Shown in pieces: positions 1-64,000 of a DNA stretch of 64,000 nucleotides. The translations under genes and the position numbers were made by a program. Under the pieces are notes generated by a model. The model was not told where the DNA came from, did no database searches, and saw nothing but the letters and a program-made list of their open reading frames with translations. Source of the DNA: Actinopolyspora erythraea (GTDB lineage: Bacteria; Actinomycetota; Actinomycetes; Mycobacteriales; Pseudonocardiaceae). Numbering within the stretch: position 1 is the first letter of the stretch; every line of letters begins with the position of its first letter. The stretch covers positions 5,146,001-5,210,000 of the forward strand of contig NZ_CP022752.1 in NCBI RefSeq assembly GCF_002263515.1, read 5' to 3'.

Positions 1-2
1 CA

Positions 3-37
3 GGCCCGGAAGGAACGAGCCCGGCTCCTTCCGGGCC
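3..37. terminator. Strong hairpin, terminator of a gene left of the window
   Basis: Perfect 12-bp arms GGCCCGGAAGGA and TCCTTCCGGGCC (3-14 and 26-37) enclose an 11-nt loop. There is no clear T-tract, as is common in actinobacteria. It most likely ends transcription entering from the left edge. Confidence 0.6.
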
Positions 38-137
38 AGCGGCCAGGGGTCCGCTCGTCGGATTCGGATACCGCGAACACCGGTAGTCGGGAATTCACTC
101 TTGCCATGATCCGACCACCGGCGCCTAACCTCCGAAG

Positions 138-149
138 AGGTATAGACCA
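138..149. promoter_or_regulatory. DasR-like operator (dre), 10 of 12 match
   Basis: The sequence AGGTATAGACCA matches the DasR consensus TGGTCTAGACCA at 10 of 12 positions. It lies 4 nt upstream of the ribosome binding site (154-158) of the family 9 glycosidase. Known: DasR is a GntR repressor of N-acetylglucosamine and PTS genes in actinomycetes. Inferred: the glycosidase may be amino-sugar responsive. A single degenerate site is weak evidence on its own. Confidence 0.35.
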
Positions 150-164
150 AATCGGAGGGTGGTT

Positions 165-2006
165 ATGTCAGCAGGTATGGATCGCCGTCGCTTTCTCGCG
201 GGCTCCGCCGCGGTGGGCGGCGGAACGGCCGTGGGAGCCCTCGGCGGCACGACCGCCGCGACGGCGGCCGGACGAGGTCGCGGCCGGGACGAAGTACGGG
301 TGCACGTGAACCACGTCGGCCACACCCCCTCCGCCCCCAAGACGGCCGTGCTCGTGACCGGCGACCGCGCACCGGTCGGCTGGTGCGCCGTGGTCGACAC
401 CGGCAGCGGCGAAGTCGTCGCCCGCCGCAGGCCCCACCACGTCGGCCGGGTCCGGGACTGGGGCGACAGTCACTACTGGACGGTCGACTTCTCCGAGGTC
501 ACCGAGGAGGGCGAGTACCTGCTGCGGGTCGGTGCGGGCAACCACACCCGCGGCGAGTCGGTCCCGTTCCGGATCGAACCGCTCGCGCTGGAGCGGGACA
601 CGCTGTCCGACATCGTGCACTGGTTCAAGTCGGCACGGTGCTCCGGCCGCTTCGACCGGGCCGACCACTCGCTGCCCGTCGGCGAGAACGGCTCGGGAAG
701 CATCGACGCGCACGGCGGCTGGTACGACGCGACCGGCGACTTCGGCAAGCACTTCACCCAGCTCTCGCGGCACAGCTACTTCAACACGCTGTCCATCCCG
801 CTGACCGCCTGGGTGCTGTTCAAGGCCCACGAACGGCTCACCGCGCGGGACGACGAGGAATTCACCCAGCTGCGCACCTGGTTGTGCGACGAAGGGCTGC
901 ACGGCGCCGACTACCTGACCCGGGTGAAGCGCCCCGAGGGCACCTTCTGCCACTCGGTGATGCAGCCCGGTCCGCCGAAGGACCCGGCGCTGCGCTTCCT
1001 GAAGGCCGTCGAGCGCGACGGCGAGCCGGTCGTGCGGCAGGTCAACCACCGCGAGGGGGCCGGGGTCGCCATCGCCGCCCTGGCGCTGGCGAGCACCTTC
1101 GACGTCACCGGGGAGTACGACTCCGCCGAGTACCTGCGCACCGCCGAGAACGCCTTCGCGTACCTGCGCGAGCACAACGTCGAACTGACCAACGACGGCG
1201 CGGAGAACATCCAGGACGACTACAACGCGCTGGTCGCCGCCGTCGAACTCCACAGGGCCACCGGGAAGAGCGCCTACCGGGAGGCGGCCGACGAACGCGC
1301 GGACAACCTGCTGAACCGGCTGAGCTCCTGGGGCCCCTACCGGGACTACTGGCGCGCCGACGACGGCGACCGCCCGTACTTCCACCCCTCCGACGCGGGA
1401 ATGCCGGTCACGAGCCTGCTGAGCTACCTCGACATCGCCGGTCCCGGCAGGACCGAGCGGGTCCTGGAGGTGGTGCGCCGCTCGCTGTCCTTCGAGATGT
1501 CGATCACCGCCGAGGTGACCAACCCCTACGGCTACGCGCGCAACCTGGTGCAGGACGGCACCGGCGACCGGCACAGCTCGTTCTTCTTCCCGCACGACGT
1601 CACCCCGCGCGCCGACGACGAGTGGTGGCAGGGCGAGAACGCGCGGATCGCCTCGCTGGCCACCGCAGCCCGGCTGGCCGCCGAGCGGTTCGAGGGCGAG
1701 TTCGCCGAACGGCTGCGGCGCTACGCCGCCGACCAGCTCGACTGGATCCTGGGGCGGAACCCGTTCGATGTGTGCATGCTGGGCGGCAGCGGCCGGAACA
1801 ACCCCCGCTACATGTGGAAGGGTTCCTGGCAGTTCCTGAACACGGCCGGCGGGATCGTCAACGGCATCACCGGGGAGAACCCCGACGGGAGCGGGATACT
1901 GTGGAACCGGGGGTACGCCGAGACCGGCAAGGACTGGGACTGGCGCTGGACCGAGCAGTGGCTGCCGCACACCACCTGGTACCTGTTCGCGGTCAGTGTG
2001 GGGTGA
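165..2006 (+). CDS. Secreted glycoside hydrolase family 9 with CelD N-terminal Ig-like domain
   Basis: About 613 aa. ATG 165 is preferred over GTG 159 because GGAGG (154-158) is 6 nt upstream of it. The N-terminus carries a Tat-type signal (DRRRFLAGS followed by an Ala/Gly-rich stretch). Residues of about 45-140 look like the CelD_N Ig-like domain (VRVHVNHVGH). The GH9 catalytic domain follows, with the diagnostic GGWYDATGDFGK near residues 184-195, whose two Asp are the expected base pair, and a conserved DWILGRNPFD near the C-terminus. The probable acid Glu is in the terminal TEQWLPHTTWY. The family includes endoglucanases and exo-beta-glucosaminidases, and substrate cannot be decided from sequence alone. 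The upstream dre-like site hints at amino sugars. It is monocistronic and followed by repeat copy A. Confidence 0.85.
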   Translation: MSAGMDRRRFLAGSAAVGGGTAVGALGGTTAATAAGRGRGRDEVRVHVNHVGHTPSAPKTAVLVTGDRAPVGWCAVVDTGSGEVVARRRPHHVGRVRDWGDSHYWTVDFSEVTEEGEYLLRVGAGNHTRGESVPFRIEPLALERDTLSDIVHWFKSARCSGRFDRADHSLPVGENGSGSIDAHGGWYDATGDFGKHFTQLSRHSYFNTLSIPLTAWVLFKAHERLTARDDEEFTQLRTWLCDEGLHGADYLTRVKRPEGTFCHSVMQPGPPKDPALRFLKAVERDGEPVVRQVNHREGAGVAIAALALASTFDVTGEYDSAEYLRTAENAFAYLREHNVELTNDGAENIQDDYNALVAAVELHRATGKSAYREAADERADNLLNRLSSWGPYRDYWRADDGDRPYFHPSDAGMPVTSLLSYLDIAGPGRTERVLEVVRRSLSFEMSITAEVTNPYGYARNLVQDGTGDRHSSFFFPHDVTPRADDEWWQGENARIASLATAARLAAERFEGEFAERLRRYAADQLDWILGRNPFDVCMLGGSGRNNPRYMWKGSWQFLNTAGGIVNGITGENPDGSGILWNRGYAETGKDWDWRWTEQWLPHTTWYLFAVSVG

Positions 2007-2040
2007 ACGTTCTCCCGGCTTTCGTAGCAGGTTGAGCAGC

Positions 2041-2173
2041 GGAACCTCTCGCGGGCTCTCGCTGCGGGGAGGCCCGACATCGGGTAGTTACTACACAACG
2101 TCAGGCCCTCCTACGCGAGAGCACCACGAGAGAACCCGCGACGGTGCCGACCACGAGAGTGGTCGGGGCTCGG
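2041..2173 (+). repeat. Intergenic repeat copy A (MITE/REP-like, imperfect terminal inverted repeats)
   Basis: The core is 2041-2136. The left end (2041-2062, GGAACCTCTCG...) and the right end (2115-2136, ...CGAGAGAACC) are imperfect inverted repeats of 22 bp. The middle holds the conserved block GACAT/ACATCG, GTAG-n3-CTAC, ACGTC. A trailing hairpin (CCGACCAC-gaga-GTGGTCGG, 2147-2166) belongs to the longer similarity. The element starts 34 nt after the glycosidase stop, in the same orientation. Related copies are at 20136-20267 (minus) and 35702-35833. The rest of 2007-2345 holds no gene. Confidence 0.8.
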
Positions 2174-2345
2174 CCCGTGGGAGTGGTGGGAGTGCGGCAC
2201 TGTGCTGAAGGCCCGGAGACTCTCGGGAGATCGACGCCGCCGGGCCTGGGAACCGCCTCACTCGGCGGGGAGAATCACCCCGCATCACCTGTGCTCAAGC
2301 GGTCGACGAAGCCGTCCGCCTCGCGCGCGGCGAGTGCGCCGCGAT

Positions 2346-3248
2346 TCACCGTCCGAGTCGGGCGGACAGCCAGTCGTGCGTGGCGGCGACGTCGGTGAAG
2401 AAGTCGGGGCCGGAGGTTCCGCAGGGCTCGCCCGCCGTCTCCATGCCGAAGCTGAACACCCCGATCAGCCGGGGCCTGCCTCGCGAGTACTCGACCAATG
2501 GCCCGCCGCTGTCACCCGAGCACGCCTGGGCCCGCACCCCGCGCCCGCACATCATCGACTCCCCGTCGACCACGGCGGGGGTCTCCGCCGCACAGCGCGA
2601 CTCGGCCCCGGTCCGGTACACCCCGCGCCGGAGCACGTCGCCCATTCCGGACGAGGCGGTGAGCCCGTGCCCGTAGAACACGGCGGGCCCGCCGCGCCGA
2701 GGCGACTCCTCGGCCACGGGAAGCGTCCGCACCCCGCGTATCGCGCGGTCGAGCGTGAGCACGGCGATGTCGTGGGCCGCGCTGGCCGCCTGCGGGACGT
2801 CCGGGTACTCCGGCGAGGGGATCAGCCGGTAGTCGGGGTGGACGGCCACGTCCGCGATCTCCGCGCGCTCGCCGGGATCCCGGGAGAGCTGGGTGGCCCC
2901 GACCCTGATCTCGAGCAGTCGCCGCAACTCCCGGGGTGGGGCCTCGCCCAGGCAGTGGGCCGCCGTGACCACCTTCCGGGGCGAGACCAGCGCACCGCCG
3001 CAGCTGGCCCGCCGCGGCACGGGGACGTCGGGCACGCCTTCCGCACCTTCCTCGAGCACCAGGGTGGCCTGCCACGGTGCCTCCACCGGGTTGCGCACCT
3101 CGCTGCCGTGCGCCACCGCGCCCGCCGGGCTCGCGCCGAGCACCGTCCCCGTGGCGACCAGCCCGGTCACCGCCAGCGCGGCACCCACCAGACCGGCGCG
3201 GCGGCGAACGGAACGCCCCGAGCGCTCGCCGACCGTCACTTTCCGCAT
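2346..3248 (-). CDS. Secreted trypsin-like serine protease (S1 family)
   Basis: 300 aa. The N-terminus has a basic region then a hydrophobic stretch ending in SPAGAVA, consistent with a Sec signal peptide cleaved near residue 46. The S1 triad is complete: His98 in VVTAAHC, Asp160 in AHDIAVL and Ser247 in CSGDSGGPLV. Cys pairs around His98 (83/99) and before the Ser fit the family fold. The residue six before Ser247 is Ala, so the primary specificity pocket is not the usual trypsin Asp. The start ATG has GGGGAGGAC just upstream. It is monocistronic. The substrate is unknown, and related actinobacterial proteins are extracellular proteases of the chymotrypsin fold. Confidence 0.88.
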   Translation of the reverse strand: MRKVTVGERSGRSVRRRAGLVGAALAVTGLVATGTVLGASPAGAVAHGSEVRNPVEAPWQATLVLEEGAEGVPDVPVPRRASCGGALVSPRKVVTAAHCLGEAPPRELRRLLEIRVGATQLSRDPGERAEIADVAVHPDYRLIPSPEYPDVPQAASAAHDIAVLTLDRAIRGVRTLPVAEESPRRGGPAVFYGHGLTASSGMGDVLRRGVYRTGAESRCAAETPAVVDGESMMCGRGVRAQACSGDSGGPLVEYSRGRPRLIGVFSFGMETAGEPCGTSGPDFFTDVAATHDWLSARLGR

Positions 3249-3375
3249 GTCCGTCCTCCCCGTTCGACTCCGAACCAGGATTCAACGTGGACGGACCGGG
3301 GGAATCCGGGTGATCACCCAGTGCTCCCGGAGTTCCGAGAGCGACGTCCCCCACGCGGATGAGGCGAGGAGAACC

Positions 3376-3391
3376 GGCGCCGGCCGGCGCC
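3376..3391. terminator. GC palindrome after the symporter gene
   Basis: GGCGCCGGCCGGCGCC is a perfect 16-bp palindrome lying 16-31 nt beyond the stop of the minus-strand symporter. As RNA it could form only a tight stem, so its role as a terminator is tentative. Confidence 0.35.
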
Positions 3392-3406
3392 CGGCGAAGC
3401 CACCGC

Positions 3407-4378
3407 TCACCCGCGTGCGGATTCGACCGCGTCGCTGTCCGGCTCCTCGCTCCCGCCGGGCCCGCGCGACCAGAACGAGGCCACCGCCGCACCGGAGAGG
3501 TTGTGCCAGACGGAGAACAGCGCGGCGGGCAACGCGGCCAGCGGGGTGAAGTGCGCGGTGGCCAGGCTCGCGGCCAGGCCGGAGTTCTGCATCCCCACCT
3601 CGATACCCACGGCGCGCCGGGAGGGCTCGTCGAGCCCGGCCAGCCTCGCGGCGCCGTAACCGAGCAGCAGGCCGAAGGCGTTGTGCAGCACCACGGCCAG
3701 CAACAGCAGCGCCCCCACCGAGGTGAGCGTGCTCGCGTTGGCCCCGACCACGGCGGCCACCACCACCACGATGCCGAGCACCGATACCAGCGGCAGCAGC
3801 GGCAGCACGCGCTGGACCAGCCTCGGCAGCGCGGCCCGGACCACGATCCCGAGCACCACCGGGACCAGCACGACCTTGACGATCGACCAGAACAGCCCGA
3901 AAAAGCCCACCGGCAGGCTGGAACCGGCCAGCCACAGCACCAGCAGCGGGGTCAGCAGCGGGGCGAGCAGGGTGGACACCGAGGTCATGGTCACCGACAG
4001 CGCGACGTCGCCTCTGGAGAGGTAGACGACCACGTTGGAGGCGGTTCCGCCGGGAGTCGAACCCACCAGGACCATGCCCGCCAGCAGCGCGGCGGAGAAC
4101 CCGAACGCGCTGCCGATGGCCCAACCCGCCAGTGGCATCACCAGGTACTGGGCCACCAGCCCGACCAGCAGGGCCTGCGGTCTGCGCAGCACCAGCGAGA
4201 AGTCCCCGGCGCGCAGCGTGAGCCCCATGCCGAACATGATCACGCCGAGCAGCGGCGTGATGGCGGGAGCGAGCGCGCTGGTGGCACCGGGCAGCAGCAT
4301 TCCCACCACACCGCCCAGCAGCACCAGCAGCGCGAACCACCGACCGACGAAACCGGCCACGCGGTGTGGCACACCCAT
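3407..4378 (-). CDS. Bile acid:sodium symporter (SBF/BASS) family membrane protein
   Basis: 323 aa from ATG 4378, chosen because GGGGAGG lies 8 nt upstream; the frame stays open to 4411 without a better start. About nine to ten hydrophobic segments fill the protein. Family motifs include VLVGSTPGGTASNVVVYLSRGDVALSVTMTS in the middle, with the NxxS/GG crossover region, and EVGMQNSGLAASLA near residue 270, which form the sodium and substrate crossover helices in BASS proteins. The expected activity is sodium-coupled uptake of an organic anion. Known substrates in bacteria vary (pantoate, keto acids, bile salts), and none can be assigned here. It is monocistronic. Confidence 0.85.
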   Translation of the reverse strand: MGVPHRVAGFVGRWFALLVLLGGVVGMLLPGATSALAPAITPLLGVIMFGMGLTLRAGDFSLVLRRPQALLVGLVAQYLVMPLAGWAIGSAFGFSAALLAGMVLVGSTPGGTASNVVVYLSRGDVALSVTMTSVSTLLAPLLTPLLVLWLAGSSLPVGFFGLFWSIVKVVLVPVVLGIVVRAALPRLVQRVLPLLPLVSVLGIVVVVAAVVGANASTLTSVGALLLLAVVLHNAFGLLLGYGAARLAGLDEPSRRAVGIEVGMQNSGLAASLATAHFTPLAALPAALFSVWHNLSGAAVASFWSRGPGGSEEPDSDAVESARG

Positions 4379-4671
4379 CGCCGAGACCTCCCCACCGTGA
4401 AAGCGCACCACGGCCGGGCACCGCTTTCGGGCTCGACCGAGAAATCCGTGACTTTCCTAGCAGGGTGGATTCCCCCTGTAAACGCCGATCCCGAAACGCG
4501 GAAAGCGACGAGGTTCACGTACCGAAGAAAGCACCGCGACGACGACGGAAAATTTCGTCCCGTACTCGTTCCGTAACCGGATGCGGATTTCCCGCCCGGG
4601 GCCGGATTCTCCCGGCGGCTGCCCCTCGGGAGGCCCCGTGAACGACCTCGACGACCGGGCGGGAGGTCCCG

Positions 4672-5277
4672 TCACACGGGTGGCCGCGGGGCGTACTGGA
4701 TCCCTTCCCTCACCTCGGCGGCGCGCTCCGGCGAGGAGAGCCTGCTCACCAGGTACAGGGCCATGTCGATACCGGCGGACACCCCGGCCGAGGTGATCAC
4801 GTCGCCGTCGTCGACGAACCGGTCGTCGGGGCGCACCTCGATGCTCGGGTCGAGCTCGGCCAGCCTGCCGAGGCTGGGACGGTAAGTGGTGGCGGGCCTG
4901 CCGCGCAGCAGCCCGGCGGCCGCGTAGACCAGCGCACCGGTGCAGACGCTGGTCATCAGCGGCACCGACTCGCGCTGCTCGCGCACCCAGTCCAGCCGCG
5001 CCTCGTCCTCCAGCATCGTCCGGGTGCCGTCGCCGCCCGGATGCAGCAGCACCTCCCACTCGGGCGCGTCGGCGAAGGAGTACTCGGCCTCGATCACCAG
5101 CCCCTTGGCACACTCCACCCGACCACCGTCCGGCGAGAAGGTGGCGACCGTGTAGCCGTCCTCGGGAAAGAACCGGGTCCAGTGGGCCAGCACTTCCCAG
5201 GGGCCCACCGCGTCGAGTTCCTCCACCCCCGGAAAAAGAAAGATACCTATCTGCCGAAGTTCGGATGCCGCTGTCAT
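4672..5277 (-). CDS. DJ-1/PfpI family protein (class I glutamine amidotransferase-like)
   Basis: 201 aa. The fold signature begins with IGIFLFPGVEELDAVGPWEVL (residues 10-30). The nucleophile elbow is TSVCTGALVYAAAGLL, with Cys112. Glu20 is the residue that usually contacts that Cys. This subgroup (GATase1_PfpI_2) includes isonitrile hydratase and small-molecule stress proteins, but not the peptidases. No AraC-type DNA-binding domain is fused. The gene stands alone between the symporter and a frameshifted membrane gene. A specific reaction cannot be assigned. Confidence 0.8.
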   Translation of the reverse strand: MTAASELRQIGIFLFPGVEELDAVGPWEVLAHWTRFFPEDGYTVATFSPDGGRVECAKGLVIEAEYSFADAPEWEVLLHPGGDGTRTMLEDEARLDWVREQRESVPLMTSVCTGALVYAAAGLLRGRPATTYRPSLGRLAELDPSIEVRPDDRFVDDGDVITSAGVSAGIDMALYLVSRLSSPERAAEVREGIQYAPRPPV

Positions 5278-5523
5278 GGGGCTATCCCATCATCATCGGC
5301 GAGAATCCGTCACTCATTTTCCGGCATGGTGGTGTTTTCGCCCCACCGATGGACAATCCCGCCCGCGCCGTCGGACGCCGCTTTCGAGATTCTCCCGCCG
5401 GGCCGGGCCCCGCACCGCGACCGAGCTGTCCTTCTTTCAGGGGCTCGCGGATGCCGGAGTCCGCGCGCGGCGTCATGCTGGCCGGGTCGGGGTTGGACGA
5501 ACTCGGTCGGGGAAAGGCACGGG

Positions 5524-5939
5524 ATGAGCGGCACTCCCGCAAGAAACTCGCCCTTCGTGGGGCTGCACTGGGTCACCATCGTGGCGCTGGGGGTACTGGG
5601 ACTGATCCAGCCGGTGCTGGGCGTCCTGGGGTCTACGAGACGCTGGGCAGACCCTGGAGTCCCGTGGTGGTCACCGCTCTCGTCGCGGTGGTCTGGGTGG
5701 CCGTGGTGGTGCGGCGCGGGGAACAGCGACCGGTGCTGACGCTGACGATCGTGGGCACGTTGTACGGGGTGCTGACGATCGCGCTCAACTGGATCGTGCG
5801 AACAGTCCGGTACGGCGACCCCACACCGCTGCCCGGTCCGGCGATCGCCAGCGTCGTGCTGGCCAATTTGCTGGGAGGCGCGCTGCTGGGACTGCTGGCA
5901 CTGTTGATACTGCGAGTCATGAGCAGGCAGGGACGCTGA
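5524..5939 (+). pseudogene. Small four-helix membrane protein gene, interrupted by an apparent one-base deletion
   Basis: Two frames together encode one plausible protein of about 138 aa. The first frame gives MSGTPARNSPFVGLHW and a hydrophobic helix up to QPVLGVLG. The second frame, from 5631, continues VYETLGRPWSPVVVTALVA and three further hydrophobic helices to the stop at 5939. The frame change falls in the run GGGG at 5628-5631; one extra G would restore a continuous reading frame. The start ATG 5524 follows GGGGAAAGGCACGGG. The function is unknown. It could be a real null allele, slippage, or a sequencing error. Confidence 0.6.
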
Positions 5940-6621
5940 TCGGAGTCTTCCGGCCGGATCGGCGGGGTACTTCGGCGGAACCTCCCGTGAACGCTCGCCC
6001 GGAACGCCCCGAGCACCGCCGGGCACCGCGTCCCCTTCCGGTCCCGCGTGGACCCGTAAGGCTGTGATCCCCCCTCGATCACGGAGGGCCGTCGGCGGCA
6101 CACCTCTCTCGTGGTCGAAGGGGAGGTGAGACAGGTTGGTTTCGCTGTCGGGATTCACCGGTTCCCGCACGGGGACAAGGCCGGGTCGATCTCGCCGGAA
6201 CGATTCCACCGACAGCCGGATCTTCCGTATACCGGAATTGTGACTTCGGAGCTCACCCCGCGAGCCGGATTAAGGGCTCGCCGGTCCGGGGGTTACGCGC
6301 AGCGCGGCGATGATGGGCCGATAATGCGCGAGCATGAGTGCCAGGGCTTACCAAGTACGGGGCCGGGTCCGCCTAGATCCCGCATTGCCTGACACGCGGA
6401 CTTCACCCGCTCTGACCGGGCGCAGACGGCTGTGAACCGTCTCCAGGACACATCCGACCCGTGACCTGCCTGGATCGGCCACGGCGGAGAGCGTATTCCG
6501 TGCTACACTCGGCACTGTTATTTTCTCTCTTGGCGGATTGAATATAACACGGTTGACCTCCGGTTATCACCGGGGGTCTTCTCGTATCTCACGCTTCGTG
6601 CACGGTGAGGCGGGCGCACGA
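5940..6621. other. Gene-free, comparatively AT-rich stretch
   Basis: No convincing coding frame or RNA gene is visible. The stretch 6500-6560 is AT-rich for this genome (TTATTTTCTCTC, TTGAATATAAC). GCGGAACCTC at 5974 resembles the left end of the intergenic repeat, but the rest of that repeat is absent. It may be remnant DNA belonging to the decayed loci on either side. Confidence 0.5.
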
Positions 6622-6656
6622 AAACGCTCGACCGGAAGCGTTCCGGCCGAGCGTTT
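6622..6656 (-). terminator. Near-perfect 16-bp stem terminator
   Basis: Arms AAACGCTCGaCCGGAA and TTCCGGcCGAGCGTTT pair at 15 of 16 positions around the loop GCG, with A and T at the outer ends on both strands. It lies 25 nt beyond the DUF397 stop, so it probably terminates that minus-strand unit. Confidence 0.75.
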
Positions 6657-6680
6657 CGATCGGTTCACAGCACCGGCGGT

Positions 6681-6975
6681 TCACAGCACCGGGAGGCGAG
6701 AGCGTCGGACGGCGCTGTGGCGCTTGCGGAACTCGCGGTGTCGCGGTGGGCTGTCGTCCGCTGTGGTCCAGGCGAGGCGGTCGGTCTTCACGGTGTCCTT
6801 CACGGCGCCGAGGAATACCGTCCACTGTGTACCGGTGACGGTGAGGTATCCGCCCGGCGCGGTCCTTCGTGTCGCGAACACCGACGATCCGGGTTGCGAA
6901 GCCGACCTCGGCACAGTGGTCCGCGCCCCGCGAGCGGCTGGACTCGCGCCAGGTCACGCCGGTCAGGTCGGCCAT
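6681..6975 (-). pseudogene. DUF397 domain gene with a frameshift
   Basis: From ATG 6975 the first frame gives a typical DUF397 opening, MADLTGVTWRESSRSR, then CAEVG and VGVRDTKD. At 6852-6855 (GGGCGG on the minus strand) the match moves to the next frame, which gives GYLTVTGTQWTVFLGAVKD, the normal C-terminal half. One surplus base explains this. The second frame then runs about 30 residues past the usual domain end. DUF397 genes normally sit beside an XRE-family regulator; none is present. Start signal GGAG is 9 nt upstream. Probably a decayed gene. Confidence 0.7.
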
Positions 6976-6981
6976 GCTCAC

Positions 6982-7134
6982 CTACTCCGTGGTCCGATGT
7001 CGCGGCTCCTTGATTCGACGGTCCGGCATCGTCGCCGTCCCACGTTCGGAAGCCGTCGCCGGCAGCATGTGCGGATCACCGCACGACTTCTCCAGCCCCT
7101 CCACTCGGACCGCCCGGTCCTGCCGGATCGCCAT
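6982..7134 (-). pseudogene. Truncated ABC transporter ATPase (N-terminal remnant)
   Basis: ATG 7134 overlaps the stop of the DUF1048 gene (TGATG). The 50-codon frame begins with AVRVEGLEKSCGDPHML, which fits the first strand of ABC ATPases (typically RVEGLEKSYGDxHVL). It then diverges before any Walker A motif and stops at 6982. Known: PadR-DUF1048 pairs in actinobacteria are usually followed by an ABC ATPase and permease. Inferred: the transporter was deleted here, fusing the stump to unrelated sequence 9 nt upstream of the DUF397 start. Confidence 0.6.
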
Positions 7135-7487
7135 CAGCCCGGTTCCCGCTCCCCGGTCGCCCGCTCGATGCCGTGCAGCAGCCGCTGCCGCTCCTTGTCG
7201 GGGACGTATCCGCCCTTCGTGTAGTTCCGGGCGAACTCCTCGGCGAACTCCGTGGGCTCGTCCCCGACGACCTCGCGGATCGGCGTTCCGTCCGATGCGA
7301 CCCGTTCGAACAGCTCGGCGAGGTCCTCGAACTCGGAGATCGCGCTCTCGTTGTCGGCGGGAACGAAGTGCATGAGGTAGCGCTCGATCGCCTCGGCCGC
7401 CGTGCGGTAGTCCTCGGGAAGTCGCCCGACGCGCGCCCTGTACTGCCGGTATCGCCGCTTATCGCCGATGATCTTCGAGATGAGCAT
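7134..7487 (-). CDS. DUF1048 domain protein
   Basis: 117 aa. ATG 7487 lies 2 nt beyond the PadR stop, so translation is probably coupled. The protein starts MLISKIIGDKRRYRQY and contains the helical DUF1048 core, with YRTAAEAIERYLMHF and FEDLAELFERVASDGTPIREVVGDEPTEFAEEF. It has no membrane segment or catalytic motif. Members of the family are found almost only between a PadR repressor and an ABC exporter and are thought to assist that system. Here the transporter is reduced to a stump, so the gene may have lost its partner. Confidence 0.8.
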   Translation of the reverse strand: MLISKIIGDKRRYRQYRARVGRLPEDYRTAAEAIERYLMHFVPADNESAISEFEDLAELFERVASDGTPIREVVGDEPTEFAEEFARNYTKGGYVPDKERQRLLHGIERATGEREPG

Positions 7488-7489
7488 GG

Positions 7490-7819
7490 TCACCTGCCCC
7501 CTTCGCGGAGCTGTTCGAGTCGTTCGGAGAGGAACCGCCAGGCCGCCCAGAACTCTTCGAGGTACTCCCTGCCCTGGTCGTTGAGGGAGTACACCTTGCG
7601 CGGCGGCCCCTTCTCCGAGGGGACCTTCGCCACGTCGACGAGGCCGCGCCTCTCGACCCTGACGAGCAGCGCGTAGACGGTGCCCTCCGCGATATCGGAG
7701 AATCCCTGCTCCCGCAGCCACGCGGTGATCTCGTAGCCGTAAGCGGGTTGACCGGCCAGGATCGCCAGAACGACCCCTTCCAGGGTGCCCTTGAGCATCT
7801 CCGTCGTCCGCTTGCCCAC
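7490..7819 (-). CDS. PadR family transcriptional repressor
   Basis: 109 aa from GTG 7819, preferred because GGAGAGG precedes it by 7 nt; an upstream GTG at 7849 has no ribosome binding site. The winged helix is typical: MLKGTLEGVVLAILAGQPAYGYEITAWLREQGF, then GTVYALLVRVERRGLV and KVPSEKGPPRKVYSLNDQGREYL, followed by a short C-terminal helix. This is the small PadR-s2 type, which usually autorepresses and controls a neighbouring multidrug exporter. The upstream AT-rich segment 7850-7880 (AGTACTGGTACATAGTA) is the probable promoter-operator. It is the first gene of the decayed PadR-DUF1048-ABC operon. Confidence 0.88.
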   Translation of the reverse strand: MGKRTTEMLKGTLEGVVLAILAGQPAYGYEITAWLREQGFSDIAEGTVYALLVRVERRGLVDVAKVPSEKGPPRKVYSLNDQGREYLEEFWAAWRFLSERLEQLREGGR

Positions 7820-7933
7820 GGCAACGCCTCTCCGTCTACTCAATGTCACTTAGTACTGGTACATAGTAACACTGAATAGAGGAGTGGCAAGCCCCAGCGA
7901 CCACCGCGGAACCGGCCCCGACACGAATCGGGC

Positions 7934-7955
7934 CCCCTCCCGCCCTCGGGAGGGG
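7934..7955 (-). terminator. Terminator hairpin after the MscS gene
   Basis: CCCCTCCC and GGGAGGGG form a perfect 8-bp stem with a 6-nt loop, 53-74 nt beyond the MscS stop on the minus strand. Confidence 0.6.
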
Positions 7956-8007
7956 ACTCGAAGGTTCCGGGGCCGCCGAACGAGCTCCCGGCGGCACGAC
8001 CGGAGAA

Positions 8008-8991
8008 TCAGCCCTGCTTACCCGCTCCGACCCCGTTACCGGGCAGCACCGGGTAGGCCACCCGCACACCGGCGGCGTCGAAACTGCTCTTGAGCCGGGA
8101 GCGCAGCGCACGGCCGAGCGCCCACTGCTCGCCGGGCTTGACCTTGACGATGATCCGCACGGTCACCGAACCGTTGCCGATGCCGATCACACCGCTGAGG
8201 TCCGGCTTCTCCAGGATCTTGGAGCGGAACTCGCTGTTGGCGGCGAAGTCCTCGATGGTCGACTCGATCACGCGTTCGGCGTGGGTGATGTCCACGCTGT
8301 AGTCCAGCGGGAGTTCGATGACCGCGTTGGCCCAGTCCTGGTTCATGTTGCAGACCCGCATGATCTCGCCGTTGCGCACGTACCACAGCCCGCCGTTGAG
8401 GTCGCGGATCTTGGTGATGCGCAGCGTCACGGCCTCGACGGTGCCGACCGCGTCGCCCGCGTCGATCACGTCGCCCACGCCGTACTGGTCCTCGACCATC
8501 ATGAACACGCCGGACAGGAAGTCCTTGACCAGGCTCTGCGCGCCGAAACCGATGGCGAGGCCGAGCACGCCCGCGCTGGCCAGGATCGGGGCGAGGTTGA
8601 TGCCGAACTCGCCGAGGATCATCACGAAGGCCACGCCGAACACGATCGTCGTGGCCACGCTGCGCAGCACCGAACCGATGGTCTGGGCGCGCTGCTGCTG
8701 CCGTTCGGCCGAGTTGTCGGCCGCTGATCCGTTGCGCCCGACGAGGTTCCCGGCCTTGGCGGTGGCCTGGTTGATCCGCTGGTGCGAGCTCACCATCCGC
8801 CGCACGCCCTGCGTGATGACCCGCCCCAGTATGGCGCGCAGCACCACCGCGACGAGCAGGATGATGACGACGTTGACGAGTCCGGAGAACAGCGCCCCGG
8901 AGTTGTCGTTGAACCAGTTCACCACCGGATCGGTCACGCTCGCCGCGGGCGCGGCGGCGAAACGCGTCGTGGCGTTCGCGGCGATCAGCAA
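8008..8991 (-). CDS. MscS-type mechanosensitive ion channel
   Basis: 327 aa. The start is TTG 8991, with AGAAAGG 8 nt upstream. Three hydrophobic segments (about 35-60, 105-130 and 135-155) are followed by the signature pore-lining helix and beta domain: GVLGLAIGFGAQSLVKDFLSGVFMMVEDQYGVGDVI. The cytoplasmic vestibule domain continues to the end. A linker of about 45 residues between the first and second helices (SSHQRINQATAKAG to ERQQQRAQ) is charged. The role is release of osmolytes on hypo-osmotic shock. It is monocistronic. Confidence 0.93.
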   Translation of the reverse strand: MLIAANATTRFAAAPAASVTDPVVNWFNDNSGALFSGLVNVVIILLVAVVLRAILGRVITQGVRRMVSSHQRINQATAKAGNLVGRNGSAADNSAERQQQRAQTIGSVLRSVATTIVFGVAFVMILGEFGINLAPILASAGVLGLAIGFGAQSLVKDFLSGVFMMVEDQYGVGDVIDAGDAVGTVEAVTLRITKIRDLNGGLWYVRNGEIMRVCNMNQDWANAVIELPLDYSVDITHAERVIESTIEDFAANSEFRSKILEKPDLSGVIGIGNGSVTVRIIVKVKPGEQWALGRALRSRLKSSFDAAGVRVAYPVLPGNGVGAGKQG

Positions 8992-9178
8992 CGAAACAAC
9001 CTTTCTCGAACAAGGAACAATCGAAAGGGCCAGCGCGACTCACCCGAATGGGGGAGCGAGGTCTGAGCCGTTTTCACGATAGAGCGGCGTTCATCCTGCC
9101 AAGGACGTCACGAAATGGCAAAACGCGGTCGCCGCCGGGCGGGAGAACCGGATTTTCCCCGCTAAATGTGAACAGAAA

Positions 9179-9565
9179 TCAAAGATAAGCCAGTGCCGCC
9201 GCCGAACCGAATCCGAGCGCCGCCGCCGCGATGCCGCCGAGGACCGTCACCAGCACGTACCGGACGGCGTGCGAAGGTGCCCCCGAGGTGTAGAGCCGCA
9301 CGGTGTCCTGACCGAACGTGCTGAACGTGGTCAGCGCACCGCACAGCCCCACCACCAGCAGTGCGCGCGAGCCGGACGAACCGAGGCCGTCGAACGTCGC
9401 GGCACCGCCAACCAGCAGCGCGAGCAGGAACGAGCCCACCACGTTGACCGTGAACGTCCCCCACGGGAAGGCGGAACCGCGAGCGCGCCGCAGACCACGG
9501 TCGATCCCGTAGCGCAGCACCGCCCCCGCGGCTCCGCCGAGAGCCACCAGTAGCAGGGTCGTCAC
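9179..9565 (-). CDS. crcB: Fluoride exporter CrcB, second subunit
   Basis: 128 aa with four hydrophobic helices. CrcB/Fluc motifs are visible: GGAAGAVLRYGID near the N-terminus, FPWGTFTVNVVGSF, and GLCGALTTFSTFGQDTVRL. Fluc channels are antiparallel dimers; actinobacteria often encode two homologues that assemble together. The start ATG 9565 overlaps the stop of the first crcB by 4 nt (ATGA), so the two are translated as a coupled pair under the fluoride riboswitch. The protein sits in the cytoplasmic membrane and lowers cytoplasmic fluoride. Confidence 0.92.
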   Translation of the reverse strand: MTTLLLVALGGAAGAVLRYGIDRGLRRARGSAFPWGTFTVNVVGSFLLALLVGGAATFDGLGSSGSRALLVVGLCGALTTFSTFGQDTVRLYTSGAPSHAVRYVLVTVLGGIAAAALGFGSAAALAYL

Positions 9566-10008
9566 GGCTCCCCTCCCGTCGCGGTTCCCGGCGCACGCCG
9601 CGAGCGCGTGAGGAGCCCGCCCGCCAGCGCCGCGCCGCAGACCACGGCTGGCAGCGCCAGCAGCACCGTCAGCAGCAGGTACAGGGCCGCGTAGAGCGGC
9701 TGACCGGTGGCCAGCAGCCCGCCCGCGTCGGCCAGGTAGCCGGAGAAGGTGGTGAAACCGCCCAGCACCCCGACACCGAGGAACGGCCGCAGCAGGTGGT
9801 GCCGCTCGGTTTCCGCCAGGAGCACGGTGAAGGCGCCGATGACGAAGCAGCCCAGCACGTTGACGGTCAGCGTGGGCCAGACGGCGCCGCCGTCGGCGTG
9901 CGGCAGCGCGAGCGAGACGCCGTAGCGCAGCGTCGATCCCAGCGCACCGCCGAGGGCGACGGCGGCGAGCACCCGCGATCGGTGGGCGAGCACGGCCTTG
10001 GACAACAC
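9562..10008 (-). CDS. crcB: Fluoride exporter CrcB, first subunit
   Basis: 148 aa from GTG 10008; TTG 10005 is an equally good start, since GGGAG is 3 nt from GTG but 6 nt from TTG. Motifs: ALGGALGSTLRYGVSLAL, WPTLTVNVLGCFVIG and VLGGFTTFSGYLADAGGL, with four hydrophobic helices. The conserved Phe-box FTTFS matches the Fluc selectivity region. It is the first gene of a two-gene fluoride export operon. Its ribosome binding site is one arm of a stem that a fluoride aptamer can disrupt, so it should be induced by fluoride at the level of translation. Confidence 0.92.
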   Translation of the reverse strand: MLSKAVLAHRSRVLAAVALGGALGSTLRYGVSLALPHADGGAVWPTLTVNVLGCFVIGAFTVLLAETERHHLLRPFLGVGVLGGFTTFSGYLADAGGLLATGQPLYAALYLLLTVLLALPAVVCGAALAGGLLTRSRRAPGTATGGEP

Positions 10009-10011
10009 GGA

Positions 10012-10095
10012 CTCCCTACCCGGAGGTTCTCGGACGGGTAGGGACCGTTGGCGAAGTCGGCTTCGCGGTTGGTTCCGGCGGGCCCCACCGCCGGG
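10012..10095 (-). promoter_or_regulatory. Fluoride (crcB) riboswitch with ribosome-binding-site sequestering hairpin
   Basis: On the minus strand, 10094-10035 matches the fluoride aptamer. Stem P1 is CGGCG/CGCCG around a loop GTGGGGCC, followed by GGAACC, a variable hairpin (CGCGAAG...CTTCG) and GGTCCCTACCC. The loop GGGGCC can pair with GGTCCC as the conserved pseudoknot. Immediately after, CCCTACCCG (10043-10035) is perfectly complementary to CGGGTAGGG (10022-10014), which includes the ribosome binding site. The pseudoknot strand overlaps the first arm, so ligand binding and site sequestration are mutually exclusive. This is a translational ON switch. Confidence 0.85.
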
Positions 10096-10260
10096 ATCCG
10101 CTCGCGCGGACCACGGGCAGTGTAGCGAACCGGAGCGCGAGAACACCTCGGGAAGCGACGTGACACACACCGGAGGGCCGACGAACAACGGGACAACCGG
10201 GCTCACTCACGAGGGGGTGCCCACTCATGACGAGGCGCTTGCTCGAGAAGCCGTGCTCGC

Positions 10261-11220
10261 TCAGGACTGCGCGGGCTCGGACACGATGCTCGCCCGGCGA
10301 CGGCGGTAGGCCAGCACGGCGATCAGCAGCATGCCCGCCAGCACGACAGTGGTGGGAAGTCCGCCCTCGATGCCGAAGGCACCACCGTTGAGCAACGCGC
10401 TGCCGTCCTCGGCGGGGCGCGTGTCGGCGAGCGTGGCGGTCAGGTTCATCCCGGAGACCTCGACGCCGTAGATGTTGCCCTGGCACCAGTTCCACACCGC
10501 GTGGAAGGCGCACACCCCCCACAGGCCGCCCTCGGCCAGCGCCCAGAAGGCCAGCACGAACGAGATCAGCACCAGGTTCAGCAGCGGGAGCGGGCCGAAT
10601 CCGGTGTTGAGGCCGTGCAGCAGGGTGAACACCACCGCCTGGGCGACCAGCGCTGCCGTGATCCCCCACTTCCGCCAGGTGACCTGCATCAGGTAGCCAC
10701 GGGTGAGGATCTCCTCCGTGCTGGCCTGCACCACGAATCCCAGCAGCGTCAGCACGAGCACACCGACGATCGCGTAGCCCGCCCCGGAACCGCCGATCAC
10801 CAGCTGGCCCGCACCGACGTTGCCCAGCACGAGCAGGCTGATCGCCAGCAGCGCGGCCACGGCACCCAGCGCGACGGCCCGGACGGGACGTCGGGCGGGC
10901 AGGAAACCGACGCTGCCGAACGGCCTGCCCTCCTTGAGCGGCAGCCACAGCACCAAGCCCAGGGTGGCCCCCAGGAAGCCACCAGTGAGGGCGACCTGCG
11001 CGGCGAGGCCGATGCGCATGCTGCTCAGCACCGACAGATCACCGGTGAGCACCACCGCCACGGCGAAGGCGACGGCGCTGACGATCTGTCCGAGCACGAA
11101 ACAGCCGAGCACCACCAGGATCCCGACCACCGCGCCGGTCGGGCGGCGCGCCCGCAGTATTCCCCGCGGCAGCGGGGACGTCGATTCGGTTCCACCGTCC
11201 GTCACGCCGGATGTGTCCAC
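10261..11220 (-). CDS. CPBP family intramembrane metalloprotease
   Basis: 319 aa, about eight hydrophobic helices. The Abi/CPBP motifs are complete: Glu169-Glu170 and Arg174 in TEEILTRGYLMQ, His202 in FTLLHGLN, and His240 with Asn244 in FHAVWN. These polar residues line the active site of the Rce1-like fold. In prokaryotes the family is linked to bacteriocin immunity, CAAX-like processing and anti-sigma factor cleavage; the substrate here is unknown. The start ATG is in front of MDTSGVTDGG, a short polar tail before helix 1. It stands between the crcB operon and a large membrane peptidase gene, transcribed in the same direction. Confidence 0.9.
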   Translation of the reverse strand: MDTSGVTDGGTESTSPLPRGILRARRPTGAVVGILVVLGCFVLGQIVSAVAFAVAVVLTGDLSVLSSMRIGLAAQVALTGGFLGATLGLVLWLPLKEGRPFGSVGFLPARRPVRAVALGAVAALLAISLLVLGNVGAGQLVIGGSGAGYAIVGVLVLTLLGFVVQASTEEILTRGYLMQVTWRKWGITAALVAQAVVFTLLHGLNTGFGPLPLLNLVLISFVLAFWALAEGGLWGVCAFHAVWNWCQGNIYGVEVSGMNLTATLADTRPAEDGSALLNGGAFGIEGGLPTTVVLAGMLLIAVLAYRRRRASIVSEPAQS

Positions 11221-11375
11221 TGTGCCTCACCTGAGATCGGGGAGCTGACGACGCGCATTCTCCCGTGGGCGGCGCAGATCGGAAAAGCGCGGTGCCGGTC
11301 GTGTCGGACCACGAGGCGAGCGTGCGATGGCCGAACCGCTCCGGATCGCGGCGATTCCGGCCGTGCGCGCTGGTG

Positions 11376-14132
11376 TCAGCACGCGGCCAGCACTCGGTCC
11401 CCGTACTCGCCGCACCAGAGGTCGAGCAGTTCTTCGAACCGCCGAACCCCCCGTTCGAACGATTCGACGACTCCGCGCAGCGCTTCCCGATCGAGCGTGC
11501 CGGTGTCGAGCGCGTCGACGAACCGCCGCGCCGAGTCGTCGAGGGCTGCCAGCATCTCGTCCCAGAGTTCGGCCCGCCGACTGTCGGGGGGCTCGGGAAA
11601 CTCGCGGGCCTCGGTCACGACCTCGGACAACCGGACGGCACTCCCGCGCACCTCGCGCACCTCGGCGTTCGAACTGATGTCCTCCGCGAATCCGACCGTC
11701 GCCGAGCTCACCGCCCGGAAGTGTCCCGCGCCTCCACCTCGGAGCCAGACACGCCCGGGGGCCGTGCCGCTCGCCGCCTCGGTGCCATTCGATCCGGTGC
11801 GCTCCGCCTCGGCTACCGGGGCCGACGACTCCTCGCCGGTCTCGAACGGGCTGTTCGGCAGGGCCAGCACGACGACCGATGCGGTCGCGACGACCGCCGC
11901 GACGAGTCGCCCCGCGCGACCGGGTTTCGGTGTCCCCGCACCGACCGGTGTCCGGACGATCCTCGGGGCGCGGGTACGGCTCCACCTCCGCAGCCCCCGG
12001 CGAACGGTGGTGCCGAACAGGTATCCGACAACGGCCGCCACGGTTCCCTCCACCGTGACGATGCCGAGCACCGTCGCGGCGTACTCGCCGCTCGTCACTC
12101 CCGGGCATCGGGTCGCCATGGCCTGCAGCGGCGGCACGCACGCACCGAGGCGGGCGAACGCCCATATCATGCCGCTGACAGTCAGCCCCGTGGTCGCGAC
12201 GGCGAACAACGCGTGGGCGAGCCCCGCTCTCCGGAACAGCACGGCGGCGACGACAGCACCGACGAGGAACTGCGCGAGCAGGAGTCCCGAGAACTCCCAC
12301 GCGGTCAGCACCGCCCGGAAGGCGTCGGTGGCACGCTCCGACAGCGGGATGGTGTCGCGCATCGCCGCCTTGACCGCGAGATCGAAGACCAGCCACGCCG
12401 CGGCACCGAGCAGCCCGACCGGCAGCGCGAACCGGATCCGCGTGCGGTGCGCCAGCAGCAGCGGAACCACCCACAGCAGCACCAGGCCCGTGCACAGTGC
12501 GAGGTTCTGGGCGGCGAACTCCATCACGACGGGATTCCACGTCACCAAGAGCAGCGCGTGGTCCAGGCCGGTCCACGCCGCCTCGTCTCCGAAATCCGCT
12601 ATCGAAGCACCGACTCGTCCGAGGTGCGACGGCACTCGGTCCAGGTTCGTCGGGGAGGACCACCGCGCCAACCAGGACCAGCCGAGCAACGACACCGCCG
12701 TACCGATGGCGAACCAGCCGATCACCCGGACCCGGGCGAGCCGCGTGCGATGCAGCAGGCGCGAACACCGGTGCACCCACCAGGACAACAGCACGAGCTG
12801 CCCGACGAGCAACCCGATCGCCACGAGCGCCACGGCTCCGGGCAACGGGTCGCCCAGTCCGGACAGCGAAAGTCGCTCCCCCAGCAGAGTCCCGGTCCCC
12901 AATCCGAAACAGCTCCGAAGCAGCCAGCGCCCCACGGGAGTGCGCCGTGGTCCGACTGCTGTCACGGCCGCGCCGCGCACCGCCGCGAAGCCCACCAGCA
13001 GTGTTACGAGCGCTCCCCAACCACCGCTCAGCGACCGGAAAACGTGGAACGGCGTACCAGCGGCGAGGAGCGGCATGGCGGCGTGGACGTAACAGAGCTG
13101 CAGCACGATGCCCGCCGCGAGGTACTCACCGAAACCGGGGCGCGACAGCGTGACCGGCTCGGCCAGGGCGGCGACACGGCTCGCGGGCCTGGGATGCCTG
13201 CGCAGCCAAACCGGTGGCCACCGGGTCACCGTGCCCGGCAACGCGGGTAGGCACAGGCGCGGATCCGCCGAGTCCAGCCAGGCCGACACCCGCGCGTCCG
13301 CGTGGTACTCCCGGATCCTCAGCAGGGCGTTGCGGAACAGATAGACCAGCAGCACCAGACAGGCTGTGCGCCAGGAGATCCCGAGCGAACTCCGAAACGG
13401 AGCGTCCTGCCAGGACAACCACAGCAGGCCCACCACCATCGGTACCAGCGCCGTGATCAGGAACGATCGCCACACCGCCAGGGCGAAGTAGGTGATCGGC
13501 ACGTCCCGGTCTCGCACGTGCGCCAGCTCGTGCAGCACCACGGCCCGGAACGACGCGGGATCGGTCCGGAACAACGTCAGCAGTCCCGCGTCGAGCCGGA
13601 CGTAGCGTCGGCGCCCGTGGCCGAAGGCGAGTCCTCCCGCACGCGGGTTGAGCGGATCCACCAGGAAGACCGGCGCCCGGGGCAGTCCCGCCTCGACGAC
13701 GAGACTTCGCAGGTACGCGGTCAGCTCCGGATCATCGGCGGAGCGCAGCTCCACCAGCCGCTGCCGCCGGATACGCCACCACGGTTGCAGCCGGTAGAGC
13801 AGCACCGCGAGCGCGAACATCACCGACAGCGCGAACGCCGTCCACAAGACACGATCGGACACCCGCTCCGCGAGGCACCCGGCGAAATCGTCGTAACGCT
13901 GTATTGCCTCGGGCCGCGACTCGGGGAACCGCCCCAGGTAGCTCCCCGAACGCACCTGGCACCGTTCGACCTCGCGAGTCCAGGCGGCGGGGCCGGAAGG
14001 CATCATCACCCAGTGGATCGTCGCCGCGATCGCGAAGGTCAGCGCCATCAGCGAGGCGAAGTGGACCGTGGTGCCGCTCGGCGTCCGCAGGCCCGCCACG
14101 GCAGGCCGCGCGGTCGGCTTCGCCCCCGTCAC
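11376..14132 (-). CDS. Large polytopic membrane peptidase with M48 catalytic domain
   Basis: 918 aa. Two N-terminal membrane helices (about 25-45 and 95-115) precede an M48 domain. The zinc site is visible: HELAH at residues 201-205 and the third ligand Glu275 in EYHADA. The domain otherwise resembles HtpX/Ste24 peptidases. The C-terminal 550 residues hold about ten more hydrophobic helices and a hydrophilic end of about 150 residues rich in Glu and Arg. Such a long extension is not part of the classical family, so the substrate and topology are unusual. It is 49 nt downstream of a small unknown gene in the same direction and probably shares its transcript. Confidence 0.82.
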   Translation of the reverse strand: MTGAKPTARPAVAGLRTPSGTTVHFASLMALTFAIAATIHWVMMPSGPAAWTREVERCQVRSGSYLGRFPESRPEAIQRYDDFAGCLAERVSDRVLWTAFALSVMFALAVLLYRLQPWWRIRRQRLVELRSADDPELTAYLRSLVVEAGLPRAPVFLVDPLNPRAGGLAFGHGRRRYVRLDAGLLTLFRTDPASFRAVVLHELAHVRDRDVPITYFALAVWRSFLITALVPMVVGLLWLSWQDAPFRSSLGISWRTACLVLLVYLFRNALLRIREYHADARVSAWLDSADPRLCLPALPGTVTRWPPVWLRRHPRPASRVAALAEPVTLSRPGFGEYLAAGIVLQLCYVHAAMPLLAAGTPFHVFRSLSGGWGALVTLLVGFAAVRGAAVTAVGPRRTPVGRWLLRSCFGLGTGTLLGERLSLSGLGDPLPGAVALVAIGLLVGQLVLLSWWVHRCSRLLHRTRLARVRVIGWFAIGTAVSLLGWSWLARWSSPTNLDRVPSHLGRVGASIADFGDEAAWTGLDHALLLVTWNPVVMEFAAQNLALCTGLVLLWVVPLLLAHRTRIRFALPVGLLGAAAWLVFDLAVKAAMRDTIPLSERATDAFRAVLTAWEFSGLLLAQFLVGAVVAAVLFRRAGLAHALFAVATTGLTVSGMIWAFARLGACVPPLQAMATRCPGVTSGEYAATVLGIVTVEGTVAAVVGYLFGTTVRRGLRRWSRTRAPRIVRTPVGAGTPKPGRAGRLVAAVVATASVVVLALPNSPFETGEESSAPVAEAERTGSNGTEAASGTAPGRVWLRGGGAGHFRAVSSATVGFAEDISSNAEVREVRGSAVRLSEVVTEAREFPEPPDSRRAELWDEMLAALDDSARRFVDALDTGTLDREALRGVVESFERGVRRFEELLDLWCGEYGDRVLAAC

Positions 14133-14181
14133 CGCCGGAATCTTCCGGCCGATCTCCCGAGTCCCGAGGAGAGGGCCATCG

Positions 14182-14712
14182 TCAGTCCTCCCGGTCGAGG
14201 GAGTCCACGATGGCGCCGACGAGCAGTCGCACCCGGTCCTCGGTCAGGCCGAGCGCCCTGGCGCGGGCCTCGGCGACTTCGCGCACCCGCTCCCGCTGTT
14301 CGTCGGTCAGCGCCCCCGCGGTCAACGACTCCGCCGTCTCCGGTTCCGCCGTCACCGGTTCCGTCGCGGAATCGTCGTCGCTGTCCACTTCGGAACGACG
14401 ACGGAACCGGGCGCGGAGCCGGGACAGCACCCGGTCACCGCCGCGCACCACGGCGTCCCCGGCCCGGTCGACCAGCTGGTCGTAGACGGCGGCAGCCACC
14501 GCCAGGGCGGCCGGTGACAACAGCGCGACGACGGTGTCGATCCCGGAACCCAGCGCCTCGTCACCGCGCCGCCGCCCAGCCAGCAGCCGCTCCGGATCGC
14601 GCAGGAACGCCTCGCTCGTCGCGGCGAAAGCGGGCAGCTCCTCGGGAGCCAACGACTCGACGACGCGGCGCGCCGTGGTCACCGTGAACTCCCGCCGTTC
14701 GTCTTCGCCCAC
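14182..14712 (-). CDS. Small soluble protein of unknown function
   Basis: 176 aa, start ATG 14712. I do not recognise the family. The N-terminal 60 residues are charged and helical; a hydrophobic Ala-rich segment (GIDTVVALLSPAALAVAAAVYDQLV, about 57-80) could be a buried or membrane-associated helix. A Glu/Thr-rich linker follows (ATEPVTAEPETAESLT), then a helical C-terminus LTDEQRERVREVAEARARALGLTEDRVRLLVGAIVDSL. It lies 49 nt upstream of the M48-type peptidase on the same strand, which suggests that the two act together. Confidence 0.7.
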   Translation of the reverse strand: MGEDERREFTVTTARRVVESLAPEELPAFAATSEAFLRDPERLLAGRRRGDEALGSGIDTVVALLSPAALAVAAAVYDQLVDRAGDAVVRGGDRVLSRLRARFRRRSEVDSDDDSATEPVTAEPETAESLTAGALTDEQRERVREVAEARARALGLTEDRVRLLVGAIVDSLDRED

Positions 14713-14907
14713 CAGTCAGTCCCCCGGGAACGCTCGGCCAGGGAACCGATTCTCGTCGAGGGGCTCCGCACCGTCACTCGGCCGTTCGGGCTACGTGGTG
14801 CGGTGGGCGAACGGTTCGGGAACGGCGTCGGGAGCCCGCTCGGCCGATGTGCCCCTCACCGGTCAACGTCGTCGGCGGCTCGCCGCGCCGCCGCCCCACA
14901 GCACCGC

Positions 14908-15684
14908 TCAGGCGCCGGACCGCTCGGCGTTGGCCAGGATCGCGTCGTGTACGAACCGGGCACCACCGGTACCCACCTCGCGCTCGTAGGTGGCCGTGAA
15001 CCGCTCGTCGGCCAGATACATCTCGGCCAACGAACGCTGCATCCCGTAGGAGCACTCGTAGAACCAGCCGGTGATCAACAGACGGTGCCGTTCGGCCAGG
15101 TCCATCGCGCGGGTGCTCGCCGGGGACTCGCCCTCGGCCAGCGCCGCGGCGAAGTCCCGGTGCAGCCGCCGCTGCTCGTCGGCCATGCGCTGCCAGTCCT
15201 CCCTGGTGTAGGAGGTGGTCCGGCGCCGCGACTCCCGGTAGGGATCGGTGCCGCCCCAGCGCCGCTCGGCCTCCTCGGCGTGCTCGTCCGGGTCGAACCC
15301 GTCGAACAGTTCGAGCTTGTCCTCCTCGGAGAGGTTGGTTCCCATCGTGGTCGCCTCCAGTTCCAGTTCCACGGTGGCCAGCACCGTCCGCAGCCGGTCG
15401 ATCCGCTCGGTCAACAGCCGCTGCTGGCGCCGCAGGTGAGCAGTGGGGTCACCGCCGTCGAGGATGTCGGCGATGTCGGTGAGGCCGAACCCGAGTTCGC
15501 GGTAGGCGAGGATCCGCCGCAACCGTTCGAGATCCGCCTCGGAGTACTCGCGGTAGCCCGCCGCGCTGCGCCCGCTCGGTGACAGCAGCCCGATCTCGTC
15601 GTAGTGGTGCAGGGTGCGCACCGTGACCCCGGAGAGCCGTGCCACCTCACCCACACCGCGACCGGATCCCGCCGGAAAACCCAT
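14908..15684 (-). CDS. MerR family regulator with TipAS ligand-binding domain
   Basis: 258 aa. The MerR helix-turn-helix spans about residues 10-80: VGEVARLSGVTVRTLHHYDEIGLLSPSGRSAAGYREYSEADLERLRRILAYRELGFGL. A coiled-coil dimerisation helix follows (about 85-115). Residues of about 130-255 match the TipAS domain, with RWGGTDPYRESRRRTTSYTREDW and AERHRLLITGWFYECSYGMQRSLAEMYLADERF. TipA of Streptomyces binds thiopeptides and other cyclic peptides and activates its own promoter. ATG 15684 follows GAGGTGAGC. It is 135 nt downstream of a DrrAB-like exporter, a likely functional partner, and carries its own MerR-type promoter. Confidence 0.9.
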   Translation of the reverse strand: MGFPAGSGRGVGEVARLSGVTVRTLHHYDEIGLLSPSGRSAAGYREYSEADLERLRRILAYRELGFGLTDIADILDGGDPTAHLRRQQRLLTERIDRLRTVLATVELELEATTMGTNLSEEDKLELFDGFDPDEHAEEAERRWGGTDPYRESRRRTTSYTREDWQRMADEQRRLHRDFAAALAEGESPASTRAMDLAERHRLLITGWFYECSYGMQRSLAEMYLADERFTATYEREVGTGGARFVHDAILANAERSGA

Positions 15685-15704
15685 GTTCGCTCACCTCGAC
15701 CACG

Positions 15705-15735
15705 AGGGTGCTGCCTCACGCGGCGTGAGGGTCAA
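15705..15735 (-). promoter_or_regulatory. MerR-type promoter with palindromic operator in a 19-bp spacer
   Basis: On the minus strand TTGACC (15735-15730) is the -35 box and CACCCT (15710-15705) a poor -10, separated by 19 bp. The spacer holds the perfect 17-bp palindrome CCTCACGC-c-GCGTGAGG (15714-15730). An overlong spacer with a palindrome is the hallmark of MerR-activated promoters. It lies about 20 nt upstream of the TipAS-type regulator and probably mediates its autoregulation. Confidence 0.7.
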
Positions 15736-15819
15736 GCCGGACGCAGCCCCCCGGCCCACCGCCGGTTCCCGTGGCGGGAGCCGGCCCCCGCACGCGGGTG
15801 CCGCCACGTCCGCGCGGGG

Positions 15820-16620
15820 TCACCGGCTGCCCACCCGCCGGTAACGCGCCACCGACAGCGGGACGAACACGGCGATGATCACCAGCGAGGAGACCACCGC
15901 GTAGGGCACGGCGTGCTCGGCCGGCCAGCTGTCCGGCGGCGGCATCCCCACCCGGATCGGGTTGCCGAACAGCTCCCGCAACACGTCAGCGTTCACCGTG
16001 ATCGGGTTCCACTGCGCGAAGACCCGCAGCGGGGTGGGCATCGCCTCGGCGGAGACGAACGCCGAGGATATGAACGTCACGGGGAACAGCCACAGCAGCC
16101 CCGCGCTCTGGGCCACCTCCACGGTGCGCGAGATCAGCCCGATGAAGGCTCCCACCCAGGACATGGCGAACGAGAACAGCAGCAGCAGCAGGTAACCGGT
16201 GAGCACGTCGGAGAGGTCGCCCCGCAGCCGCCAGCCGACCAGCAGGCCGCACAGCGACATGATCACCACCGAAAGCAGGCTGACCGCCAGGTCCGAGCTG
16301 GTGCGCCCCAGCAGCACCGCCACCCGCGACATCGGCAGCGCGCGGAACCGGTCGACGATGCCCTTCTGCAGGTCGTTGGTCAGGCCGATCACTGTGAACG
16401 AGGTGTTGAAGGCCACCGTCTGCACGAATATCCCGGCGATCAGAAACTCCCGGTAGCGCCCGCCGCCCAGACTGCCGCCGAACACGAAGGCGAACAGCAG
16501 CACGAACATGATCGGCTGCACGGTCCCGGACAGCAGCCAGTCCGGGTTGCGCTTGATGTTGAGCAGATTGCGCCAGGCCACCACGGAGCTGTCGCGCAGG
16601 CTCGCCGGTAGCGGCGTCAC
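15820..16620 (-). CDS. ABC-2 type exporter permease (DrrB-like)
   Basis: 266 aa with six hydrophobic helices and the ABC-2 family pattern, including NPDWLLSGTVQPIMFVLLFAFVFGG near the N-terminus and FSFAMSWVGAFIGLISRTVEVAQSAGLLWLFPVTFISSAFV in the second half. Its start ATG overlaps the ATPase stop by 4 nt (ATGA). The pair resembles DrrAB-type drug or lipid exporters. Proximity to the TipAS regulator suggests induction by a peptide-like compound, but no operator was found directly upstream of the ATPase gene. Confidence 0.9.
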   Translation of the reverse strand: MTPLPASLRDSSVVAWRNLLNIKRNPDWLLSGTVQPIMFVLLFAFVFGGSLGGGRYREFLIAGIFVQTVAFNTSFTVIGLTNDLQKGIVDRFRALPMSRVAVLLGRTSSDLAVSLLSVVIMSLCGLLVGWRLRGDLSDVLTGYLLLLLFSFAMSWVGAFIGLISRTVEVAQSAGLLWLFPVTFISSAFVSAEAMPTPLRVFAQWNPITVNADVLRELFGNPIRVGMPPPDSWPAEHAVPYAVVSSLVIIAVFVPLSVARYRRVGSR

Positions 16621-17648
16621 TGTCGGCCTCCTCGTCCGGCGCTCTCGGCGGTGGGGCCCTCCGGTTCCTGGAGATCCTCCCCGTTCCGGCCGTTGTCGGG
16701 TGGTTCGGCGTGCTTGCCGGTGAGGCTGAGGAACGCGTCGTCGAGGGTGGGGCGGTGCAGTCCGACGTCGTGCACCTCGATCCCCAGCGCGTCGAGTCCG
16801 CGCACCGCCTCGACCAGTGCTCTGGACCCGTCGCTGACGGCCACCTGCACCCGGCGGGTCCGCGCGTCGGTCCTCGGGACGCCGCTCCCCACCCGGGCGA
16901 GCACCTCGGAGGCGGTTTCCAGCTCGTCCCGCTCGTCGACCACCAGCTCCAGCCGCTCCCCGCCGACCCGCGCCTTCAGCTCGTCCGAGGTGCCGTTGGC
17001 GATCACCCTGCCGTGGTCGATGACCGCGATGGTGTCGGCGAGCGCGTCGGCCTCCTCCAGGTACTGGGTGGTCAGCAGCACGGTGGTTCCGTCGTCCACC
17101 AGCTCGGCGATGAGCTGCCAGGTGTCCATCCGTCCCCGCGGGTCGAGCCCGGTGGTCGGTTCGTCGAGCATCACCACCGGCGGCCTGGCCACCAGCGCCC
17201 CGGCCAGGTCGAGGCGTCTGCGCATCCCGCCCGAGTACCCCTTGGCGACCCGGTCGCCCGCTTCCAGCAGCCGGAAGCCGTCCAGCAGTTGCCCGGCGCG
17301 CTCACGCGCGGCCGCGCGGCTCATGCCGTAGAGTCTGCCGACCATGTAGAGGTTCTCCCGGCCGGTGAGGTTCTCGTCCACCGCCGCGTACTGTCCGGAG
17401 ACCCCGATGGAGCGCCGAACCGCGTCGGGTTCGGTCAGCACGTCGTGGCCGGCCACGGACACGCTGCCGGAATCGGGCCGCAGCAGGGTGGTCAGGATGC
17501 GCACGGCGGTGGTCTTCCCCGCGCCGTTCGGCCCCAGCAGTCCGAGCACCCTCCCCCGCTGGGCCCTGAGCTCGACGCCGTCCAGCGCGCGGTTGGACCC
17601 GAAGGTCTTCACCAGCGATTCGGCACTGATCGCCGCAGTGGAGGTCAT
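16617..17648 (-). CDS. ABC exporter ATP-binding protein (DrrA-like)
   Basis: 343 aa from ATG 17648 with GGAG 9 nt upstream; the frame is open further upstream but lacks a site there. Walker A is GPNGAGKTT (39-47), signature YSGGMRRRLDLA (138-149) and Walker B VVMLDEPTTG (158-167). The Q-loop region includes VSGQYAAVDENLTGRENL. The C-terminal 100 residues form the DrrA-type extension (ELVVDERDELETASEVLARV... and a conserved DDAFLSLTG). It pairs with the overlapping permease and powers export of an unidentified amphiphile. Confidence 0.93.
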   Translation of the reverse strand: MTSTAAISAESLVKTFGSNRALDGVELRAQRGRVLGLLGPNGAGKTTAVRILTTLLRPDSGSVSVAGHDVLTEPDAVRRSIGVSGQYAAVDENLTGRENLYMVGRLYGMSRAAARERAGQLLDGFRLLEAGDRVAKGYSGGMRRRLDLAGALVARPPVVMLDEPTTGLDPRGRMDTWQLIAELVDDGTTVLLTTQYLEEADALADTIAVIDHGRVIANGTSDELKARVGGERLELVVDERDELETASEVLARVGSGVPRTDARTRRVQVAVSDGSRALVEAVRGLDALGIEVHDVGLHRPTLDDAFLSLTGKHAEPPDNGRNGEDLQEPEGPTAESAGRGGRQ

Positions 17649-17909
17649 CCTGGGATCTCCGTCCGCCCGCCACGCACGTGATGTACGCGGCAACCGTAAG
17701 CGGCGTGCCGGTATTCCGCCCGGTATTCCGCGCGCGAGCGCGGGGCAGCCGCCGCGACGGAGCCCGCCACGGCATGGGGCACCGGTTGGCCGAGCGGCCG
17801 GGTGAAACCCCGCGGGATGCCCGGAGCCTTCCAGTACCACCGCCGTCCGCGAATCGAACGCCGGAAGGCCGGAACGCACCGACGTTCGGGGCGTTTCGAC
17901 GGTGTTCGC

Positions 17910-17957
17910 TTGGCAGAAGTTACTGGTAGGTAATATACTTGGGTTACCGATGAGTAA
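17910..17957 (+). promoter_or_regulatory. fadE5 promoter with two TTAC-N6-GTAA operators
   Basis: A -35 box TTGGCA (17910-17915) and a -10 box TATACT (17934-17939) are separated by 18 bp. Two perfect inverted repeats, TTACTGGTAGGTAA (17920-17933) and TTACCGATGAGTAA (17944-17957), have centres 24 bp apart and flank the -10 box. The first fills the spacer; the second covers the likely start of transcription. The arrangement fits TetR-type repression. A related site lies in the fabG4 promoter at 34267-34280. No other gene lies in 17649-18008. Confidence 0.75.
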
Positions 17958-18008
17958 GGGCGTGGTACCTGGCCCGCCCTGCACGATTCAGCACGAGGGA
18001 GCCACGCC

Positions 18009-19853
18009 ATGGGCCACTACAAGAGCAATATCCGCGACCTCGAGTTCAACCTCTTCGAGCTGTTCGAAGTGCAGAATCGGCTGGGCAAGGGCGCGTTCGA
18101 ACAGGCCGACGAGGACTCGGCCCGGGGCGTGCTCACCGAGCTGAACACCCTCGCGACCGGCCCGCTGGCCGAATCCTTCGAGGAGGGCGACCGCAACCCG
18201 GCCCAGTTCGACCCGAAGACCAGCTCGGTCACGCTGCCCGAGAGCTTCAAGAAGTCCTACCAGCAGGTCATGGACGGCGAGTGGTGGCGGCTGAGCCTGC
18301 CCGACGAGCTGGGCGGCTACGGCATCCCGCCGTCGGTGCAGTGGGCCGCCGCGGAGCTGATGCTGGGCTCCAACCCCGCGATCTTCATGTACATGGCCGG
18401 GCCGAGCTTCGCCACCATCCTGTGGGAGAACGGCACCGAGCAGCAACGGCGCTGGGCCGAGCTGATGATCGACCGCGGCTGGGGCGCGACGATGGTGCTG
18501 ACCGAGCCCGACGCGGGTTCCGACGTCGGCGCGGGCCGCACCAAGGCCGTCAAGCAGGAGGACGGCAGCTGGCACCTCGAAGGCGTCAAGCGGTTCATCA
18601 CCTCGGGTGACCAGGACATGACCGAGAACATCATGCACCTGGTACTGGCCCGCCCCGAGGGACCCGACGTGGAGCCCAAGCCGGGCACCAAGGGACTGAG
18701 CCTGTTCCTCGTGCCGAAGTACCACTTCGACGGCAGCACCGGTGAGCCCGGCGAGCGCAACGGCGCCTTCGTCACCAACGTCGAGCACAAGATGGGCCTC
18801 AACGCCTCGGCCACCTGCGAACTCACCTTCGGCCAGCACGGCACACCGGCCAAGGGCTGGCTGCTCGGCGAGGTGCACGACGGCATCGCGCAGATGTTCC
18901 AGGTCATCGAGTACGCCCGGATGATGGTCGGCACCAAGGCCATCGGCACCCTGTCCACCGGCTACCTCAACGCGCTGGAGTACGCCAAGGAGCGGGTGCA
19001 GAGCGCCGACATGCCGCGCGCGGCCGACAAGACCGCGCCCCGCGTCACGATCACGCACCACCCGGACGTGCGGCGCATCCTGATGCTGCAGAAGGCCTAC
19101 GCGGAAGGGCTGCGCGCCGTCTACTGCTACGCCTCCGACTACCAGGACCGCATCTCGCAGGCCAAGACGAACGGCGAGGACGCCAGCCTGTTCGAGCAGG
19201 TCAACGACCTGCTGCTGCCGATCGTCAAGGGCGTCGGCTCCGAGCGCGCCTACGAGATGCTCACGCTGTCGCTGCAGACCCTGGGTGGCTCGGGCTACCT
19301 GCAGGACTACCCGATCGAGCAGTACATCCGGGACGCCAAGATCGACAGCCTCTACGAGGGCACCACCGCGATCCAGGCGCAGGACTTCTTCTTCCGCAAG
19401 ATCGTGAAGAACAACGGCCAGGCGATCGGCCACGTGGCGAGCGAGATCCAGCGGACCCTGAACGCCTCCGAGGCCGACGAGCGGCTCAAGGAGGAGCGGG
19501 AGCTGCTCGGCCGGGCGCTGGACGACGCGCAGGGCATGCTCGGAGCGCTGTTCGGCTTCGCCACCTCCGCCCAGGAGGACGTCAACGAGATCTACAAGGT
19601 CGGGCAGCAGGCCGTGACCCTGCTGATGAGCATGGGCGACGTGCTGATCGGCTGGCTGCTGCTGCGTCAGGCCGAGATCGCGCTGCGCGCGCTGGACAAC
19701 GGCGCCACCGGCCGGGAGGCCTCGTTCTACAACGGCAAGGTCGCCGTCGTGCGGTTCTTCGCCAAGAACGTGCTGCCCGAGCTCTCCTCCCGGCGCAAGG
19801 TCGTGGAGAACACGGACAACTCGCTGATGGAGGTCGACGAGGCCGCGTTCTGA
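18009..19853 (+). CDS. fadE5: Long-chain acyl-CoA dehydrogenase, FadE5 orthologue
   Basis: 614 aa, close to mycobacterial FadE5 (611 aa) in length and motifs. The N-terminus is [20 protein letters not shown] and contains [18 protein letters not shown]. The FAD/substrate region reads [39 protein letters not shown], with [21 protein letters not shown] and the arginine-containing [15 protein letters not shown]. The catalytic Glu is expected in [21 protein letters not shown]. This large acyl-CoA dehydrogenase type catalyses the first step of beta-oxidation of acyl-CoA of broad chain length. It is monocistronic behind a well-formed repressible promoter. Confidence 0.92.
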
Positions 19854-19881
19854 TCCCCGGACCGCGCTCGTAACGACTCAC

Positions 19882-19928
19882 CCGCGCCCATCGGCCCCGG
19901 AGCGATCCGGAGGGACCGGTGGGCGCGG
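19882..19928. terminator. Terminator hairpin after fadE5
   Basis: CCGCGCCCA (19882-19890) pairs with TGGGCGCGG (19920-19928), followed by TTCTTCG. The loop contains a second small stem. It lies 29 nt after the fadE5 stop and may also block antisense reading from the right. Confidence 0.65.
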
Positions 19929-20135
19929 TTCTTCGTCCGGCGGTTCACCGGCAGCGGTGGAACCACCACCGCTCCGGCGTGGAGTTCCCGCGAGACCGCC
20001 GGACGAATTGGCCGCGCCTCCCGAGCGTGGGTCGGACGCGTCGCGCGGCAGGGCCGCTCGCCACGTAGGTCGCTACTCAAGAGCCGGCCCAACGCCGCGA
20101 GGCGCCACCCCACGGGTCTCTTCGGCGCGCGAGCG

Positions 20136-20267
20136 CCGAAACCCCCACGCACGCGGCCCGACCACCCGCGGGTTCTCGCGTGCGGCTCTCACGAGGAAGG
20201 CCCGACGTGGCGTAGTACCCACTCCATGTCGCAGCCTCACCGCGGCGAGAGCCGTGCGAGAGGTTCC
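20136..20267 (-). repeat. Intergenic repeat copy B
   Basis: Minus-strand copy of the element seen at 2041 and 35702. The core is 20267-20171: it begins GGAACCTCTCGCACGGCTCTCG and ends with ...ACGCGAGAACC. The centre reads GACATGGAGTGGGTACTACG then CCACGTC. The element starts 41 nt beyond the stop of the minus-strand alcohol dehydrogenase, in that gene's orientation. The distal similarity extends to about 20136 (GGGGGTTTCGG). The rest of 19929-20308 holds nothing else recognisable. Confidence 0.8.
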
Positions 20268-20308
20268 GCCGAGCGACCACCCCGGCAACCGCCCCACAAT
20301 CCTCGAAC

Positions 20309-21346
20309 TCAGCTCGGATCGACGAGCACTTTGAGCGCCTGCCGCTCGGCCATCTCGCGATACCCCTCGGGCACACCGTCCAAACCGGTCCGCCGGTCGA
20401 ACACCCGCCCCGGATCGAGCTTGCCGTAGAGCACGTCGGGCAGCAGCTCGGGGATGTAGGCCCGGGCGGGGCACACTCCGCCCGCGATGCCGACGTTGCG
20501 CGCGAACATCTCGCGCACGTCCACACCGTCGCCGTCCTGCGGGACACCGACGTAACCGACCCGACCGCCTTCCCGGGCCACCCGCAGCGCGGTCCGCAGC
20601 GAGTCACCGGTGCCGACGCACTCCAGCACCGACCGCGTGCCCTCACCGCCGGTCAGCTCGCGGATCCGCTCCACGGCCTCCTCACCCCGTTCGGGGACCA
20701 CGTCCGTGGCGCCGAACTCGACGGCGAGATCCGTGCGATCGGTGTGCCTGCCCATGACGATGATCCGCTCCGCGCCGAGCCGCTTGGCCGCGAGCACCCC
20801 GCACAGCCCGACAGCGCCGTCGCCGACGACGGTGGCGGTGCCGCCGGGGCACACACCGGCGGAGACGGCGGCGTGGTGGCCGGTGGGAAGCACGTCGGCG
20901 AGGGTGAGCAGGGCGGGGAGCAGGTCGCTGTCCGGCTCCACCGGCAGCCGGACCAGGGTGCCCTCGGCGTAGGGCACCCGCACCGCCTCGCCCTGGGCTC
21001 CGTCCGAACCGGACGAGCCCCACAGGCCGCCGTTGACGCAGGAGGTATGCAGCCGCTCCCTGCAGTAGGCGCACTCACCGTCGGACCAGGTGAACGGCGA
21101 CACCACCAGATCGCCCGGCCGCAGCCCGTTCACCTCGGAACCGGTCTCCTCGACGACACCGACGAACTCGTGGCCGATGCGACTGCCCGCGCCGTCCCGC
21201 TCCATACTCCTGTAGGGCCAGAGGTCGCTACCGCAGATGCAGGTCAGGCTCACCCGCACGATCGCGTCGGTGGGCTCGGACAGCACCGGGTCCGCGACGT
21301 CCTCCACCCGGACGTCGCCCGCACCGTGTATGACGGTGGCGCGCAT
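20309..21346 (-). CDS. Zinc-dependent medium-chain alcohol dehydrogenase
   Basis: 345 aa from ATG 21346 (GGAG 8 nt upstream). Catalytic zinc ligands are Cys38 in TCICGSDLW and His59-Glu60 in IGHEFVG. The structural zinc loop is DGECAYCRERLHTSC, in which the usual first Cys is Asp, as in several members of this subgroup. The Rossmann motif is VVGDGAVGLCGVLAAKRLGAERIIVMG. The substrate is unknown; relatives oxidise or reduce short alcohols and aldehydes with NAD(H). It is monocistronic, followed by repeat copy B. Just upstream the minus strand is gene-free up to the VanW stop. Confidence 0.9.
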   Translation of the reverse strand: MRATVIHGAGDVRVEDVADPVLSEPTDAIVRVSLTCICGSDLWPYRSMERDGAGSRIGHEFVGVVEETGSEVNGLRPGDLVVSPFTWSDGECAYCRERLHTSCVNGGLWGSSGSDGAQGEAVRVPYAEGTLVRLPVEPDSDLLPALLTLADVLPTGHHAAVSAGVCPGGTATVVGDGAVGLCGVLAAKRLGAERIIVMGRHTDRTDLAVEFGATDVVPERGEEAVERIRELTGGEGTRSVLECVGTGDSLRTALRVAREGGRVGYVGVPQDGDGVDVREMFARNVGIAGGVCPARAYIPELLPDVLYGKLDPGRVFDRRTGLDGVPEGYREMAERQALKVLVDPS

Positions 21347-21537
21347 GAAACCACTCCGTTTCCGGTCGGAACCTTCCACCTCTCACACGCGTGGAGTAGT
21401 GGCAGGATTCCCGAGCACCGGCATATATCCGGAGATCGTGCGGCATCACACCCGTCGTGCGCCACGGACCGTGGCCGAGCGGGCACCTTCCGGGTCGCGG
21501 GAGGCACCCCCTCCCGGAGCCCGGGCGCCGGGAACGG

Positions 21538-23922
21538 CTACTGCTCGTCCTTCTTCTTCTCGCACTTGATGATCGGCTGCGGGTCGTAGACGACCTTCCG
21601 CCGGTTCTTGGTCACCTCACCGGTCTCGATGTTCTTCCGGATCCGGGTGTTGTAGACCGTGAAGCCCTTCTTGCCGCTGCTCTCGATGCAGTGCTCACCG
21701 GCGGGTATCGTCTTCTCCTCGGGCTCCGTGACGTCGGTCTTGTCGCTGGTCTCGGACTTGACCTCGTACTGCTTGGTCCCCCAGAAGGTCACCTTCACCG
21801 AATCCGACGTCCACGCGGTCTTGATCAGGATCCCGCTGTCGGAGACGTTCTTGAACTTCACGTCGATCACGCTGGTTCCGTCCGGGCGCTGGAACACCGT
21901 CGCTTCCCGCCCCATCGGGTAGCGGCTGATGTAGTAGCTGTGCTCCCTGTGCTCCACGTCCTTCATGCCCGCGAGGTAGGAGGCGTTGTACAGCGTGGTG
22001 GCGAACTGGGAGATGCCGCCGCCGACGGCCTCGTCGGGACGCCCGTCCTTGATGATTCCGGAGGCGATGTAGCCCTGTTCCTTCTGGCGGATGCCGGTGT
22101 GGCCGTTGAGGCTGAACGTCTCGCCCGGCTTGACGAGAGCACCGTCGACCTCCTGGGCGACGCGTTTGATGTTCACCCCGGAGTCCTCGCTGAACCCGCC
22201 CGTGGTGAAGGTGCTGACCTTCTCCTCGATACCGAGCTTCTTCGCCTCTTCGGTGGTCAGCTCGGCGGGAACGTCCTCGTAGACCGCTTCGATGGTGTCC
22301 GAACCGGACTGGGTGAGCTTCTCCCGCAGCGGCTCGAACGTCTTCTTCCAGTCGATGCCGCGCCCGGTCTCGGAGGGCTCGACGGTGGGCTTGCCGTCCT
22401 CGAAGACGAAGGAGGCGTCCTTGCCCTCCTTGAGGGTGGACTCGACCTGCGGCTTGACGACCTTCTTCGCCGTGGGGACGTCGATGTGCCAGTCCAGGCC
22501 GCCCGAGTCGTTCGGCTCGAAACGCAGCGCGCTGGCGATGTCGGCGGGAGCCAGAGTGGCCTGCACCCCGTCGCCGTTCACGGTCACCGGCCCCGAGACG
22601 GCGGGGCGGGCTACCCGCTCCAGCGCGCGCCGCACCCCGGACTCGGTGGTGCGGACCTCCTCCTTCGTGTAAGGCAGCGCGACCGGATCGCCGCCCACCC
22701 AGTCGCGGACCACGACGTCCAGCGAGCGCTCGATGTCCACGTTCCTGCCGGTGACCGGGAACACCGGCACGGGCTCGGAGCCCTCGAACCGGATGGTTCC
22801 CTCCACCGACTCCCGGTGGAGGTCGTTGCGCACCCGGTTCAGCTGCTCACGCAGCTTCTCCCTGTCCACGTTGCTCTGCGGAGCCACCTCGCGGGTGGTG
22901 AAGAACGAGGTCAGCCTCGTGATCGGATTCAGCGGCTGCGAGCCCACCCTGTCCAGCGTGGCGTCCCAGTCCATCGACAACCCGGCGGCCGTGGGATCGA
23001 TGCTGCTGCTGGCCTTGCCGACTTCGAGCCGGACGGGTTCGCTGAGCGAGTCGTCGAGCCGGGAGCGCAGTTCCCGCTCGGCGGCAGCGGGGTCCAGTCC
23101 GCCGACGTCGACGCCGGCGACCGTGGTGCCCCGGGGCACCTGACCGCTGCTGAACGCCAGGTCACCGATGTAGAGCAGCACGAGTACGCCGAGGGTGATC
23201 CCGGCGGCGAGCCCCGCCCGGAGTAAGGAACGGCGCGGCGGCAGCCTCCGCCCGAAGAGCGACCCCGCCGAGTCCTCCCGCTGATCCGGGACCTCCGCCG
23301 GATCCCCGAACGGGGACTGCGGGGGATAGCCGGGCGTCCCGAGCTGCTGCTGCCCCACCCCGAAGGGGTCCTGCTGGGGCTGGTGGGGCTGCTGGTGACC
23401 GATCCACTCGGTCGCGTCGTGGGAGTACTCGGGCGAGGCGGTGGCGAACGCGGCGGGAGCGGCCGGCTCGACGGTCTCGGTGCTCTCGGCCACGGCGGGG
23501 ATGGTGTCGGTGCGCTCGGCGTCCCGTTCGAGGGGAACCGCCGTGGTCTCCTCGGCGATCCGGGGGATGGTGTCGGTGCGTTCGGTGTCGTCCTCGGCCG
23601 GGACCTCGTGCCGGGTCGCGCCGTCAGCCCCGGTTCGTCCCGTGTCCGGGCTCTCGGCCGTGTCGGCGGCGGCCCCCGCGACATGTGGCGGTGTGATAGC
23701 GGGCTTGGTGCCGCGACGTGACTCGTCGACCTCCGCCGTCTCCGGATCGTCCGGCCACCGAACGGCGTCCGCCTCCGCCGTGCCCTCGCCCACCGCTTCG
23801 CGGCTGGGAGCATCACTGCCGCTCAGATCACCGGAGAGAAACTGAATCCGCTCGGTCGGTTCGTCCGCTCGCCGGTCCCGACCACTCTCGGTGCGATCGG
23901 GACGTTCGTGGTCTTCCGGCAC
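21538..23922 (-). CDS. VanW family envelope protein
   Basis: 794 aa from GTG 23922 with AAGGGGA upstream. The first 230 residues are hydrophilic and disordered, rich in Glu, Thr and Pro, with two near-repeats around TERTDTIPRIAEETTAVPLERD and AERTDTIPAVAESTETVEP. One membrane helix follows (about 235-255, AGLAAGITLGVLVLLYIGD). The outer part has peptidoglycan-binding-4 type domains (about 265-560) and a VanW domain (about 575-720) with STFTTGGFSEDSGVNIKRVAQ, GETFSLNGHTGIRQKEQGY and GGGISQFATTLYNA. The family is linked to cell-wall glycopeptide interaction, but the activity is not established. It is monocistronic. Confidence 0.88.
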   Translation of the reverse strand: MPEDHERPDRTESGRDRRADEPTERIQFLSGDLSGSDAPSREAVGEGTAEADAVRWPDDPETAEVDESRRGTKPAITPPHVAGAAADTAESPDTGRTGADGATRHEVPAEDDTERTDTIPRIAEETTAVPLERDAERTDTIPAVAESTETVEPAAPAAFATASPEYSHDATEWIGHQQPHQPQQDPFGVGQQQLGTPGYPPQSPFGDPAEVPDQREDSAGSLFGRRLPPRRSLLRAGLAAGITLGVLVLLYIGDLAFSSGQVPRGTTVAGVDVGGLDPAAAERELRSRLDDSLSEPVRLEVGKASSSIDPTAAGLSMDWDATLDRVGSQPLNPITRLTSFFTTREVAPQSNVDREKLREQLNRVRNDLHRESVEGTIRFEGSEPVPVFPVTGRNVDIERSLDVVVRDWVGGDPVALPYTKEEVRTTESGVRRALERVARPAVSGPVTVNGDGVQATLAPADIASALRFEPNDSGGLDWHIDVPTAKKVVKPQVESTLKEGKDASFVFEDGKPTVEPSETGRGIDWKKTFEPLREKLTQSGSDTIEAVYEDVPAELTTEEAKKLGIEEKVSTFTTGGFSEDSGVNIKRVAQEVDGALVKPGETFSLNGHTGIRQKEQGYIASGIIKDGRPDEAVGGGISQFATTLYNASYLAGMKDVEHREHSYYISRYPMGREATVFQRPDGTSVIDVKFKNVSDSGILIKTAWTSDSVKVTFWGTKQYEVKSETSDKTDVTEPEEKTIPAGEHCIESSGKKGFTVYNTRIRKNIETGEVTKNRRKVVYDPQPIIKCEKKKDEQ

Positions 23923-24084
23923 CGCGTCCCCTTCTTCTCGGTCTTGCGGCGGAGTCGGCGGCGCACACCAGCCAGCCGACCACCATCACCGGTACGGCCC
24001 GGCCGCGGCGGCCCCCACCGATTCCGACCCGGTCCCACGTGCGACACAGCGCACATCGGCCCCGCCGAACCGGACGCACCTCGC

Positions 24085-24405
24085 TCAAAGATACAGACCT
24101 GTCCCCTGCTCGGTCCGTTCGGAGGCCACGGCGTGCAGGTCACGCTCCCGCAGCACCACGTAGATCTCGCCCCGGACCTCCACCTCGTACTGCTCCTCGG
24201 GGTTGAACAGCACCTGGTCCCCGGTTTGGACGCTGCGCACGTGACTGCCCACACCGAAAACCTCACCCCAGAGCAGGCGCTTGGCCACCTGCGCGGTCGC
24301 CGGGATCACGATACCGCCGCTGCTGCGGCGTTCACCGGACTCTTCGGAGACCCGCACCATGACCCGGTCGTGCAACATCTGGATCTCAAGCTTGGCATCG
24401 GTCAC
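24085..24405 (-). CDS. GroES-like co-chaperonin (Cpn10 family), small variant
   Basis: 106 aa from GTG 24405. The Cpn10 pattern is clear: LEIQMLHDRVMVRVSEESGERRSSGGIVIPATAQVAKRLLWGEVFGVG, then VQTGDQVLFNPEEQYEVEVRGEIYVVLRERDLHAV. The mobile loop (ERRSSGGIVIP) is intact, with the IVI contact triplet. No groEL is nearby, and the sequence is more divergent than a housekeeping GroES, so it is probably a paralogue. Partner and role are unknown. Confidence 0.85.
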   Translation of the reverse strand: MTDAKLEIQMLHDRVMVRVSEESGERRSSGGIVIPATAQVAKRLLWGEVFGVGSHVRSVQTGDQVLFNPEEQYEVEVRGEIYVVLRERDLHAVASERTEQGTGLYL

Positions 24406-24490
24406 CCGGAAAGTTTACGCGTCCGGTCGAGCCCACCGAATGCGCAGGGTTACCCGGCTATGCCCTGGAGGACTGACGGGCCCGAGCCGG

Positions 24491-26389
24491 TCACTGCTCG
24501 TCGAGCCCACCCATGACCAGTGGGAGCCTGTCGCTGCCCCCTCGGTCGATCCGGACCGGAACTCCCCAGTCCTGCCTGGTCAACCGGCACGCCGGATGCT
24601 CGACCGCCGAGTCGTCGTCACAACTGGCCGCCTGCGCGACCACGTGCAGCACTCCCTGCTCGTAGCCCTCGGCCAGCACCAGGCGCCTGCTCAGCTCGGT
24701 GCCCGCACCCGCGCCGGAAACCAGCATGTCCTCGGGGGAGGAACTCACCTCCAGCCGCGTCGAGGGGCCGTAGCGCTCGTCGAGCTTCTGCCCGGGCGGC
24801 GGCTCGAACACCACCGTGAGCTCGACCTCACCGGCACGGATCTCGGTGGCCGGGCGGTTGACCCGCTGCGCTCCTCCCTCGATCAGGCGCGCGGTCATCC
24901 CCGGCGGCACCGGGCGTTCCAGCCGATGCGCGGCGCTCGCGGCCACCACGAGCTCACCCTCCGAGGTGACGGCACCCGAGGGTTCGGAGAGCCCCGTCGC
25001 GAGCGTGGAGACCTCCGCCGTGGCGGGTTCGTAACGGCGGATCGCCCCGTTGTAGGTGTCACAGATCGCCACGGTTCCGTCCGGCAGCACGGCGACCCCG
25101 AGCGGGTGCTGCAGCAGCGCGTCGGCGGCGGGACCGTCGGTGTGGCCGAAGTCGAACAGGCCCTTGCCGATCGCGGTGCGCACCTCGAAACCCCCGTCGC
25201 GGGGTTCGACCCACCGCAACGCGGAGGTCTCGGCGTCGACGAACCAGAGCCGCTCGGAACCGGCGGGGTCCGTCTCCGCGCTCGCGGCGGCGAGTCCGGA
25301 CGGCTGCGCGAGGAAGGTCTCGGCCGCCGGGCCGTCGCGCAGCCCCTCCACCGTGGTGCCCGCGAACCGGGAGATATTTCCCGCGACCGGGTCGAACAGT
25401 CCGAGGGTGTGGTTTCCGGCCATCGCGATCACCACACCGCCGGCCGGTTCCCACCAGGTCACGTCCCAGGGGCTGGTCAGCGGTGTCCGCAGCGCCGCCC
25501 CGGAGTCCGGTTCGTCCCGCCACTGCGCACCGGTCCCCGCGACCGTGACGACGGCCCCGTCCGCCAGCCGGACGCCGCGCAGCAGGTGGTTCACGGTGTC
25601 GGCGACCACCACGTCGTAACCGGCCCGCGCCGCGACGGCCTCGGGCAGCAGCGTCAACCCGCCCGGCTCGCTGAAGGAGGCGAACTCGGCGTCCCCGTCG
25701 GCGCGGCCTCGGCTGCCGGTGCCGATGCGGCGCAGCGGTGTCTCGCCGTCGGCGGCGAGCTCGACCAGTGAGTGCCGCGCGGAGTCCGCGACGAGCAGCG
25801 TGCCCTCGTCCAGGGCGAGGACCTTCGAGGGAAACCGCAGGGTGGTGTCCGACTCCGGCGCGGGAACCCGGGGCTCGGCCCCGCGGTGCAGGGTGCCGCG
25901 TCGTTCGTGCTCGGCCACCAGCTCGCCGAGTATCCTGCGCAGCGCTTCGACGTGCCCCTCACCGGCGGCCTCGTGCACCACGTAGCCCTCGGGGTCGACC
26001 AGGACCAGGGTGGGCCACGCCTTCACGGCGTAGTCGCGCCAGGTGGCCAGCTCCGGGTCGTCGAGCACCGGGTGTTCGACGTCGTAGCGCTCCACGGCGG
26101 CGGCGAGCGCGTCCGGGTCCGCCTCGTGCTCGAACTTGGGGGAGTGCACGCCGATGGTGACCAGTTCCTCGGCGAACTCGCGCTCCAGCGGCCGCAGCTC
26201 GTCGAGGACGTGCAGGCAGTTGACGCAGCAGAACGCCCAGAAGTCCAGCAGCACGAACCTGCCACGCAGCTCGGCCAGCCGCTGCGTCCGCCCGCCGGTG
26301 TTCAACCACTGACGGCCGGTCAGCTCCGGGGCGCGTACACGGGCACGACGTTTCCGGTGCGAAGTACTCACGTCCCCAGTCAACACCAC
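24491..26389 (-). CDS. Thioredoxin-fold protein with C-terminal NHL beta-propeller (NHLRC2-like)
   Basis: 632 aa. The start is uncertain: GTG 26389 or GTG 26371, neither with a strong binding site. Residues of about 20-160 form a thioredoxin-like domain with FVLLDFWAFCCVNCLHVLDELRPLE; Cys55 and Cys58 give the redox CxxC. Residues of about 170-480 carry NHL-type propeller repeats, for example LLVADSARHSLVELAADG, VVVADTVNHLLRGVRLADG and VAICDTYNGAIRRYEP. The C-terminal 120 residues are a separate beta-rich domain. The gene is conserved in many bacteria and of uncertain redox role. A 143-bp copy of its 5' end lies 1340 bp away. Confidence 0.88.
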   Translation of the reverse strand: MVLTGDVSTSHRKRRARVRAPELTGRQWLNTGGRTQRLAELRGRFVLLDFWAFCCVNCLHVLDELRPLEREFAEELVTIGVHSPKFEHEADPDALAAAVERYDVEHPVLDDPELATWRDYAVKAWPTLVLVDPEGYVVHEAAGEGHVEALRRILGELVAEHERRGTLHRGAEPRVPAPESDTTLRFPSKVLALDEGTLLVADSARHSLVELAADGETPLRRIGTGSRGRADGDAEFASFSEPGGLTLLPEAVAARAGYDVVVADTVNHLLRGVRLADGAVVTVAGTGAQWRDEPDSGAALRTPLTSPWDVTWWEPAGGVVIAMAGNHTLGLFDPVAGNISRFAGTTVEGLRDGPAAETFLAQPSGLAAASAETDPAGSERLWFVDAETSALRWVEPRDGGFEVRTAIGKGLFDFGHTDGPAADALLQHPLGVAVLPDGTVAICDTYNGAIRRYEPATAEVSTLATGLSEPSGAVTSEGELVVAASAAHRLERPVPPGMTARLIEGGAQRVNRPATEIRAGEVELTVVFEPPPGQKLDERYGPSTRLEVSSSPEDMLVSGAGAGTELSRRLVLAEGYEQGVLHVVAQAASCDDDSAVEHPACRLTRQDWGVPVRIDRGGSDRLPLVMGGLDEQ

Positions 26390-26435
26390 CCGAACGGCGC
26401 AGTGTTCCGCAGGACAGGTGCTCCTGAGTCACGTC

Positions 26436-26852
26436 TCACTGTTCGTTCGGTAGATGCAGGGTCTCGGTCAGCTTGGGGCACACCCTGGCCAGTCTGTGGT
26501 CTGTGGTCAGTACCCGAAGACCGAGGTGCTCGGCCAGCGCAATGTAGAACGCGTCGAGCAGCCGCACGTCCGCGCGCCGTGCCCACGTCCCCGTCAGCAG
26601 ACTTGGTAGCGGGTGACGAGTAACGGGCATGGCTGTGAGGCGGTCCAGGGCCAATTCGACATCGTCGACAGCGAGGTCACCGGCGCGCTGCATTCGACCG
26701 AGCGCGGAGAGAACTTCCGCGTCCAGGTGCGCCGGAGCGTGCAGCTCGGTCCTGGCCAGACGGTCGATCGCCGCTGGGGCGTAGTCGGTGCCCGCGAGTA
26801 GATCGACCGCCACGGAGGCATCCAGGACCACGGCGTTCATCGCTGAGCTCAC
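26436..26852 (-). CDS. vapC: VapC-type PIN domain toxin
   Basis: 138 aa. The PIN domain acidic residues are present: Asp11 (VVLDASVAVDLL), Glu46 (HLDAEVLSAL), Asp100 (RLLDAFYIALAEHLGL) and Asp118 (TTDHRLA). VapC proteins are magnesium-dependent RNases that cleave tRNA or rRNA. Its start overlaps the antitoxin stop by 4 nt (GTGA), and ATG 26840 is an alternative start. It forms a two-gene operon with the upstream antitoxin. Both sit inside a 1.2-kb insert flanked by a direct repeat. Confidence 0.9.
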   Translation of the reverse strand: MSSAMNAVVLDASVAVDLLAGTDYAPAAIDRLARTELHAPAHLDAEVLSALGRMQRAGDLAVDDVELALDRLTAMPVTRHPLPSLLTGTWARRADVRLLDAFYIALAEHLGLRVLTTDHRLARVCPKLTETLHLPNEQ

Positions 26853-27064
26853 GCACCGAACTCCTCACGCGCGTCATCGAGCGCGGTAACGACCGCCTCA
26901 TGGGTGATCCCACGCGGCGCGGGCAGCGTCGCCAGCCATACATCGGTATCGGTGCGCGCCAACTCAGCGGCGATGGCAGCCTGCGTCAACGCCGAGAGGT
27001 TGAGATGTGCTTCGCGTGCTCGCTTTGCGAGCTCATCAGGAACCCACACGTTCATCCGTGTCAT
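26849..27064 (-). CDS. vapB: Ribbon-helix-helix antitoxin of the VapBC pair
   Basis: 71 aa from ATG 27064; ATG 27055 and an upstream frame to 27079 are also possible, and none has a good ribosome binding site, so the mRNA may be leaderless. The N-terminus MTRMNVWVPDELAKRAREAHLNLSALTQAAIAAEL is a CopG/MetJ-like ribbon-helix-helix. The C-terminal 35 residues (WLATLPAPRGITHEAVVTALDDAREEFGA) should wrap the toxin. It is expected to autorepress at the repeat covering its start codon. Confidence 0.85.
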   Translation of the reverse strand: MTRMNVWVPDELAKRAREAHLNLSALTQAAIAAELARTDTDVWLATLPAPRGITHEAVVTALDDAREEFGA

Positions 27065-27083
27065 ACACACATGATACACACAT
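27063..27083. promoter_or_regulatory. Tandem 10-bp direct repeat, probable VapB operator
   Basis: ATACACACAT occurs twice with one base between (27063-27072 and 27074-27083), overlapping the antitoxin start region. Ribbon-helix-helix antitoxins commonly bind short tandem repeats. No other promoter-like sequence lies closer. Confidence 0.5.
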
Positions 27084-27096
27084 CTCGTTGCGCGGG

Positions 27097-27479
27097 CTAG
27101 CGCTTGAGGTAAGTCAGTACTCGTTTCCGGAGGGTTTCGTACTCCGTGTCGAGGCGGGTCTTGCCGGTCGGACGAGAGACGGGGTCACCGGGGCCGACGA
27201 GCTCGTTGGGAGCGAACTGGTCTCGAGTGAGATCCAGTTCCAGGCTGTCACCGAGGCGATTCCACCAGTGGTAGCCGATCCATTCGCCGCCGCGGCGAAC
27301 ATCGCCCCACATGAGGTCGCCCCCCCCAAGAGATCGTTGAGGATGAGGGCAGCGGTGCCGCATTGGCCGCGGGCCGGATCGCCGGGGTGCCAGGCGGGGA
27401 CGTCTGCTGGGGCACAGGTGTCAGCACCCCGGGCAGCTCGGATCGCGCGCTCCACGTCGCTCAGGGACCAGAGGATCAT
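27097..27479 (-). pseudogene. YunG-like gene with frameshift in a G8 run
   Basis: From ATG 27479 the first frame reads MILWSLSDVERAIRAARGADTCAP, AWHPGDPARGQCGTAALILNDLLGG. After the run of eight G (minus strand, 27327-27320) the match continues in another frame: GDLMWGDVRRGGEWIGYHWWNRLGDSLELDLTRDQF, through to LRKRVLTYLKR. Nine G (or six) would join both halves into a complete protein of about 127 aa. The family (WHPGxPARGQC ... HYWN ... DLTxxQF) has no known function. The homopolymer position fits slippage, phase variation or sequencing error. Confidence 0.65.
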
Positions 27480-27570
27480 TGGCGCAGCCTGCCGAAGACC
27501 ACCGACACCCCACGCCTTCGGCCGTGTGAGCCGCTCACACCGACAGTGGACCAGTTGATACTTCGGTCTG

Positions 27571-27713
27571 GAACGCCCAGAAGTCCAGCAGTACGAACCT
27601 GCCACGCAGCTCGGCCAGCCGCTGCGTCCGCCCGCCGGTGTTCAACCACTCACGGCCGGTCAGCTCCGGGGCGCGTACACGGACACGACGGTTCCGCTGC
27701 GAAGTACTCACGT
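27571..27713 (-). pseudogene. Duplicated 5' fragment of the thioredoxin-NHL gene
   Basis: 143 bp matching 26231-26373 at a constant offset of 1340 bp, with about six differences. It encodes VSTS..RNRRVRVRAPELTGREWLN to LLDFWAF, ends just before the CCVNC motif, and then runs into unrelated sequence. The two copies are direct repeats bounding vapBC and the yunG-like gene. It is either the left-over of an insertion or a partial gene duplication. Confidence 0.8.
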
Positions 27714-27847
27714 TCGTATCGAACAACACTCGCGGGGCGCGTGTTCCTCCCGTGGATCCGTGTGGTCGACCTCGCTCCGCTCGGCCCCCGCACCGCACCG
27801 GGGAGGTGCCCCTCGGGGCGGGCAGGAGGCACGACGGCCTCGCCGGA

Positions 27848-28810
27848 TCAGCCTCCCCCGACGGCCGGAGCGCCGAGCAGCCGGCGGTACCAGGCGAGGT
27901 GGTTCGGGAACCGCTCGCCGAACCCGGGGCCGGGGTCGAGATCGAGGTCGCGCCAGATCCGGTCGCCGGCGAACCAGTGGTCGTGCAGCACCATCTCCAG
28001 GTCGTGCAGTGCGCGCTCGTCACCGCGCAGCCTCTCCCGCGCCGTGGCCGAGTCCAGGTCCGGACCACCTCGCCGAGGGGGGAGGAGGGCGTCGACCGCG
28101 TTCATCAGCTCGGCGCACTCGACGGGACTCGGGTGGTTGAGGTGGTAGACGCTGCCCGGTATCCGCTCGGCCGAAACCGCCGCCGCGATCACCCTGGCGA
28201 TGTCGTCGGCGTCGATCAGCGACATCCGCGTCCGCCAGTCGCGCATACCGCCGTCGAGCTTCTCCCGCAGCTCGACCAGCGCGGGGACCACCCAACGATC
28301 ACCGGTGCCGTAGACCAGGTGGGGGCGCAGCACGATCCCGTCCGCGTTCAGCACCTCCCGCTCGGCATCGGCACGGGTGCGACTGCGCGCCGAGCTCGGC
28401 ACGAGGGGGAGGTCGTTCTCCCCGGCATCGCGGAACGGCCCCCTGCCGTAGACGGCGGCCGTGCTCAGGTAGATGATCCTGGGGGCTCCGCTGACGCGAA
28501 GCGCCTCACCCACCAGCGCCCGCGTGCCGGAGGTGTTGACCGCCGCGCACGCCTCGGGGTCACCGCTGACGAGGGAGGCCAGGTGCACCACGGCGTCCAC
28601 GCCGTCGCAGGCGCCGCGCAGGGAGTCGGGGGCGGTCAGGTCCGCCCGCACGGTTTCGAGCCGCGCGTTGCCCTCGGCCTCGGAAATGCCACGCGGGGGA
28701 TCACCCCGGTGCAGGATCCGTACGGTGACGTCCGGTCGAGCGGTGAGTGCCCGGGCCACCCGGCTTCCGATGAATCCGCTCGCCCCCGTGAGCAGGATGC
28801 GTGATGTCAT
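27848..28810 (-). CDS. NAD(P)-dependent epimerase/reductase, extended SDR family
   Basis: 320 aa from ATG 28810 (GGAAGG 7 nt upstream). The cofactor motif is ILLTGASGFIGSRVARAL (GxxGxxG), with NTSGTRALVGEA and IIYLSTAAVYGRG further on. The catalytic YxxxK is not evident: the expected position reads PSSARSRTRADAERE, without Tyr or Lys. So it may be a non-catalytic or divergent member. It is divergent from a butyrolactone-receptor-like gene, with an ARE-like palindrome between them. In Streptomyces, SDRs such as BarS1 next to receptors make or modify butyrolactones, so a signalling role is plausible but not shown. Confidence 0.75.
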   Translation of the reverse strand: MTSRILLTGASGFIGSRVARALTARPDVTVRILHRGDPPRGISEAEGNARLETVRADLTAPDSLRGACDGVDAVVHLASLVSGDPEACAAVNTSGTRALVGEALRVSGAPRIIYLSTAAVYGRGPFRDAGENDLPLVPSSARSRTRADAEREVLNADGIVLRPHLVYGTGDRWVVPALVELREKLDGGMRDWRTRMSLIDADDIARVIAAAVSAERIPGSVYHLNHPSPVECAELMNAVDALLPPRRGGPDLDSATARERLRGDERALHDLEMVLHDHWFAGDRIWRDLDLDPGPGFGERFPNHLAWYRRLLGAPAVGGG

Positions 28811-29050
28811 TCGACAGCCTTCCGCTGGTGCTACGGCGATACCCTGCGCGTCGTTTTCCCCGCGCGGGAGGAGCGTCGGGATCCGACCGGGCGGCGGAGT
28901 CACGTGGCTCCCCGCCGGAGTCGGGACCTCGCTCGAACGTGGCGGACCCCGCCGTCACGCTGTGGTGGGGAGGAGTCTCCGGATCACGTGCTCCGCACGT
29001 GAGCGGGAACGACCCCGCCACCTCACGGGACAGGAACACCACCGGACGAT

Positions 29051-29074
29051 AAAATACAAAACAGACGGTATTTT
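29051..29074. promoter_or_regulatory. ARE-like operator between the SDR and receptor genes
   Basis: AAAATAC and GTATTTT form 7-bp inverted arms separated by 10 bp; the site contains CGGTATTTT. It resembles autoregulatory elements bound by ArpA/ScbR-type receptors. The segment is strikingly AT-rich. It lies 69 nt upstream of the receptor GTG and 241 nt upstream of the SDR start. Nothing else is seen in 28811-29142. Confidence 0.6.
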
Positions 29075-29142
29075 TTCAAGATCCGGTTCGTCTCGGCCGG
29101 CCCCCGGACGCCGGGCCGCCGAGAGCAGGAGGGCGACCTTTC

Positions 29143-29781
29143 GTGCCAGTACAGGAGAGAGCACTGCAAACCCGAGGCACCCTCATCCGTGCCGCGGCCA
29201 GCGTGTTCGACGAGTTCGGCTACTCCGGAGCGAGCATCACCGAGATCATCAACCGTGCCCGGGTGACTCGCGGTGCGCTGTACTTCCACTTCGCCTCCAA
29301 GGAGGACCTGGCCAACGGCGTGATCGACGCGCAGGCCGAACAGGTGCGCGTGGAGCCGAGAGAGCTCAAGTTGCAGGAACTGGTGGACCTGACCGTGACG
29401 GTCGCGCGGGACCTGTCCGCCGACGTCGTCCTGCGAGCGGGCATCCGGCTGGCGGTGGAACAGGGGGCGTTCATGAGCGTGCGGGAGAGTCCGTACATGA
29501 CCTGGATAGACATGTGCCGTCGGATACTCGAGGAGGCGCGGGAGTCCCACGAACTGCTGCCGCACATCGTGCCCGCCGACACGGCCGAGCTCGTCGTGGG
29601 CTCGTTCAGCGGGATCCAGCTGCTGGCGCAGGCCAGGAGTGGGCGGGACGACCTGCGCGAGCGGGTGTCGACCTTCTGGAACCACGTACTGCCCGGCATC
29701 GCCGTGCCCGGCGTCCTGGCGCGGCTGGACACGAGCGCCGTCCTCCCGGACGAGTCGGGTTCCGAACCGCCCACGAACTGA
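29143..29781 (+). CDS. TetR family regulator, gamma-butyrolactone-receptor (ArpA/ScbR) type
   Basis: 212 aa from GTG 29143 (GGAGG about 10 nt upstream). The DNA-binding domain is ERALQTRGTLIRAAASVFDEFGYSGASITEIINRARVTRGALYFHFASKEDLA, which closely follows the receptor subgroup rather than general TetR proteins. The C-terminal ligand domain has the family length and the conserved Trp in MTWIDMCRRIL. Members repress antibiotic or differentiation genes until a butyrolactone binds. No AfsA-type synthase gene is in the window. It is expected to bind the palindrome at 29051. Confidence 0.85.
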   Translation: MPVQERALQTRGTLIRAAASVFDEFGYSGASITEIINRARVTRGALYFHFASKEDLANGVIDAQAEQVRVEPRELKLQELVDLTVTVARDLSADVVLRAGIRLAVEQGAFMSVRESPYMTWIDMCRRILEEARESHELLPHIVPADTAELVVGSFSGIQLLAQARSGRDDLRERVSTFWNHVLPGIAVPGVLARLDTSAVLPDESGSEPPTN

Positions 29782-29871
29782 CCACCGTTCGCCCGCCCGC
29801 GAGCGGTGGGTAACCCCCGGGCGGGCGGTGGACCCCGCCATCCGAACGGAACGCGGAACGACCTTCGCACC

Positions 29872-30480
29872 TCAATTGGTCGTTGGCGGATGGCGCACGG
29901 AGAACAGTCGCACTTCCGGCCACAGGGTCGCCCAGAGCTCGGTCACGGTGGTTTCGCGCCACCAGAACCGGTCGAACCTGCCCAGCCCGAACAACCCCAT
30001 GATCAGCGAGCTGAACGTCCAGGCCAGTCCCTGACCGGCTTCCGTACCCGGATCGACGCTCTCGGCGTCGCGCACCGAAGCGATCTTGTCGTGGATCAAC
30101 CGCGTCCACCGCCGCTGTATCGCGTGGGCGCTTTCCGAGTCGTCGGACTCGCTGCCCAGGTAGACCCCCGCACGGGTGACGACGTCGGTCTCCAGCAGCG
30201 ACAGCATCGCGACAGTGAAGTCACGGATGGCCACGGGGACGGGGCGGGGGTCGTGCAGCAGCGTGGACTCGTACTCGTCGATGGTGGCCGCCGCGTGCTC
30301 ACGTACGGCCGCCTTCAACTCCTCCTTGGCCTCGAAGTGGAAGTAGAGCGCACCACGACTGAGCCCGGCGACCTCGCAGATCTCCGTGAGTCCGGTGGCG
30401 TCGGCGCCCTTCCGCTCGAAGAGCTCGGAAGCGGCTTCGATGATCGCCCAGCGGCTGTACCTGGCACGTGCTTGTCTCAT
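29872..30480 (-). CDS. Second TetR family regulator, butyrolactone-receptor or pseudo-receptor type
   Basis: 202 aa from ATG 30480 with GGGAGGAG 7 nt upstream. The HTH reads IIEAASELFERKGADATGLTEICEVAGLSRGALYFHFEAKEELK, again of the receptor subgroup. The ligand domain differs from the neighbour and ends in FGLGRFDRFWWRETTVTELWATLW. Pairs of a true receptor and a pseudo-receptor are typical of Streptomyces signalling loci. It is convergent with the first receptor gene. A perfect palindrome lies 25 nt upstream of its start. Confidence 0.82.
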   Translation of the reverse strand: MRQARARYSRWAIIEAASELFERKGADATGLTEICEVAGLSRGALYFHFEAKEELKAAVREHAAATIDEYESTLLHDPRPVPVAIRDFTVAMLSLLETDVVTRAGVYLGSESDDSESAHAIQRRWTRLIHDKIASVRDAESVDPGTEAGQGLAWTFSSLIMGLFGLGRFDRFWWRETTVTELWATLWPEVRLFSVRHPPTTN

Positions 30481-30504
30481 CAGGACACTCCTCCCACAAC
30501 ACAC

Positions 30505-30524
30505 AAAACCGCCTAAGCGGTTTT
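30505..30524. promoter_or_regulatory. Perfect 8-bp-arm palindrome upstream of the second receptor
   Basis: AAAACCGC-ctaa-GCGGTTTT is an ARE-like inverted repeat containing GCGGTTTT. On the minus strand TATAAAACC just upstream could be the -10 box, so the site would overlap the promoter. This fits autorepression. Confidence 0.6.
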
Positions 30525-30747
30525 ATATTCGTCGGAAGCCTACTCGATCCCGCCGGGAATCACCGCAACGCACACCCGAACGCAGCAGCGCCGCACCCCG
30601 GAACCAGCGAGCGACTCCGAGCCAAACGAGAAAAAATCGCAGTTCAACAAGGGTTCACTACTAAGGATCCGCGCGAGGGGCGAGCACGGCGGGCCATCGC
30701 CGGAAGAGCGACTCACAGCCGGAGCCAGAAGCCAACTCTGTCGTTGA

Positions 30748-30765
30748 AAACCAATCGATTGGTTT
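30748..30765. promoter_or_regulatory. Perfect 18-bp palindrome upstream of the atypical response regulator
   Basis: AAACCAATCGATTGGTTT is identical to its reverse complement and is followed by TTATTTTG, a possible -10 region. It lies about 100 nt upstream of the response regulator start. Its AAACC/GGTTT ends resemble those of the 30505 site. The rest of 30525-30863 holds no gene. Confidence 0.55.
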
Positions 30766-30863
30766 GTTATTTTGAGGCTGGTTGGCACCGCAGAACGAAC
30801 GGCTCATCCGCGCCTCCCGTTGTTCGGGAAGCCGCGACGAGCGATCCATGGGACGGAGTCACT

Positions 30864-31538
30864 TTGAACTTACTCGTGGTCGAAGACGACACCGCCTCAC
30901 GCGAGGAGATGTGTCGTGCGCTGCGACGGCACGGTCACTCGGTGGACGCTGCTCATTCCGGCAGGCAGGCGCTCGAGAGGTACCGGAACTCGGACCTGGT
31001 GGTGCTGAGCCTCGACATCGACGATCTCGACGGCCTGGAGCTGTGCCGCGACATACGGGCGACGTGCGAGATCCCCGTCATCGCGCTGGCGGCGCGGGCC
31101 TCCGAGCCCGATCGGGTGCTCGGGCTGCGCGCCGGTGCCGACGACTACATGGCCCGCCCCTGCGGGACGCACGAACTGGCCGCACGCGTCGAGGCGGTCA
31201 CCCGCCGCACCGGCAGCCGGCCCCGGGGCGACCGCGCCATCTCGCACGGACTGCTGCGAATCGACCCGGACGCGCGGGAAGTCCGGTGGAAACAGCGTCT
31301 GATCAACGTGACGAGGAAGGAGTTCGACCTCCTGCACCTGCTCGCCTCGAAACCGAAGACGGTCTTCTCCCGGCAGGAGATCATGTCCGAGGTGTGGGAG
31401 GAGGAGTACCGCAAAACCAGCAGAACGCTCGACACGCACGTCAACAGCCTGCGCAGCAAGCTGCACGACAGCAATTCGATCGTCACGGTACGCGGTATCG
31501 GGTTCCGGCTCGGGCACGAGTCGGCCACGGCCGAGTGA
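30864..31538 (+). CDS. Atypical OmpR-family response regulator with TTG start and TTA codon
   Basis: 224 aa. TTG 30864 is the best start: GGAG lies 5 nt upstream and the product opens MNLLVVEDDT. The third codon is TTA, rare in this genome and read by bldA-type tRNA in actinomycetes. The receiver domain lacks key residues: the phosphoacceptor Asp is Ser49 (VVLSLDIDDLDG), the switch Thr is Ala76 (ALAAR) and the Lys is Arg98 (DDYMARPC). The winged-helix domain is normal (TRKEFDLLHLLASKPKTVFSRQEIMSEVWEEEY ... TLDTHVNSLRSKL ... TVRGIGFRL). No kinase gene is adjacent. It resembles ligand-responsive atypical regulators such as JadR1. Confidence 0.85.
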   Translation: MNLLVVEDDTASREEMCRALRRHGHSVDAAHSGRQALERYRNSDLVVLSLDIDDLDGLELCRDIRATCEIPVIALAARASEPDRVLGLRAGADDYMARPCGTHELAARVEAVTRRTGSRPRGDRAISHGLLRIDPDAREVRWKQRLINVTRKEFDLLHLLASKPKTVFSRQEIMSEVWEEEYRKTSRTLDTHVNSLRSKLHDSNSIVTVRGIGFRLGHESATAE

Positions 31539-31578
31539 GCTTCACGCGGAGCAGTGGAAATCTCCGGGCGTCGATCTC

Positions 31579-31592
31579 GGGGGGGGGGGGGG
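31579..31592. repeat. G14 homopolymer tract
   Basis: Fourteen consecutive G, 40 nt after the response regulator stop. No gene is seen between 31539 and 31804. It is prone to slippage and to assembly errors. Confidence 0.9.
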
Positions 31593-31804
31593 ATCGCCGC
31601 CCGGGTGTTTCGCGGGGACTCGGAATTCCGATTCGGCCGGGGATCGCCCGACACCGTGGTCGTGCTCCGGGGGACAGAGCACGACCTCTCGTCATCGGCA
31701 CCCATCACCGTGATCGTGTTTCGTACGGCCGCCATCCGGACACGGCCACCGGAGGGCGGTTCGAGAAGCCGCACCGGGCTTCGTGGGCTCGGGGCCTCTC
31801 GGGG

Positions 31805-32020
31805 TCAGGCCGCCTTCGACGTCTCCCTGTCAGCCACGCCGGAATCCGCCGAAGTGTCCAGGACGAGCCCACCGGACACGGAGGTTTCGCGCTCGCCGAG
31901 CTCTCCATCCGTTGTCGGAGAACGGTTGAAGTGCGGCGTAGTGCGGTGATCGCTTACGTAGAACACGCTTGCCGCCAAGATCGGCAGCAGTGCACCCATC
32001 ATCACGATGGCAACGTTCAT
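31805..32020 (-). CDS. Small single-pass membrane protein of unknown function
   Basis: 71 aa. ATG 32020 has an excellent ribosome binding site (AAGGAGAGG, 4 nt spacing). One hydrophobic helix at the N-terminus (MNVAIVMMGALLPILAASVFYV) is followed by a polar tail with His, Ser, Thr and acidic residues. The family is not recognised. It sits between the atypical response regulator (convergent) and fadA2, with a perfect palindrome 32 nt upstream of its start, and may belong to the regulatory island. Confidence 0.55.
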   Translation of the reverse strand: MNVAIVMMGALLPILAASVFYVSDHRTTPHFNRSPTTDGELGERETSVSGGLVLDTSADSGVADRETSKAA

Positions 32021-32051
32021 GGTGCCTCTCCTTCAGGCTGTCCGAAACCTC

Positions 32052-32071
32052 GAGTGATCATCCGATCACTC
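32052..32071. promoter_or_regulatory. Palindrome upstream of the small membrane protein
   Basis: GAGTGATC-atcc-GATCACTC has perfect 8-bp arms. It lies in the promoter or leader of the minus-strand small gene. It differs in sequence from the ARE-like sites, so a different regulator is likely. Confidence 0.5.
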
Positions 32072-32731
32072 AATGTGATCTACATGGGGCCGTGGCATCG
32101 CCCTGCCTTACAGGGATGCCGTTATCGGACTCGTCGCTCGCGCGACGAAGAGACACCTCGTCCGGCGCGTGGGAACCCACCCGTTGGGCGAGGACGTATT
32201 CGGGTTGCCTACCTACCGCTCGACCGACAAGCAGGCAACGGGGGTGGCAAGCTCCGCGATGCTGCCAGGTCGGGGGTCCGACAGCATCGCGGAGTCACCC
32301 CGTTCATCGTGCCCGTACATCAAAGTGTTACACCCCCGATATGATGTGTCTTGAGTCACATTTAATGATCGGGAGGGAATGTCGATCGATCGGGATCGAA
32401 CCGTGAACACGAACCGGACCCGATACGGTACGGACGGTCATAATCGATGGTGATCGCACTTTCGTCGAGACGCGGAAAGCGTGATCGCCGCCGAGGTGCC
32501 CACGGGACGAACAGGACCGAGTCGGACGGAATTCCCAACCGGGACAACCAATGTAACGCGGGTCACGAAGCCGAGCACGGCGAACGCGTCGACACCGCTC
32601 GTGCCGGGGACGAACACCGCGCTCCACTTCGGACCGGATTCCCACCGCCCCGGAACCGGTGCCGGACGCGGGGCCTTCCGGAGCGGATCCACCGACCCAC
32701 CGGAAAACGGGAACTGGAGAGTGACTCCCGA
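32072..32731. other. Gene-free stretch with a 13-bp-arm hairpin
   Basis: No convincing gene. The segment 32252-32264 (CTCCGCGATGCTG) is exactly complementary to 32282-32294 (CAGCATCGCGGAG), with a 17-nt loop that can form a further small stem. The region around 32320-32370 is AT-rich. A 24-codon frame at 32379-32453 follows GGGAGGGA but cannot be supported further. Confidence 0.5.
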
Positions 32732-34009
32732 TCAGCGCTCGACGACAGCGGTCAGGCCCTGGCCTCCCGCGGCGCAAACCGAGACCAGGCCACGTCCGGA
32801 ACCTCGCTCGGCCAGCAGCTTGGCCAGGGTGGCGACGATCCGCCCCCCGGTCGCGGCGAAGGGATGGCCGGCAGCCAGCGATGATCCGTTCACGTTCAGG
32901 CGGTCGGTGTCGATCCTGCCCAGCGGTTCGTCCCTGCCGAGCCGCTCGGCGCAGAACTCCGGGTCCTCCCAGGCTTTGAGGGTGCACAGCACCTGGGAGG
33001 CGAACGCCTCGTGGATCTCGTAGAAGTCGAACTCGTCCAACGAGCTCCCCACCCGGTCCAACAGCCTCGGCACCGCGTAGGCGGGGGCCATCAACAGCCC
33101 CTCGTCACCGCTGACGTAATCCACCGCCCCTGGGACGAAGTCGCCGAGGTAGGCGAGCACCGGCAACGAGTGCCGACGCGCCCACTCCTCGCTGGCGAGC
33201 AGCACGGTGGCGGCGCCGTCGGAGAGCGGGGTGGAGTTGCCCGCGGTCATGGTGGCCCCCTCGCCACGGCCGAAGACCGGTTTCAGCTTGGCGAGCTTGT
33301 CCGGGGAGGAGTCCGGCCGCAGGTTCTGGTCGCGCGTGAGCCCCTGGAACGGCGTGATCAGGTCGTCGAAGAACCCGCGCTCGTAGGCCGCGCCGAGTCG
33401 CTGGTGGCTGCGGGCTGCCAGCTCGTCCTGCTCGGCCCGGTCGATGCCCCAGGCGGCGGCCGTCCTGGCGGCGTGCTCCCCCATCGACAGCCCGGTGCGC
33501 GGTTCGGCGTTGCGGGGGATACCGGGCACCACGTGCCCCGGCCGCAGGCCGGTGAGCGCCCGCAGCTTCGCACCGGTGCCCTTGGCGTGGTTGGCGCGCA
33601 GCAGCACCCTGCGCAGGTCGTCGTTGAGTTCGATCGGTGCGTCGCTGGCCGAGTCCACGCCACCCGCTATGCCCGATTCGAGCTGCCCGAGCGCGATCTT
33701 GTTGGCCACCGACACGATCGATTCCAGCCCCGTGGCGCAGGCCATCTGCACGTCGTGCGCCGGGGTGCGGGAGTCGAGCCCGGAGCCGAGCACGACCTCG
33801 CGGGCGAGGTTGAAGTCGCGGCTGTGCTTGAGCACCGCTCCGGCCACGAACTCGCCGACCTCCCGTCCCGCGAGTCCGTAGCGGGCCACCAGGCCGTCGA
33901 GAGCCGCGGTGAGCATGTCCTGATTGGACGCCCGCGCGTAGGGGCCACCGGAACGGGCGAACGGGATCCGGTTGCCTCCGACGATGGCGACCCGGCGAGT
34001 TGTGGACAT
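32732..34009 (-). CDS. fadA2: Thiolase, FadA2-type acetyl-CoA acyltransferase
   Basis: 425 aa from ATG 34009 with GGAGGA 7 nt upstream. Active-site residues: Cys91 in QMACATGLESI, the His in NVNGSSLAAGHPFAATGGR and the Cys in VCAAGGQG near the C-terminus. NRIPFARS and SMGEHAARTAAAWGIDRAEQDELAARSHQ match mycobacterial FadA2. It performs the thiolytic last step of beta-oxidation or its reverse. It is divergent from fabG4, as in the Mycobacterium tuberculosis Rv0242c-Rv0243 region. It probably shares the control region 34010-34324 with fabG4. Confidence 0.92.
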   Translation of the reverse strand: MSTTRRVAIVGGNRIPFARSGGPYARASNQDMLTAALDGLVARYGLAGREVGEFVAGAVLKHSRDFNLAREVVLGSGLDSRTPAHDVQMACATGLESIVSVANKIALGQLESGIAGGVDSASDAPIELNDDLRRVLLRANHAKGTGAKLRALTGLRPGHVVPGIPRNAEPRTGLSMGEHAARTAAAWGIDRAEQDELAARSHQRLGAAYERGFFDDLITPFQGLTRDQNLRPDSSPDKLAKLKPVFGRGEGATMTAGNSTPLSDGAATVLLASEEWARRHSLPVLAYLGDFVPGAVDYVSGDEGLLMAPAYAVPRLLDRVGSSLDEFDFYEIHEAFASQVLCTLKAWEDPEFCAERLGRDEPLGRIDTDRLNVNGSSLAAGHPFAATGGRIVATLAKLLAERGSGRGLVSVCAAGGQGLTAVVER

Positions 34010-34253
34010 GGCCGATTCCTCCGCGCAACTAGTCGACGAGCGCCGGCCCCGGAAGGGGTTTCCGGCCTGCCAGCAGCACCCTGCCACCCCGGATACCGGG
34101 GCGCTCGCTCGGCGGAACCGCCGGGTCGCCCCGGCGGGGCACCACGGCTCCGAGGGGCCTTACCCGAACCCCGGCGCTCGCCGATGTCCGGGTGGCGCGG
34201 GCGCCCCGCACCGGCGCTCGGGCACCCGGACGAGCGCACCTGGCAGAGCACTA

Positions 34254-34283
34254 CTGACAACTTAACCTACCGACGGGTAGCTT
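34254..34283 (+). promoter_or_regulatory. fabG4 promoter with operator in the spacer
   Basis: CTGACA (34254-34259) and TAGCTT (34278-34283) are separated by 18 bp. The spacer carries CTACCGACGGGTAG (34267-34280, arms CTACC/GGTAG), 45 nt upstream of the fabG4 start. The site shares the form yTACyGryGrGTAr with the two fadE5 operators. It also lies between the divergent fadA2 and fabG4 genes, so it may control both. Confidence 0.65.
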
Positions 34284-34324
34284 ATCCGTCGAGTGCCGAA
34301 CCACGCATGGAGGAGTTGCTCGTC

Positions 34325-35662
34325 ATGGCGGATCCGTACAGCAAGTTGGTCACATCCAGCTACGGGCGACAGCTGGCCAAACGGCTCGGGCTGCCCACCC
34401 CCACTCCACTGCGCAGGTACCGCCCCGGGGACCCGGTCGTGTCCGGCCCGGTGCTCACCGGCGAGGCCGAGGGCTCCCGGCTCGGCGAGGCCGTGTCCGA
34501 GACACTGGAAGCCGTGCACGCCGAGGTGCACCGGACGCGGGACGAGGACGCCGAGTACGCCGCCCTGGTCTTCGACGCCACCGGAATCGGTGACAGCCTC
34601 GCCCTGGGCGAACTGCACGAGTTCTTCAGCGACACGATCCGCCGCGTGGGCAGGTGCGCCAGGCTGATCGTGCTCGGCACACCGCCGGAGGAGATCGACG
34701 ACCCCGCCGAACGCACCGCGCAACGCGCGCTGGAAGGATTCGTGCGCACCGCGGGCAAGGAGCTCAAGCGCGGCTCCACGGCCCAGCTGGTCCAGGTCTC
34801 CCGGGGCGGCGAGCGGGCGGTCGACTCCACGCTGCGCTTCCTGCTCTCCCCGAAGTCCGCGTTCGTGTCCGGCCAGGTGATCCGCGTCGGAGCGGCCGAA
34901 GCCCCCACCGCTGACGGCTCCCTTCCGCTGCGCGACAAGGTCGCGCTGGTCACCGGGGCGTCCCGTGGGATCGGCGCCGCGATCGCGGAGACGCTCGCCC
35001 GCGACGGGGCTCACGTGGTGTGCCTGGACGTCCCCTCCCAGGGGCAGGACCTCGCCGAGGTCGCCAACCGCATCGGCGGTTCCACGCTGCAGCTCGACAT
35101 CACCGCCGAGAGCGCGCCCCAGCAGCTGATCGAGCACATCGAGCAGCGGCACGAAGGGCTCGACATCGTGGTGCACAACGCGGGAATCACCCGGGACAAG
35201 ACCATCGGGCGAATGAGCCGCGACCAGTGGGACGCGGTGCTGCGCGTCAACCTCGCCGCCCAGGAGCGGATCAACACCGCCCTGCTGGCCGAGTCCTCAC
35301 CACTGCGCCGAGGTGGAAGGCTCGTCGGCGTCGCCTCCATCAGCGGTATCGCGGGCAACGTGGGGCAGGCGAACTACGCCACCTCCAAGGCGGGCGTGAT
35401 CGGCCACGTGCAGGCGCTCGCGCCACGCGCGGCCGAACGAGGCGTGACGATCAACGCCGTGGCCCCCGGATTCATCGAAACCGCGATGACCGCCGCGGTG
35501 CCGCTGTTCGTGCGGGAGGCGGGCAGGCGGATGAACAGCCTCTCGCAGGGCGGACTGCCGATCGACGTCGCCGAGACCATCGCCTTCTACGCCGACCCCG
35601 GTTCGGCGGGGGTGAACGGCAATGTGGTCCGCGTCTGCGGGCAGAGCCTGCTGGGGGCTTGA
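34325..35662 (+). CDS. fabG4: High-molecular-weight 3-oxoacyl-ACP/CoA reductase, FabG4 type
   Basis: 445 aa from ATG 34325, with GGAGGAG about 10 nt upstream. An N-terminal flavodoxin-like domain of about 200 residues (SYGRQLAKRLGLPTPTPLRRYRPGDP) is followed by a classical SDR domain: TGASRGIG (210-217), HNAGITRDKTIGRM (NAG at 285-287), Ser340, Tyr351 and Lys355 (YATSK). Size and layout match mycobacterial FabG4. It reduces beta-ketoacyl thioesters with NAD(H) and probably pairs with the htdX-like dehydratase downstream. Repeat copy C begins 39 nt after the stop. Confidence 0.92.
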   Translation: MADPYSKLVTSSYGRQLAKRLGLPTPTPLRRYRPGDPVVSGPVLTGEAEGSRLGEAVSETLEAVHAEVHRTRDEDAEYAALVFDATGIGDSLALGELHEFFSDTIRRVGRCARLIVLGTPPEEIDDPAERTAQRALEGFVRTAGKELKRGSTAQLVQVSRGGERAVDSTLRFLLSPKSAFVSGQVIRVGAAEAPTADGSLPLRDKVALVTGASRGIGAAIAETLARDGAHVVCLDVPSQGQDLAEVANRIGGSTLQLDITAESAPQQLIEHIEQRHEGLDIVVHNAGITRDKTIGRMSRDQWDAVLRVNLAAQERINTALLAESSPLRRGGRLVGVASISGIAGNVGQANYATSKAGVIGHVQALAPRAAERGVTINAVAPGFIETAMTAAVPLFVREAGRRMNSLSQGGLPIDVAETIAFYADPGSAGVNGNVVRVCGQSLLGA

Positions 35663-35701
35663 GGGTTTCGGCGGCTCGGTTGGCGTGGGTGGTCCGGTGG
35701 C

Positions 35702-35833
35702 GGAACCTCTCGTGGGCTCTCGCTGCGGGGCCGGAGACATCGAGTAGGTACTACGCCACGTCTCCGGCGTCCTCGCGAGAGCACCCCGAGAGAACCAGCG
35801 GCGGTGCCGACCGCGAGGGCGGTGGGGGTTCGG
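35702..35833 (+). repeat. Intergenic repeat copy C
   Basis: The core 35702-35796 begins GGAACCTCTCGTGGGCTCTCGC and ends with GCGAGAGCACC then CCGAGAGAACC. The centre is GACATCGAGTAGGTACTACG, CCACGTC. The tail (GGCGGTGCCGACCGCGAGGG, then GGTGGGGG) extends the match to 35833. It starts 39 nt after the fabG4 stop in the same orientation and separates fabG4 from the htdX-like gene. No gene lies in 35663-35974. Confidence 0.8.
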
Positions 35834-35974
35834 CTCGGGCACGTCGAAAGAACCGGGCTCCGATCATCGGACGAACATCCGCACGATTCGATTCTCGCGA
35901 CAGAACACGAACCCGTACGAGGGCTCCCGGCCGCTGGAGTCCCGGCAGACTTACCGCAGGAAGGTGAGACGAGG

Positions 35975-36838
35975 ATGCCGACCGAGGAACTGAGCGAGTC
36001 GCCGAACCTGGGCGCGCTCTACTTGAAGGCCGCGGGAACCGCACCGCTGCGGCGGGCCGGGCGGGACGCCGAGCTCCCGGACACCGAGTACGTCCGCTCC
36101 GGGATCACCGTCGACCGCGAGCACCTGGCCGAGTACAACCGGCTGTGCGGGTTCGGCACGCGCGACGAACTGCCGATCACCTACCCGCACATCACCTCGT
36201 TCCCGTTGGCAGTCCGGCTGATGACCGACAGGGACTTCCCGTTCCCGCTGGTCGGGCTGGTGCACGTGGCCAACCGAATCACCAGGTACCGCCACGTGCT
36301 GGTCACCGACTCCATGACCCAGCGGGTACGGCTGGCGAACGCGCGCAGGCACCCGAAGGGGCGGCAGTTCGACGTGATCACCGAGACCAGCGTCGGCGAC
36401 CGGCTCGTCTGGACCGAGACGAGCACCTACCTGCGGCGGAGCGGCTCGGACGAGTCCGTCCCGAGACCGGAAGGGATCCCGGAGGTGGCCGCCGGCGCGC
36501 CCACTGCCACCTGGCGACTGCCCGCGAACCTGGGCAGGCGGTACGCGGCCGTCTCCGGCGACCGCAACCCGATCCACCTGTCCCCGCTCACGGCCAAGGC
36601 GTTCGGCTTCCCCCGCACCATCGCCCACGGCATGTGGTCCAAGGCCCGCTGCCTCGCCGCCTTCGAGGGCAGGCTGCCCGAAGCCTGCTCGGTCGAGGTG
36701 GAGTTCGCCAAACCGGTACTGCTGCCCTCCCGCGTGGACTTCACCGAACAGCCCGGCGAGTCGGAGAAGCTCTTCGCGTTGCACTCGGCCTCGGGCAAGC
36801 CGCACCTGAAGGGGCGCTGGCGCTCGGAACCGGAGTGA
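35975..36838 (+). CDS. MaoC-like double hot-dog dehydratase, HtdX type
   Basis: 287 aa from ATG 35975 (AAGGTGAG 6 nt upstream). The N-terminal half is a degenerate hot-dog (YNRLCGFGTRDELPITYPHITSFPLAVRLMTD). The C-terminal half holds the MaoC hydratase motif YAAVSGDRNPIHLSPLTAKAFGFPRTIAHGMWSKAR, with the Asp-His pair. This is the layout of mycobacterial HtdX (Rv0241c), which lies beside FabG4 there as well. It hydrates or dehydrates (3R)-hydroxyacyl thioesters. It follows fabG4 after repeat copy C, so the two may or may not share a transcript. Confidence 0.88.
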   Translation: MPTEELSESPNLGALYLKAAGTAPLRRAGRDAELPDTEYVRSGITVDREHLAEYNRLCGFGTRDELPITYPHITSFPLAVRLMTDRDFPFPLVGLVHVANRITRYRHVLVTDSMTQRVRLANARRHPKGRQFDVITETSVGDRLVWTETSTYLRRSGSDESVPRPEGIPEVAAGAPTATWRLPANLGRRYAAVSGDRNPIHLSPLTAKAFGFPRTIAHGMWSKARCLAAFEGRLPEACSVEVEFAKPVLLPSRVDFTEQPGESEKLFALHSASGKPHLKGRWRSEPE

Positions 36839-36965
36839 CCCAGATCCCACGCACTCCCCGGCTACCCGGAGGGAACTCGCAGGTCAGTTACGCTTTGCTC
36901 GTAACGCCGACCATCCGCGCCCGCGCCAGCGGGCCGGATCCGCACAGTTTCCGGGAGCGACGCCC

Positions 36966-37205
36966 GTGGCCCGAGTCGTTGTCGACGTAATGCCGAAGCA
37001 GGAGATCCTCGACCCGCAGGGACAGGCGGTTGCCAACGCACTGCCCCGGCAGGGATTCGAAGGTGTCTCACAAGTCCGCCAGGGAAAGCGGTTCGAGCTG
37101 GAGGTCGACGAGAACGTCGACGACGACACGCTCGCCCGAATCGCGGAGAATTTCCTGGCCAATCCAGTGATCGAGGACTGGGCCGTGCGCCGGGTGGAAT
37201 CGTGA
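36966..37205 (+). CDS. purS: Phosphoribosylformylglycinamidine synthase subunit PurS
   Basis: 79 aa from GTG 36966 (GGGAG 8 nt upstream). The sequence [31 protein letters not shown] and [30 protein letters not shown] matches the small PurS subunit that bridges PurQ and PurL. The FGAM synthase complex catalyses step four of purine synthesis. It overlaps purQ by 4 nt. Confidence 0.96.
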
Positions 37206-37888
37206 GCGCCGCCGGGGCCAGGATCGGGGTCATCACCTTCCCGGGGTCGCTGGACGACGGTGACGCCCGCCGCGCGGTGCGCCGCGCGGGGGCCTCCGAC
37301 GTGGCGCTGTGGCACGGTGACGCCGACCTGCACGGGGTGGACGCCGTGATCGTCCCCGGCGGGTTCAGCTACGGCGACTACCTGCGCTGTGGCGCCATCG
37401 CCAAGTTCGCCCCGGTCATGACCGAGGTGGTGCGCGCCGCAGGCCAGGGCATGCCCGTGCTCGGCGTCTGCAACGGTTTCCAGGTGTTGTGCGAGGCCGG
37501 GCTGCTGCCCGGCGTGCTGACGCGCAACTCGGGGCTGCACTACGTCTGCCGGGACCAGTGGCTGCGGGTGGAGAACAACACCAGCACCTGGACCACCCGC
37601 TACGAGGCGGGAGCGGACCTGCTGATCCCGATCAAGCACGGTGAGGGCCGCTACGTGGCCGAGGAACCGGTGCTGGACCGCCTCGAGGGGGAGGGCCGCG
37701 TGCTCTTCCGCTACGTGGAGGACAACCCGAACGGTTCACGGCGCGACATCGCGGGGATCACCGACGAGCGCGGCAGGGTCGCGGGTCTCATGCCCCACCC
37801 CGAGCACGCCATCGATCCACTCACGGGGCCCACCGACGACGGCCTCGGCATGTTCCTGTCCGCCCTCGACACCCTGGTGGCAGCATGA
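37202..37888 (+). CDS. purQ: Phosphoribosylformylglycinamidine synthase subunit PurQ (glutaminase)
   Basis: 228 aa from GTG 37202, which overlaps the purS stop (GTGA). A class I glutamine amidotransferase: nucleophile Cys90 in [11 protein letters not shown], oxyanion strand [19 protein letters not shown], and His-Glu in GLMPHPEHA near the C-terminus. It supplies ammonia to PurL. It overlaps purL by 4 nt, so the three subunits are translated in a coupled manner. Confidence 0.97.
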
Positions 37889-40218
37889 CCGAATCCACCC
37901 ACGAATCCGCGGCGCACGACTCCACCGCGCGGAGCGGCACCGAACAAGTGGACAGTGTCGAGCACGCCGCGCGGACCCCCGAGCTCGCGCAGCCGTACCG
38001 CGAGCTCGGCCTCGCCGACGACGAGTACGAGCGCATCCGCGAGATCCTCGGACGGCGCCCCACCGAGGCGGAACTGGCGATGTACTCGGTGATGTGGAGC
38101 GAGCACTGCTCCTACAAGTCGTCCAAGACGCACCTGAAGTACTTCGGTGAGACCACCACCGAGGAGATGCGCTCCAAGATGCTGGCCGGCATCGGGGAGA
38201 ACGCCGGTGTCGTCGACATCGGGGACGGCTGGGCGGTCACCTTCAAGGTGGAGAGCCACAACCATCCCTCCTACGTGGAGCCCTACCAGGGTGCCGCGAC
38301 CGGCGTCGGAGGCATCGTGCGCGACATCATGGCAATGGGAGCGCGTCCCGTCGCCGTGGCCGACCCGCTGCGGTTCGGCCCCGCCGACGCCGACGACACC
38401 CGCAGGGTGCTGCCCGGTGTGGTCGAGGGGATCGGTGGCTACGGCAACTGCCTGGGGCTGCCCAACATCGGCGGCGAGGTCGTCTTCGACGAGTCCTACG
38501 CGAGGAACCCGCTGGTCAACGCCATGTGCGTCGGAGTCCTCAAGTCCGACGAGCTGCAGCTGGCGCACGCCACCGGAGCGGGCAACAAGGTGGTCCTGTT
38601 CGGCGCCCGGACCGGGCTGGACGGCATCGGCGGTGTGTCGGTGCTGGCCTCGGAGTCCTTCAGCGGCGACGAGACCGGCAGCGGCCGCAAGAAGCTGCCG
38701 AGCGTGCAGGTGGGCGACCCCTTCACCGAGAAGGTGCTCATCGAGTGCTGCCTGGAGCTCTACGGTTCGGACCTCGTCGTGGGGGTCCAGGACCTCGGCG
38801 GCGCCGGGCTCTCCTGCGCCACCTCCGAGCTGGCCGCGGCCGGTGACGGCGGCATGCGGATCGACCTGGACGCGGTACCGCTGCGCGCCGAGGGGATGAA
38901 CCCCGCCGAGATCCTCTCCAGTGAGTCGCAGGAACGCATGTGCGCGATCGTGCGGCCCGAGGACGTGGAATCCTTCATGGCGGTCTGCCGCAAGTGGGAC
39001 GTGACCGCGACGGTCATCGGCGAGGTGACCGAGGACGACCACCTGCGGATCGACTGGCGGGGCGAGTGCGTGGTCGACGTTCCGCCGCGCACCGTGGCCG
39101 ACGAGGGGCCGGTCTACCAGCGTCCGGTGCGGCGGCCCGCCGAGCAGGACCTGATCACGGCGGACGACCCGAACACGCTGGCACGGCCCGGCACGGCTGC
39201 CGAGCTGCGCGAGACGCTGCTGCGGATGGCGGCCTCGCCGAACCTGTGTTCCCGCGAGTGGGTGACCGGTCAGTACGACCACTACGTGCGCGGCAACACC
39301 GTGCTGGCCCAGCCCTCCGACGGCGGGGTGCTGCGGGTGGACGAGGAGACGGGACGCGGCATCGCCGTCGCGACCGACTGCAACGCCCGCTACACCAGGC
39401 TCGACCCCTACGAGGGCGCTCGACTCGCGCTGGCCGAGGCCTACCGCAACGTCGCGGTGACGGGGTCGAAGCCGGTGGCGGTCACCAACTGCCTCAACTT
39501 CGGTTCGGCCGAGGACCCCGCCGTGATGTGGCAGTTCCAGCAGTCCGTGCGGGGGCTCGCCGACGCGGCCGCCGAACTGGGCGTCCCGGTAACCGGCGGT
39601 AACGTGAGCTTCTACAACCAGACCGGCGGCAGCCCGATCCTGCCGACGCCGGTCGCCGGGGTGCTCGGGGTCATCGACGACGTGACCAAGCGGATCCCGA
39701 CCGGTATCGGGGCCGCCTCCGGCGAGTCGCTGCTGCTGCTAGGCGAGACCCGCGAGGAGTTCGGCGGGTCCGAGTGGAGCAGGGTGGCGCACGACCACCT
39801 CGGCGGAACCCCGCCGCGGGTGGACCTGGAACGGGAGCGGCTGCTGGCGGACGTGCTGGGAATCGGTTCGCGGGACGGGCTGATCTCCGCCGCGCACGAC
39901 CTCTCAGAGGGTGGACTCGCCCAGGCGCTGGTGGAGATGTCGCTGATCGGCGAGACCGGGGCACGGATCGTGCTGCCGGAGGAGGCTGACCCGTTCGTGT
40001 GGCTGTTCTCCGAGTCGGCCGGTCGGGTCGTGGTGTCGGTGCCGCGTGGCGCGGAGCTGAAGTTCACGGAACTGTGCGCCGCCCGGGGACTGCCGTGCTC
40101 GAAGACGGGCGTGGTGGACACCGAGTCGGGGGCGCTGGAGATCCAGGGGATCGGCGAGATCCCGCTGTCCGAGCTGCGGGAGGCGTGGGAGGGCACGCTC
40201 CCCCGCCTGTTCGGCTGA
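37885..40218 (+). CDS. purL: Phosphoribosylformylglycinamidine synthase subunit PurL
   Basis: 777 aa, the small (actinobacterial and Bacillus-type) PurL. Motifs: [72 protein letters not shown] and [11 protein letters not shown]. The N-terminal 30 residues ([19 protein letters not shown]) are an extra polar tail. It binds ATP and FGAR and performs the amidation. It is the last gene of purSQL. A possible terminator (40240-40281) follows. Confidence 0.97.
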
Positions 40219-40239
40219 ACGACGCGCTCGTCTCGTCGT

Positions 40240-40281
40240 GGCGGGTGCTGTCGGCACCGAGGTGTGCCGGCGGCACTCGCC
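40240..40281. terminator. Possible bidirectional terminator between purL and lysozyme
   Basis: GGCGGGTGC (40240-40248) pairs with GCACTCGCC (40273-40281) with one G-U pair; the loop contains an additional GC-rich inverted repeat. It lies between two convergent genes. Confidence 0.45.
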
Positions 40282-40328
40282 TGTCGGGCCGCCCCACCCG
40301 GCCACCGCCGTCACGGCGTGTCGGGGCC

Positions 40329-41147
40329 TCACCCGCGCGCCAGCCGTCTCAGTTGTTCGTAGGAACCGTTGAACAGGTTCTTGTCCAGCGGTGACGAGGT
40401 GTACTGCCAGAAGGTGTGGAAGCCCCAGCCGTGCGGCAGCGGGCCGATGTAGTCGTTGTAGCGGGCGACCCACAGCGGATTGGTGTCGCCGAAGTCCGCG
40501 CGCACGCACTCGTTCCACCAGCTGGTGCTGGTGTAGATGGCGGGGTACCTGCCGGTCAGGCGTTGGTAGGTGTCGCTGAAGTCCCGGATCCAGTCCCTCA
40601 TGGCGCCGCGGTTCTTGCCGTAGCAGGTGGGGCCGTACGGGTTGTACTCGATGTCCAGCGCTCCCGGCAGGGTTCGGCCGTCCGCCGACCAGCCGCCACC
40701 GTTGTTCACGAAGTAGCGCGCCTGGGCGGCTCCGCTGGAGCGGTCGGGCAGCGCGAAGTGGTAGGCGCCCCGGATCATGCCCACCTTGTACGAGCCGGTG
40801 TACTGGTGGTTGAAGTCCGGGCTGGTGTAGCCGGTTCCCTCGGTGGCCTTCACGTAGGCGAACCGCATTCCCTCGTTCCACCAGTGGCGCCAGTTCACCC
40901 AGTTCTGGTGCCCGCTCACGTCCATACCCTTGACCGAGGGGTTGCGCGTGGTGGCGGGGGCGGCCGAGGGTTCGCCGCCCTCGTGCTCGCGGATCTGCGA
41001 ACCCATCGAGTGGCCCGCCCGTTTTCGTTGCTCCGGTGAGGTGTCCACCGCCTGCGCGGAGGTCCCCAGCAGCAGTACCGTGCCGAACAGCGCTGATAAC
41101 GCGAAGGTCAGCGCCCGAGCGCGACCAGTTCCCCTCGAACGGTGCAT
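40329..41147 (-). CDS. Secreted GH25 lysozyme (N-acetylmuramidase)
   Basis: 272 aa from ATG 41147, with GAGGGG about 6 nt upstream. A signal peptide (MHRSRGTGRARALTFALSALFGTVLLLGTSAQA) precedes a short polar linker and the GH25 domain: VKGMDVSGHQNWVNW, FAYVKATEGTGYTSPDF, GAYHFALPDRSSG, the acidic DIE in GALDIEYNPYG, and WQYTSS near the end. The DxE motif carries the catalytic Asp and Glu. It cleaves the glycan strand of peptidoglycan or that of competitors. It is monocistronic; 41148-41503 is the divergent promoter region shared with a c-di-GMP enzyme. Confidence 0.93.
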   Translation of the reverse strand: MHRSRGTGRARALTFALSALFGTVLLLGTSAQAVDTSPEQRKRAGHSMGSQIREHEGGEPSAAPATTRNPSVKGMDVSGHQNWVNWRHWWNEGMRFAYVKATEGTGYTSPDFNHQYTGSYKVGMIRGAYHFALPDRSSGAAQARYFVNNGGGWSADGRTLPGALDIEYNPYGPTCYGKNRGAMRDWIRDFSDTYQRLTGRYPAIYTSTSWWNECVRADFGDTNPLWVARYNDYIGPLPHGWGFHTFWQYTSSPLDKNLFNGSYEQLRRLARG

Positions 41148-41503
41148 GCGTATCCCCTCGTGCTCGTCCTGCGGTTCGGGGGCTCGGCGTCGGCCCCGGG
41201 GTAACCGCCGTTGTGGAATTCCGGTCGTGCGTGAAAGACTGCGATCGTCCCACCGCACCACTGGATATCGTGTTACCTTTTCACCACAATGAGGCAAATC
41301 GGACACCGTGCGTTTCGCGAAACTCGACCCGTTCGAGTGACATGATCAGCCGATTCGATCTTCATCAGCACTTCCCGCCAATTCACGGCGGGTAGCTACC
41401 CTGGGTGAGGGCAGGTTCCGCGTTCGACCAACGGGCCGCATCAGCCGTATGCTCCCCCCGTATCTGGCGCGGGCGACTACGAGAAGCGGAGGGCGCCGCA
41501 GGC
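41148..41503. other. Divergent intergenic region, lysozyme / c-di-GMP enzyme
   Basis: About 350 bp without a gene. AT-rich parts occur at 41265-41300 (TATCGTGTTACCTTTTCACC) and 41340-41395. No riboswitch of the ydaO or c-di-GMP class could be recognised by eye. Promoters for both genes must lie here. Confidence 0.4.
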
Positions 41504-43678
41504 ATGACCGGCTGGACAGCGCCTGTTTCGAGCGCTCACGACGTGACGGCTGTGGACAGCCAGCGCAGGCGGGACTTCGCCGCCGCCTGGACCCGTGCGC
41601 TCGTGGGGACCAGTTACGTGCCGATGACCGGCGCGGAGGTCGAGGAGCTGCTGGAGGGCTACACCGACCGGCTGGTCGAAGCGCTGCTGAGCGAGCCCCA
41701 GGACACCGACGGTGCTCGCCAGGTGGGCGCCGAGCTGGTTTCCGTGCACTTCACCGGGGCCGAATCCCTGGCGAGAACGATCCAGAGCGTCGGGGAGCGA
41801 ATGCTGTCGACGTTCGGCATCCCCGAGAGCGGCGAGATGCGCACCAGGGTCTCGGCCGTGCAGTCCGCGATCTCGGCGGGATTCATGCAGGCGGCCCGCA
41901 AACGCACCCTGGACGAGCAGGAGGCCATCCGCCAGGCCGTGCTGGACGCGCGCGACTCCGTCGAGCAGGCGCTGCGCACCAGTGAGGCCAGGTTCCGGGC
42001 GATCTTCGCCGAGGCCGCCATCGGCATCGGGATCGCCGACACGGAGGGGCGGATCATGGAGGCCAACGCCTCGCTGCGACGGATCCTGGGACGCACCTCC
42101 GAGGAACTGCGCGGGCTCATGGTCTACGACCTGGTGGATCCCGAGGACAACGACACGGTCTGGCGGGTCTACGAGGAGCTCGTCCGCGGCGAACGGGAGC
42201 AGTACCGGGTCGAGAAGCACTTCACCCGGCCGGACGGCAGCAAGTCGTGGACGGAACTGATCGTGTCACTGGTGCGCGGTGAGGACGGCATGCCGCTCTA
42301 CCAGGTCGCGATGATGGAGGACGTCACCGACCGCAAGATGCTGCAGGACCGCCTGCGGCACCAGGCGCTGCACGACCCGCTCACCGGACTGCCCAACCGC
42401 GCCCTGTTCCTGGAGCGGCTCACCGAGGCCCTGCGGGAGGACCCGGAGACCACCGACGAGACCGACCGGGTCGCGCTGTGCTACATGGACCTGGACGGCT
42501 TCAAGGTCATCAACGACAGTCTCGGGCACCACGTGGGTGACGACCTGCTGGTGACCGTGGCTGAACGTCTCGCCACCGCCGTGCAGGGGGAGGACCGGCT
42601 GGTCGCGCGGATGGGCGGGGACGAGTTCGTGATCCTCATCCAGGGCTCCCGGGGCACGCAGCAGGCCATCGACGTGGCCGACCACGTGCTGGAGACCCTG
42701 TCCGCCCCGATCCGGGTCGGCAACCAGGAGCTCGCCGTCTCGGCCAGCATCGGGATCCTGGAGCGCCCCACGGCGGGGCAGACGCCCGCCGAACTGATGC
42801 GGGACGCCGACGTCACGCTGTACTGGGCCAAGGCCGAGGGGAAGAACCAGTGGGCGCTGTTCGACACCGAGCGCAACGCGAGCGAGGTCGCGCAGTTCCG
42901 GCTCTCGGCCACCATGCCCGCGGCCCTGGAGCGCGAGGAGTTCTACGTCGACTACCAACCGCTGGTGGAACTCGGCGAGTACGGCGTCTCCGGGGTGGAG
43001 GCGCTGGTGCGGTGGTGGCACCCGGAGCTGGGCAGGCTGGGGCCCGACCGGTTCATCGGCCTCGCCGAGGAGACCGGGATGATCGTCTCGCTGGGACGGT
43101 GGGTGCTGCGCAGGGCGTGCGAACAGGCGAAGGCCTGGCAGGACGAGTTCGGCCGGGACGCGCCGTTCATGAGCGTGAACCTGGCCGTCCGGCAGTCACG
43201 GGACCCCAACCTCGTCTCGGACGTCACCGAGATCCTGGAGCAGACCGGCCTGGATCCCGCCAAGCTGCAGCTGGAGCTGACCGAGAGCGCGATCATGGGC
43301 ACGGCTGACGAACCGCTCGAAGCCCTGCGCACCCTCTCGCGAATGGGAGTGCGCATCGCGATCGACGACTTCGGAACCGGATACTCCAACCTCGCCTACC
43401 TGCGACACCTGCCGGTGCACGAACTCAAGATCGCCGGTTCCTTCATGGAGGGGTTGGCCGACAGCGAGCACATCGATCCGGTGGACGCCCGAATCGTGAG
43501 CACCCTGGTGGACCTGGCACACACGCTGGGGCTGACCGTCACGGCCGAGGGCGTGGAAACCCACGCGCAGGCCAAGCGGATGAGCGAAATCGGCTGCGAG
43601 ACGGGGCAGGGATGGTTCTTCGCCAAACCGGGGCCCCCGGACTCGGTACGGGGGTTGCTGACCGCGAAGGAGCGGTGA
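41504..43678 (+). CDS. PAS-GGDEF-EAL c-di-GMP enzyme, cytosolic
   Basis: 724 aa from ATG 41504. An N-terminal helical domain (about 1-150) and a short coiled coil precede a PAS domain (about 165-285, SEARFRAIFAEAAIGIGIADTEGRIMEAN). The GGDEF domain follows (HDPLTGLPNRALFLERL ... ARMGGDEFVIL), then EAL (VEALVRWWHPELG, ELTESAIM, AIDDFGTGYSNLAYLRHLPVHELKI, TAEGVET). Both catalytic motifs are intact, so either synthesis or hydrolysis is possible. No membrane helix is seen. The layout matches Streptomyces RmdA-like proteins. It is convergent with a second GGDEF gene. Confidence 0.93.
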   Translation: MTGWTAPVSSAHDVTAVDSQRRRDFAAAWTRALVGTSYVPMTGAEVEELLEGYTDRLVEALLSEPQDTDGARQVGAELVSVHFTGAESLARTIQSVGERMLSTFGIPESGEMRTRVSAVQSAISAGFMQAARKRTLDEQEAIRQAVLDARDSVEQALRTSEARFRAIFAEAAIGIGIADTEGRIMEANASLRRILGRTSEELRGLMVYDLVDPEDNDTVWRVYEELVRGEREQYRVEKHFTRPDGSKSWTELIVSLVRGEDGMPLYQVAMMEDVTDRKMLQDRLRHQALHDPLTGLPNRALFLERLTEALREDPETTDETDRVALCYMDLDGFKVINDSLGHHVGDDLLVTVAERLATAVQGEDRLVARMGGDEFVILIQGSRGTQQAIDVADHVLETLSAPIRVGNQELAVSASIGILERPTAGQTPAELMRDADVTLYWAKAEGKNQWALFDTERNASEVAQFRLSATMPAALEREEFYVDYQPLVELGEYGVSGVEALVRWWHPELGRLGPDRFIGLAEETGMIVSLGRWVLRRACEQAKAWQDEFGRDAPFMSVNLAVRQSRDPNLVSDVTEILEQTGLDPAKLQLELTESAIMGTADEPLEALRTLSRMGVRIAIDDFGTGYSNLAYLRHLPVHELKIAGSFMEGLADSEHIDPVDARIVSTLVDLAHTLGLTVTAEGVETHAQAKRMSEIGCETGQGWFFAKPGPPDSVRGLLTAKER

Positions 43679-43683
43679 GGCCC

Positions 43684-43701
43684 CTCCCGGGACGGCGGGA
43701 G
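43684..43701. terminator. Short hairpin between convergent GGDEF genes
   Basis: CTCCCG and CGGGAG form a 6-bp stem with a 6-nt loop 6 nt after the upstream stop. Modest evidence. Confidence 0.4.
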
Positions 43702-43854
43702 CCTCGCCGATCGTGACTCCGCACGAGGCCCGGTTTCCGGGGAGGTATCAGCGGTCCGAGTGGGCCGAAGGGTGGCGGATCCCCCGGCCCGGTTGCCGGG
43801 AACGGGCACACCACCACGAGTGCCCCACCGGGGAGGATGACCCCCGCGGGAGGA

Positions 43855-44706
43855 TCAGTCCTTCAGCTGCCGCTCCGCGCGGCTGATCACCGAGTGCACC
43901 GAGGCGTTGCCGTCACTGGTCACCCAGGAGACCCGAACGCTCGGGCGGACCTGTCTGCGCTGCAACCGCATCGGGCGAACCACCGCACCGCGCGCACCCT
44001 CCGCGATCTCGTCACCGGTCCCGCTGGGGTGTTCCACGACCACGGCGAACTCGTCCCCGCCGAAACGGGCCACGGTGTGCTCGTCGGCGACGCTCTGCCG
44101 CAGTCGTCCCGCCATCATGGTCAGCAACTCGTCGCCCTGCGCGAAACCGTACTCGACGTTGAACTGTTCGAGCCTGCGCACGTCCACGAGCACCAACGTG
44201 GTCAGGGTTCCCCGGCACCGGGCCCGCGCCAACGCCTGGTCGAGCCTGTCCAGCAGCAGCACCCGCCCCGGCAACCCCGTCAGCGGATCAGTCATCCCCC
44301 GGGAGTGCGAGACTTCGGCCTCCACCGGCTGGAGGAACATCAGCACCCGCTGCTGCGAGCAGCTCCGGGTCGGCTGGTAGTCCATCCAGAGGTGGCCGGT
44401 CGGTTCGCCGTGCCGGGTGATCACCACGGGCGTGGACATACGCGTGCCGGTACGCAGCACCTGGCTGGTCAGATCGGTCCAGTCGGGCAGTCGCGCCCCG
44501 GTGCTGTCCCGCATCGCCCAGTCCGCGGGGCGCGAACCGGTGAGCAGATCCGTGCGGTCCAGCCGCAACAGGTCCGCGGCCGCTTCGTTGGTGGCCAACA
44601 CCTGACCCCGCTCGTCGGTGAGCATGAATCCGGCGGTCAGACCCATGATGAGTTCATCCCACACCCCAGTGAATTGGGATACGCCAGTGGCATAGACAAC
44701 ACTCAT
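43855..44706 (-). CDS. PAS-GGDEF diguanylate cyclase, cytosolic
   Basis: 283 aa. A PAS-like domain (about 8-120, VWDELIMGLTAGFMLTDERGQVLATNEAAADLLRL) is followed by a GGDEF domain (MTDPLTGLPGRVLLLDRLDQ ... HTVARFGGDEFAVVVEHP). The active-site motif GGDEF is intact; there is no I-site RxxD just upstream. The C-terminus is short (VSWVTSDGNASVHSVISRAERQLKD), so the last helix of the fold may be modified. It is convergent with the PAS-GGDEF-EAL gene, and the two may form an antagonistic pair. Confidence 0.9.
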   Translation of the reverse strand: MSVVYATGVSQFTGVWDELIMGLTAGFMLTDERGQVLATNEAAADLLRLDRTDLLTGSRPADWAMRDSTGARLPDWTDLTSQVLRTGTRMSTPVVITRHGEPTGHLWMDYQPTRSCSQQRVLMFLQPVEAEVSHSRGMTDPLTGLPGRVLLLDRLDQALARARCRGTLTTLVLVDVRRLEQFNVEYGFAQGDELLTMMAGRLRQSVADEHTVARFGGDEFAVVVEHPSGTGDEIAEGARGAVVRPMRLQRRQVRPSVRVSWVTSDGNASVHSVISRAERQLKD

Positions 44707-45113
44707 TCGGAGCTACCCTCCCCACCAGATGGAGCAGTGAATTTGAGCCTCCCCTCGTAGCGGGATCGAATTCAAGAGCTCCGCTACCACACGACATGGT
44801 GTTTTTTCGCTGCGTTACTCACGTAGCGTCAACACGTCCGACTTTTGAAAACACAGTGTGATGATTCAGCAACGTTTCGGAAACGGCAAGATGAACCGTG
44901 GCGGCCGTCGGCCGCGCGGCTCGACCTCCTAGTCTGATTGGCGCCTCGACCGCTGTCCGCGAACCCGCCCCTCCCTGCCGGAACGAGCCGAGCTACCGAC
45001 GGAGTCAGCCTCCCGGCTCCGGCCGGAGCCGGGAGGTTCCCGAACAGCGGGGCACTGAAGGGCGGGGTTCTCGGCCCCGGTTGAACCAGCAGGACCAACA
45101 GGACGGTGGCAGC
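44707..45113. other. Divergent intergenic region with a possible leader hairpin
   Basis: About 400 bp without a gene. On the minus strand GTAGCGG (44787-44781) can pair with CCGCTAC near 44758 within the leader of the diguanylate cyclase. An AT-rich spot TGGTGTTTTTTCGC lies at 44798-44812. No known riboswitch class is evident. Confidence 0.35.
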
Positions 45114-46505
45114 GTGCGGCCGACGACACAATTCCCCGAACGGGGATCACTTGCCAGGATGGTGTACCAACACCGGAAAACACTCTGCGTAATCGCACTG
45201 TGCGAGTTCTTCGCGCTCGTCCTGGTCTCGGCCATCGACCCACACGCTCACATAGACGGAGAGGTCTACCAGATCGGAGCGCGCGCCTGGCTCAACGGGC
45301 AACCGCTCTACCACGACCTCCCCCCTACCGACGTGGGGCTGCGGCTGCCGTTCATCTACCCGCCGTTCGCCGCCTTCGCGTTCGTCCCACTCGCCCTGGT
45401 CCCCAAACCGGCGGCCGTCGCGATGATCATGATCGTCAGTCATGCCGCACTGCTGGCGACCCTGTACGTGACGCTCCGGGCGGCTGACTTCGCCCCCGCG
45501 AACCGGCGCCGCGCCCTGCTGGTCACCGCGGCGGTGCTGCCACTGGCGACCCTCGCCGAACCGGTGCGCGAAACCCTCACCTACGCGCAGATCAACCTGG
45601 TGCTGATGGCGTTGGTGGCCGTCGACTGCCTGTGGCGCGTGGACGGACGACGCCCGCTGCCCTACCCCAGGGGACTGCTGCTGGGCATCGCCGCCGGGCT
45701 CAAACTCACACCGGCCGTGTTCCTGCTGTTCTTCCTGCTGCGTCGGGATCTGCGGGCGATCGTGACCACCCTGCTGACCTTCCTCGCGACCGTGGCGCTG
45801 GGTTTCCTGCTCGCCTTCGACGACGCACGCGAGTTCTGGCTGCACGAGGTGTTCGCCAGCAGTGACGTGTCGTTCGGACCGCAGTTCACCGGGGACGCCT
45901 CGATCTACGCGGGCAACGTCTCGCTGCGCTCGCTGCTGAGCAAGCTGACCGTGCCGGAACCCTGGCTGACCCTCTGCCTCGGCGCGCTGATCGTGCTGAT
46001 GGCGGGGTTGGCGATCTTCGGGATGCTGTCCGCGTTGCGTCCGCGTGACGGGCGACCTCGGGACTACTCGACCGCGCTGGTGATCAACGCCGTGTTCGGC
46101 CTGCTCGTCTCGCCGATCTCCTGGTCACACCACTGGGTGTGGATAGTCCCCGGGCTGGTGCTGCTGTTCGGGCGGGGCTACACCCGCGGGAACTGGCCCC
46201 TGCTGATCTCGCTCGGGCTCGCGGCGGAGCTGTACCTGATCGGACCGCACTGGTTGGTTCCGCAGGGGGACGGCAAGGAACTCACCTGGAACTTCTTCGA
46301 GCACCTGATCGGCAACGCCTACGTGTACCTGGGTGTCGGCTTCCTGCTCTACCGGGCCTGGCTGGGCCTGCGGGAGCGTGGTTCGGCGGATACCCCGCCC
46401 GCCCCGGTCCCGCCCCCTACCGAGCCCGACGAACACGCCGGTGCCGACGAAGCCGATTCCCCGAGGACCGAAGGCTCGGCCGCACCGGGCGGTGCCGGGA
46501 GCTGA
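45114..46505 (+). CDS. Polyprenol-phosphate-mannose-dependent alpha-(1->2) mannosyltransferase (GT87)
   Basis: 463 aa from GTG 45114 (GGTGG 4 nt upstream); ATG 45159 is an alternative. About ten membrane helices. The family pattern is clear: GQPLYHDLPPTDVGLRLPFIYPPFAAFAFVPLALVP, EPVRETLTYAQINLVLMALVAVDCL, GLKLTPAVFLLFFLLRRDLRAIV, GNVSLRSLLSKL and LVSPISWSHHWVWIVP. GT-C enzymes of this family add mannose to lipomannan or phosphatidylinositol mannosides on the outer face of the membrane. The Asp in the first loop (DVGLR region) may be catalytic. The tail is disordered, rich in Pro, Asp and Glu. It is monocistronic. Confidence 0.9.
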   Translation: MRPTTQFPERGSLARMVYQHRKTLCVIALCEFFALVLVSAIDPHAHIDGEVYQIGARAWLNGQPLYHDLPPTDVGLRLPFIYPPFAAFAFVPLALVPKPAAVAMIMIVSHAALLATLYVTLRAADFAPANRRRALLVTAAVLPLATLAEPVRETLTYAQINLVLMALVAVDCLWRVDGRRPLPYPRGLLLGIAAGLKLTPAVFLLFFLLRRDLRAIVTTLLTFLATVALGFLLAFDDAREFWLHEVFASSDVSFGPQFTGDASIYAGNVSLRSLLSKLTVPEPWLTLCLGALIVLMAGLAIFGMLSALRPRDGRPRDYSTALVINAVFGLLVSPISWSHHWVWIVPGLVLLFGRGYTRGNWPLLISLGLAAELYLIGPHWLVPQGDGKELTWNFFEHLIGNAYVYLGVGFLLYRAWLGLRERGSADTPPAPVPPPTEPDEHAGADEADSPRTEGSAAPGGAGS

Positions 46506-46725
46506 GCGGCTCCCTCCACCGGGCGGGGCACGGGAACCGGGGAGAGCTCGGCCCCTCCCCACGGGGGCGCCAAACGACCGTGGCCCCTTCCCACCGCGTC
46601 CGTCCCCGAACGACCACCGGGGCCGGGGAGTTCCCAGCTCCCCGGCCCCGGTGGTGCACGCCCTGCGCGGACCGACAATCGCCAAACGGTCCGCGTGGGC
46701 GTCGGAACGCGTACCTCCGGTGTGG

Positions 46726-48210
46726 TCAGACCCGGCTGTACGCCCGCCGCGGCCACGCCTCGGTGTTCGCGGCGCCGGCCTTCGGCATGCCCTCGGTGTC
46801 CAGTGCGGGCAGCGGATAGGTGTGCCCGTCGAGTACGTCGGTCTTCGAGGCCCCACCGAGTACCGGCAACGCCATCCCCACCGCCGGAGCGGCGCTCCGG
46901 GCGCTGGGCCGCTCACGGAACGGGTTGGTGACCACCTGCTGGCGCTCCGGCAGCGCGGTCGTCAACTCGTCCACCACCCGCACCACCACGGGCGAGAGCT
47001 CGGGTGTCTCGGTGAAGGCCACCTCGGACGGCGCGGAGTCGTGCTCGGCCAGGGCGGCGGTGCCGTCGACGGTCAACTCACGGGCGATGCGGGAGAAGCT
47101 GCCCGTCTCGACGTTGCCGCCGAACGCGTTGAACTCCCGCAGCGGTTCGGCCATCCCTGCCTCACCGTCCGCCGAGGGGACCTCGCTCACCAGGAGTTCC
47201 GGAGCGACCAGCGCGGGGACCTCCTCGGCCCGCTGAAGCGCCTCGTCGGGCAACTGGAGTGGTGCGGGCTCCTCACCGCGGTGGTGCTCGCCGTCGGTGC
47301 GGACCGAGAGCGCCGAGCGCAGCAACTCGCGCGGCACCGTGCGCAGATCCGGTCCCGTGTCGAGCCCGGAGCGGGTGAGGTCGATCGAGTCGGTGGCGAG
47401 CAGTCCCGAACGGACGGCGGGGCGGGCCCCGCTGGACACCGTCCCGGACACGCCTTCCCGGGGAGCGGCCAGTTCCGGGGCGACGGCGGGGTCGTGCGCC
47501 GGGGTGACCAGCGCGGGCAGGATCGTCGCGGTGCTCTCGTCGACGTGCCGCGCACCTTCGACGAACGTATCGACCACGTGGCCGATCGGGCCGGACCAGC
47601 TCAGCGAACGGTGGAAACCGTCGGCGGGCCTGGGCTCCTGCGCCGCGTGCCTACCCCGCGAACGTTCCCTGGGCTGGGCCGTGAACGGGGCTTCGGAGCG
47701 CACGTTGCCGGCACGCCCCACGTCGGTTCGCCAGGACAGCTCGGGCAGCTTGGTGGACGGTCCCGAACGGGGAGGATCGGGCGGGAATTCCGCGGCCGAC
47801 CCGATCCTGGGCGGGATCCACTGCTGTTCGGTGGTGAACTCGGCGGTTTCTTCGAGCCCGGGGGAAGGTGCGTCCGTGATGCGGGGGATCCGCTGGGTCG
47901 CTTCGTTGTCCCCTTCGGGCGGGACGTCCCGGATGGGTTCGACGACTCCCACCAGGGTGTCCGCCGTGGCGTTCGAAACCGTGTCGTGCCAGCCGCTGTC
48001 GCCCTCGGGGAACAGCTCGCCCGCGAAGCACAGTCCGCTGCGGCTGGGGGTGCCGTCCCCTGCCGCCTCGGCGGGGGTCAGCGGGTCGCCGAGCGGCGAG
48101 GTGGGGCGTTCTGGGCAGTTTCCGGACGCCGAGGCGACACCGGTACCGGCCGCGATCATCCCGCCGGTCACCAGGGCCGCTTGCATGCCTCGCCTTGCCC
48201 AAGTCTGCAT
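46726..48210 (-). CDS. Secreted protein of unknown function, Pro/Glu/Arg-rich
   Basis: 494 aa from ATG 48210 with GGAGGAG 6 nt upstream. The N-terminus MQTWARRGMQAALVTGGMIAAGTGVASA is a signal peptide of a form common in Pseudonocardiales exported proteins. The mature part begins SGNCPERPTSPLGDPLTPAEAAGDG, with Cys4 and a second Cys about 40 residues on (GLCFAGEL). The rest is low-complexity and apparently disordered, with many charged residues and no domain I recognise. It lies upstream of and in line with another exported protein of similar character, which may be a functional pair. Confidence 0.75.
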   Translation of the reverse strand: MQTWARRGMQAALVTGGMIAAGTGVASASGNCPERPTSPLGDPLTPAEAAGDGTPSRSGLCFAGELFPEGDSGWHDTVSNATADTLVGVVEPIRDVPPEGDNEATQRIPRITDAPSPGLEETAEFTTEQQWIPPRIGSAAEFPPDPPRSGPSTKLPELSWRTDVGRAGNVRSEAPFTAQPRERSRGRHAAQEPRPADGFHRSLSWSGPIGHVVDTFVEGARHVDESTATILPALVTPAHDPAVAPELAAPREGVSGTVSSGARPAVRSGLLATDSIDLTRSGLDTGPDLRTVPRELLRSALSVRTDGEHHRGEEPAPLQLPDEALQRAEEVPALVAPELLVSEVPSADGEAGMAEPLREFNAFGGNVETGSFSRIARELTVDGTAALAEHDSAPSEVAFTETPELSPVVVRVVDELTTALPERQQVVTNPFRERPSARSAAPAVGMALPVLGGASKTDVLDGHTYPLPALDTEGMPKAGAANTEAWPRRAYSRV

Positions 48211-48430
48211 GGAACTCTCCTCCGATTCCTTTCCCGCGATACAGGGGTGTCCCTGAACGCAAGCTTCGAGAAAACTGCGATTGCCGAATGCACGGATCGA
48301 GCGGGGCCGGACCACCGTTCCGGAACGCTCAGGGGGCGGTCATCACCGCGGGTGGCAACACTTCTCGGAAAGACGGTGAGTGGAGGTCACTCGAACCGCC
48401 CGAGACGCCTCCGCCGCGGCGGAACGAGAA

Positions 48431-49579
48431 TCAGTCGGGGGTCGTACCCGGCTGCGGACCTTCGGAGTCCGCGGGGTCGTAGACGTTGGCGCGCGTTATG
48501 GCGCCGAGTGAGGGGACTGCGCCCCCGGAGGCGGGTAGCGAGTCACCGAGGCCGTAGCCGTTGTGCGAACCGCTGCCGGAAGTACTGGTGTCCGTGGCGC
48601 AGCCGCAGTCACCGGACGGGAAGGGCAGCTTCCCGCCGGGTGCCTTCGAGGGCGAACCGTCGCGCTCGTGGCGCGACTCGTCACCGAGCCAGGTCCGTTC
48701 CCGCTCCGAAACGGTGAACACGGACGTGGTGCGGGAGTCGGAGTCCGCGTCCCGCGCGGCGGGGTCCTGCGGAGTGCTCCCGGCGGGGAGCGGTGCGAGG
48801 CGCGTTCCCGAAGGACCGGTCAGCGGTTCTCCGGGAGTACCGGTACTTCCGGACTCGCCCATACCGGTCTCCCGTCCCGCGGCGGAGACGGTTTCGCGCA
48901 GCGAGTCCCGCAGTCCGCCCAGACCGGACTCTACGGCCCCGGACAGCGAATCATCGCCAGTGGCACCGGAAACCACGGTTCCCGCCACCCGCTCGACGGG
49001 ACGCAGCAACGGATCGGCGCCACGCCGTACGTCGCGCAGCCCGTCGGAGACGGAACCGGAGAGCCGGTCGGTGGTCCCGGCGAGTCCGCCGGACTCCAGC
49101 ACCGTGCGAACCGGTCCCTCGTGGGAGTTCTTCTCGGACGCGGAATCCCCGGACGCGGGTGCGTCCGACTGCTCCGTCGCCCGACTTCCGGAGTCCTCAC
49201 CGCCACCGGGTCCCTGGGAGTCCACGGTGGTCTTACGGGCGGTCCCGTCCGTGCCCAGCGCACGGGAGAGCGTCGAGACCGGCCCCGAAGCCCCGTCGAC
49301 GGGCTCGGCCGCCGTTCCGGTGTCACTCGAACGGACAGCGCCGTCGTGGTCCTTGCCCTTCGGGTCGGCGCCACCGGAGTCTTCGGCAGCGGGACGTATC
49401 AGTGCTCCGACCTGGCGGAGCGTGCCGACCTCGGAGTGTTCCGCCGCGGCGACCGCCGACGCGGAGCCGAACAGCCAGGCGGCGGATATACCGGCCACGG
49501 TCCCTCCGACGACGACCAGCGCACGCGACAGCCACCGCCGTTGGCGGTCGACCGTCGACCACTGCTCGCCACCGGACAT
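48431..49579 (-). CDS. Secreted Ser/Gly/Asp-rich protein of unknown function
   Basis: 382 aa from ATG 49579 (GGAGG about 11 nt upstream). A signal sequence or membrane anchor spans about 15-48 (RWLSRALVVVGGTVAGISAAWLFGSASAVAAA). The mature part is low-complexity: Ser, Gly, Asp, Thr and Pro make up most of it. A central part alternates VRTVLESGGLAGTTDRLSGSVSDGLRD with LLRPVERVAGTVVSG, an imperfect helical repeat. The C-terminus has the only Cys pair (GDCGCATD). No domain is recognised. It is 220 bp upstream of the preceding secreted protein gene in the same direction. Confidence 0.72.
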   Translation of the reverse strand: MSGGEQWSTVDRQRRWLSRALVVVGGTVAGISAAWLFGSASAVAAAEHSEVGTLRQVGALIRPAAEDSGGADPKGKDHDGAVRSSDTGTAAEPVDGASGPVSTLSRALGTDGTARKTTVDSQGPGGGEDSGSRATEQSDAPASGDSASEKNSHEGPVRTVLESGGLAGTTDRLSGSVSDGLRDVRRGADPLLRPVERVAGTVVSGATGDDSLSGAVESGLGGLRDSLRETVSAAGRETGMGESGSTGTPGEPLTGPSGTRLAPLPAGSTPQDPAARDADSDSRTTSVFTVSERERTWLGDESRHERDGSPSKAPGGKLPFPSGDCGCATDTSTSGSGSHNGYGLGDSLPASGGAVPSLGAITRANVYDPADSEGPQPGTTPD

Positions 49580-49908
49580 GAACTCCGCGGCCTCCTTCGA
49601 ACAGCGTGCCCGCCGCGACGCGCCACGGAGGGGAACGGCCGACCGTCCCGCCTCCGAGCCCCACTCGGCCACCCCGAACCAGGAAGCCGAAGCTCCGTCG
49701 ATTCGGCGGGGCGACCGGGTCGAGCCACGCCCGGCGGATTGCCGAGGATCACTCTTCCAAAGACTCCCCCCGGTTCGCATTCGTGCGGCACTCAGTTCGT
49801 CACATCGTGTGACAGAACGGCGGTTCGAGTGAGATCGCGACCCGAACTTCCGCCGCCCGAGGCAACGAGTCACCACCGTGATCCAACGGATGCGGATACG
49901 GTTGCGGT

Positions 49909-51066
49909 GTGAGTGCCTTCAAGGACACGGAGTCGGACGAAGCGACCAAGGTTCCGACCTCGCTGCGGGTAACGGCCGCCATCGGCTGGCGCACGTTGGT
50001 CGTCCTCGGCATGCTGTACGCCCTCGGATGGTTGGTCGGCAGGCTTTCCGTGGTGGTCATCCCGGTAGCGATCGCCCTGCTGCTGTCCGCCCTGCTCGCG
50101 CCGGCCGTCTCGACGCTCGTCAGACTGCGCGTGCCGCGCGGGCTGGCCACCGGCGTCGTGCTGGTCGGGGGGCTGGCCGCGGTCGGCGGCATCCTCACGT
50201 TCGTCATCAACGCGTTCATCGCGGGACTGCCGGACCTCAGGGAACAGCTGACGGCCAGTCTGAACACCATCCGGGAATGGGCGGCCACCGGTCCGCTGCA
50301 CCTCAGTGAGGGGCAGATCAACGACTACCTGGACCAGGTGGGGAACTGGCTGGAGAACAACCAGCAGCGAATCACCACCGGAGCGCTGGCGACGGCCACC
50401 ACCTTCGGCAGCTTCCTGACCGGGATGCTGCTGATGCTGTTCACCCTGATCTTCTTCCTGCACGACGGCAGGCGGATCTGGTTGTTCCTGCTGGGACCGC
50501 TGCCGGAACCGCTGCGCTACCGGCTCGACCTGGCGGGAACGCGGGGATTCGACTCCCTGGTCGGCTACATCCGGGCGACCGGGCTGGTGGCGGTCGGGGA
50601 CGCGCTGGGAATCGGCATCGGACTGGCGATCATAGGCGTTCCACTGGTGGTGCCGCTCGCGGCGCTGGTGTTCCTCGCGGCCTTCATACCGATCGTCGGT
50701 GCGGTCGCCTCGGGAGCGGTGGCTATACTCGTCGCCCTGGTCGCGAAGGGACCGATCGCGGCGCTGCTGACGCTGGGCGTGGTCCTGGGTGTGCAGCAGC
50801 TCGAGGGCAACGTGCTGCAACCACTGCTGATAGGGCGCGCGGTGCGGCTGCATCCGCTCGCCGTGGTGCTGGCGATCAGCGTGGGGGCGATCGCCGCGGG
50901 CATCATCGGGACGCTGCTGGCCGTGCCGGTGCTGGCCATGCTCAACTCCGCCGTGCGGGCGCTGGTGGAGAGCGGCAAGGGGGAGAACTCCGAGCCGGAG
51001 TCAGCGGCAGTGGGAACGGAGCCGGAGTCGAACTCCCAGTCCTCGACCGGGGAAGCCGCGGAGTGA
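49909..51066 (+). CDS. AI-2E family (PF01594) polytopic membrane protein
   Basis: 385 aa from GTG 49909. Six to eight hydrophobic helices in the AI-2E arrangement: two N-terminal pairs (WRTLVVLGMLYALGWLVG, VVVIPVAIALLLSALLAPAV), a soluble central part (residues of about 110-170), and a C-terminal bundle with GYIRATGLVAVGDALGIGIGLAIIGVPLVVPLAALVFLAAFIPIVGAV and the conserved EGNVLQPLLIGRAVRLHPLAVVLAI. Some members export autoinducer-2 or act as sodium/proton antiporters; many are unassigned. The tail is acidic. A C18 tract begins 12 nt after the stop. Confidence 0.9.
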   Translation: MSAFKDTESDEATKVPTSLRVTAAIGWRTLVVLGMLYALGWLVGRLSVVVIPVAIALLLSALLAPAVSTLVRLRVPRGLATGVVLVGGLAAVGGILTFVINAFIAGLPDLREQLTASLNTIREWAATGPLHLSEGQINDYLDQVGNWLENNQQRITTGALATATTFGSFLTGMLLMLFTLIFFLHDGRRIWLFLLGPLPEPLRYRLDLAGTRGFDSLVGYIRATGLVAVGDALGIGIGLAIIGVPLVVPLAALVFLAAFIPIVGAVASGAVAILVALVAKGPIAALLTLGVVLGVQQLEGNVLQPLLIGRAVRLHPLAVVLAISVGAIAAGIIGTLLAVPVLAMLNSAVRALVESGKGENSEPESAAVGTEPESNSQSSTGEAAE

Positions 51067-51077
51067 GCGCTCCTCCT

Positions 51078-51095
51078 CCCCCCCCCCCCCCCCCC
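51078..51095. repeat. C18 homopolymer tract
   Basis: Eighteen consecutive C just after the AI-2E gene and before the convergent diguanylate cyclase. It cannot encode anything and is highly prone to slippage; the true length may differ. Confidence 0.9.
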
Positions 51096-51170
51096 GCGCG
51101 GCGGATTCCCCCGGCGAACTGCCGCGCGGGGGCTCCACACTGGAGGCGCCCGTCCGAGCGGACGAGAGCT

Positions 51171-52367
51171 CTAGGCGAGGCTGACGGCGTTGCGCCCACC
51201 CGCCTTGGCGCTCAGCAACGCGGCGTCGGCCGCCACCAACAGGTCCTCCAACTCGTAGCCCACCCGCTCGGTGGCGGCGACCCCGATGCTGACGGTCAGG
51301 TCGTCGAGCACGCGGTGGGCTCCTCGCATGTCCTGGGCGGGCACGGACAACGAGGCGGTGGAGCCGCGGATGCGGTAGGCGACCTCGGAGGCTGCCCGGA
51401 TGTCGGCCTCGGGAAGCAGCACCACGAACTCCTCACCACCGAACCGTCCGACCAGGTCGCCCTTGCGGACGCTGCCGCGCAGCATCAACGCCATCGAGGC
51501 CAGGGCCGCGTCTCCCGCGAGGTGTCCGAGCTCGTCGTTCACGCGCTTGAAGTGGTCGAGGTCGAGCAGCAGGACAGCCGCCCGTTGTCTCCGGGAACGG
51601 GCCCGGCTCAGCTCCGCGCGCGCCAGCTTGTCCCAGTGCACCGCGTTGACGAGCCCGGTCTTGCCGTCCCGCTGCGCCGAGCGGCGCCATTGCGGCAGCT
51701 GACCGGCCATGTCCAGCAGCGCCATCGGTGGCGCGGCCAGCAGGGCGCTGGCCGGGTGGAACTCCATCGCCACGGCCAGCAGCATGCCGAGGGTGACGGC
51801 GACGACGCCCAGCAGCACGTCGATCGGGTCTCCCAGGACGTCGGACCTGGAGGCCCTGGGCCTGCGGAGCCTGAGTCCGACCGCCACGATCACCGCGCGG
51901 AGCGACAGCAGGGTCGCCGAGGCGGACAGCAGCAGCACCGGAGTCCACTGGGGATCGTGCCATCCGAGCACGGCGCGGGCCGCGAAGGTGGCCGAGACGG
52001 TGGCGGCCGTGACGAACATCCAGCGGTGCGGCTGGTCCCGCGCGTCGAGGACCCCGTGCAGCGCCGGACCCAGCAACAGCAGCACGAGCAGGTTCGGCGG
52101 CAGTGTGAGCATCCCGCTCACGAGGTAGCAGATGTGGATCGTCCAGGGATCCCGGCGCACCTCCTCGCGCAGCTGGATGGACAACGAGGTCCCGACGATC
52201 ACGAGACCGGCGGTGAACGCGAGCACCCCGAAGCGGTGCAGCGTGTCGGCGGCCGGAGGAGCGGTGGTCAGGATGACCACGAACACCAGTGACACCGCCA
52301 CGGCCTGCACCGCGAGCACGTAGACCAGCGCCGCGGGCCTGAGCCTCCACAGTGGCCAGTCCCCCAT
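51171..52367 (-). CDS. Membrane-anchored diguanylate cyclase (GGEEF)
   Basis: 398 aa. The first 215 residues hold about seven hydrophobic helices, an integral-membrane sensor. The GGDEF domain follows (TGLVNAVHWDKLARAELSRARSRRQRAAVLLLDLDHFKRVNDELGHLAGDAAL, then VGRFGGEEFVVLLPEADI). GGEEF is an active variant. An RKGD (RxxD) I-site five residues upstream of the active site suggests product inhibition. It is the third c-di-GMP gene within 11 kb. It is convergent with the AI-2E gene and divergent from the two-component pair. Confidence 0.93.
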   Translation of the reverse strand: MGDWPLWRLRPAALVYVLAVQAVAVSLVFVVILTTAPPAADTLHRFGVLAFTAGLVIVGTSLSIQLREEVRRDPWTIHICYLVSGMLTLPPNLLVLLLLGPALHGVLDARDQPHRWMFVTAATVSATFAARAVLGWHDPQWTPVLLLSASATLLSLRAVIVAVGLRLRRPRASRSDVLGDPIDVLLGVVAVTLGMLLAVAMEFHPASALLAAPPMALLDMAGQLPQWRRSAQRDGKTGLVNAVHWDKLARAELSRARSRRQRAAVLLLDLDHFKRVNDELGHLAGDAALASMALMLRGSVRKGDLVGRFGGEEFVVLLPEADIRAASEVAYRIRGSTASLSVPAQDMRGAHRVLDDLTVSIGVAATERVGYELEDLLVAADAALLSAKAGGRNAVSLA

Positions 52368-52864
52368 GAATCTCTCACTCCTCCCGAGCGGGAGCGTCGC
52401 ACAGATCCGACCGTGCCTGAAGCCACGGCCTGTGATTTCCCGACTTCGTGACGTAGCTCTCGTCGTGAACCACCCACCCCTTCGGATGCCGTGACCCCCC
52501 GAGAGGTTCCAACGGACGTGCCGGGAGGTTCGGAGGTGGCCGTCACGGGACCGGCGATGGGATCACCGCGAGCACGTGGACCACCCCTCCGGACGAGAAT
52601 CGGGTCGCCGGGCCCGCCTCAAGACGAATAAGATTCGCGACTGGCTCGTCAGCTCGTCTGACCGTGCGGAGGTGAGATCGCGTCGCGGGACGCGAACCGT
52701 CACGAGAGCCCACGACTCAAGACACCGAAGACTGGAACGAAGTGCCCCGCGCTCTCGTCGATAGGTATGGCCCTGGCCAGTTCGCCGGAAAGGAACGCCG
52801 AAGAGTGGGCAGCACGGGTAACGACAGCACGGACGGACTCCGAAACCGAACCAGGTGGTCGAGG
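52368..52864. other. Divergent intergenic region
   Basis: About 500 bp without a supported gene. CGAAT-aag-ATTCG at 52624-52636 is a small palindrome. GAGAGGTTCC at 52501 matches one end of the intergenic repeat, but no partner end or core is present. Confidence 0.4.
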
Positions 52865-54106
52865 ATGTGGCGAACACTCACCACGGTCAGCGGTTCCGAA
52901 CACGCCACCCCGCGCGGCAACACCCCCGGCGAACGGGATGAACCCGTCCCGGACGGCCGCATCCCGCTGTGGCGCGCGCACAACGGGCTGCGCGTGATGG
53001 CCCTGGTCTACGCCTTCACGTGGTTCTGCATCCTGCTGCCCGACTACCGCAGCCCGGTGGCGGCATCGGCGATCATGGCGGTGATGGTGTGCTGGACCGC
53101 CTTCACCATCTGGCGGTACAGCAAGCCGTCCGGACGGACGAAGACACTGGTGCTGCTGGACCAGGCCGTCACGATGACGCTGTTCGGGCTCTGCTACTTC
53201 GTGCTGACCGAGCACCAGATGGACCAGGGACTGCCTACGGTGGTCACCATCTGGCACGCCTCCATGGTCACCGCCGCGGCAGTGCGGTGCGGCATACCCG
53301 GGGGAGTCGCCAGCGGCGCCGCGGCGGCGGCCGCCAACTTCGCCATGCGCGGCTACATCGACGCCAACATGTGGATGGACACGGTGCTGCACCTGGCGAT
53401 CGGCCTGCTGCTGGGGCTGGCCTCCGAGACCGCCAAACGTTCCACGCAACGCCTCGCGAGGGCACTGCGCACCGAGGCGGCCACGGCCGAACGCGAGCGG
53501 CTGGCGCGGGACATCCACGACAGCGTGCTGCAGGTGCTGTCGCGGGTGCGCCGGAGAGGCGGCGAACTCGGCGGGGAGGCCGCCGAACTCGCCACCCTCG
53601 CGGGGGAGCAGGAAACGGCGCTGCGCAACCTGATCTCCACCGGCCCGGCCGAACGGGGCGGGACGAGCACCGACCTGGCCGCGCGGCTGCGGGTCCTCGC
53701 GGGAACACGGGTGAACGTCTCGGTACCGGCCACCGAGGTCACACTGCCCGCCGAGACGGTTTCCGCGCTGTTCTCGGTCACCAGCGAAGCCCTCCAGAAC
53801 GTAGAGGACCACGCCGGGCCGGAAGCCCACACCTGGGTGCTGTTGGAGGACCTGGGATCCGAGGTAGTGCTCAGCATCCGGGACAACGGGCCGGGAATCC
53901 CGGAAGGAAGGCTGGAGGAAGCGGCCACGGCGGGAAGGATGGGAGTGGCGCAGTCGATCCGTGGCCGAGTGGAGAGTCTCGGTGGGAGCATCACGCTGGA
54001 CACTTCGGTGGGCGAGGGCACCGAGTGGGAAATCCGCCTCACCCGCGCCGACAGTCGGGAGAACGAGCACGCCCACGGTGGTGAACGGGCGCGGGGGAAA
54101 CACTGA
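52865..54106 (+). CDS. Membrane sensor histidine kinase (MacS-like)
   Basis: 413 aa from ATG 52865 (GGTGG 6 nt upstream). Five to six hydrophobic helices occupy residues of about 45-190 (VMALVYAFTWFCILLPDY onward). The HisKA_3 phosphoacceptor is RLARDIHDSVLQVLSRV. The ATPase domain carries EALQNVEDHA, IRDNGPGIP and GRMGVAQSIRGRVESLGGSITL. It pairs with the NarL-type regulator 221 nt downstream. The signal is unknown. Confidence 0.92.
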   Translation: MWRTLTTVSGSEHATPRGNTPGERDEPVPDGRIPLWRAHNGLRVMALVYAFTWFCILLPDYRSPVAASAIMAVMVCWTAFTIWRYSKPSGRTKTLVLLDQAVTMTLFGLCYFVLTEHQMDQGLPTVVTIWHASMVTAAAVRCGIPGGVASGAAAAAANFAMRGYIDANMWMDTVLHLAIGLLLGLASETAKRSTQRLARALRTEAATAERERLARDIHDSVLQVLSRVRRRGGELGGEAAELATLAGEQETALRNLISTGPAERGGTSTDLAARLRVLAGTRVNVSVPATEVTLPAETVSALFSVTSEALQNVEDHAGPEAHTWVLLEDLGSEVVLSIRDNGPGIPEGRLEEAATAGRMGVAQSIRGRVESLGGSITLDTSVGEGTEWEIRLTRADSRENEHAHGGERARGKH

Positions 54107-54327
54107 CAGCGCTCCCGCCCGCCGCGGCGTGCTCGCCCCGTGAGTCCCCGCTCCGGGAAGCCCACGTCGAGCGGGCGTTCCCGGTACGACCCCGGACTCC
54201 TCGTGGGAGCGTGGCACGGGAGGGCCCGAGACGGTGCGAGCCGCGAGGGTGGTTGCGCTGCCCGGCGCGCCGGAACCCCGCTCCGGCTCGTCGAGACGGC
54301 GGGAAGGCATCAGTGAGGAGCGAGAGC

Positions 54328-55005
54328 ATGACTGGCTCGGAGATTTCGGTGATGGTGGTCGACGACCACCCGATCTGGCGAGACGGGGTGGCGCGTGATC
54401 TGAGCGAACGGGGGTTCCGGATAAGCGCGACCACCGGCGACGCCGTCTCGGCGCTGCGCATCTCGCGAACCGTGCACCCCGACGTGGTGCTGATGGACCT
54501 CAACCTGGGCGACACCTCGGGCGTGGAGGCCACCCGCCAGATCACCCAGGAGATTCCCGGAACCAGGGTGCTGGTGCTCTCCGCGAGCGGGGAGCACGCG
54601 GACGTACTGGAGGCGGTCAAGGCCGGGGCCTCCGGGTACCTGGTGAAGTCGGCCTCCGTGGACGAACTGGTGGACGCGGTGCGGCGGACCGCCGTGGGGG
54701 ACGCGGTGTTCACCGCCGGGCTGGCGGGTCTGGTGCTCGGGGAGTACCGGCGCATGGCGGTGACCCCCGGTGACGCGGATCCCGAGCCGCCGCGGCTGAC
54801 CGACCGGGAGACGGACGTGCTGCGACAGGTCGCCAAGGGCCTGACCGCGCGCCAGATCGCGAACAAGCTGGTGATCTCGCACCGCACGGTCGAGAACCAC
54901 GTGCAGTCCACGCTGCGCAAACTGCAGTTGCACAATCGGGTGGAGCTGGCCCGCTACGCGATCGAGCACGGCCTGGACCAGGAGAGCGAGAGCTCACCGG
55001 AGTGA
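54328..55005 (+). CDS. NarL/FixJ family response regulator
   Basis: 225 aa from ATG 54328 (GAGGAG 7 nt upstream). The receiver is complete: VVDDHP acid pocket, phosphoacceptor in VVLMDLNLGDTSG, Ser in LSAS and Lys in GYLVKSAS. The LuxR-type HTH is LTDRETDVLRQVAKGLTARQIANKLVISHRTVENHVQSTLRKLQLHNR. It is the partner of the upstream kinase. The intergenic segment between the two (about 54190-54260) weakly resembles the distal part of the intergenic repeat. Confidence 0.94.
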   Translation: MTGSEISVMVVDDHPIWRDGVARDLSERGFRISATTGDAVSALRISRTVHPDVVLMDLNLGDTSGVEATRQITQEIPGTRVLVLSASGEHADVLEAVKAGASGYLVKSASVDELVDAVRRTAVGDAVFTAGLAGLVLGEYRRMAVTPGDADPEPPRLTDRETDVLRQVAKGLTARQIANKLVISHRTVENHVQSTLRKLQLHNRVELARYAIEHGLDQESESSPE

Positions 55006-55568
55006 CGCCCGCCGCGTTTCCGGCCCCCGGGGACGGAGGCGGCCGGTTCCGGTCACCGGTCGGGGCATCCACCCCGTGGGGGGGCTACCGCGGGTTCGAA
55101 CTCCGCCGAGACGCACGGCGAATCGGCCGGTCGATCCGCGACGGGCCGCCGAACCGAACACCGTCGCCTGACGACCGCCGCCCGGTTCACGGGGGCGCGT
55201 GCGGCGCACCGTGCTCGTCCTGCCGTTCAGCTCCCGTCGGGAGGCGGATGTCCCGGTTCCGGTGAGCTCGTTGCCGTCCTGGTCGTAGCCGAGCCCGGTG
55301 GTTCGTCCGCCGGGACGCTCGGACAGCCGTCGGCGAACCCGCTCGCTCCAGGAACGGCCCGGTTCGCCCGGGGGGCCTTCCCGTGCCGCGATGCACTGCC
55401 CACTGTGGTCACCGATCGGGCGGTGCGGGGCGGATTCCACTGGTCGGCCGCTGGTAACGACCGGCCGGGCCCGGCCCCGGTGACCGCCTCCCGGCAACGA
55501 TCACCGCCCGGTGGCCGCTCCGGCGGTCGATCCGGCGCCGGGCGAGTCGTACCGGCGTCCCGCGAGCC
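55006..55568. other. Intergenic stretch without a supported gene
   Basis: A minus-strand frame around 55420-55150 has high third-position GC (including ERVRRRLSERPGGRTTG, then LGYDQDGNELTG), but no start with a ribosome binding site and no recognised family. It could be a small gene or a remnant. Nothing else is seen. Confidence 0.35.
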
Positions 55569-57206
55569 CTACTCGAACGCCGCACGCGCCGCGGCCTTGG
55601 CCGTGGCGACGTCCGACGCGGCCAGCGCGTCCCTGGCCGCCCGCTCGCAGGTCCGCAGTGACGCCCCCGCCAACGCGGACCCAACGGCGGGAACGGCCGT
55701 GGCGACCATGGAGAGGCTGCGCACGCCGAGTCCCACGAGCACCCGGCCCAACAGCGGATCGGCAGCGGCCTCACCGCACACCCCGACCGGCTTGCCCGTC
55801 TCGGCACCGGCCCGGCCGATCATCGCGATCAACCGCAGCAGAGCGGGCTGCCAGGGATCGTTCAGCTCCGCCAGCGCACCGAGCTGCCGATCGGCGGCGA
55901 AGACGTACTGCGCCAGGTCGTTGGTACCGACGCTGACGAAATCGACCACCTCGAACAGCTCGGCGGCGATCAACGCTGCCGCGGGAACCTCGACCATCAC
56001 CCCCGCCCGCGCGATCCCCGCCGTCCTGGCCCGCTCGGTGAACCAGGCCGCTTCCTCCGGGGTCGCCACCATCGGGGCCATCACCGAGACCTCGGCTCCC
56101 GAGTCGTCGGCTGCCGCGGCGATGGCCTCCAACTGCCGGTCGAGCACGTCCGGCCGGTCGAACGCCACCCGCAGACCGCGCACCCCCAGGGCCGGGTTCG
56201 GCTCGGCACCGGTGTCCAGGAAGCCCAGCGGCTTGTCGGCCCCCGCGTCCAGCGTCCGCACCACCACCGGTTTGCCCGCGAAGGGTTCGAGCACCTCCGC
56301 GTAGGCGGCGCGCTGCGTGGCGACGTCCGGTTCGTCCTGCGCGGCGAGGTAGCAGAACTCGGTGCGGAACAGCCCGACTCCCTCCGCACCGGCGGAGACG
56401 GCGGCGGTGGTGTCCGCGGCCGCGCCCACGTTGGCCAGGATCTTGACCCGCTCCCCGTCCGAGGTTCCGCCGTCGCCGGTCCAGCCCGCCGTGTCGATCC
56501 GTTCGGGGGAACGGACCTGGACCGGCTCCTCCGACAGCGAGACGGTGCCACCGTCCCCGTCCACCTCCGCCGCGACCGCCGACGCCTCCGCGAGCAGCCC
56601 GCGCACCGCGACCACGGCGGGGATCCCGAGCGAGCGGGCGAGGATGGCGGTGTGGCTGGTGGGACCGCCCTCCTCCGTCACCAGGGCCAGCACCAGCTCC
56701 GGATCGAGATCGGCGGTGTCCGCCGGGGCCAGGTCACGGGCCAGCAGCACGCTGGGTTCCAGCAGGGTGGGGACACCGGGGGGTCGCACCCCCAGCAGCT
56801 CGGCGATGATCCTGTCCCGCACGTCGTGCACGTCGCGCACCCGTTCGGCCAGGTACCCACCGGTGGCTCGCAGCGATTCGGCGAACTCGTTGGCTGCCTC
56901 CAGCACGGCGCGGGGAGCAGGCAGTCCGCGCTGGTCGACCAGCTGTTCGGCACGGGAACTCAACGAGGGGTCCATCGCCATGGCGGCGGTGGTCTCCAGT
57001 ACCGCCTTGGCGTCGCCCTCGACCCCGGCGGCGCGTGCGAACAGGCCGTTGGCCACGGCCTCGGCGGCGGGTGAGATGCGCGCGGCCTCGGCTGACGGGT
57101 CCGTCACCGCGGGAGAAGCGGGGGGTTCCGGCAACGGCTCGGCGACCCTGACGACCGGGCCCGCGGCCTGACCGTTGCTGACGCCGACACCACTCAATCT
57201 CAACAT
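55569..57206 (-). CDS. ptsI: Phosphoenolpyruvate-protein phosphotransferase (PTS enzyme I)
   Basis: 545 aa from ATG 57206, typical length. Active-site His in GGPTSHTAILARSLGIPAVV (N-terminal domain). The PEP-binding domain has EGVGLFRTEFCYLA, VRTLDAGADKPLGFL, NPALGVRGLR, SVGTNDLAQYVFAADR and the reactive Cys in VCGEAAADPL. It transfers phosphate from PEP to HPr. No ptsH lies next to it. A perfect DasR operator overlaps its start codon, so it should be repressed by DasR until glucosamine-6-phosphate accumulates. It is monocistronic. Confidence 0.95.
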   Translation of the reverse strand: MLRLSGVGVSNGQAAGPVVRVAEPLPEPPASPAVTDPSAEAARISPAAEAVANGLFARAAGVEGDAKAVLETTAAMAMDPSLSSRAEQLVDQRGLPAPRAVLEAANEFAESLRATGGYLAERVRDVHDVRDRIIAELLGVRPPGVPTLLEPSVLLARDLAPADTADLDPELVLALVTEEGGPTSHTAILARSLGIPAVVAVRGLLAEASAVAAEVDGDGGTVSLSEEPVQVRSPERIDTAGWTGDGGTSDGERVKILANVGAAADTTAAVSAGAEGVGLFRTEFCYLAAQDEPDVATQRAAYAEVLEPFAGKPVVVRTLDAGADKPLGFLDTGAEPNPALGVRGLRVAFDRPDVLDRQLEAIAAAADDSGAEVSVMAPMVATPEEAAWFTERARTAGIARAGVMVEVPAAALIAAELFEVVDFVSVGTNDLAQYVFAADRQLGALAELNDPWQPALLRLIAMIGRAGAETGKPVGVCGEAAADPLLGRVLVGLGVRSLSMVATAVPAVGSALAGASLRTCERAARDALAASDVATAKAAARAAFE

Positions 57207-57217
57207 GGTCTAGACCA
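57206..57217. promoter_or_regulatory. DasR operator (dre), perfect consensus, on the ptsI start codon
   Basis: TGGTCTAGACCA matches the dre consensus at all 12 positions; the palindrome extends to 14 bp (ATGGTCTAGACCAT, 57205-57218). The first T is the first position of the ptsI ATG when read on the minus strand. Binding there would block transcription start or early elongation. DasR itself is not in the window. Confidence 0.85.
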
Positions 57218-58171
57218 TACCTCTCGAACGGAAGTTCCCGCGACGCCGAACCTCGCGCCGCCCACAGGCACACGGCACCACGAAACCGCCCCGGACGAAA
57301 CCGGACCTCCCGACGCCGGAACGAACAGTACCGGGCACGGAAGGGAACTTACTTCACTCGAACGGAGCAACCGATCACCAACAATAGGTAACTCCTGAGT
57401 ATCCGCACGGATCCCCATCCCTCGTACTGAGTAGCAGGCTGGAGACATGACACAACGAAACGTGACGCACTCGCGAACCACTGAGATCACCCCGGCGCAC
57501 GTGGTGGGCACGACCGACCGCACTTGCCGGGCAGCACTGGGCGAACCGGTGGACACCAGCGCCGTCCCGCCGGAGACGGTCCCGAAGGCGGCCACCACGA
57601 GCGCCCTCGGGAGTGCCGCGAGGAGCGCGACGAGCACTCGGCGGACGCTCGCGGTTCGGATCCCCGGTCCCGGCGGGCGGTTACCCAGACACCACCTCGA
57701 CGCCCACGCAAGGCGCCCGAGAACGGAGCGCCGTCCCTTGGGAACCGGTTGAGCACTTTCGCACGATTCGCGGATTTCGAACCGGATCCCGCCACTTGAT
57801 ACACCCCCAATCGGGGGTTATTGGGCACGAAGTCGCATCACTTTCGACGTCGTTGGCGTCACACTGGAATGGTTGCAGCTCGTCGATATCGCGCCATCGG
57901 CGATCGCAACAGCCGGGGTCGGTCGTGAAGCCCCCCGTACGGCCGACCCCGGCCTTCAGCTCCGGTCGTCGAGTCCGCTCGCCGGTAGGCGGGGGCCGCC
58001 GCGAACGAGCCGGACCTCCGGCGAAGCGGCACGGCACCCCGCTCCGGCCCGGCAAAGTTGTCCACACCGGACGGAAAGACCGGCTCGAAACGGATCACCG
58101 CCGCCGTGCGCGGCCGGAAACCACGCCGTACCGGAGTACCTCGCCGGATCCCCGCGAACACGGTGGAAGGC
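57218..58171. other. Gene-poor stretch with two hairpins
   Basis: About 950 bp. A frame at 57447-57752 (+) starts MTQRNVTHSRTTEITP but its spacing from GGAG is only 2 nt; a minus-strand frame ending near 57200 contains a signal-like hydrophobic stretch (RRVLVALLAALPRALVVAAF). Neither is convincing. ACCCCC-aatc-GGGGGT at 57803-57818 is a small hairpin. Confidence 0.4.
57912..57953 (-). terminator. 11-bp GC-rich hairpin downstream of the glutaredoxin gene
   Basis: GCCGGGGTCGG and CCGACCCCGGC pair perfectly with a 20-nt loop. It lies 219 nt beyond the glutaredoxin stop on the minus strand, so it could end a long 3' leader or a separate short transcript. Confidence 0.45.
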
Positions 58172-58564
58172 TCAGGAACCGGAGCCACGCAACCCCATCG
58201 CGCGCAGCGCACCGTCCACGATCCCCGGTTCGCTGTCCGGCAGCGCGCCGGGCGCGTGTTCGGCGGCCGCCGCGCGCACGGCCTCCACCGAGGGGTTGAC
58301 CGCCGACCAGGAACCGATCACCACGGTGGGCACCGTCTCGTTGCCGTCGGCCAGTTCCCGGACCGTGGCGGCGGCCCGCGCGTCCTGCCAGATGTCGCTC
58401 TCCTCGAAACGCACCCCGTGCCTGCGCAGTCCGGCACGCAACGAGACGCAGAACGGACATCCCGGACGGGTGTAGACGAGCACGCTCCCCTCGCCTCCCG
58501 GCACTCGGTCCGATCCGGCCGTTCCCCCCGCGCGGGGGTCCTCACCGTCCTGTCGCGACGTCAT
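58172..58564 (-). CDS. Glutaredoxin-like (mycoredoxin-type) protein
   Basis: 130 aa from ATG 58564, which has GGAGG 5 nt upstream. A polar N-terminus of about 27 residues precedes the thioredoxin fold: VLVYTRPGCPFCVSLRAGLRRHGVRFEESDIW, with the redox pair CPFC, then ETVPTVVIG (cis-Pro). The C-terminal half (VNPSVEAVRAAAAEHAPG) is the normal final helix. Mycoredoxins reduce mycothiol-mixed disulfides in actinobacteria; the exact substrate is unknown. It lies 182 nt from the MMPL gene in the same direction. Confidence 0.88.
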   Translation of the reverse strand: MTSRQDGEDPRAGGTAGSDRVPGGEGSVLVYTRPGCPFCVSLRAGLRRHGVRFEESDIWQDARAAATVRELADGNETVPTVVIGSWSAVNPSVEAVRAAAAEHAPGALPDSEPGIVDGALRAMGLRGSGS

Positions 58565-58745
58565 CGCCACCTCCAGCGCACTCGCCGTCGTCCCCGGCGC
58601 GGTCCCCGGCGGCTGCCCACGCGGTCACCCGCCACGGCCGGACGACGCGACGTCCGTTCCCGGCCCCGCCGGGCTCGTCGAGATCGCCGGTGCGCTCCTC
58701 GTCGGGGGTCGCCACGGCGGATCCGGCCCAGGGTACTCACACCGA

Positions 58746-60893
58746 TCAGCGCACCGATTCCAGCTCCCCCTCGTCGGTCCCGGCCCCGGAAACCCCGACC
58801 CGTCGCCGCAACCGACGCAGTTTCCCGGGGGCCCACCATGACGCATCACCCAGCAGGCGCAACAGGGCGGGCACGAGGACCATCCGCACCACCGTGGCGT
58901 CCAGCAGCAGCGCCACGATCATCCCCACCCCGATGAACCGCATCATGGTGACGCTGGAGAAGGCGAAGGCCCCGGTCACCACGATCAGCAGCAACGCCGC
59001 GGCCGTGATCATCCGGCCGGTGCGGGCGAGCCCGGTGCGCACCGCTTCCGGCGTATCGGCACCGTGGGCACGCGCCTCGACCATCCGCGAGAGCAGGAAC
59101 ACCTCGTAGTCGGTGGACAGCCCGAACACCACCGAGGCCATCAGCACGACGGTGCCGACCGACATCGGGGCGGGAGTGACGTTGATCAGCCCGGCGCCGT
59201 GCCCGTCGACGAAGATCCAGGTGAGCACACCGAAGGTGGCCGAGAGACTGAGCACGCTCAGCACCACGGCCTTGATCGGCAGCAGCACCGAACCGAAGGC
59301 GAAGAACATCAGCACCAGCGTCGCCCCGACGAGCAACACGGCCACCCACGGCAGGGTCTCCGCGGTGTCGCGCAGGCTGTCCAGGTTCAGCGCCGTGGTC
59401 CCCCCGACCAGCACCCTGGTGTTCGGCGGCGCGTCCAGCGACCTGATCCCGTCGACGGCGTCGTTGGCCCGCGAGCTGAAGGTCCCCGTCTCCAGCTCCG
59501 CCCTGAGCACCACGGTCCCGTCCCGGCTCCCGACCACGTGCGCCCGGCCGATCCCGGGGACCTCACTGACGGCCGAGGCGAAGGAGGCCACCCGCCGCCG
59601 CTCGGGAGGGGCGTTCCCGCCGTCCAGCACGATCCGGACGTTGTCACCGCTCATCGTGGGGAACTCCTCGCGGAGCCGCTCGATGCCCTGCCTCGCCGGA
59701 TCGTCCTTCGGCAGGACCCGCTCGTCGGGGGTGCCGAACTGGGTTCCCAGGAACGGCGCGCCCAGCAGCGACAGCACGACCAGGATAGGCACTGCTGTCC
59801 ACAGTGGGTTCCGCATCACCGCCGAGGCGAACGCGTACCACCCCCGTCCGGGCTCCGGGTCCGCCCGGCGCTTCCGGCGCCACGGCACGGCGAGCCTGTC
59901 CACCCGTTCGCCGAGCATGCCGAGAACGGCGGGCAGCACCGAGAGCGAGACCACCGCGGCCAGCGCCACGGAGGCCATACCGCCGTAGGCCAGGGAGCGC
60001 AGGAAGCTCTGCGGGAACAGCAACAGGCCGCCCAGCGCGATCACCAGCAGCGTGGCGGAGAACGCCACGGTGCGCCCCGCCGTCGCCACAGCACGCCGCA
60101 CGGCGACTCCGGTCGTACCGCCCGAGGCCAGCTCCTCCCGGAACCGGCCGACGACGAACAGACCGTAGTCGATGGCCAGTCCGAGCCCGAGCAGGCTCGC
60201 CACGTTGACCGCGAACGTGTTGACCTGGGTGAACAGCGCGATCAGGTGCAGCAGGCCCAGCGATCCGAACACCGCCGCGCCGCCGACCAGAACCGGCAGC
60301 GACGCGGCGACCACTCCTCCGAAGACGACCACCAGCAGCACCAGCACCACGGGCAGCGAGACGGCCTCGGCCATCACCAGGTCGCGCTCGGAGTGCTCGC
60401 TCATCGACGCCCGCATCGGGACGGTACCGGCGACGTCGATCTCGGCTCCGGCGACGTCGAGGTCGTCGGCTATGCGCTCGTAGGACCCGGTCTTGCCGTC
60501 CTTGCCGTCCACGAGGCGGACAGTGGCGAGACCGGTGGTGCGTTCCTCGTTGGCCAGTGCCGGTGTCGGGGTGCTCCAGTAGGAGGTGACCTCCCGCACG
60601 GCCGAACCGGGCAGCTCGGCGAGCGTGCCGCGGATGCGTTCGCCGAGCTCGGGGTCGTCGATGGTGCCCTCGTCCACCGTGTAGAGGACCACCACGTCGC
60701 CACCGGAGCCCAGCGCCCGCTCGGCCTTCTCCCCGGCCTCGGCCGCCTCGCTGTGCGGGGACTCGTAACCGCCCTGGGAGAGCCGGTCGAACACCCCGAG
60801 GCCCCAGACTCCGCCCGCCACGACCACGAGCAGCGCTGTCACCAGCACCGGCAGTCTGCGACGGTATGCGAAAGCTCCCCAGGAAGCGAACAA
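58746..60893 (-). CDS. MMPL family RND-type transporter
   Basis: 715 aa. Twelve membrane helices in two repeats, each with a large outer loop. Typical segments: LGLGLAIDYGLFVVGRFREEL and FGLSTDYEVFLLSRMVEARAHG, the paired Asp-Tyr motifs of the proton relay, and RTGRMITAAALLLIVVTGAF. The family exports lipids, siderophores or drugs using the proton gradient. A TetR regulator lies divergently upstream, with a possible operator between. The substrate is unknown; the short length (no C-terminal domain) is like non-mycolate MMPL exporters. Confidence 0.93.
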   Translation of the reverse strand: MFASWGAFAYRRRLPVLVTALLVVVAGGVWGLGVFDRLSQGGYESPHSEAAEAGEKAERALGSGGDVVVLYTVDEGTIDDPELGERIRGTLAELPGSAVREVTSYWSTPTPALANEERTTGLATVRLVDGKDGKTGSYERIADDLDVAGAEIDVAGTVPMRASMSEHSERDLVMAEAVSLPVVLVLLVVVFGGVVAASLPVLVGGAAVFGSLGLLHLIALFTQVNTFAVNVASLLGLGLAIDYGLFVVGRFREELASGGTTGVAVRRAVATAGRTVAFSATLLVIALGGLLLFPQSFLRSLAYGGMASVALAAVVSLSVLPAVLGMLGERVDRLAVPWRRKRRADPEPGRGWYAFASAVMRNPLWTAVPILVVLSLLGAPFLGTQFGTPDERVLPKDDPARQGIERLREEFPTMSGDNVRIVLDGGNAPPERRRVASFASAVSEVPGIGRAHVVGSRDGTVVLRAELETGTFSSRANDAVDGIRSLDAPPNTRVLVGGTTALNLDSLRDTAETLPWVAVLLVGATLVLMFFAFGSVLLPIKAVVLSVLSLSATFGVLTWIFVDGHGAGLINVTPAPMSVGTVVLMASVVFGLSTDYEVFLLSRMVEARAHGADTPEAVRTGLARTGRMITAAALLLIVVTGAFAFSSVTMMRFIGVGMIVALLLDATVVRMVLVPALLRLLGDASWWAPGKLRRLRRRVGVSGAGTDEGELESVR

Positions 60894-60952
60894 CGCGGAC
60901 CTCCGGCCGTGCGGTCCGGGCCGTACAGTGGCGACGACCCGGCGACTCCTGA

Positions 60953-60967
60953 GTTAACGGTGTTTAC
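60953..60967. promoter_or_regulatory. Possible TetR operator between MMPL and regulator genes
   Basis: GTTAACGGTGTTTAC has imperfect arms TTAAC/GTTTA around GGT. It lies midway between the divergent starts, the usual place for an autoregulatory TetR site. The match is modest. Confidence 0.35.
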
Positions 60968-61019
60968 TGAACCCCACTGTAGCGACGGACCCCGAAAAAA
61001 GCACCCCATGGAGTGACCT

Positions 61020-61778
61020 ATGAACGAAGTCACTCGACGTGAACAGCTGCGCGCGGCCACGGAACTCGACATCCGCAGGCACGCCCGCGAACTGCTGATC
61101 CGCGAGGGACAGGAAGCGGTGACGCTGCGCGCGATCGCACGCGAGCTCGGTATCACCGCACCGGCGCTGTACCGCTACTACGACTCCCGCGAGGACCTGC
61201 TGGCCCGGCTCGCCGAGGACATCTGCGGCGACCTGTCCGCGGAGCTGAACGAGACGATGCGCGACGTCGAGGACGAGCACCTGAGCAAGGTGTTCGCGGT
61301 CTGCCGCGGTTTCCGGCGCTGGGCGTTGGCCCATCCGCGGGAGTTCGCGCTGGTGTTCGCCACCCCGGCGAACCCCGGAGGCGGGAGGCCGGGCGCCGAG
61401 GAGCGGGATTCGCCGCACGCTCCGGCGGAGTCCACCACGCGCGGCGACGAGCTGGGCAGCGTCTTCCTGGGCGTGGTCGGGCCGCTCATGGCGGAGGGCG
61501 TGACCAGCTCGCCGCCCCCGTCGGTGCCCGAGGAACTGCGCGAGGGACTCGCGGACAGCCAGCGCGACCTGGCCACCGCCTTCAACACGCACGGCATCGA
61601 GATTCCCCCGGAAGCGGTCAGCGCCGAGGCCGTCTACATGCTGCTTCGCTGGTGGGCCAGGCTCTACGGCCAGGTCGCCCTGGAGGTGTTCGAGAAGTTC
61701 CCCTTCGACGTCAGCCACGCCGACCGGCTGTTCGAGTCCATGCTGGAGGAACTCGGCCGGGAGTCCGGGCTCCGCTGA
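61020..61778 (+). CDS. TetR family regulator with WHG-type C-terminal domain
   Basis: 252 aa from ATG 61020. HTH: ELDIRRHARELLIREGQEAVTLRAIARELGITAPALYRYYDSREDLLARLAEDI. The C-terminal domain has the RRWALAHPREFALVFATP motif (TetR_C_33/WHG family) and an acidic insertion (GGGRPGAEERDSPHAPAESTT). Being divergent from the MMPL exporter, it is the probable repressor of that gene. The ligand is unknown. Confidence 0.9.
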   Translation: MNEVTRREQLRAATELDIRRHARELLIREGQEAVTLRAIARELGITAPALYRYYDSREDLLARLAEDICGDLSAELNETMRDVEDEHLSKVFAVCRGFRRWALAHPREFALVFATPANPGGGRPGAEERDSPHAPAESTTRGDELGSVFLGVVGPLMAEGVTSSPPPSVPEELREGLADSQRDLATAFNTHGIEIPPEAVSAEAVYMLLRWWARLYGQVALEVFEKFPFDVSHADRLFESMLEELGRESGLR

Positions 61779-61801
61779 CGGACCCCCGCCCGCGGTTTCG
61801 G

Positions 61802-61832
61802 GGCCCGTCCCGCGACCGGTGCGGGACGGGCC
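61802..61832. terminator. Bidirectional terminator, perfect 12-bp stem
   Basis: GGCCCGTCCCGC and GCGGGACGGGCC enclose the 7-nt loop GACCGGT between the convergent TetR and acyl-CoA oxidase genes. C-rich sequence follows instead of T. Confidence 0.8.
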
Positions 61833-61932
61833 GCTCCCCCCTGGTCACGGACCGCTCCTCCCGGGCGTCAGCGCCCTTCGGGCCGGAGCTCCGCCCGGTG
61901 CGGGCGACCGGGAGCACGGGTGATCGTGCCGC

Positions 61933-63897
61933 TCAGCGCGTTCCGGGTTGCTCACCGGTGGCTATCGGCGCGCTCAGCCACTGGCGGGGCGTGCCGAACG
62001 CGGCGGCCAGTTCGACGGCGTGCGGCCGCAACCCCTGGCACAACGCGTTGACGGCCTCGGTGACGGACTTGGAGCGGCGCGCGCTGATCCGCTCGTGCTC
62101 CAGGAACCAGCCGCGATCCGCCTCGACGTTGGACAGCACGTACAGATCGCACAGCCGTTCCAGCAGCACCGCCCCGGCGGGATCGGTGCAGCGCTCGATC
62201 CCGGCCACGAACGCTTCCAGCACGATGCGGTCGATGTGCACCCGCGCGGCGCGCAGCACGTGGTCCTGCGCGTCGTTGAACACCTCGAACGGATCGGAGT
62301 CCCCGGAACCGGCACGCCGCAGCCTGCGGGCCACCCCGTCCAGCACGTGCCGTTCGCGGTCCTCGAACAACCGCAGCTGCCACCCCCGGTCGAACAGCGC
62401 GTCCTCGTCGTCCCGGACGGGGGAGGCGTCCACCAGGCGCTGGATCAGCGAGCGGGCGGCGGTCCGCTCGATCACGGTCCCCACGAACTGGTCGGCGACG
62501 TAGCGGGCCATGCCCAGCGTGCCGAGCTCGTCGAAGCTCTCGCGGTAGCCGGTCAGCAGCCCCTTGGCCACTAGTTGCAGCAGCACCGTGTTGTCGCCCT
62601 CGAAGGTGGTGAACACGTCGGTGTCGGCCTTCAGCCCGGCGAGCTGGTTCTCGGCCAGGTACCCCGATCCGCCGCAGGCCTCGCGGCACTCCTGGATGGT
62701 GCGGGTGGCGTGCCAGGTGGTCACCGCCTTGAGTCCGGCCGCGCGGGACTCCAGCTCGCGCTGGGCTCGGCCGTCGGGGTCGTCGGCGGGCGAGGCCCGG
62801 TGCAGGTCGTGCAGCGTGCCGACCAGCTCCTCCTGCGCGAAGTGCAGCGCGAAGGAGGTGGCCAACGCGGGCAGCAGTTTTCGCTGGTGTGCCAGGTAGT
62901 CCAGCACCGGTTTCTCGGTGCCGGTCCGGGGATTGGTGAACTGGCGCCGGGTGTCGCCGTAGCGCAGCGCGATCTCCAGCGCGAGCTTGGTCGCCGCCCC
63001 GGCCGTGCCTGCCACCGACACCCGGCCGGTGATCAGGGTGCCGAGCATGGTGAAGAAGCGCTTGTTGACCCCCTCGATCGGGCTGCTGTAGCTGCCGTCC
63101 TCGGCGACGTCGCCGTAGCGGTTCAACAGCGCTTCCCGCGGGACCCTCACCCGGTCGAAGGAGATCCTACCGTTGTCCACCCCGTTGAGTCCGGCCTTGC
63201 GGCCGCAGTCGGACAACCGCACACCCGGCATCGGATTCCCTTCGACGTCACGGATGGGAACCAGCAGGGCGTGCACCCCGTGGTGCTCCGTGCCACCGTC
63301 GGAGGTGGGGGTGTGCAGCTGCGCGAAGACCGCCGCGGTGCGCCCGTCGCGGGCGGCGTTGCCGATGTAGTCCTTGCGGGCGGACTCTTCCGGGGTGTGC
63401 ACCACGAACTCGGCCGTTTCCGGGTCGTAGACGGCCGTGGTGCCGAGGTGCTGCACGTCCGAGCCGTGCCCGGTCTCGGTCATCGCGAAACAACCGGGCT
63501 CCGACAAGTCCATTATGGACCGAAGGTGTTCCCGGTGGTGACGTTCGGTACCGAGCGCGGTGACCGCGCCACCGAACAGTCCCCATTGGACACCTGCTTT
63601 GACCATCAGCGAGAGGTTGCCCGCCAGCATCTCCATGGCGACCACCGAACCGCCACGATCACCGGAACCACCGTACTCGGCGGGGAAACCGATCCGGACG
63701 ATCTCGCTGCCGGCCAACCGCCGCAGCTGTTCGAAGGTGTGCGCCCGGTGCGATTCGGTGTCCAGCCCGTCACCGGTGGGCAGGGGTTCGGACTCCAGGA
63801 AGCCACGAATCCGCTCGCGGATCTCGCCCCAGCGGCCGTCCAGTGACTCGCGCAGCTTCGCGGGATCGAACTCCACGGGAATCCTCGGGATCCGCAT
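61933..63897 (-). CDS. Acyl-CoA oxidase-like flavoprotein (acyl-CoA dehydrogenase superfamily)
   Basis: 654 aa. The FAD-binding region is GCFAMTETGHGSDVQHLGTTAVYD, with NAARDGRTAAVFAQL and VDNGRISFDRVRVPREALLNRYGDV, all in the acyl-CoA oxidase pattern (longer than typical dehydrogenases). The second half contains AVTTWHATRTIQECREACGGSGYLAENQ and FTTFEGDNTVLLQLVAKGLL, where Glu of FEGDN is the expected catalytic base. Oxidases pass electrons to oxygen and yield peroxide. The gene is read toward the centre of the window; no gene is visible in the last 100 bp. Confidence 0.92.
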   Translation of the reverse strand: MRIPRIPVEFDPAKLRESLDGRWGEIRERIRGFLESEPLPTGDGLDTESHRAHTFEQLRRLAGSEIVRIGFPAEYGGSGDRGGSVVAMEMLAGNLSLMVKAGVQWGLFGGAVTALGTERHHREHLRSIMDLSEPGCFAMTETGHGSDVQHLGTTAVYDPETAEFVVHTPEESARKDYIGNAARDGRTAAVFAQLHTPTSDGGTEHHGVHALLVPIRDVEGNPMPGVRLSDCGRKAGLNGVDNGRISFDRVRVPREALLNRYGDVAEDGSYSSPIEGVNKRFFTMLGTLITGRVSVAGTAGAATKLALEIALRYGDTRRQFTNPRTGTEKPVLDYLAHQRKLLPALATSFALHFAQEELVGTLHDLHRASPADDPDGRAQRELESRAAGLKAVTTWHATRTIQECREACGGSGYLAENQLAGLKADTDVFTTFEGDNTVLLQLVAKGLLTGYRESFDELGTLGMARYVADQFVGTVIERTAARSLIQRLVDASPVRDDEDALFDRGWQLRLFEDRERHVLDGVARRLRRAGSGDSDPFEVFNDAQDHVLRAARVHIDRIVLEAFVAGIERCTDPAGAVLLERLCDLYVLSNVEADRGWFLEHERISARRSKSVTEAVNALCQGLRPHAVELAAAFGTPRQWLSAPIATGEQPGTR

Positions 63898-64000
63898 ACG
63901 CCCTCCAGCTCGTTCGGCTACCGCCCCGCCGGGTTCCCCGTTACGGGGACGCCGAACCAGTCTGGCGCTTCCGCGCCCTCCGAGCGCGGCGACCCCGGGC

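What the first reader, a model, noticed from the sequence alone, without database searches (positions are those of the whole stretch)
2041..35833. Three-copy intergenic element placed 34-41 nt after stop codons, always in the orientation of the gene
Seen: copies at 2041-2173 (+), 20136-20267 (-) and 35702-35833 (+) share imperfect 22-bp terminal inverted repeats (GGAACCTCTCG... / ...CGAGAGAACC), a nested central palindrome (GACAT...GTAG-n3-CTAC...ACGTC) and a tail hairpin. They follow the glycosidase, alcohol dehydrogenase and fabG4 stops at 34, 41 and 39 nt. Three unrelated genes with the same placement and direction is unlikely by chance. It may be a MITE that targets terminator hairpins, a REP/BIME-like element, or a 3'-UTR regulatory module. 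No transposase was seen.
Basis: partly seen in the sequence, partly recalled or inferred. Interest (0 to 1): 0.82.

Follow-up and report, generated by a model that had tools for sequence, protein, structure and literature searches.

The report
Repeat hairpins placed behind stop codons
About 150 copies of a repeated DNA hairpin in this Actinopolyspora-type genome sit, in roughly three of four cases, about 40 letters after the end of a gene and facing the same way, which makes them look like a spreading, ready-made gene-end signal.

Summary
The window holds three copies of one element (E1). A covariance model finds 147 loci in the 5.24-Mb genome (142 at E<=0.01), 129-145 matches in 9 of 10 genomes of the genus (own included), and diverged members in other genera of the family. 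E1 is a ~33-nt leader, a ~104-nt nested hairpin with conserved internal loops, and a tail. Of 147 loci, 107 lie 25-60 nt after a same-strand stop codon (mode 40). Sampled hairpins behind E1-free genes start anywhere from 0 to 111 nt. In another genus 17 of 30 loci lie at 39-53 nt, behind mostly different genes, and a second repeat (E2) follows the same rule. Arms covary strongly between genera, yet G-U pairs are rare and not favoured, so the palindrome looks DNA-maintained. Orthologous sites show gain (window copy 2 is absent from five close congeners), loss, mosaic arms and breaks at the hairpin tip. No Rfam family, T-tract or consistently linked Y1 transposase was found. Best reading: a new REP/MITE-like family used as a portable, stop-registered mRNA 3' end. 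Distribution and dynamics are shown. The termination role and the copying route are inferred.

The parts
2007..2038 (+). E1 copy 1, leader between the stop codon (2004-2006) and the hairpin
   Evidence: a similar leader precedes E2 at the same gene in G001, G004, G005
2039..2142 (+). E1 copy 1, nested hairpin core
   Evidence: R1 111.7 bits, E 1e-22; 34 nt from stop to GGAACC
2143..2175 (+). E1 copy 1, tail
   Evidence: conserved tail columns; alignment
177..2006 (+). host gene of copy 1: glycosyl hydrolase family 9
   Evidence: gene; Pfam PF00759, PF02927
20270..20308 (-). E1 copy 2, leader; roughly the first 12 nt after the stop are shared with congeners that lack E1
20165..20269 (-). E1 copy 2, hairpin core; not present behind the same gene in G009, G004, G005, G001, G007
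   Evidence: R1 107.4 bits; 41 nt from stop
20121..20140 (-). short GC hairpin TTCGGCGC..GCGCCGAA between E1 and E2
   Evidence: sequence; same order at own 167093, 518078 and 848832
20018..20113 (-). E2 copy, second repeat family, directly behind E1 copy 2
   Evidence: R3 94.1 bits, E 7e-20
20309..21379 (-). host gene of copy 2: zinc alcohol dehydrogenase
   Evidence: gene; Pfam PF00107, PF08240
35663..35699 (+). E1 copy 3, leader
35700..35802 (+). E1 copy 3, hairpin core
   Evidence: R1 104.4 bits; 39 nt from stop
35803..35833 (+). E1 copy 3, tail
   Evidence: conserved tail columns
34307..35662 (+). host gene of copy 3: short-chain dehydrogenase (FabG-type)
   Evidence: gene; Pfam PF13561, PF00106

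Best explanation
E1 (with a second family, E2) is a new REP/MITE-like family of short, non-autonomous palindromic repeats in Actinopolyspora and some other genera of its family (the genus name comes; the family name Pseudonocardiaceae is recalled). The unit is leader (~33 nt), nested hairpin (~104 nt) and tail (~30 nt). It is kept mainly as the first thing behind a gene's stop codon. I think it works as a portable mRNA 3' end: the leader holds the hairpin ~38 nt from the stop, outside the reach of a terminating ribosome, so the hairpin can fold behind RNA polymerase and end or cap the transcript. It spreads at the DNA level as a palindrome, by an enzyme or recombination route not identified, and is lost by deletion through the palindrome tip or between repeats. 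Shown: copy number, register, orientation, avoidance of short tandem gaps, covariation, presence/absence and mosaicism at orthologous sites. Inferred: gain rather than parallel loss, transcription termination or 3'-end protection, the spacer role of the leader, and how copies are made.
For: Register: 107 of 147 loci are 25-60 nt behind a same-strand stop (103 by the gene finder, 4 by hand); median 41 of all 119 same-strand cases. The first copy of the own genome is 37 nt behind dnaA. Of 42 pattern matches in 5 named Actinopolyspora species, 32 are same-strand and 28 of these lie at 30-60 nt. Of the 30 best loci of G004, 25 lie at 35-46 nt; of the 30 best of G022 (another genus), 17 lie at 39-53 nt, and only 3 of 17 best-hit host genes carry E1 in the own genome. 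Control on 260 of 468 E1-free gene ends: the best hairpin starts with quartiles 9-67 nt (convergent, 53 strong of 59) and 14-64 nt (tandem, 173 strong of 201). Context: E1 lies in 61 of 298 convergent, 75 of 1144 tandem and 10 of 288 divergent gaps; half of 1069 E1-free tandem gaps are under 100 nt, but with the hairpin subtracted only 1 of 56 tandem E1 gaps is, and 5 of 56 if ~70 nt of leader and tail are also taken off. Covariation across 22 copies of several genera: 92.9% of cells paired (shuffled 78.4; slid 37-50), 95 doubly changed cells against 28.8, 0 of 500 shuffles (structure drawn by me from these sequences). E2 follows the same rule: 13 of 24 at 38-51 nt. Site histories. External: in E. 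coli a terminator is repressed close to a stop codon and reaches full efficiency beyond ~27-30 nt (PMC4824070, passages read).
Against: No T-tract-type terminator is called on the three window hairpins (that scan allows only short simple loops), and no T-run shows in the right-flank consensus. G-U:A-C mispairs are 204:183, 25:28 and 7:19 in own, G004 and G022 over all pairs, and 129:97, 5:6 and 7:6 after dropping eight pairs, so pairing is hardly selected at the RNA level after insertion. Congener G006 has only 3 copies: of 21 own E1 genes with a reciprocal best hit in the part of G006 I held (3 of them under 36% identity), 2 have an E1 in the ~200 nt after the stop, so it is not needed. Many stems carry mismatches. 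40 of 147 loci are not in the 25-60 nt register. No expression data exist. No copying enzyme and no clean target duplication was found.
Confidence: 0.5

Rival explanations
1. E1 is a purely selfish mobile palindrome (MITE or REPIN-like) whose insertion machinery prefers the boundary just behind stop codons. The host gains nothing; purifying selection only removes harmful insertions.
For: Watson-Crick-dominated palindromes with neutral-looking decay. Absence of copy 2 from five close congeners, apex truncations and mosaic arms. G006 does nearly without it. 22 of 38 copies that are not stop-anchored still have a TGA/TAG/TAA 33-48 nt upstream, against 3-14 of 38 in twelve other 15-nt windows. E1 and E2 are both nearly missing from G006 (3 each), as if a shared trans-acting factor were absent there.
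Against: Stop codons are only 1842 of about 14,400 candidate stop triplets (12,517 intergenic on both strands plus 1842), yet 107 of 147 copies sit at real ones, so a triplet preference alone does not explain it. At copy 2 roughly the first 12 nt after the stop are native, so the junction is not at the triplet.
Confidence: 0.32
2. E1 is an RNA-level 3'-UTR regulon: a structured RNA bound by a protein or RNase that tunes decay or translation termination of its host genes, like E. coli REPs near stop codons.
For: Prevailing register and orientation. Conserved internal loops and apex across genera. The core is more alike than leader and tail between own and G004 orthologues (mean 0.87 against 0.71 and 0.70, 18 pairs). 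In those pairs 25 base pairs changed on both sides against 9.4 expected, 16 of them keeping the pair.
Against: Few wobble pairs, G-U not clearly favoured over A-C. In one search, 84 pairs broke on one side against 28 one-sided changes that kept pairing. The E. coli translation effect needs a REP within 15 nt of the stop (PMC12306157 passages), whereas the E1 hairpin starts at ~38 nt.
Confidence: 0.13
3. The hairpins are unrelated terminators that only look alike.
For: Hairpins are common behind genes here.
Against: 147 loci at 21.7-125.8 bits to one model, shared leaders, and homology that stops near the stop codon.
Confidence: 0.01

Closest known systems
REP sequences and REPINs (E. coli, Pseudomonas)
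   Same: High-copy extragenic palindromes; hairpin of two inverted arms; some lie close behind stop codons; thought to be non-autonomous mobile DNA (PMC3116915 abstract; PMC3733652 and PMC12306157 passages).
   Different: E1 is ~104 nt plus leader and tail; its GTAG is paired at the apex, not an unpaired end tag; no consistently linked Y1 transposase; registered to stop codons, whereas REP doublets are reported as randomly distributed in extragenic space (PMC3116915 abstract).
Bacterial MITEs and intergenic repeat units
   Same: Short, inverted-repeat, non-coding, multi-copy, found singly and in composites (class description recalled; RU-1 to RU-3 seen only as the start of an abstract in a search listing, PMC2759123).
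   Different: No transposase with matching ends known, no clean target duplication seen, and a nested compensatory hairpin over the whole length.
Intrinsic (Rho-independent) terminators
   Same: GC hairpin behind a gene, just beyond the ribosome-shadow distance measured in E. coli (PMC4824070 passages).
   Different: No T-tract called at the window copies; a repeat family; far tighter spacing than other hairpins of this genome.
Integron attC sites
   Same: Imperfect palindrome directly behind a stop codon in gene orientation (recalled).
   Different: Copies lie behind ordinary genes scattered over much of the chromosome, and both arms read AAC on the top strand instead of the inverted core-site pair (attC comparison from recall).
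Rfam mraW RNA (RF01746)
   Same: One full-length but weak match to the opposite strand of copy 1 (22.1 bits, E 0.018 for 241 bases).
   Different: Below the gathering score of 50; E1 copies in seven other loci (38.5 kb searched) give no such match at E up to 5.

Membership tests
REP / REPIN | High copy number palindrome in intergenic DNA | tested here: met
   147 loci, 2 of them overlapping a gene call
REP / REPIN | Unpaired GTAG (or CGTC) tag at one end of a 20-40 bp palindrome | tested here: not met
   Hairpin ~104 nt; GTAG pairs with CTAC at the apex (96.5% of cells in 22 copies; the commonest pair is kept in 104-136 of 147 own copies at each of the four pairs)
REP / REPIN | Linked Y1 transposase (RAYT) | tested here: not met
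   PF01797 absent from G008 and G009, which have 134 and 141 E1 matches; 1-7 matches in the other eight genomes, including G006 with 3 E1. Linkage of single copies was not examined
MITE | Terminal inverted repeats | tested here: met
   Both arms pair over the whole length
MITE | Target-site duplication at filled against empty sites | tested here: inconclusive
   Copy 3: own has GGCGG on both sides, G004 has leader joined to tail with one GGCGG, but GGCGG flanks are common in other copies. Copy 2: 333 nt in own face 34 nt in G009; 341 nt face 99 nt in G004 and G005
MITE | Parent transposase with the same ends | not tested
   No search for an ORF flanked by E1 arms was made
Intrinsic terminator | Hairpin followed by a T-tract | tested here: not met
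   No E1 hairpin called terminator-like in three 501-base regions around the copies; one other site called at 35909-35926(-)
Intrinsic terminator | Ends transcripts | not testable with these tools
   No RNA 3'-end data
Structured cis-acting RNA | Covarying helices | tested here: met
   18 of 36 pairs doubly changed (shuffled mean 12.3), 0 of 500 shuffles
Structured cis-acting RNA | G-U tolerated better than A-C | tested here: inconclusive
   204:183, 25:28, 7:19 over all pairs; 129:97, 5:6, 7:6 after dropping eight pairs
Any Rfam family | Match at gathering score | tested here: not met
   Only F6 sRNA in the window, elsewhere

The most novel reading that the evidence does not exclude
A self-spreading gene-end cassette: two palindromic families (E1, E2) are copied, by a shared machinery missing or lost in G006, into the first few nucleotides behind stop codons and swapped there as modules. 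In this genus the 3' untranslated region would itself be a mobile, exchangeable part whose built-in leader sets the stop-to-hairpin distance, and insertion would somehow read the translation-stop boundary or an mRNA 3' end.
Probability: 0.15. Interest if true: 0.88.

Novelty: new variant of a known kind. Interest (0 to 1): 0.62.

Why it matters
Palindromic repeats such as REPINs are reported as randomly distributed in extragenic space. Here about 150 copies per genome prefer one register to the stop codon, in two repeat families and, for E1, again in another genus behind mostly different genes. That makes it a natural experiment on how far a hairpin must be from a terminating ribosome, and on how a mobile palindrome can be confined to gene ends. 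It also gives an annotation aid for gene 3' ends in these organisms, and covariance models for finding more.

Tried and rejected
Rejected: unrelated terminators. Replication-linked orientation: 95 of 147 copies point with the fork (origin taken at dnaA, which starts at base 10 of the contig), but so do 984 of 1597 genes (61.6%), so gene direction explains it. Target triplet alone: stop codons are too small a share of candidate triplets. Leader as ordinary 3'-UTR sequence: 8 of 607 E1-free 3' regions score 10 or more, against 11 of 1500 shuffles. Plasmid or phage carriage: no match in either collection for a 191-nt query. Y1 transposase link. Rfam. tRNA near six of the distant copies: none; E2 was found instead in 10 of the 14 copies more than 100 nt behind a same-strand stop. 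I judged this from titles and abstract starts, plus passages of three papers and the outline and abstract of one. Subscription papers are mostly not held, so this is no proof that it is unpublished.

Weak points: genes were called by a home-made codon model, not a curated annotation. The stretches held were chosen to contain E1 (plus 12 elsewhere), so shares of gaps are enriched. Copies are not independent. G004 and G022 loci are the 30 best-scoring only. The E2 set of 24 came from a pattern search in those stretches and one of them (5057512) is probably a shadow of its neighbour. The conserved-core comparison may reflect gene conversion as well as selection. No tree of the genus was built; 'close congener' rests on DNA identity.
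Full report
WHAT WAS CLAIMED AND WHAT IS THERE. The three sequences exist at 2039-2142(+), 20165-20269(-) and 35700-35802(+), 34, 41 and 39 nt behind the stop codons of a GH9 hydrolase, a zinc alcohol dehydrogenase and a short-chain dehydrogenase. They are related and fold better than shuffles. The window has no fourth copy by the model (the stray 11-mer at 52500 lacks the hairpin).

COPY NUMBER AND RANGE. The 11-mer GGAACCTCTCG occurs 53 + 46 times in the own genome, against 2 + 1 for the reversed control. A rescan of 100 stretches (1.99 Mb) adds some weak loci. In the genus, 9 of 10 genomes (own included) have 129-145 matches and G006 has 3. In the family, 31 of 150 sampled genomes and 13 of 46 genera have matches. 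In an order-wide sample of 200 genomes with a multi-genus model, 11 match, all listed as the same family. The genus is Actinopolyspora, by the named records that share the pattern; which species the window comes from was not determined.

ANATOMY. Homology between copies runs from near the stop codon through a ~33-nt leader, a ~104-nt nested hairpin and a tail. Leader and tail resemble each other (a ~24-nt unit; a weak peak at lag 24 in the tails). In 22 copies from several genera a 36-pair structure, drawn by me on that alignment, is met in 92.9% of cells, 18 pairs show double changes and no shuffle of 500 reaches this; sliding the partner by 1-3 columns drops it to 37-50%. The internal loops and apex stay nearly constant while the helices change. 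G-U pairs are few and not clearly commoner than A-C mispairs: 204:183, 25:28 and 7:19 in own, G004 and G022 over all pairs; 147:182, 6:28 and 7:18 without the pair that marks a subfamily; 129:97, 5:6 and 7:6 after dropping eight pairs. I read this as a palindrome maintained mainly as DNA.

REGISTER. With a codon-model gene finder, 119 of 147 loci have a same-strand gene upstream, 26 an opposite-strand gene, and 2 overlap a gene call. Four of the 26 prove to follow a same-strand gene after all. The final tally is 107 at 25-60 nt (103 + 4), 16 at other distances behind a same-strand gene, 22 not behind one, 2 overlapping. Of the 14 that are more than 100 nt behind a same-strand stop, 10 have a second repeat, E2, between the stop and E1. 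In a random 260 of 468 E1-free gene ends the best strong hairpin starts anywhere from 0 to 111 nt. In five named species, 28 of 32 same-strand matches (of 42 matches in all) lie at 30-60 nt. Among the 30 best loci of G004, 25 lie at 35-46 nt. Among the 30 best of G022, another genus, 26 follow a same-strand gene and 17 lie at 39-53 nt, although only 3 of 17 host genes with a best hit carry E1 in the own genome. Of the 38 own copies that are not stop-anchored, 22 still have a stop triplet 33-48 nt upstream, against 3-14 in other windows; I cannot fully explain that.

CONTEXT. E1 is in 61 of 298 convergent gaps, 75 of 1144 tandem gaps and 10 of 288 divergent gaps in the sampled stretches. Half of the E1-free tandem gaps are under 100 nt; with the hairpin subtracted, 1 of 56 tandem E1 gaps is, and 5 of 56 if leader and tail are taken off too. 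The stretches were chosen to contain E1, so the shares are enriched, but the contrast between gap types stands. Orientation with replication follows gene orientation. One copy sits 37 nt behind dnaA.

E2. A second, ~96-nt hairpin family follows the same rule: of 24 copies found by pattern, 13 are 38-51 nt behind a same-strand stop and 4 directly behind an E1. A model of 15 copies gives 62 matches at E<=0.001 in the own genome, 56-79 in the eight other E1-rich genomes and 3 in G006. Some of these may be cross-hits, because E1 copy 1 itself reaches 31 bits. Several convergent pairs carry one E1 and one E2 on opposite strands.

HISTORY OF THE THREE WINDOW COPIES. Copy 2 is absent from G009, G004, G005, G001 and G007, which have a different short palindrome there; G002 and G003 show none either, and G006 and G008 could not be read with my anchor. 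The own genome has 333 nt (E1, a short hairpin, E2 and more) where G009 has 34 nt; G004 and G005 have 99 nt against 341. The simplest reading is a gain in the own lineage; parallel loss is not excluded. Copy 3 is shared with G009, but with a different left arm; G004 has leader joined to tail without the hairpin; G005, G001 and G007 keep only the left half up to the apex; G002 and G003 carry E1 inverted; G006 and G008 show no complete E1 in the 330 nt printed. At copy 1, G009 has E2 then a decayed E1; G001, G004 and G005 have whole or partial E2 behind a similar leader, in G004 fused to the right half of an E1; G002, G003, G006 and G008 show none in the 330 nt printed; the G007 site was not found. 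Further pairs show different cassettes behind nearly identical proteins, for example G009 L253. Own against G004: 19 of 25 best-hit genes carry E1 in both; in 3 of the other 6 the own gap does hold an E1, one at 41 nt but mis-assigned, one inverted, one belonging to the convergent neighbour. So copies are inherited, lost, recombined and most likely gained. Breaks at the apex fit palindrome instability.

HOW IT PROBABLY WORKS. I commit to a portable gene-end module. In E. coli a terminator within a few nucleotides of a stop codon is silenced by the terminating ribosome and reaches full efficiency beyond ~27-30 nt (PMC4824070, passages read). E1 and E2 bring their own leader, which puts the hairpin at ~38-45 nt. 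That would explain the distance, the orientation, the avoidance of short tandem gaps and the separate elements of convergent genes. It does not by itself explain why farther positions are little used, for which a preference of the copying mechanism is needed. The near-equal G-U and A-C counts, the missing T-tract and the nearly E1-free G006 genome speak against a strong or essential role.

WHAT IT IS NOT. It is not a REP in the strict sense (no unpaired GTAG tag, no consistently present Y1 transposase), not a canonical intrinsic terminator by the pattern scan, not an Rfam family at threshold, and had no match in the plasmid and phage collections.

Noticed in passing
own genome C1:1.48-3.23 Mb: Only 3 of 147 E1 loci lie in this third of the chromosome, opposite dnaA. 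G004 also has no listed copy between 14,135 and 1,304,238. Perhaps a younger, accessory region.
   Followed up: partly
own 4854907; L290, L295, L317: A few E1 copies abut the start codon of a divergent gene (42-43 nt from GGAACC) instead of a stop codon.
   Followed up: no
G006 (congener, 4.23 Mb): Has only 3 E1 and 3 E2 matches while the nine other genus genomes (own included) have 129-145 and 56-79, as if one shared factor were missing.
   Followed up: partly
3' regions of several loci, e.g. L278-L282: A third short palindrome, GGCGATTTCGCGAGAAATCG-type, recurs behind genes and beside E1.
   Followed up: no
window 32245-32301 (-): F6 sRNA of Rfam RF01791, 60 bits.
   Followed up: no
window 2035-2139 (-): Weak full-length match of the opposite strand of copy 1 to mraW RNA, 22.1 bits, below threshold; not repeated in seven other loci.
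   Followed up: partly
G102, G075, G122 (genus g34): L235-L237: One E1-like copy per genome, 17 nt behind the stop of the same gene, with the stop codon inside what aligns as the leader.
   Followed up: no
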